A stretch of 22,089 bases of DNA from contig JWZX01002413.1 in NCBI GenBank assembly GCA_001275005.1, forward strand, positions 1 through 22,089. Reading direction: 5' to 3'. The notes under the pieces are model-generated. The model did not search any database. It saw only the letters and a program-made list of their open reading frames with translations, and was not told the origin of the DNA. The DNA comes from Chrysochromulina tobinii (taxonomy: Eukaryota; Haptophyta; Prymnesiales; Chrysochromulinaceae). Shown here piece by piece: positions 1 through 22,089 of this stretch. The number at the start of each line of letters is the position of its first letter. Within the stretch, counting starts at the first letter, position 1. The position numbers and the translations under genes were made by a program.

Positions 1-27
1 GCCTCGGCCGCGCGCGAAGCGCCGCGC

Positions 28-67
<40 letters not shown>

Positions 68-1582
68 TCTCAGCGGCGGCGCGAGGCAGCAGCGGCACCA
101 GCTGTGAATGGTCGTACTGGACGTGGCCTGGTGCCTTGCGCAAGACGGCGCCCTGTGGTGGCGAGACTAGCTCGCCGTCACGGTGCACGAGCATCCGCTG
201 CACGCCGCGCGTCGCATCCTCCTCGCTCTTGTTATAGTTCCACACGCGCAGCGCCGCGACGGGCACTCCCCGCGGTAGGTCGATGCGGAGCGTGTGAGAA
301 CGGCCCGTCTCCGGCTGCCAAGGTGCGAGCCACATGTGGTTAGCATCGGTCGTCGCGTTCACGCCATCCACAAGCTTATCGACGGTCCTCGGATCGTTCG
401 AGCCCGGCTGCAGCTCATTGATCGACGCGGGCGAGGCCGACAGCTGGGTAGGCTTGAGGGCGACCACCTCGCCACGCTCGCCGAGCAGTTCGATGGCGCA
501 GAGACCAAAATAGTTGGGGTCGCCCCATGTCGAAAGTACAGTGCACACGAGCTGCGCGCCCGAGGCAGCCGAGCCCGGCGGCGGCGCCCAGCGTGCGCGC
601 TCCTCGGCCGGGGGCACACCGGCGCCGCCGCCGCCCGCGCCCGCAACGGCGCGCATGGTGTGCACGGAGGGGAGAGGCTCGTGCGCGCCGTAACGGGCGT
701 GCCCGAGGGGGGGCGGCGGCGAGTCGAGGCCGCTTGGGGTCTGTGGGCGCTCGGCGGCGAGACCGAGGGAGCGGCGCATCACTTCGGCCTCGACATGCGG
801 CAGCGCCTCCGGTGGAGCCTTCGAGCTCGCCCCGAGCGCGTCGTCACGGGCGCTCAGCTGCGCTAGGATGCTCGGGTTGTTGGTGAGGAGCACATCGGTC
901 ACGTGACGCGCGCCCGTGTCGGCGCCGACCGCCTGCTGGATCTCACCGCCCCAGATCAGGGTCGAGTCGAGATAGAGCTCAGCATGACGCGCTCCGCGCG
1001 GCGCGTGCGTGCGGCTTGCGTTATAGTTCCACACTCGCACGCGCGCGAGCACGAGCGCACTCGGGAGCGTGATGAAGACCTCATGCCTCTCACCTGCCGT
1101 GAACGGAGCGAGCCACATTGTGGCTGCGTCTGTCGAGCCTGGCTGGCCCACAAAGAGCTTATCAGCCGTGCGCGGGTCGTCTGTGAGGCCCGGCAGCTCG
1201 TGAACCCCTGACGGACGCGCCCGTACCGCCGTCTTGGGCGCCTCGATGACGACGAGCTCGGCCTGCTCATCGAGAACCGTGCGCGCTGTGGTGAGCACTT
1301 GCATGCAAGGCAGGTCATCAGTGGCAATCAACGTACCTGCTCATCGAGCAGCTCGAGGCTCGAAAGCCCAATGTAATTGGGGTCGCCCCACGTGGACAGA
1401 AGTGAGAGACGCAGCGTGCTCCCGCGCGGCAGCCGCGACGGCGGCGCCACGACGGCAGGGCGTAAGCACTCATCGTCCTCAAAGTCGGTGGCGGCGACCA
1501 TCGCGCCGGGGCGACCACCGGCGCCGACGACGCCGCCACCGCCGCCGACGACGCCGCCACCGCCGCCGCCGCCACCGCCACC

Positions 1583-1613
<31 letters not shown>

Positions 1614-3988
1614 ACACCGTGGTCCATGATCACGCCCAGCCCGGAGCCCACGGTGAACGCCTTTGAGGATGACATGAATTCTGTGAGCTCATCTCCATAA
1701 GGGTCCGAGCTCGGTCCGGTTGCAAATCGCGGCGTGAGCAGTGCGTGGGTGCCGGGCGCTGTCTCGGGCGCTGCGGCCGCAGGGACGGCGGGTAGGCTCT
1801 CATCGAGGAAGTCGACGCGAGGGCGGCGCGTGCGCGGCGGCTGCAGCCGCAGGCTGGTCGAGAGGGAAGAGAGGGACGCGTTGAGCTCGTTGACGCTTGG
1901 ACGTCGACGGCCGTGCCCAGGACCACGCGCGTTCATGAGGTTCGTCACCGCGGTCGACTCCGTCTCCATACCCAGCACCTCAACAGTCGGCACCGCCTTC
2001 CCTGGCGCGCGCGATTCGCCTCCGACGCCGCCGCCGGACCGCCCCCCCCCGCAGACGCCGCCCAAGCCGCCGCCGCCCGCGCTACAGTGGCCAAAGCCGC
2101 CGTGGCCAAAGCCGTTGCCGAAGCAACCGCCCGCGCCGCCTTCGAAGCTCGACTCGAGCCCCGCCGAGTCGGGCGGACTGTCCATGAGGACGCCCGCGCC
2201 GAAGCCGCCAAGCGCCCCCCGGTGGCTCGTGACGCCTTCAGAGCTACCCTGGAGCCAGAGCGGCTTGGCGGGCGCCGTGTTGAGCGGGAGCATGACTCCA
2301 CCCGCTCCTCGCGGGCTCGGCGCCCAGCTCGGCGCGGAGAAGGAGGTGCCCGGTGCGGCGGCGCGCGTCGGTCCGCTGCCATCGTAGGCATCGTCGTCGA
2401 AGGCGTCGTCGAAGTCATCGTCGATGTCACTGCCGCGCCGTATTGGGGGCGGCGAGGGCGGCGCGGTCGGCGGCGCCGTCTGCTTCGGCAGTAACGGCTC
2501 CCGTTGGCGACGGCTCGTCGGGGGCAGCTTGGCCGCGGCGGGGCTACCGCGAGCCCGGGGCTTCTCGCCTGGCTGCTCATCCTCGTCCTCGTCGTCCTCG
2601 TCGGCGTTCGGCTGTGCCGCGCTGCGGCTCAACCGAACGCTTCCGCCCCGGCCGCCGCCCCGACCGCCGCCTCGACCTCCGCCTCGACCCCCTGGACCGC
2701 CTGGACCGCCTGAACCGGCCGCGACGTCAACCGCGCTGTCGCCTGCGCCGCCGGTGCCGGCAGTACTACCGTCGGCCCCGTCGCCACTTCGTCCGTGACC
2801 GGCGTCGTCGCAATGACTGCTGCTGCCGTTGCTGCCATGGCCATTGCCGTTACCACCACCGCCGCTGCCGCTGCTGCCGCATGTCTCAGCGGCGCCGCGC
2901 TCCAGTGACGTTGCTCCCACGGCCTCGGTCGGTGCACCTTCGATGGCCTGGAGCATCTGCGTGATCATCTCTATCTTGTGGGGGGCGAGACGCAGCAGTC
3001 TCTCCGCGAGTGCGGCGGCAGCTGCGGCCTCCGAGGCCGAGGCGCCCGAGCACTGCTGCAAGGCAGCCGCGAGCTGCTGGGGTGCCGCGGAGGACGTCGA
3101 CGGGGCTGCCTCTGGCACAGAAGCAGCTTCCAAAGGCAGCGGCGGCGGCGGCGGCGGCGGCGACGGTGACGCCCGCACGGGCAGTGGCGCGTCCGAAGGC
3201 ACCGCCGGCACCGTCGGCAACGGCCCAGATGCCCATGCGAGCGCAGCGGCGGGGGCGACGGCGGGGGCGACGGCGGGGGCGACGGCGGGGGCGACGGCGG
3301 GGGCGACGGCGGGGGCGACGGCGGCAGGCTGCTGTGGAAAGCAAAAGGGCGCAGCGAGATGTCGACGTACCGCCGAGGCCGAGGCCGCCCGCGCGCCCGA
3401 GCGGGAGAGGCACGCACCTGTGGCAATCAGTAGCAATCAGTGGCAATCCGTGGAAGTTCGTGGCAATCAGTAGCAATCAGTGGTAATCAGAGAGGCACGC
3501 ACCCTCGGCCGCGCCCGCGCTCTCTCCCTCTCCCATGCCTCCGGCTGCACCAATGGCGGCACAGCCCAGCGCGACGCGTGGCGAGGCGCCCATCACGACG
3601 CGCGGCGAGGCGCCCGGCACGACGCGTGGCGAGGTGGCACTCGCGGGCAGCGCCACGCCAGGACGCAAAGTGGAAGCAGGCACAGCGCTGCCGGGACGCG
3701 CTGCCGAGCTGGGTCGGCTACACGCGACGGCGGCGCGGTGCGGCGGTGGCACTGCCATCCCCGCTGGCGGCGCGCGCGCCGAGGGCGTCACGACCCCCCG
3801 AGCGAGCCGACCCGAACTAGACGAGCCGCTAATGGCGCCGCTCATCAGGCGCGAGGAGTCTCCTAGGGCGGCGGTCGAGGATGGGCGCGCTAGCGTGGAG
3901 CCGCGCGGCGTGTACATGGACGTAGCCGCCGTCGCGGCCGCCGCCGTGTCGTCCGCCTCGTCAGTCTCGTCAAGTACCTCGTCGACAT

Positions 3989-4041
<53 letters not shown>

Positions 4042-5219
4042 TCCTCAAGCTCCTCGTCGACCTCCTCAACGTCGAGCACCGCCACAGCCGAGGGCGGCAA
4101 ACGCATTGCTGCAGCCCTTGCGGCAGCGCTCGCTGCGGCGCTGGCGGCCGCGGCCGCGGCGCTGGCGGCCGCGGCCGCGGTTCGCTCTCGCTCGGCCAGC
4201 AAGGTCTGCTGAGCACGGCGCGCCGTCTCGAGCTTGGACTCCGCCTCGCGCTCAGCACGGCGCGCCGTCTCGAGCTTGGACTCCGCCTCGCGCTCAGCAC
4301 GGCGCGCCGTCTCGAGCTTGGACTCCGCCTCGCGCTCAGCATGGCGCTCAGCCTCACGCATCGACGCGCGCAGCCGGCGTAGTGTGGCGCGTAGCGAGCC
4401 TCCACCCTCGTCGGGCTCGAAATCGTCCTCGTACTCGCCCGGCTCCGAGGGCATCGATGGCAGCGCCGAGGGCAGCGCAGGCGCGGGCACACACGCCACC
4501 GTGGGCACACACGCCGTCCTGGGCGACTGCGGTACGGCGGCGGCGACGGCGGCGGCGGCCTCGTCCTCGTCCTCGTCCTTGTCCTCGTCCTCGTCCTCGC
4601 CATCGCCGCTTCCTCCGTCGTCGCTGCGATACTGCTCGTACCTCTCCGCCGCCGTGTCAAGAGCGGCCGCCTCTCTCTGCTCCGCGCTCATCATTGACGG
4701 GCCTGCCGCTGCTGCCGCCACTGCTGCCCGCACTGCTGCCGCGACCTGGGCTAGCTCGCTGTCGTCACCGAGGGCCGCGTCCGCGGCTGGGAGTGCAGGC
4801 GAGCGCTTAGGGCGCACCTTGAGCTGCTCACCACCCTGCCCCGCCAGCACCACCGTGTTCTGCTGCCAGCCGCGCCTCGCGCCACCATCGTTGTTGCCAC
4901 CTGGCCGCCATGGCGGCTGCGGCTGCTGCTGCTGCGGTTCTGGCTTCTGAAGCGCCGACTGGCGCTGCTGCTGCTTCTTGTGGAGCAGCTGCAGCGGGTT
5001 CTGCCTCTGTCGGCCCTGCTCGGCCTTCTTGGCGACGCGGTCGGTGTTCGCTCCGGAGAAGCACGTGTCGAAGCCAGCCTCGAGGCTCTTGAGCCGCTGC
5101 TCCCGCCTCTGCTCTTCGACGCTCTGGCGCGTCTTCATGGCGCGGTTGCGCTCTGCGAGGCGGTCGAGGTAATCCAGCGTTCGAGGGTCGGCGCCGCCCG
5201 GGTGGTCGCTCGACGCCAT
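1..5219 (-). CDS. KATNIP: KATNIP (katanin-interacting protein, KIAA0556-like) homologue, C-terminus cut by window edge
   Basis: Three exons are visible on the minus strand: 5219-3503, 3417-1337 and 1262 to beyond 1. They join in frame (phase 1, then phase 0) and give about 1686 residues before the window ends. The start is the ATG at 5217-5219. The N-terminus (about residues 18-60: YLDRLAERNRAMK, then KSLEAGFDTCFSGAN) resembles the KATNIP N-terminal helix. A charged coiled coil (about 270-370) and a poly-Ala run (about 393-410) follow, then long Gly/Ala/Pro-rich linkers. Two DUF4457-type units are clear: STWGDPNYIGLSSLELLDE, later VRVWNYNASRTHAPRGA; and STWGDPNYFGLCAIELLGE, later LRVWNYNKSEEDATRGV. 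In animals this family binds katanin and microtubules at the ciliary base. The poly-residue linkers are unusual. The identification is firm from the repeated TWGDPNY / WNYNxS signatures; exact linker structure is not. Confidence 0.87.
29..63. repeat. CCG trinucleotide tract (poly-Gly in KATNIP)
   Basis: About 11 uninterrupted CCG units lie in the KATNIP coding frame, where they encode a poly-Gly run on the minus strand. The run follows the second DUF4457 unit. Confidence 0.85.
1263..1336 (-). other. intron 2 of the KATNIP gene (74 nt, introner-like)
   Basis: The donor is GAGCAG|GTACGT and the acceptor GAGCAG|GCC. Splicing is phase 0 and joins LELLDEQ to AELVVIEAP, which restores the DUF4457 unit; reading through meets a TGA at once. 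The 13-nt sequence CTCGATGAGCAGG is present at both ends (1336-1348 and 1262-1274 on the plus strand), as a target-site duplication would leave. The interior contains TGATTGCCACTGATGACC. Confidence 0.85.
1520..1613. repeat. GCC/ACC trinucleotide tract (poly-Gly in KATNIP)
   Basis: Imperfect CCG/CCA triplets encode two long glycine runs separated by VV and A residues on the minus strand, in the linker before the first DUF4457 unit. On the plus strand they give a spurious poly-Pro ORF. Confidence 0.8.
3244..3330. repeat. 12-nt minisatellite (Ala-Val-Ala-Pro repeat in KATNIP)
   Basis: About seven near-identical copies of GGGGGCGACGGC lie in tandem. On the minus strand they encode (APAV)n near the start of the second visible exon. 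The near-identity at DNA level points to recent expansion. Confidence 0.85.
3418..3502 (-). other. intron 1 of the KATNIP gene (85 nt, introner-like)
   Basis: The donor is GAGG|GTGCGT and the acceptor GCCACAG|GTGCG, phase 1, joining ...AAEG to ACLSRSG. The 14-nt sequence GGTGCGTGCCTCTC is repeated exactly at both ends (3490-3503 and 3405-3418). The interior is largely repeats of ACTGATTGCT/ACTGATTGCC. Unspliced reading ends at a TGA at 3477. Confidence 0.88.
3990..4041. repeat. GCC triplet tract (poly-Ala in KATNIP)
   Basis: A run of about 16 GCC triplets encodes poly-alanine on the minus strand, flanked by acidic stretches (EEVDEELEE before, DVDEVLDETDEADD after). Confidence 0.8.
4211..4336. 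repeat. three 42-nt tandem copies inside KATNIP coiled coil
   Basis: Three almost identical 42-nt units encode AEREAESKLETARR on the minus strand. Fourteen residues are two heptads, so the repeat lengthens a coiled coil without changing its register. Confidence 0.9.
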
Positions 5220-5364
5220 CACCGGAGCGCTCGCTCGCTCGCGTACACGGCCGGCGTTGGCGCTAGAGGACGAGTTCTACAGAACGCCGTTCGGAGTGTG
5301 AACACCCTGAGCGGTGTTTCGTCAAACAAACGCCCGACCCCCTGGAACGCACCATGCCGCCAAT
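5220..5364. promoter_or_regulatory. 145-bp interval between two minus-strand genes (KATNIP promoter / upstream 3' UTR)
   Basis: This short gap lies downstream of the 5365-6882 gene and upstream of KATNIP, both on the minus strand. It must hold the 3' end of one and the promoter or 5' UTR of the other. It contains a CGCTCGCTCGCTCGC-like run; I see no TATA box. Confidence 0.35.
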
Positions 5365-6882
5365 TCAGTCCCTAACTTGTGCGAACGGCTGCTCCCAATT
5401 ATACACGTCGAAGCTGAGAAGGGGCACGTCGACGGCATTGAGGTTGTACCGTGTCAGGAACTGGTCGCGCGTCGTGCGTGCAAGAGAGTCGCCAAAGAAT
5501 GCTTCAATGGTCAACGGCAAGTGCGCGTTCCAATGGTCGCCCTCTACGACGACTTCGTTGTAATCTGTGTTTCGTCCACGTGCTTGCACCGTCGTCTGCC
5601 AACGATTGGCTCGCTTCAGGTAGACGCCAAAATCCTGTGGGCCCCAGCTGCAACCATCCCGCCCGTCTCTCTGCGGGTCGTAGTGGCTCGGGTCGCCCCC
5701 GGTCGCCGCAATGGACGGGCAGCGCTGCCTGCACGCCCCGCCACCAGAGTCGCCACCGGTGCCACACGCAATGCGCGTCGTGCGGCCAGGGCGTAAGACG
5801 ACGCCGTTGGAGCCCACGCCATTTCCATACACAGGGATAGGTATATTCGGGCTGATCGCCGGGCGCTGCTCGGCATAGATGAGCGAGCAGCTCAACTGCG
5901 GTCTGTGGGCCAAATCGGCGCGCCAGTACTGGTAACCATCGTTGTCATGGTACTCCCACCGGTCGAAAATGTGGACCAGTACAGCGGCATCGGCGAGGCT
6001 GCCGTCGAAGGCCCATTGGATGTCGTGCGGACTGCGCCGGAATCGACGATTGATCGCCGACACGTGCTCCGCGAGCCTGAGCGGCGTTGCGGACGGCGAC
6101 GTTGGCATTGCGGGCGGCAAGGGCGGCAACAATGGCAACGGCGGTGGCGCCGAGGCCGCCGCGACGCAGCAGTGCTTTTCGCGGCAGCCCTTTGTGCCAA
6201 AGCCGCACTCGGGCATGTCTTCCCATTCTGGCCCAAGGCGGCAGCACGCACCACTCAATCCGCAGTGGCCTGTGCAAGCGCCACCCCGGGAATGGCAGGG
6301 CCCCCAGCAATCGGATCCGAGGTTGAGAACCTCATGTGGCGGTGGTGGTGGTGGTGGTGGTGATGGTGGTGGTGGTGGTGATGGTGGTGGTGACCAAGAT
6401 GGCTGAGACGGCTGCGGAGGCATGGGTGGAGGCTTTGGCTCGGGTGGCAACTGCGTCCCAGAGGCGGCGTTCTCAGCCACTGATGGAAGCGCTACAGATT
6501 GATTCAGGGCAGTGTTGGTTTCCAGCCGTGCTGGAGCCCGGCTCAGCTCGAGTGCACCAACCACGATCACGCCAACCAGCATGAGTGCAGACATGAATGC
6601 CAGTGAGGACATGAGTGCGAGGCCCATGATCTCCGTCAATTTAGCACGCGGAAGACGGGGTTGTGCGCTAGGATCCACATCTTCATCCTCGAGACGCTCA
6701 TTGCAAGCCAGCTCCAGCTCATCTAGGTCTGATGCGGACACGCGCTCGCCACGCGCCATTTTGGTGCCTTTTGCCTTCATTTGTGAATGTGCGGTTCGCC
6801 GCCGCTGCTCGAGGCGGACGCGGAGGCGGGAGACGTACCGCGCCGCCGACGCATATTGGGCGTTGGCCACGTTCATTGCCAT
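5365..6882 (-). CDS. single-pass type II membrane protein with Pro-rich stalk and CW...CC cysteine-rich module
   Basis: 505 aa, apparently intronless, with ATG at 6880-6882 (MAMNVANAQYASAARYVSRL). A charged cytosolic N-terminus (1-84) precedes one hydrophobic helix (about 85-112, IMGLALMSSLAFMSALMLVG), with no cleavable signal peptide, so the C-terminus should be lumenal or extracellular. Next come a SPPP-type Pro-rich stalk (about 145-184) and a compact Cys-rich module (about 192-239: CWGPC, CTGHCG, GACCR, CGFG, HCC) with regular C spacing. A C-terminal domain of about 235 residues follows, containing SHYDPQRDGRDGCSWGP and DYNEVVVEGDHWNAHLP. I do not recognise that domain as a named enzyme. 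I associate the CW...CC module with algal surface proteins, from memory. A function in surface glycan or cell-covering biology is speculation. Confidence 0.78.
   Translation of the reverse strand: MAMNVANAQYASAARYVSRLRVRLEQRRRTAHSQMKAKGTKMARGERVSASDLDELELACNERLEDEDVDPSAQPRLPRAKLTEIMGLALMSSLAFMSALMLVGVIVVGALELSRAPARLETNTALNQSVALPSVAENAASGTQLPPEPKPPPMPPQPSQPSWSPPPSPPPPPSPPPPPPPPHEVLNLGSDCWGPCHSRGGACTGHCGLSGACCRLGPEWEDMPECGFGTKGCREKHCCVAAASAPPPLPLLPPLPPAMPTSPSATPLRLAEHVSAINRRFRRSPHDIQWAFDGSLADAAVLVHIFDRWEYHDNDGYQYWRADLAHRPQLSCSLIYAEQRPAISPNIPIPVYGNGVGSNGVVLRPGRTTRIACGTGGDSGGGACRQRCPSIAATGGDPSHYDPQRDGRDGCSWGPQDFGVYLKRANRWQTTVQARGRNTDYNEVVVEGDHWNAHLPLTIEAFFGDSLARTTRDQFLTRYNLNAVDVPLLSFDVYNWEQPFAQVRD
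6337..6394. repeat. GGT/GAT triplet tract (poly-Pro stalk)
   Basis: Tandem GGT triplets with occasional GAT encode SPPPSPPPPPSPPPPPPPPHE on the minus strand, the proline-rich linker between membrane anchor and Cys-rich module. Confidence 0.8.
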
Positions 6883-7487
6883 CTTTCGTAAGTTAGGCGC
6901 ACTTCCCTAAAATGGAGAAAGCGAAGGCTGCACACGAGTCCGTCAGTCGGTTTCGTGGTTACAAATAGCTTGGAAAGGGGTGGGGGAGTACGTGCCCGCG
7001 CTCACGTCGGGTCCCCCCGCGCTCCCCCACACAAAAACTTGCTTCCCACCCGGATCGACACGCAGGTGCGTGTGTATTCTGAGCGCCGGGCAGGAACAGT
7101 GCCGTATCGCGTGCATACATGCGCGCCGCGCGTAGCACCGGTCCGGTCGCGTGTGCCGTGTTAACGTTCACGCGAACATGCGTACCGACCAGCCTCTACG
7201 TCGCACGGTCGACGGTGGACTAACGCACCGGCGGGGATCACAAGGATCCGGACCCCCCATCCCCGACCCGGCCCGACGGCCGACATGTGGATGTGCGCGG
7301 CTGCGCGGGTTCGATTATCGATACATCGATGCCTTCGAACCCGCGCAGTCCGCAGATAAAACACATCAGATATCACCTTTAAACCGACACACATCCCATT
7401 CACGCATGCAGCATTCACGACATGGATATTGTGTGCCCCCCGCCCCAAATTCAATCCTGTGGTACCCTGAGTACTACCGCACCAGTC
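6883..7487. other. 605-bp intergenic region, no gene seen
   Basis: It lies between the start of the Cys-rich membrane protein gene and the stop of the SGNH hydrolase gene, both minus strand, so it holds the hydrolase 3' UTR and the membrane-protein promoter. ORFs here are short and have no family features. The one notable structure is the inverted repeat at 7301-7348. Confidence 0.6.
7301..7348. repeat. perfect 14-bp inverted repeat (hairpin-forming)
   Basis: The arms CTGCGCGGGTTCGA (7301-7314) and TCGAACCCGCGCAG (7335-7348) are exactly complementary across a 20-nt spacer that includes two ATCGAT sites. It lies about 140 bp past the hydrolase stop, so a 3'-end processing or insulator role is possible. 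The GGTTCGA resembles a tRNA B box on both strands, but no cloverleaf can be built. Confidence 0.8.
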
Positions 7488-8966
7488 CTACGCTAGAGTG
7501 TGTGGCTCTGACCTCTGAGACGCGGGGGGCTTCGCAGAAAGCTGTCGTCTGCTGAAGGTGAGGCCTGACACATCTAAGTGATACGTGTTCAGGAATTTCG
7601 TCGAGTAGTGGCCGCCCCCCAGGCCTATGATCAACGCGCGCACGAGCACTCGATGACGCACCGCCTCATCGTCGCTGTTGGAGATGATCACTGCGCACTG
7701 GTCGTCGTCAGGACAGCTCGACATAGGCGAGCCCGGCTCGTCCGGTGCGGCACGGGTCGTTGGAGGCACGCGCTCAACGGCGAGGCGTGCGAAGGCGGTG
7801 ATGGAGATCCGTGTTCGGATCAGCCCATCAAAGATGCAGCTTGCATTGAACGCGCCGTGGTGTGAATAAAAGCAGTTGCACCTGCATGCACCTGCGCAAC
7901 GAATCCTCGCGTGTCCGAAGAGGGGTGGGTTCAGATCGTGTGACATCTGTAGCCCGACGGCCATGGCATAGGCATGCCCCGGCGGCTTGCGGCTTGCTGA
8001 GAGCAGCTTGGCAGCTGGCCTAGACGCAGACGACTGCGTCGGCGGAGCAGACGGCGGTGGCGGCGGCGGCGGAGATGCGTCACGCGGAAAGCGCGTGCAG
8101 AGGGTCAGCGAGGCGCTTGCATTCCGAGCCTCCCACCCCACCTTGTCGGCGCGACCGCCGCCAAAGTTGACCTTCGCGAATCCGGTGCTGTGGCTCACGA
8201 GGTCTGCGAGCTGATCACCGAGGTAGCACCTGACCGGCAGCTCCTCAGCAGGCTCATCCCTCGAGTGGGAAGACCGTTGGGAAGGCCAGCGTGAGGCATC
8301 CTTATAGAGGCTGAGTAGCTGCGCGTGCACCTCATCGTGACCCAGCTGGTTGAGGTGCATCTTGTCCCAGCTAAACACAGTTGCATTGCTCTCATAGTCC
8401 ATGGTGACGCTGGGCACTCCAAGGTGCGCCGCCATCTCGAGCAGCGAGGTATGCAACCTCTCTACGTGAGCGCGAGTTGTACAGCCAACCCTGCCCTCGA
8501 CACAATGGGCAAAGCGCTCCATGGACGCACCTGGCAGAATGTTGACCAGCGCGGGCTTTCCCCCACGAGCTAACACGGAAAGCAGTATCTGCTTGATCGC
8601 AGCGAGCTCTCCAGCATCGTCGTTCGTGTATCCGATGTTTGGCAGATATTCAACTGTTGCAATGGCGGTGCCGGCCGGTACGAATGTGTTGGTGCATGAG
8701 CCTGCAAGCATGGGTCCCATGGCGCCGATCCCAAAGTTTTTGAACGAATCGATGAGGCCGTCATGCTTCAAAGACTCGTACAACTGCTGGCCAAAGCTCT
8801 TGTGCGAGCCACGCAAAGTACCGTTCATATCCTTGGCACCCAACGTGTTAGAGCCGCCGAGGGCAATAAGAATGTTCGGTTGGCCATCATGCAACTCAGC
8901 TGCAGGAGCAGCATGCAGGAGCAGGAGCTGCAGGAGCAGTGTCGCAGCAGCGAGCACTTGAAGCAT
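7488..8966 (-). CDS. secreted SGNH/GDSL-type hydrolase with C-terminal accessory domain
   Basis: 492 aa from the ATG at 8964-8966, chosen because it begins a clear signal peptide (MLQVLAAATLLLQLLLLHAA...). The open frame continues 5' with two further in-frame ATGs (9000-9002 and 9024-9026) that would bury it. SGNH blocks: ALGGSNTLG (nucleophile Ser about 39), FGIGAMGP (block II Gly about 81), EYLPNIGYTND (block III Asn about 110 or 115) and WDKMHLNQLGHD (Asp about 201, His about 204). The full Ser-Gly-Asn-His set looks present. After about residue 230 comes a Cys-containing domain (CYLGDQLADLV...KVGWEARNASASL) interrupted by a Pro-rich loop; it is probably an accessory or substrate-binding domain. 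The family includes esterases and glycan acetyl-esterases; substrate cannot be told. No intron is seen. Confidence 0.82.
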   Translation of the reverse strand: MLQVLAAATLLLQLLLLHAAPAAELHDGQPNILIALGGSNTLGAKDMNGTLRGSHKSFGQQLYESLKHDGLIDSFKNFGIGAMGPMLAGSCTNTFVPAGTAIATVEYLPNIGYTNDDAGELAAIKQILLSVLARGGKPALVNILPGASMERFAHCVEGRVGCTTRAHVERLHTSLLEMAAHLGVPSVTMDYESNATVFSWDKMHLNQLGHDEVHAQLLSLYKDASRWPSQRSSHSRDEPAEELPVRCYLGDQLADLVSHSTGFAKVNFGGGRADKVGWEARNASASLTLCTRFPRDASPPPPPPPSAPPTQSSASRPAAKLLSASRKPPGHAYAMAVGLQMSHDLNPPLFGHARIRCAGACRCNCFYSHHGAFNASCIFDGLIRTRISITAFARLAVERVPPTTRAAPDEPGSPMSSCPDDDQCAVIISNSDDEAVRHRVLVRALIIGLGGGHYSTKFLNTYHLDVSGLTFSRRQLSAKPPASQRSEPHTLA

Positions 8967-9186
8967 CGCGGGTCCCTCCTTTTTTTCACGTGGCTGCTGC
9001 ATTTCCCCACACAGCGCGGGGGGCATGCCCCGCGTTGGGAGGCGCCCCTTGATGAGGGATGTAATTGCGCCTGCTTTTTCAACCCTGCAGACCACACCCA
9101 GTTGAAGGCCACACCAAGTCAAGACACAAAGTTCACACTGTTAATCACACCAAGTTCCAGCCGACAGCGCAGGTCCGCAGAGTGCA

Positions 9187-11778
9187 TTACCTCTCCGAGC
9201 TGCGGTTCGCATTGATCACATCGAGCGAATCCTGCACCCTCCGCACCGTCTCCTCCAGGCCGGACACGCAACTGCGGAGCGCATAGAACCGGGGGCTCAC
9301 CTCAGGGAGAGTCAGAGTGATCCGCGCCCCGTCTCGTCTGCCGGCGCCATCGAAGCTGTTCCGCTGTCGCTGAGGAGCTCCGCCGAGGTCGAAAACCTCC
9401 CGGTTGGCAGCTTGCCCCTCCAGGTGGGCAGCTTGCCCAGCAGCGCCCATGGCTTGCTTGGAGAAGGATGCAGCGCTCTGCGCCCGCCCGGACCGAGCCT
9501 TGGCACTGGAAGGCAATGGCAAATCTCGCCAGTGGCTCATCAACACATCTTTCGGAGCATCTTTTCTTGGCCCCCCACTCGCCGTGTGCGGCCGCATAGG
9601 AGCACTGCGCGGGCCCTGGCGCGGGCCCGCTGACGCACTGCCATGCGCGGCTGGAGGCGTAAGAAGATGCCTCACAGGACGCGCGTGGGCCAGCCGGCCC
9701 GTCTCTTCCTTGTCACGCATCGCGGTACCCGGCGACGCTGCCCTGCTCACCCTAGGCGCTCCACTGCCCACTTTAGGCGCTTCCGTCAGGCTGGCGGCTT
9801 GAAGCGCACGCAAGTAGCTCGACATGAGGGCGTTCGGGTCAAAGGGCTTCGCAGCCTCCTTAGCAGCCCCCTCCTCTGTCTCCTGTGCAGCAGTCTTCTT
9901 CGCAGGAGTCGCAGCCTTCTCCTCTAGCTGGTCGGTGGATGGTCTTCTTGTCTGTCGCATCGCCTGTACCCCACCGTCATCTCCAAACACGACCTCCTCA
10001 TCCTCCTCATCGGAGCTCACATCGGCGGCGCCGAGCTTGAGGCGCTTCTTCTCCCTCTTCCAGATCCCGTTGAGCCAGCGCACAAACTCCTGTACATCCA
10101 TCACGCCGTCGTCGCCCGCAATCTCCTTAAAGAGCTTTAAGACGGCCGGCTTGATCTTTTGGTACCAGAGCTGGTCGCCCTCTTTGCGGCTCATGGTCTT
10201 ACGGATTTTCCGCCCTCGTGCCGAAGCCTGAAGCTTGGTGGCAGCCAGATTGCGCGCTAGTTTGTCGACGGAGCTCAGTTTCATTTCCTCGACCATCAGT
10301 TGATCGGCTTCAGTCTCGGCTGCATTCTTTTTGAAGAGCTCCGGGTTGAAGTCGGCGGCGATGCTGGTGGTAGCCTTCTGTTGTTTGAAGCTCGCGCTGC
10401 CGTCGATAAGGCCCTCGGTTTTACCTATCTTCGCCAGCCCCCACTTGATTTCGCCGTCCGTCCCCGCAGTCGCCTTGAGCTCCGCCTTCTGCTGCGACAG
10501 GGCGGTCGCGGCGCTCGCCTCGGCCGCTAGGCCCGAAAGGTAGATGATCTTCTTCATCATGACCAGGAACTCTTGCTTGGAGAAGGTCATGTCGTTGTTC
10601 GGGTCCCACGCGCGAACCATGTCGATCGGTGCGAGTTCAGCTCGTTGCAACATGCGCACCATTTCACGCCGCAGGCGCTTCGGCGTCCATTTGATGTCTC
10701 GGAGCGTCACGCCTTTGAGACCATAGAGGAGGTGGGTCTCCCTGGCGCGGGTCGTGCGACGCATCTTACCGGTCATCCACTCGCGCAGCTCCGCAAATCC
10801 GATGATCCCCGTCTTGTCCGAGTCAATGCGCTTGAAGAGGTTGACGAGCATGCCGGGCGCCCCGCTGTAGCCCAGCTCCTGTATGCCACGGACGAATGTA
10901 TTCTTCGTGAGTGGCTGCGAAGGGTCGCCTCGAACCAAGGGCATAGTGAGTAGATTGTACAGGTCGGAGTCGCGCATCGCATTCGCCGCAAGCAGCTCTT
11001 GCAGCTGCTTGCGCAGAGACTCGGCGTCTGGGCCCTTGAGCTCGGATGCAGTTGAGGCCTGGGTCGCCTTCAGTGCCTGAAGTACGTCGTCGGAAGGAGG
11101 GCCATCAGCGGCCGGGGCAGATGCCTTCAATACGCGACGGCCCGTCCTGACGTCCACCTTCTGGGCGGCGTTCCAAGCGTGAGAGTCGTGGAACGCTAAC
11201 GAGGTGAGCAACTTTTTGGAGTCGGCGCCAAGCTCCCCCACGCGTGCCTTGAGCGTTTGCGTGATCTCGGAATAGCTGACTGCCCCACTGTTGTCGTCGT
11301 CCAGGTCGACGAAGAGGTCGTGCGCGAACGTGGCTGAGAATCCTAGATCCTCCACAGCCAACGCGAACTCGTTCGCGTCGAGCAGCCCCTCGCCGGTCGT
11401 ATCGTACTTCTTGAACAGCGATTCAAGGCCGCAGCCCTGCTTCGTGGACATGTCGATTGTCCACAGGAAGTATTCATCCATCTCGACGAACCCGTTTTTG
11501 TTCCCATCGATCGAGTCGAAGAGTTCTCGAAAGGCCTGCTCATCCTTGGCGTCGATCGTATCAATCGAGCCAGTGCGGCTCCGAAGTCGACCGATGGCGT
11601 CTTTGAATTCGACGTACGTGAGCTTGCCATCATTGTTGGCGTCCGCCTCCAGAAAGGCGAGCGAGGCTTCGCGGGCAATGTTGACAGTCGACGCGGTCTT
11701 GCGCTCGATCTGCCAACGCTGCCCCTTAGTAAATCCGTATTCTGGAGTCGGCGGGCGCACGTACACGGCAGGAGGCAT
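9187..11778 (-). CDS. large EF-hand / IQ-motif calcium-binding protein
   Basis: 863 aa from the ATG at 11776-11778 (MPPAVYVRPPTPEYGF). Canonical EF-hand loops begin at about residues 46 (DANNDGKLTYVE), 91 (DGNKNGFVEMDE), 126 (DTTGEGLLDANE), 160 (DDDNSGAVSYSE) and 319 (DSDKTGIIGFAE). A degenerate one is near 392 (DPNNDMTFSKQE) and another vestige near 555 (GDDGVMDVQEF). An IQ-like motif (about 512-529, AATKLQASARGRKIRKTM) could bind calmodulin or centrin. The tail (about 600-810) is acidic, then Pro/Ala/Ser-rich and disordered, ending in a helix (VSGLEETVRRVQDSLDVI). No catalytic domain is seen, so this is a Ca2+ sensor or scaffold, possibly flagellar. The frame stays open upstream to a splice-acceptor-like TTGACAG at about 11853, so a further 5' exon cannot be excluded. 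Confidence 0.85.
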   Translation of the reverse strand: MPPAVYVRPPTPEYGFTKGQRWQIERKTASTVNIAREASLAFLEADANNDGKLTYVEFKDAIGRLRSRTGSIDTIDAKDEQAFRELFDSIDGNKNGFVEMDEYFLWTIDMSTKQGCGLESLFKKYDTTGEGLLDANEFALAVEDLGFSATFAHDLFVDLDDDNSGAVSYSEITQTLKARVGELGADSKKLLTSLAFHDSHAWNAAQKVDVRTGRRVLKASAPAADGPPSDDVLQALKATQASTASELKGPDAESLRKQLQELLAANAMRDSDLYNLLTMPLVRGDPSQPLTKNTFVRGIQELGYSGAPGMLVNLFKRIDSDKTGIIGFAELREWMTGKMRRTTRARETHLLYGLKGVTLRDIKWTPKRLRREMVRMLQRAELAPIDMVRAWDPNNDMTFSKQEFLVMMKKIIYLSGLAAEASAATALSQQKAELKATAGTDGEIKWGLAKIGKTEGLIDGSASFKQQKATTSIAADFNPELFKKNAAETEADQLMVEEMKLSSVDKLARNLAATKLQASARGRKIRKTMSRKEGDQLWYQKIKPAVLKLFKEIAGDDGVMDVQEFVRWLNGIWKREKKRLKLGAADVSSDEEDEEVVFGDDGGVQAMRQTRRPSTDQLEEKAATPAKKTAAQETEEGAAKEAAKPFDPNALMSSYLRALQAASLTEAPKVGSGAPRVSRAASPGTAMRDKEETGRLAHARPVRHLLTPPAAHGSASAGPRQGPRSAPMRPHTASGGPRKDAPKDVLMSHWRDLPLPSSAKARSGRAQSAASFSKQAMGAAGQAAHLEGQAANREVFDLGGAPQRQRNSFDGAGRRDGARITLTLPEVSPRFYALRSCVSGLEETVRRVQDSLDVINANRSSER

Positions 11779-11849
11779 ACGTCTGCAGAGAGAGCTCGTG
11801 CACGCAGGATGGCCCACTGCAGGGGCGAAACAGCAGCTTTTCAGGACCG

Positions 11850-11871
11850 ACTGTCAAGTCAAGTCAAGGCA
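11850..11871 (-). repeat. 22-nt direct repeat, copy 1: (TTGAC)3-AG acceptor-like
   Basis: Identical to 12205-12226. On the minus strand TGCC is followed by three TTGAC units and ends in AG. The EF-hand frame is open downstream of this AG and closed by TGA just upstream, as expected of a 3' splice site of a 5' intron in that gene. Confidence 0.5.
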
Positions 11872-12204
11872 CCACGTCTGGCTGTTTTGATTCAATTTGA
11901 CTTCATGTAGTTTGCATGCAACATGTAGTCTTCCGCAACGAGCGTAGGCGCTCTTCATTCTGCGCCCTCCACGTCGTGTCTCTTTGGGACCTTGTCGTGC
12001 GTCTTCATGCAGAGATGGGCGCTCTTCACAGAGGCGCGCGATGCGAAGAGGCGCTTTTTTCCCTTCGCGCCGTCGCCGTCCTCGGTGCGAAACCATCGCC
12101 AGCGTCGCCGCCCGCACGCTCGCCCACACCAAGCTGGCTTCTGCAAACAGTCTCGAAACCACCCGGACACGTTTATTTCACAACCAGCGCACAGCACCTT
12201 GCTC

Positions 12205-12226
12205 ACTGTCAAGTCAAGTCAAGGCA
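12205..12226 (-). repeat. 22-nt direct repeat, copy 2: (TTGAC)3-AG acceptor-like
   Basis: Exact second copy, 355 bp from the first and in the same orientation. The flanks differ, so the repeated unit is just these 22 nt. Confidence 0.5.
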
Positions 12227-12285
12227 ACTCCTTGCGAGAGCTTTGCCAACACGACGTGTGTACACGACTCTTGCGCGCAGGATCG

Positions 12286-13611
12286 ATGAGCGACGCGTTA
12301 CGTGCTTGCATCGACAGCATAGTCGTGCCGCATGCGGTATCGCTCGACGCCGCGCTCGAGCGCGTGAAGCACATGCGCTTCAGTGGAGCCGAGCGGCAAC
12401 GCTTTGGGCCGGGTGAGATCAGGCGGTGGCACACGGAGCAATGGTTCCCGACGGGCTTGAGCACGATGGACGCCGTGCTCGAGCACGAGCTCAGCCACTT
12501 CAACGCGTCCGGCGTGAGCAAAGAGATGCTGCGAGCCGCGAGCGTGTGTTGCCCTCACTGCACGCGTGTGCGCATCCGGCGAGGCCAATTGTCAGTCCAG
12601 GGGCCGCAGCAAGGCAAGATGGCGGCGGCGCTAGGTCGCATCAAGCGCCTACATGCCGAGGTGCAGCTGCCGCCCTTTGAAGCGCTGCTGTGCGACCGGG
12701 ACATTTGCAGGACGCCCAGCCATTCCGCCGCTGGCGAGGACGCCGCGTGCGCCCGTAGCGCTCCCATCTTAGTGCATGCCAAGCAGCGTAGCGCGCATCA
12801 CGAGGTGGCGATGCCCGAAAACACCTTCTCGCAAAGCTATGGTGGCAACCCTCCGTGGGTTGAGAGCCGGCGGCAGTTGCTCGAGAGCCGGCGCGCAAAC
12901 CCATGGGCCGTCCGCAGGGACCTGCTCGCTTTCTTTGGCAGGGGCGCGGGCTACCGCAAATTCCTCAACTACTCGGAGGAAGCCGCCACGTTTGAGGAGG
13001 TCACACCCTGGCTTCCGGGCGTGCATGTTCACATGACCCCGCCGTACACGCGCGTGCCGCCGAGCCACGTACCCATGGCCGAGCAGTGCGCCGAGCGCTT
13101 CCTACTGCATCTACCGGGGGCCTGGCCTGGCCACTCCAATAAGCTCAAGCAGCTACTTGCATGCGGCGCCGTCGTGGTCATGCCCCAGAACGACTGGTAC
13201 GAGTTCTGGTATCCACTTCTCCGGCCGTATGTGCACTTCGTGCCCACGCCCAACCTCGCGCTGTACAATGGCCACGACTGGCCGCACGTGCGCCGCTGCC
13301 TGTTGTCGCACGCCGCCGAGGCCGAGCGCATCGGCGCCGAGGCGGGCCGCTTCGTGCAGGATGTGCTCACGCCGCTCGCGATTGATGTATATATGCGCGC
13401 TCTGCTCCGGCGCCTCTCGGATCTGCAGCTCCGCGGCGGCGCGATCGCGCAGGAAGGACGCCGCCTCAGCGGCGGCGTTGGGGGGGCCTCGGCGTCGCTG
13501 GCGGAGTGGGCTCCACAGATACGCTTTAGTAACGCAGCACGAGATCTCACGTCACGCCACGTGGTGAACCAGAACGATTCACATTCAATAAGATATTTTA
13601 GATTTACGTAG
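12286..13611 (+). CDS. GT90-family glycosyltransferase (CAP10/KTEL/POGLUT-like)
   Basis: 441 aa from the ATG at 12286. The frame is open upstream to an ATG at 12007, which would add 93 basic, featureless residues. GT90 hallmarks in order: PILVHAKQRSAHHEVAMPEN (about 160-185); PPWVESRRQLLE then a PW..RR.LLAFFGRGAGYR segment (about 187-225); and FLLHLPGAWPGHSNKLKQLL, ACGAVVVMPQNDWYEFWYPL, LRPYVHFVPT with the usual trailing helices (about 270-380). The family transfers glucose or xylose to proteins, or xylose to capsule glycans, in the secretory pathway; donor and acceptor here are unknown. No signal peptide or ER-retention tail (KDEL-like) is visible, which suggests a missing 5' exon. A TTGCGCGCAG|G acceptor-like site ends five bases before the chosen ATG and would fit this. 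Confidence 0.83.
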   Translation: MSDALRACIDSIVVPHAVSLDAALERVKHMRFSGAERQRFGPGEIRRWHTEQWFPTGLSTMDAVLEHELSHFNASGVSKEMLRAASVCCPHCTRVRIRRGQLSVQGPQQGKMAAALGRIKRLHAEVQLPPFEALLCDRDICRTPSHSAAGEDAACARSAPILVHAKQRSAHHEVAMPENTFSQSYGGNPPWVESRRQLLESRRANPWAVRRDLLAFFGRGAGYRKFLNYSEEAATFEEVTPWLPGVHVHMTPPYTRVPPSHVPMAEQCAERFLLHLPGAWPGHSNKLKQLLACGAVVVMPQNDWYEFWYPLLRPYVHFVPTPNLALYNGHDWPHVRRCLLSHAAEAERIGAEAGRFVQDVLTPLAIDVYMRALLRRLSDLQLRGGAIAQEGRRLSGGVGGASASLAEWAPQIRFSNAARDLTSRHVVNQNDSHSIRYFRFT

Positions 13612-14039
13612 TCGAGTTTGAACTTCAGGATCATGTTGTACCAATTGTGTTGTACATCACTGACTGTGTGTGCAGCAGTAGCGGTTCGCACAGCCGCAGC
13701 GCCAATTGCGCAGCGCCGGCGTGTCGTGTCGTGCGGGCGGGCGGCGTGCCCGTGCGCAGGCACATCGCACAACGCGACCGCCGTCCGGCCCAGGTATACA
13801 CCTTCCTCCGGTCGAGGGACGGAGGCGGGCGGGGTGCGGCGACAGCGTTCGGGGATCGGGGGTTTGCGCTTCAGGAGGTCCCCGAGTGCGGTGCATGGTG
13901 CGCTGCTGCGGTGTGAGAGGCCTGGTGGAACCCATGCAGGTTCCGTGTAGGTTCCGTGTAGGTTCCGTGTAGGTTCCATGCATGTTCCGTGTAGGTTCCG
14001 TGTAGGTTCCATGCAGGTTCCGTGCGCTCATTGTAAAAC
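13612..14039. other. 428-bp convergent intergenic region, no gene seen
   Basis: It holds the 3' ends of the GT90 gene (plus) and the 217-aa gene (minus). It begins AT-rich (TTAGATTTACGTAG, at the GT90 stop), becomes GC-rich, and ends in the 11-bp tandem repeat next to the minus-strand stop codon. Confidence 0.6.
13933..14020. repeat. 11-bp tandem repeat, eight units
   Basis: Two unit types alternate: CGTGTAGGTTC and CATGCAGGTTC (one variant, CATGCATGTTC), in the order B A A A B' A A B with no spacing errors. It ends 20 bp before the stop codon of the minus-strand gene, so it would lie in that gene's 3' UTR. Confidence 0.92.
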
Positions 14040-14693
14040 TCAGCGGGAATACTCGATGTGGACGTCATAGCTGCCGTCAACTACCTCAAGGCTGTCGATG
14101 AAAATCGTCTCGTGCGGATGCACCTTCGCATCGGCGAAAATCTCGTAGAGCGCCACGAGAAGGTCGTGCACCGTGGCGCCCTTGGCGACGATGCGCGAGA
14201 ACTCCTGCTCGGGCTGATCCTGACCGTCAAAGAAGTACGAACAGGGAGTTGCCTCGGTGTACACCTTGAAGCTCTCTGAAAAGAAAGGCCGGGTGATCAT
14301 CGGGACGACGCTAAGGTTCTGCTTGACGAGCGCGAGGAGTGGTTCGTCTATCGCCCATGTCTTGGGGATGGGAATGCTGGACTCCTGGCCCGGCAGCACG
14401 TTCAGCAAGCCCGGTTGGACGTAATTGCTGTTGATGTAACCGAACTGGAAGGGCAGGGACCCGTTCTCAAAGAGCTTGGAACGGTCCAAGAACTTGTCAG
14501 TGATCTGCTCGATCTCTCTGTGACGCGGCGAGAGACGTACTCGCACCTCCGGCTTCGCAACGTTAACTTCCACATCATCTAAGTCACGCCGGCGTTTCTT
14601 CTCCACCTTCAGCCAGTTGAGCTTACTTTGCTCTTGTGCCGTCGAGAGCCTTGTTGTTGAGGTGGCTGTCGGCCATCTCCCGTCCAGCGCCAT
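14040..14693 (-). CDS. uncharacterised 217-aa protein
   Basis: I do not recognise this protein. The ATG at 14691-14693 (MALDGRWPTATSTTRL) is preferred over further in-frame upstream starts because it leaves a short divergent promoter and begins the plausible protein. A basic patch (WLKVEKKRRRDLDD, about residues 27-40) is followed by a well-folded-looking, mixed hydrophobic/charged sequence with no low complexity: RVRLSPRHREIEQITDKFLD, FENGSLPFQFGYINSNYVQP, PGQESSIPIPKTWAIDEPLL and a C-terminal IFIDSLEVVDGSYDVHIEYS. There is no signal peptide or membrane segment. Balanced composition in a region where spurious ORFs are Arg/Ala-rich supports coding. The divergent neighbour is the coiled-coil kinase, so co-expression is possible. 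Confidence 0.68.
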   Translation of the reverse strand: MALDGRWPTATSTTRLSTAQEQSKLNWLKVEKKRRRDLDDVEVNVAKPEVRVRLSPRHREIEQITDKFLDRSKLFENGSLPFQFGYINSNYVQPGLLNVLPGQESSIPIPKTWAIDEPLLALVKQNLSVVPMITRPFFSESFKVYTEATPCSYFFDGQDQPEQEFSRIVAKGATVHDLLVALYEIFADAKVHPHETIFIDSLEVVDGSYDVHIEYSR

Positions 14694-14876
14694 CTTTCGC
14701 AAAAAAAGATTCGTGTCGGCGTGTCTTGTGCGCGCTATCATCAACCGCGAAATCAGCCCGAGTTCTACAGTGCATGCATGCCAAGAATTAGAAGCAAACT
14801 CAGCAATTTTAAGTTCCGGCCGCCCAGTCAACTTCCTTGTCATCACAGGCACATCGCCGCTGTTCACACGCAGAAA
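14694..14876. promoter_or_regulatory. 183-bp bidirectional promoter interval
   Basis: The start codons of the 217-aa gene (minus) and the kinase gene (plus) are only 183 bp apart and point away from each other. The interval is less GC-rich than the flanking coding DNA (AAAAAAAGATTCG, AATTTTAAGTTCC). No TATA box stands out. Confidence 0.5.
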
Positions 14877-17800
14877 ATGGCGTCCCGAGGAGAGGCCGAC
14901 AGCAGCGGCTCGCGCTTCTCGGTCTCCCACAACGGTCTATCCACGTTGCAGGACCTCCTTGAGGTTCGTGCTCACCGGCAGCTATTTGGGCAAAGCCAGA
15001 GCTACTATGGCCAAGCCAAGTCGATTCATGCGGCACCGACGCTCGACAAGTCGGCAACCCTCCGGAAACTTGAGGCGCTGCGAGCGGTTGCTGCACACGC
15101 GCAGGCGAGCGAGCTATCATATGTGATCCGCACCTGGGGGCAAGCTGCCGAGGAGATCGAGACGCCCTCACGGGCGGCAGTGGCCACTGGCGTCACGCTC
15201 TCTCCCACGCCAAGCGGCAACGCACTCGCCCTCATATCTGCGAGCGACGTTGCGGGCCCAGCGAGCGGCCAGCTACGCCGTGCGGCCACAGGGCGGCGCA
15301 CTCTGCGTCTTCTCGAGATGCTGCGTGCGGTCGTGCAGCACGCGTCCGCTGCCGAGCAAGCATGCATCGCTGCAGCCTTTGAGCAATGGTACGAGCTACC
15401 GTTGCCGCCTTCAGCGCGGCTGCCGCGGGCGCCCTCGCCGTCGCTGGCGCCTCCTCCGCCTCCGCCACTGCTACAGCTGCCTCCGAGCCCCAGCCGCGCC
15501 GCACCGTTCGAGTCCGCGCCGTCCGAGACCGAACCGTCGCGCGGTGCGCACAGCAAGCTACCCCGGCTGGCGCTGCCGCCTCGGTTGAGCCTCAACCTGT
15601 TAGCCTACGGTGCGCAGAACTCGGAGCGCGCACCGACTGCACGGATGGGAGACAGCGCGCGAGGCGACGCTACGCCACGCAGCGAGCGCGGCGATGCGAC
15701 GGCGCGGGGCGACGCGACGCCACGGCGGAGTGAGCACGGCGACATGAGGCCTCGCGCCGGCACCCCGGACCGCTCGGCACGGCGCGAGCGCGGTGGCGAA
15801 GCTGACGACGCTGACGACGCTGACGAAGCTGACGAAGCTGACGACGCTGACGACGCTGACGATGGCGAGGAGGAGGAGGGCGAGGACCCGGAGGCGGCCA
15901 AGGCGGAGGAGCTCGACGAAATCGACGAAGCCCACGGGGCAATCGACGAAATCGACGAAGCCCACGGGGCAAGTGCCGAGCAGCCGCGCCGCGCGCGCCG
16001 CCGCTCGCTCACAAGTGACTTTGGCAGCAGCAGCGGCGGCTTCGAGGCGAGCAACGGCAGCTTCCAGCAGAGCCGCGGGGGCTTCGGAGTGAGTGCGCTC
16101 GGCCGTCATCTCGGTAGCAGCGGCGGCGGCGGCGGCAGCAGCCACGCCTGCCACGGTGGCGCCCACGACGGCGCCCACAGTTGTTGCAGCGGCAGCGGTA
16201 GCAACGCTGGCCGCAGCAGCAGCGGCGGCGATGGCGCCGGCGCGTCCCTCGTTGCCAACACGTTCGGCAACTTCAGCGCGGGATACACACGCTCACGCGG
16301 TGGCGCCCAGGACGGCGCGAGCTCCCGGTCCATTGGCGGCGCCCAGGACGGCGCCAAGGACCGCGCCCAGGACGGCGCTGGCGGCGGCGCTGGCGGCGCT
16401 GGCGGCGCTGGCGGCGCTGGCGGCAGCGGCGCGTCCCTCGAGGCTGGCGGCGGCGGAGGGCTCGTGTCCGTCGCTCTCGCCGATCTGAATACGTTAATGG
16501 GCTCTGTCAAGGAGCTCCGTGGCCAGCGGCGCCAGCAAGTGAGCGACCGGCGCTCTGGCGCTCTGCGCGCCGTCCTGCGATCGTCCGACGCCCTGCGCGC
16601 CGAGCGTGGTATACGCCACGCACTTGCAAGCTGGAGCCGCGCCACGCGCTCGCTCAGCGCCGCGACGGCGCTGAGTCGTTCAATGGAGGAGGGCGCGCGG
16701 GCGGCGGAGGCGGCGGAGGCTGCTTATGAGGAGCGGCTGGGGGCGGTGCAGGCACGTGCCGAGGAACAAGCGAAACGGCTCACGTCGGAACGCGAGCAGG
16801 TGAGATTGGATCTCCACTGATGACGCCACTGATGACACCACTGATGACACCACTGATGACCTCCCTCATCACGTCGGAACGCGAGCAGGTGAGATTGGAT
16901 CTCCACTGATGACGCCACTGATTACGCCACTGATGACGCCACTGATGACCTCCCTCATCACGTCGGAACGCGAGCAGGCGCGTGCGCAGGCGGCGGCGGA
17001 GCGCGCGGCAAAGGGGCGCCTGCAGACGGCCCTGGACGAGATGCTCGCCGAAGGAAAGGATCGTCTGAGGAATGAGGTAGCTTCAAGAGCTCCAAGAGCG
17101 CGCCCTGATGGCCCCTAATTGCATCGGAGTGCACCTGAGTGCACCTGGTTGCCTCCCTCATCAGGTGGCGCTCCAGGAGCGGCTCGCCGATGTGATGAAG
17201 GCCGAGGGCGCGCTCCAGGTACGACTCGAAGAGTCCCTCGCGAACGAGTCGCGGCTGCTGCAGCGGCTGCAGCTCGCCCAGGAGGGCGCGCAGGCGCACC
17301 AGCGCTCGCTGGACGCCGCAGCTGCGGCCGAGAGCGAGCTCCGCGCGCAGCTCGAGGCGATGCGTGCGTCTCGTGCTTCGTCAGACAGTGGGGGGGCCGC
17401 CGCCGCACGGCTAGTCAGTACCGTGTACTGCGAAGTGCTCGGGCGTGCTCTGCGTGAGGCGGAGGGTCACGTCGCCGATGCCCGACGCACCACAGAGCGC
17501 GCGCGTCAGGCCGGGCGGGAAGCACTCGCGGAGGCGCACGCCACTGCGCAGGCGGAGGCGCACGCTGCTGCGCAACGGGCGGCCGACGCGACGCGTTCCG
17601 AGGCGGGAGAGCGGGTGGCGGCGACGGCGGCCCAGATTCAAAACGCGAGGGCGCGCCGGCTGAGCACGTGGATTCGTCAAGTGGATGGGCAGCGGCTCTC
17701 GTGGGGATGGGCCGAATGGCGTGCGGCGGTTGCGCTGGTGAGTCGCTGGGAGCTCACCATCTCCCCGGGAGCTCGCCATCTCGCTGGGAGCTCCCCATCT

Positions 17801-20749
17801 CCCTGGGAGCTCCCCATCTCCCTGGGAGCTCGCCATCTCGCTGGGAGCTCCCCATCTCCCTGGGAGCTCCCCATCTCCCTGGGAGCTCCCCATCTCCCTG
17901 GGAGCTCCCCATCTCCCTGGGAGCTCCCCATCTCCCTGGGAGCTCACCATCTCGCTTCCTGATGGCCTCCCCACGGCCACCCCGATGACCTCTGATGAGC
18001 TCGGATTGCCTCTAATGAGCTCGGATTGCCTCTGATGAGCTCGGATTGCCTCTGATGATCTCGGATTGCCTCTGATGAGCTCGGATTGCCTCTGATGATC
18101 TCGGATTGCCTCTGATGATCTCGGATTGCCTCTGATTGCGCCTCGGATTGCCTCCCTCATCAGGTCAGCTCCGACGAGCTCCGACGCGCCGAGCTCGAGA
18201 AGAGCAAGCGGAACGCGATGCAGCTGCGCAAGAGCCTCAAGGAGTCCGACAGCTCGGCGCACGAGCAGCTCGAGCGGCAAGAGGAGCGCATGAAATCTCT
18301 CGAGCTCCAGATCGAGCGGCTCAAAAAGGAGGCGGCCGCCGTGTCGGCCAAGCATGCGGCCGACAAGAAGGCGGCCGAGCAGCGCGAGCGCTCCGCCGCA
18401 CGCGACGCGGCGAGCGCCGTCGCGAGCGCCAAGGCGTCCGCGACGGCGCTCGAGCAGCAGCGTGAGCGGCTTCGGCTCAGTGTGCTCGAGAGGCTACTCG
18501 GCTACCGGCCCAAGTGGGAGCGTGTGAAGAAGCTCGAGGCCGCCTGCATCCGCTGGCGCAAGGCGGTGCTACTCGTTCAGAAGCATGCGCGCGAGGCTAC
18601 CAGGAGTGACGCTGCCACGGTGACTGCGCCTTCGGGGATGGGAGCACCCTCGTCCGCCCCACCAGGGTCGTTACGGCCCGAGCGCCCCGTGCCCGCGCCG
18701 CCAACCTCCGCCCCCTCGCACACGCCGATGCCGCCGAGGAGGCCAGTTGAGGCGGTGAGCGCTGTGGCGAGCGCCGCGTTGAGCGCCGCGCCCTCCGAGC
18801 CAAAGCCCGCCGAGGCGGCATCGATGGTCGTGGGCGTCACGCGCCCGCCACAGCGCCCGGTCCGTCCAGTGGCTCAACCTCTTTCGCCCCCCGAGCTGCC
18901 GCCCGAGCTGCCGCCTGCGACAGGGCGCCCAAGGGCGCCATCCTGGGCGCCTTCCGCCGAGCAGCCTGACAGCCACATGGCGGCGCGCTGGCTGCAGGGG
19001 GCGGCGGAGGCCACATCTCGCTGGATGCGGCAGGGCGACAAGGCTGAGGGCGGCGGCGGTGCGGGCGGCGCGGCGACCGAACGACGCGGAGCCGGCGGAA
19101 CCGTCGGAGCCGGCAGCGGCGGCGGCGCGGCACCGAATGAACGACGCGCCCACGACGGCGCGAAGCCCGTGCTGCTCTCGAGTCAATCGTTCTCGCGATC
19201 GGCGGACGGGACGACGGGGAGTGCCAAGGGGCTGAGCGGCGGGCGTTCGCCTGGGAGCGTACGCGAGGCCGAGGCGCCGAGGGCGAAACCGTTGGAAGAG
19301 GTCGCTCGATACGGCGCGTTAGAAGAGGTCGCTCGATATGGCTCGCCGCAGGTGAGTCGCCTGCGCCAGCAGCAGCAGCAGCCTAAAGCCGCGCCAGCCG
19401 CCGCAGACGAGGCCGCGGCGGGCGCGGGCGCGGCTGGTGCAGCGCCCTACCCCGTCGTTGCGAGGCAGCGCGACGATGCCAAGGACAACACCCCTCGAGC
19501 CAAAGGCAAGGGTAAGGAGGGCAACGGGCTCGTCGCGCAGCCTCCTAGCAGTGTGGAGCTGGCGGCGTACCGCAAGATGATCCAATCGTCTGTAGGGAAG
19601 GACGGCGCGCCGCGCCTCGACTCGGTCTCGCTCTATTCGCTCGGAAAGCTTCTGGGCAAGGGCGCCTTCGGTGCAGTCAAGATGGGCGTGCATAAGCTGA
19701 CCGGCGCGGTGGTGGCCATCAAGAACTTCAAAAAGGCCGACGTGAAGAACGAGGTGGAGGCGCGCGCCATCGACCGCGAGATTCGGATCCTGAAGCAGAG
19801 CGTGCACCAGCACATCATCAAGCTGTACGAAGTGATCGACTCGCCCACCAATTGGTACCTTGTGATGGAGTGCGCGGCCAACGGCGACCTCGCTGGGCAC
19901 TTGGAGAAGAAGGGGCGGTTGAGAGAGGCCGAGGCGGCCAAATACCTCGTGCAGACTGTGGAGGCGATCGGGTGCTGCCATGCGAATGGCTTCATCCACC
20001 GCGACATCAAGCCTGAGAACTTGCTGCTCGACGTGCACTACGACATCAAGGTGACCGACTTTGGTGGTCGACTTTGGGCTCTGTTTGCCTCTGATTGCCT
20101 CTGATTGCCTCTGATTGGGCTTGAGTGCCTCCCTCATCAGGTGACCGACTTTGGGCTCTCGGCCATCGCTAAGCCGGGTCAGCTGCTCAAGGTGGCTTGT
20201 GGCACACCATCGTACTCTGCCCCGGAGGTCATCTGCCGAAAGGAGTACGATGGCACTCTGACCGACGTGTGGTCTCTCGGCGTCCTCTTGTACCACCTGA
20301 CGCACGGCGTGCTCCCGTTCAACGATACCGCGCACATCCGTGCGGGCGACTACCATCCCAACCCCGAGGTGATCGCTCCCTCGACCCTCGAGCTACGACG
20401 GGGCGTCATTGCCACTGATGGCCTGCCTGATTGCCTCCCTCATCAGGTGATCGCTCCCGCGGCCCTCGAGCTGCTACGCACCATGCTCGTCGTCAACGCC
20501 AACCAGCGCATCACGCTCGACGCAGTGAGCCGTCACCCTTGGATGGTGCAATGGCGCCCGCACGCACTCCGCCCGCCGCGACGCCGCTTCGGGCTCACCT
20601 ACCACGAGCCCGATCCCGAGCTCGTCAAGCACATTGAGGACAAGTTTGGCCTGATGGCCGATCATGTCGAGGCTTCGCTCAAGGGCGGCCTGTACAACCA
20701 CGCGACTGCCTCGTACTCGCTTCTCGAGGAGGAGCGAGGCGGTGGGTGA
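14877..20749 (+). CDS. coiled-coil/Trp-repeat protein with C-terminal CAMK/SNF1-like Ser/Thr kinase
   Basis: Exons 14877-16799, 16978-17076, 17165-17737, 18164-20050, 20141-20368 and 20447-20749 all join in phase 0, giving 1670 aa. The ATG has good context (AGAAAATGG). N-terminal helical segments with a conserved Trp (about 60-92, LRKLEALRAVAAHAQASELS then IRTWGQA; a second copy ends AAFEQWYEL) look Sfi1/centrin-binding-like; further examples lie in exons 1, 3 and 4. Acidic DADD repeats, Gly/Ser linkers and a coiled coil (about 650-950) follow. Kinase: GKGAFG (1363-1368), VAIK Lys 1385, alpha-C Glu 1404, HRDIKPEN (Asp 1479), DFG (1497-1499), CGTPSYSAPE (1514-1523), DVWSLG, LLRTMLV, and HPW. 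All catalytic residues are present. Between LPFND and GDY the domain is about six residues shorter than usual for the family. The class is CAMK/SNF1-like; substrates are unknown. Confidence 0.86.
15799..15862. repeat. GCTGACGAC/GCTGACGAA tandem tract (acidic repeat in kinase)
   Basis: About seven 9-nt units encode DADDADDADEADEADDADD. They are followed by EEEEGEDPE, making a strongly acidic block in exon 1. Confidence 0.85.
15915..15972. repeat. 30-nt tandem duplication (DEIDEAHGAI)
   Basis: Two practically identical 30-nt copies encode DEIDEAHGAI and DEIDEAHGAS. Together with the preceding acidic tract this is a recent in-frame expansion. Confidence 0.88.
16800..16977 (+). other. intron 1 of kinase gene: two introner-like bodies in 89-bp tandem
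   Basis: The donor is GAGCAG|GTGAGA and the outer acceptor GAGCAG|GCG, joining SEREQ to ARAQ in phase 0. The target CGTCGGAACGCGAGCAGG occurs three times, its last base at 16800, 16889 and 16978: upstream exon, middle, downstream end. Each full copy is 21 nt and spaced exactly 89 bp apart. The two bodies differ at three positions, each with ACTGATGAC(G/A)CC arrays and a CCTCCCTCATC end. The middle copy makes a direct AG|GT junction at 16888/16889. Confidence 0.88.
17077..17164 (+). other. intron 2 of kinase gene (88 nt, introner-like)
   Basis: The donor is AATGAG|GTAGCT and the acceptor CCTCCCTCATCAG|GTGGCG, phase 0, joining RNE to VALQE. A diverged target duplication is visible: AGGTAGC..TTCAAGAGC at the 5' end against AGGTGGCGCTCCAGGAGC at the 3' end. 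A TAA at 17116-17118 closes the unspliced frame. Confidence 0.85.
17748..17956. repeat. 19-bp tandem repeat, 11 units, in kinase intron 3
   Basis: Units are GGGAGCTCCCCATCTCCCT with variants GGGAGCTCGCCATCTCGCT and GGGAGCTCACC.... The core GGGAGCTCCC is palindromic. Units begin every 19 bp from 17748 to 17938. Read as protein it gives a spurious low-complexity ORF. Confidence 0.93.
17994..18133. repeat. 20-bp tandem repeat, 7 units, in kinase intron 3
   Basis: Units are GATGAGCTCGGATTGCCTCT (or GATGATCTC..., once AATGAGCTC...). The unit contains the CTGAT and GATTGCCTC motifs that form the body of the shorter introns, so this is an expansion of intron-type sequence. Confidence 0.93.
20051..20140 (+). 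other. intron 4 of kinase gene (90 nt, introner-like, just before DFG)
   Basis: The donor is ATCAAG|GTGACC and the acceptor CCTCCCTCATCAG|GTGACC, phase 0, joining HYDIK to VTDFGLSA. AGGTGACCGACTTTGG (16 nt) is exact at both ends (20049-20064 and 20139-20154). A second partial copy (GTCGACTTTGGGCTCT, 20067-20082) lies inside. The body is CTCTGATTGC repeats. Retention gives VTDFGG, then a stop at 20102. Confidence 0.9.
20369..20446 (+). other. intron 5 of kinase gene (78 nt, introner-like, stop-free)
   Basis: The donor is CCCGAG|GTGATC and the acceptor CCTCCCTCATCAG|GTGATC, phase 0, joining HPNPE to VIAPAALEL. AGGTGATCGCTCCC is exact at both ends, and the duplication continues to 28 nt with two mismatches. 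The intron is 26 codons long with no in-frame stop, so a retained form would be translatable. Family alignment (APAALELLRTMLV following GDY) favours splicing. Confidence 0.8.
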
Positions 20750-21415
20750 GCGGCCTCGCGCAGAGACGACGCTCAGACGTCCGGTCGGATGAGGTAAGCT
20801 CGAGACACTGCTTGTTTTGTTAGAGAGATACAGATGAGAATGAGACACCAGGCGAGGAGCAGGCCGAGGACTCGACTCCAGAAGTTGTACAATGTACTAG
20901 AAGCAGGCTGCGAATGCGTCGACGACGAGGACGTACAGGTACTGCATGAGGTACTGTGATCCCGGCGCGTGGTGTGTATTTATAATCGTGGACTCTCACA
21001 ATAATAATATCGTATGTCCGATGTCGACGCTGTGTTTAATATGCCGCGGCACCCGGGCAAGTCCCACCGTTACAGACATAGCGCGCGACGCCAGTGAGAA
21101 GTGTTGTCACGCTAATACTAGGCTGCTATAGCCGAGCCCCACACGCCACCATGATACCATGCTGTACGCATTCAGAAAACAGCGCGGCGACCCACGTGCG
21201 CGCGTGCCAGGCACGCACCATTTCGCATTTGCGTGATGCTATCTAGACACTAGTAGTCAGAGCCCTGTGGCCCGCGAGTCGCATCGGAGGCGAGCCATCG
21301 GGCTTCCGCGCGCGCGCGCACCGCGAGAGGCGTCTCGTCAGGAGAGGGAGAGAGATAGCAGATACGCAGCTCAGTGTGCTGTGTGGAGATCCCGACTGAG
21401 ATAGACCGGTTTGTG

Positions 21416-21676
21416 ATGCGCGTTTACCGTCACGCTGTGGATGCCTGGGTGCCCCGCCTTGCCACGTGTGCGCTGGTGCTTTGCGCACTGGCGGTGTGTT
21501 ACTTTTTACACGAACAGACCACCGTTACAACTCGACGCATTGCATTGTCATGGCTCATGCGTATTTTGTTCACAATCATGAAAGTCGCGTGGGTAAACTG
21601 TGATATAATCCTTCTTCCTTGGGCACGTCCTCCCGGAAGACGCAAGACCCAAAACTTCGCGAACCTACTAACTTAA
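21416..21676 (+). CDS. doubtful 86-aa ORF with one hydrophobic segment
   Basis: ATG at 21416 (MRVYRHAVDAWVPRLATCAL), with one candidate membrane segment (LATCALVLCALAVCYFL) and a basic tail. No family is recognised. It has more normal composition than the Arg/Ala-rich shadow ORFs, but its length is near chance for this region. It could be a small membrane protein, an exon of a gene running right, or noise. Confidence 0.15.
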   Translation: MRVYRHAVDAWVPRLATCALVLCALAVCYFLHEQTTVTTRRIALSWLMRILFTIMKVAWVNCDIILLPWARPPGRRKTQNFANLLT

Positions 21677-21950
21677 TACGTAGTACGGTACTTACTTACT
21701 ATCTGCATGCTCTAGAGAGCCAGATCATGTAGCCATGCATACACAGGGCTCGGTTGGCCTCGGCGGCCACACCGGCCATCATAATGACGAGCTAACAACT
21801 ATGCTGCGACAAACAGTCCATAGGTTTGCAAATAGGTAGTCGAGGCTTGCGGCATCGACCCCCCCCCCTTGTAGCACGAGCGCTCGAGCTATTGCCCCGC
21901 GGCATCGAGTGCGAGTGGCGCAGTGAGGCGGCCCTGACGAGGATCGGCTG

Positions 21951-22004
21951 CAGGCGCACGGTTCGTCACAGGCGCACGGGTTCGTCAGGCGAACGGGTTC
22001 GTCA
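21951..22004. repeat. degenerate 17-19-bp tandem triplicate
   Basis: Three consecutive copies: CAGGCGCACGGTTCGTCA, the same with an extra G (CACGGGTTCGTCA), and GGCGAACGGGTTCGTCA. No known function. Confidence 0.8.
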
Positions 22005-22089
22005 ATGCCGGACGCCTTCTCGTCGACGGCTGCGTAATACACTCAGTACTTCACAGTGTGGACGGGCTTGAATTGCTTGGTCCAAAGAA

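Follow-up and report, generated by a model that had tools for sequence, protein, structure and literature searches.

The window analyzed here, i.e., the whole 22,089-nucleotide stretch of Chrysochromulina tobinii contig JWZX01002413.1, contains two genes with introns, one on each strand (Table 1), and its remaining genes, predicted to be intronless, are long open frames. The plus-strand gene has five introns (c1, c2, c3, k1 and k2) and encodes a coiled-coil protein with a C-terminal protein kinase domain, the "coiled-coil" label being a reader's view of the sequence rather than the output of a tool. The nearest named protein to the kinase was from Prymnesium polylepis (62% over 39% of the query), as was that to the product of a GT90-type gene in the window (45% over 85% of the query). 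An 11-nt tandem array of CCGTGTAGGTT lies between this GT90-type gene and a minus-strand gene at 14040 (window 13921-14030); it is without CTGAT units and represents a different kind of repeat from the intron filler described below.

Table 1. Intron-containing genes, their introns and the duplicated exon stretches, in window coordinates.
Feature	Position	Strand	Description
Gene with introns m1 and m2	1..5219	-	Extends past window edge
Intron m2	1263..1336	-	Both splice sites within or beside 13-nt duplication CTCGATGAGCAGG
Intron m1	3418..3502	-	CTGAT-type body; 3' end GATTGCCACAG; 14-nt duplication GGTGCGTGCCTCTC
Coiled-coil and C-terminal protein kinase gene	14877..20749	+	Six exons in total; spliced length 1670 aa
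Kinase gene exons 1-3	14877-16799, 16978-17076, 17165-17737	+	
Kinase gene exons 4-6	18164-20050, 20141-20368, 20447-20749	+	
Intron c1	16800..16977	+	AG|GT...AG|GC; 21-nt exact duplication; internal 89-nt tandem unit
c1 duplication, copy 1	16780..16800	+	
c1 duplication, third copy	16869..16889	+	Within the tandem unit of c1
c1 duplication, copy 2	16958..16978	+	After CCTCCCTCATC, overlapping by TC
Intron c2	17077..17164	+	5' end a decayed duplication; 3' end conserved
Intron c3	17738..18163	+	Long; 19-nt and 20-nt tandem arrays; no duplication detected
Intron k1	20051..20140	+	Directly 5' of kinase DFG motif; 16-nt duplication
k1 duplication, copies 1 and 2	20049..20064; 20139..20154	+	
Intron k2	20369..20446	+	Duplication 14 nt exact, 34 nt with mismatches
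k2 duplication, copies 1 and 2	20367..20380; 20445..20458	+	Exact part
Complete 20-nt 3' end cassette CTGATTGCCTCCCTCATCAG	20427..20446	+	Branch-point-like CTGAT, pyrimidine tract, AG

Splicing and junction repeats of the window introns

Removal of its five introns left the kinase gene with 1670 codons and a single terminal stop, as compared with 46 in-frame stops in the unspliced gene. Similarly, the minus-strand gene without m1 and m2 was open over 1686 codons to the window edge, and had 18 stops when unspliced. The spliced kinase gave a single Pfam Pkinase hit covering model positions 1-263 of 263 (231 bits), as opposed to two pieces of 132 and 79 bits for the unspliced gene. In the same genome, the Lon gene on contig C289 has four intron positions within 157 codons, and its spliced product could be aligned without gaps over 157/157 residues to a Lon protein whose structure is known (8k3y, E = 2e-62). 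Judged by sequence, the window segments behave as spliceosomal introns, their removal restoring open frames in both genes.

For all seven introns, a direct repeat was sought at an offset equal to the intron's own length. Exact junction repeats were present at c1, k1, k2, m1 and m2, with the lengths given in Table 1, and k1 was found to open with the exon start followed by a piece of the exon start again. For these five introns, none of the 21,690-21,794 other window positions matched the observed repeat length at the same spacing when each site itself and 60 nt around it were left out, nor did any of 54-73 GT..AG pairs reach that length. At c2 the exact repeat was only 4 nt (2.3% of positions equal or better), but when its first 50 nt were aligned to the exon start with gaps, the match had p = 0.002, as one of ten such tests. 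At c3 the exact repeat was 3 nt (7.7% of positions equal or better) and a gapped match was absent (p = 0.24 and 0.34). The repeat sequences and coordinates of the original prediction were correct; its statement that every placed intron is flanked by a direct repeat holds for the five clear introns and, in decayed form, for c2, but not for c3.

Intron ends, filler and duplications across the genome

The filler of these introns is made up of CTGAT-type units of 10-11 nt. In the window, 25 such units lie in the 1,019 nt of the seven introns, as against 18 in the other 43,159 nt of the two strands, of which six are the reverse strand of intron ends. Variants of the 20-nt cassette CTGATTGCCTCCCTCATCAG terminate introns c2, c3 and k1. 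CTGAT fits the CTRAY branch-point pattern, and a link between these units and snoRNA boxes would be conceivable.

The 17-mer TGCCTCCCTCATCAGGT, taken from the intron end, occurred in 782 exact copies in 53.15 Mb (379 + 403; each a candidate intron end) and its reversed control in none, in agreement with the genome-wide family that had been predicted. A sample of 272,676 bases in 33 pieces, most of which were selected for carrying the conserved end, held 118 copies of CCTCCCTCATC, with AGGT following in 80, as compared with 0, 0, 1 and 2 copies of four scrambled controls; five 8-kb stretches not selected for this sequence held 3, 1, 0, 0 and 0. Conservation across the 118 ends started sharply at CTGAT, approximately 20 nt from the 3' end, and stopped at AG|GT, with just a weak echo of about ten bases upstream of CTGAT. 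Similarity spanning both intron ends was not found, being confined to these ~20 nt. A viral collection yielded no exact match to the 22-mer that was tried, and a match in a Lachnospiraceae MAG was rejected as chance-level, lying within apparent bacterial coding sequence.

Flanks were compared by matching the 60 nt that follow each conserved end to the preceding 300 nt. Swapped flanks served as the control, since random AGGT sites suffered from repeat contamination (16% of 380 scored ≥25). The median score was 19.2 for the 118 ends and 9.4 for 337 swapped flanks, with 34% and 0.3%, respectively, scoring ≥25. Among 82 matches scoring ≥13, 53 had an exon copy starting with the A, G or GT that immediately follows CATC, a precision of the 3' junction that in this end-selected set is partly imposed by the search for that end. 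At three places (L023 rc 7241-7381, L032 7367-7603 and L031 rc 1183-1433), an exon copy and an intron end together form a unit that is repeated in tandem, which may reflect slippage or repeated insertion at the same CATCAG|GT. Five conserved intron ends lie head to tail at 21-nt spacing (CTGATTGCCTCCCTCATCAGG) at L026 6598-6682.

Given that the 118 ends had been chosen by their end and include tandem arrays, a second scan was performed independently of that end, for any duplication of at least 13 nt (hence a floor of 13) around CTGAT-type filler. Removal of filler-like, simple and low-complexity repeats reduced 120 candidates to 101, of which 92 pairs had an upstream flank that was not filler-like, and merging of pairs sharing an upstream copy left 78. 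GT-AG was the commonest of 64 dinucleotide pairs, fitting 38 of the 92 pairs (opposite strand, 9); TC-CC came next with 33, a count that is due to pyrimidine-rich sequence. GC-AG fitted 15 of the 92, not above other GC pairs; at L022 8001-8140 (+), the first copy of the duplication has donor GC rather than GT, a possible GC-AG intron. In the de-duplicated set, AGGT was the commonest of all 256 four-letter words at the junction (33/78), as compared with 4-13 for any of the 11 alternative arrangements of these letters and 9 for the opposite strand. The next words were GGTG (30) and CAGG (29), both of which overlap AGGT, and CCTC (23).

In the 38 GT-AG pairs, counted before de-duplication, the splice point lay at the start of the duplication in 14, in the middle in 17 and at the end in 7, and duplication length was not fixed, ranging from 13 to 69 nt. 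The two copies were identical in 17 of the 33 de-duplicated spliceable pairs, and the coding frame was continuous across the splice in 25 (chance 11) and failed in eight. On both sides, the ends of the filler varied from case to case. The 45/78 pairs without GT-AG include some unrelated repeats of other kinds, and may partly reflect a loose scan filter; their number is inflated by a repeat of ~80-nt units (ACCCAAGGGGGTAGGGGAGGG...) at L031 4781-5180 (+), which is unrelated to introns. An earlier and looser exact-match scan, with 1,584 repeats and GT-AG ranked 12th among the listed dinucleotide pairs, was swamped by low-complexity repeats; it showed no excess of GT-AG and thus lends no support.

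The filler carries no sign of inverted repeats. The reverse complement of the conserved end was found within 400 nt upstream at 0 of the 118 ends, and an 8-9 nt piece of it at two; the inverted-repeat score of filler ends in 30 pairs was 4.23, as compared with 4.20 after shuffling. Likeness among fillers was local. A close partner existed for 63 ends, and for 40 of these the best one shared both contig and strand (expected 2.5; this count includes tandem arrays). Of 128 same-strand intron pairs lying 300-12,000 nt apart, 17 had 15 nt or more in common upstream of the conserved end, as compared with 193/6,658 pairs from different contigs (p = 3e-7, the pairs being non-independent) and 0/39 pairs in opposite orientation within a contig; at 18 nt the figures were 6/128 and 92/6,658 (p = 0.01). 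In the Lon gene, the filler of two introns contains CGATTAC, which is exon sequence at the site of a third, as though it had come along from that site, the third intron being a possible donor.

Empty and occupied sites in relatives

The c1 site is read through in proteins from two metagenome contigs, P0042 (8.9 kb; 94% identity over 141 aligned residues) and P0043 (15.7 kb; 86% over 145). Past this site, P0043 enters c2 via the exon-start copy and then filler, and P0042 stops one residue after VA, at c2. Since both proteins enter intron c2, their source is read as unspliced DNA, for which the evidence is clearer in P0043 than in P0042. The c2 region of P0043, RNE-VALQER-APMATDCL, corresponds to a duplicate of the downstream exon with CTGAT-type filler behind it; the window copy is decayed.

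For k1 and k2, 23 aligned proteins (P0008-P0030) were classed by eye, and both sites were uninterrupted in 17. These include P0010 (89%; on a 1.1-kb contig that could be a transcript), P0011 (83%; 32.9-kb contig), P0012 (80%; 7.7-kb contig), P0017 (79%; 12.7-kb contig) and P0009 (71%; 9.7-kb contig), the last with an insertion elsewhere that resembles an unspliced intron. Among the others, P0013, P0020 and P0021 terminate in or before k1, and P0027 and P0028 diverge after it. Two of the proteins from other assemblies are near-identical to that of the window. P0013 (33 member sequences) ends inside k1. P0041 (59 member sequences) begins in c2 and enters c3, the repeat content of which differs from that in the window. 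Intron c3 is present in P0021 also, which begins in its 3' end and has 92% identity over the part adjacent to c3 and 95% over the kinase part.

The predicted recent gain, with a target duplication supplying the splice sites, is supported; the sites of c1 (P0042, P0043) and of k1 and k2 (17/23) are empty in relatives. The further proposal that nearly all introns of the window are recent gains was too strong, since c2 (17077) and c3 (17738) appear to be shared with relatives. The kinase gene displays stages side by side, i.e., c1 with a perfect 21-nt duplication and missing from close relatives, c2 shared and decayed here with its exon copy legible in one relative, and c3 shared and without a duplication. 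The origin of introns is an old question for which few early cases have been caught, and near relatives without the apparently new introns would let the steps of intron birth be read.

P0020 and P0021, from a close relative, end in DDH after HLEKKG, at about window position 19913, where the window is uninterrupted. Inferring from the protein alone, this end could represent GGT GAT GAC CAC TGA, i.e., the usual filler, and hence a new CTGAT-type intron that is absent from the window.

Origin of the introns

On the basis of the features visible in the sequence, namely the duplication, the AG|GT excess, the continuous frame, the empty sites of relatives, the CTGAT-type filler, the 3' end and the locality, we assign a probability of roughly 0.5 to the reading that these introns arose when intron-derived filler was inserted into an exon, between duplicate copies of a stretch of 13-69 nt. 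The events that we infer behind it are a staggered cut, fill-in, filler capture, selection and later decay. An exon would be cut on its two strands some 15-50 nt apart, by paired nicks or a staggered break, and both overhangs would be filled in, duplicating the stretch. The two copies would be joined through filler that had been copied or captured from an intron nearby, in many cases one within the same gene. Survivors would be those that leave the mRNA unchanged, either because the duplication contains AG|GT or because the filler provides the missing AG or GT. Afterwards, the filler would grow by slippage and the intronic copy would decay.

The variable duplication, the free position of AG|GT, the free filler ends, the local kinship and the doubled exon-start piece of k1, which is as template switching would give, all fit repair of a staggered break, and the "local segmental duplication plus insertion" put forward in the original prediction comes closest to the data. 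According to the available text of PMC5730883, repair of adjacent nicks yields tandem duplications in mouse cells. A counter-point is that the 3' end is near-invariant (782 exact 17-mers) and the rest of the filler is not; since random filler needs no invariant 3' end, we put this down to splicing selection and copying. The analysis pointed to no nuclease, polymerase or repair intermediate. Daphnia introns ascribed to double-strand-break repair are alike in that their direct repeats are read as filled-in staggered breaks (PMC4202315, in the text available), and the corresponding trait, direct repeats that flank the intron and vary in length, was found here. The Daphnia repeats shared with the adjacent exon are, in that text, 4-12 bp, whereas those described here are longer and enclose one intron-type pool of filler. 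A 2025 survey of 213 introns gives, in its available part, direct repeats of 4-30 bp located at the borders or close to them (PMC11782384), so that long repeats as such have precedent. Judged by titles and abstract openings in mostly non-subscription literature, no haptophyte introns of such structure were found.

More tentatively, introns might seed new introns in the same transcript during staggered-break repair of a neighbouring exon. The template of the filler would then be intron RNA, or intron DNA copied in place, and the duplicated exon would give the splice sites. If true, introns could multiply gene by gene with neither a transposase nor a fixed mobile unit, the portable part being the 20-nt cassette of branch point, pyrimidine tract and AG. 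Should the structure described here hold across the genome, a transposon would not be required for introns to be gained.

The strongest alternative, which we regard as possible though doubtful, is target-primed reverse transcription, in which a LINE-type reverse transcriptase would nick the exon and copy intron RNA or pre-mRNA at the nick, giving long, variable duplications that are often truncated on the 5' side. Variable duplications of such length are typical of LINE insertion, and long variable duplications with truncated copies mark both target-primed LINE insertion and tailless retrocopies; the introns described here are alike in these respects and differ in that the family-free set is without a fixed 3' end. 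The genome has at least 26 RVT_1 matches, for nine of which an Exo_endo_phos match lies upstream on the same contig and strand; these LINE-like arrangements (contigs C914, C1728, C1323, C1586, C962, C1004, C767, C1778 and C367) are mostly in long open frames. The Lon CGATTAC looks as if carried along by 5'-truncated copies of a single donor, the likeness of introns on the same strand and contig suits a local transcript, and the junction right after CATC in 53/82 matches of the end-selected set would also be in keeping with RNA priming, although this figure is partly an effect of searching by that end. A 3' end common to all copies, as in LINE insertion by target priming, was largely found in the end-selected set but not in the family-free scan, in which many insertions have filler stopping inside CTGAT units and, in some, the filler itself provides the 5' GT.

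Two related candidates were set aside. A 3'-anchored retro-element with a fixed end, which had at one time been the leading explanation, was demoted because the family-free scan showed free filler ends, and was weakened as well by splice sites in the middle or at the end of the duplications in that scan. A Penelope-like element was rejected, none of at least four GIY-YIG matches being on the contig of any of the at least 26 reverse transcriptase matches, among the matches listed.

The DNA-transposon-like introner model of the original prediction was not supported, and a non-autonomous element of this kind, with an unusual transposase making long target duplications, is improbable. Introners of Micromonas, Aureococcus and dinoflagellates, as presented in the available text of PMC9860276, are alike in that a repeated sequence makes introns that leave the mRNA unchanged, and in that their splice sites are supplied or recruited by more than one route, of which target duplication can be one; hundreds of copies sharing one conserved end would suit such an element. 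The target duplications of the previously characterised families in that text are 3-9 bp, often with inverted repeats, whereas here they are 13-69 nt with no fixed length, inverted repeats and a conserved 5' end are absent, 3' ends are heterogeneous in the family-free set and only the 20-nt 3' end is common. The free filler ends, the absence of inverted repeats and the variable duplications thus make a transposon unlikely, and support the doubt, already voiced about duplications of 13-28 nt, that they are too long for a simple transposase. The introner elements of Amoebophrya likewise have direct repeats overlapping exon-intron borders; in the available text of PMC7789003 these measure 3-5 nt and are accompanied by 8-20 nt inverted repeats and by splice sites that are non-canonical, unlike the mostly canonical GT-AG introns without inverted repeats described here.

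Just as improbable is a simple tandem duplication of an exon segment that contains AGGT, including duplication across the 3' end of an intron already present, without any insertion as a separate event. In this model, due to Rogers and set out in PMC4974935, a duplicated exon with AG|GT gives both donor and acceptor, as here, and the available text reports a potato intron from tandem duplication. The AGGT enrichment (33/78 versus 4-13) and the several-fold tandem units of exon copy and intron end at C107 and C334 are what it would give. The clear cases, however, have non-exon filler between the copies, intron-derived and carrying the branch-point-like motif, and the c1, k1 and k2 sites are uninterrupted in relatives, so that there was no intron there to duplicate. 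The model was shown to be insufficient for c1, and could still explain the tandem arrays. Duplication length, the free position of AG|GT and filler like that of nearby introns set the present introns apart from simple tandem duplication and from introners, insofar as these are described in the texts cited.

Old introns with converged ends, or assembly artefacts, are very improbable, given that closer relatives are without k1, k2 and c1 and that the near-identical P0013 and P0041, from other assemblies, enter the same introns, even though a site such as k1 is, or formerly was, in use elsewhere. The latter case is that of P0029, a predicted protein of Prymnesium polylepis with 33 extra residues exactly at k1, between DIK and VTDFGL. 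This insertion does not have the appearance of CTGAT-type filler and resembles a retained intron of other sequence; both independent use of the same AAG|GT site and an older intron are possible.
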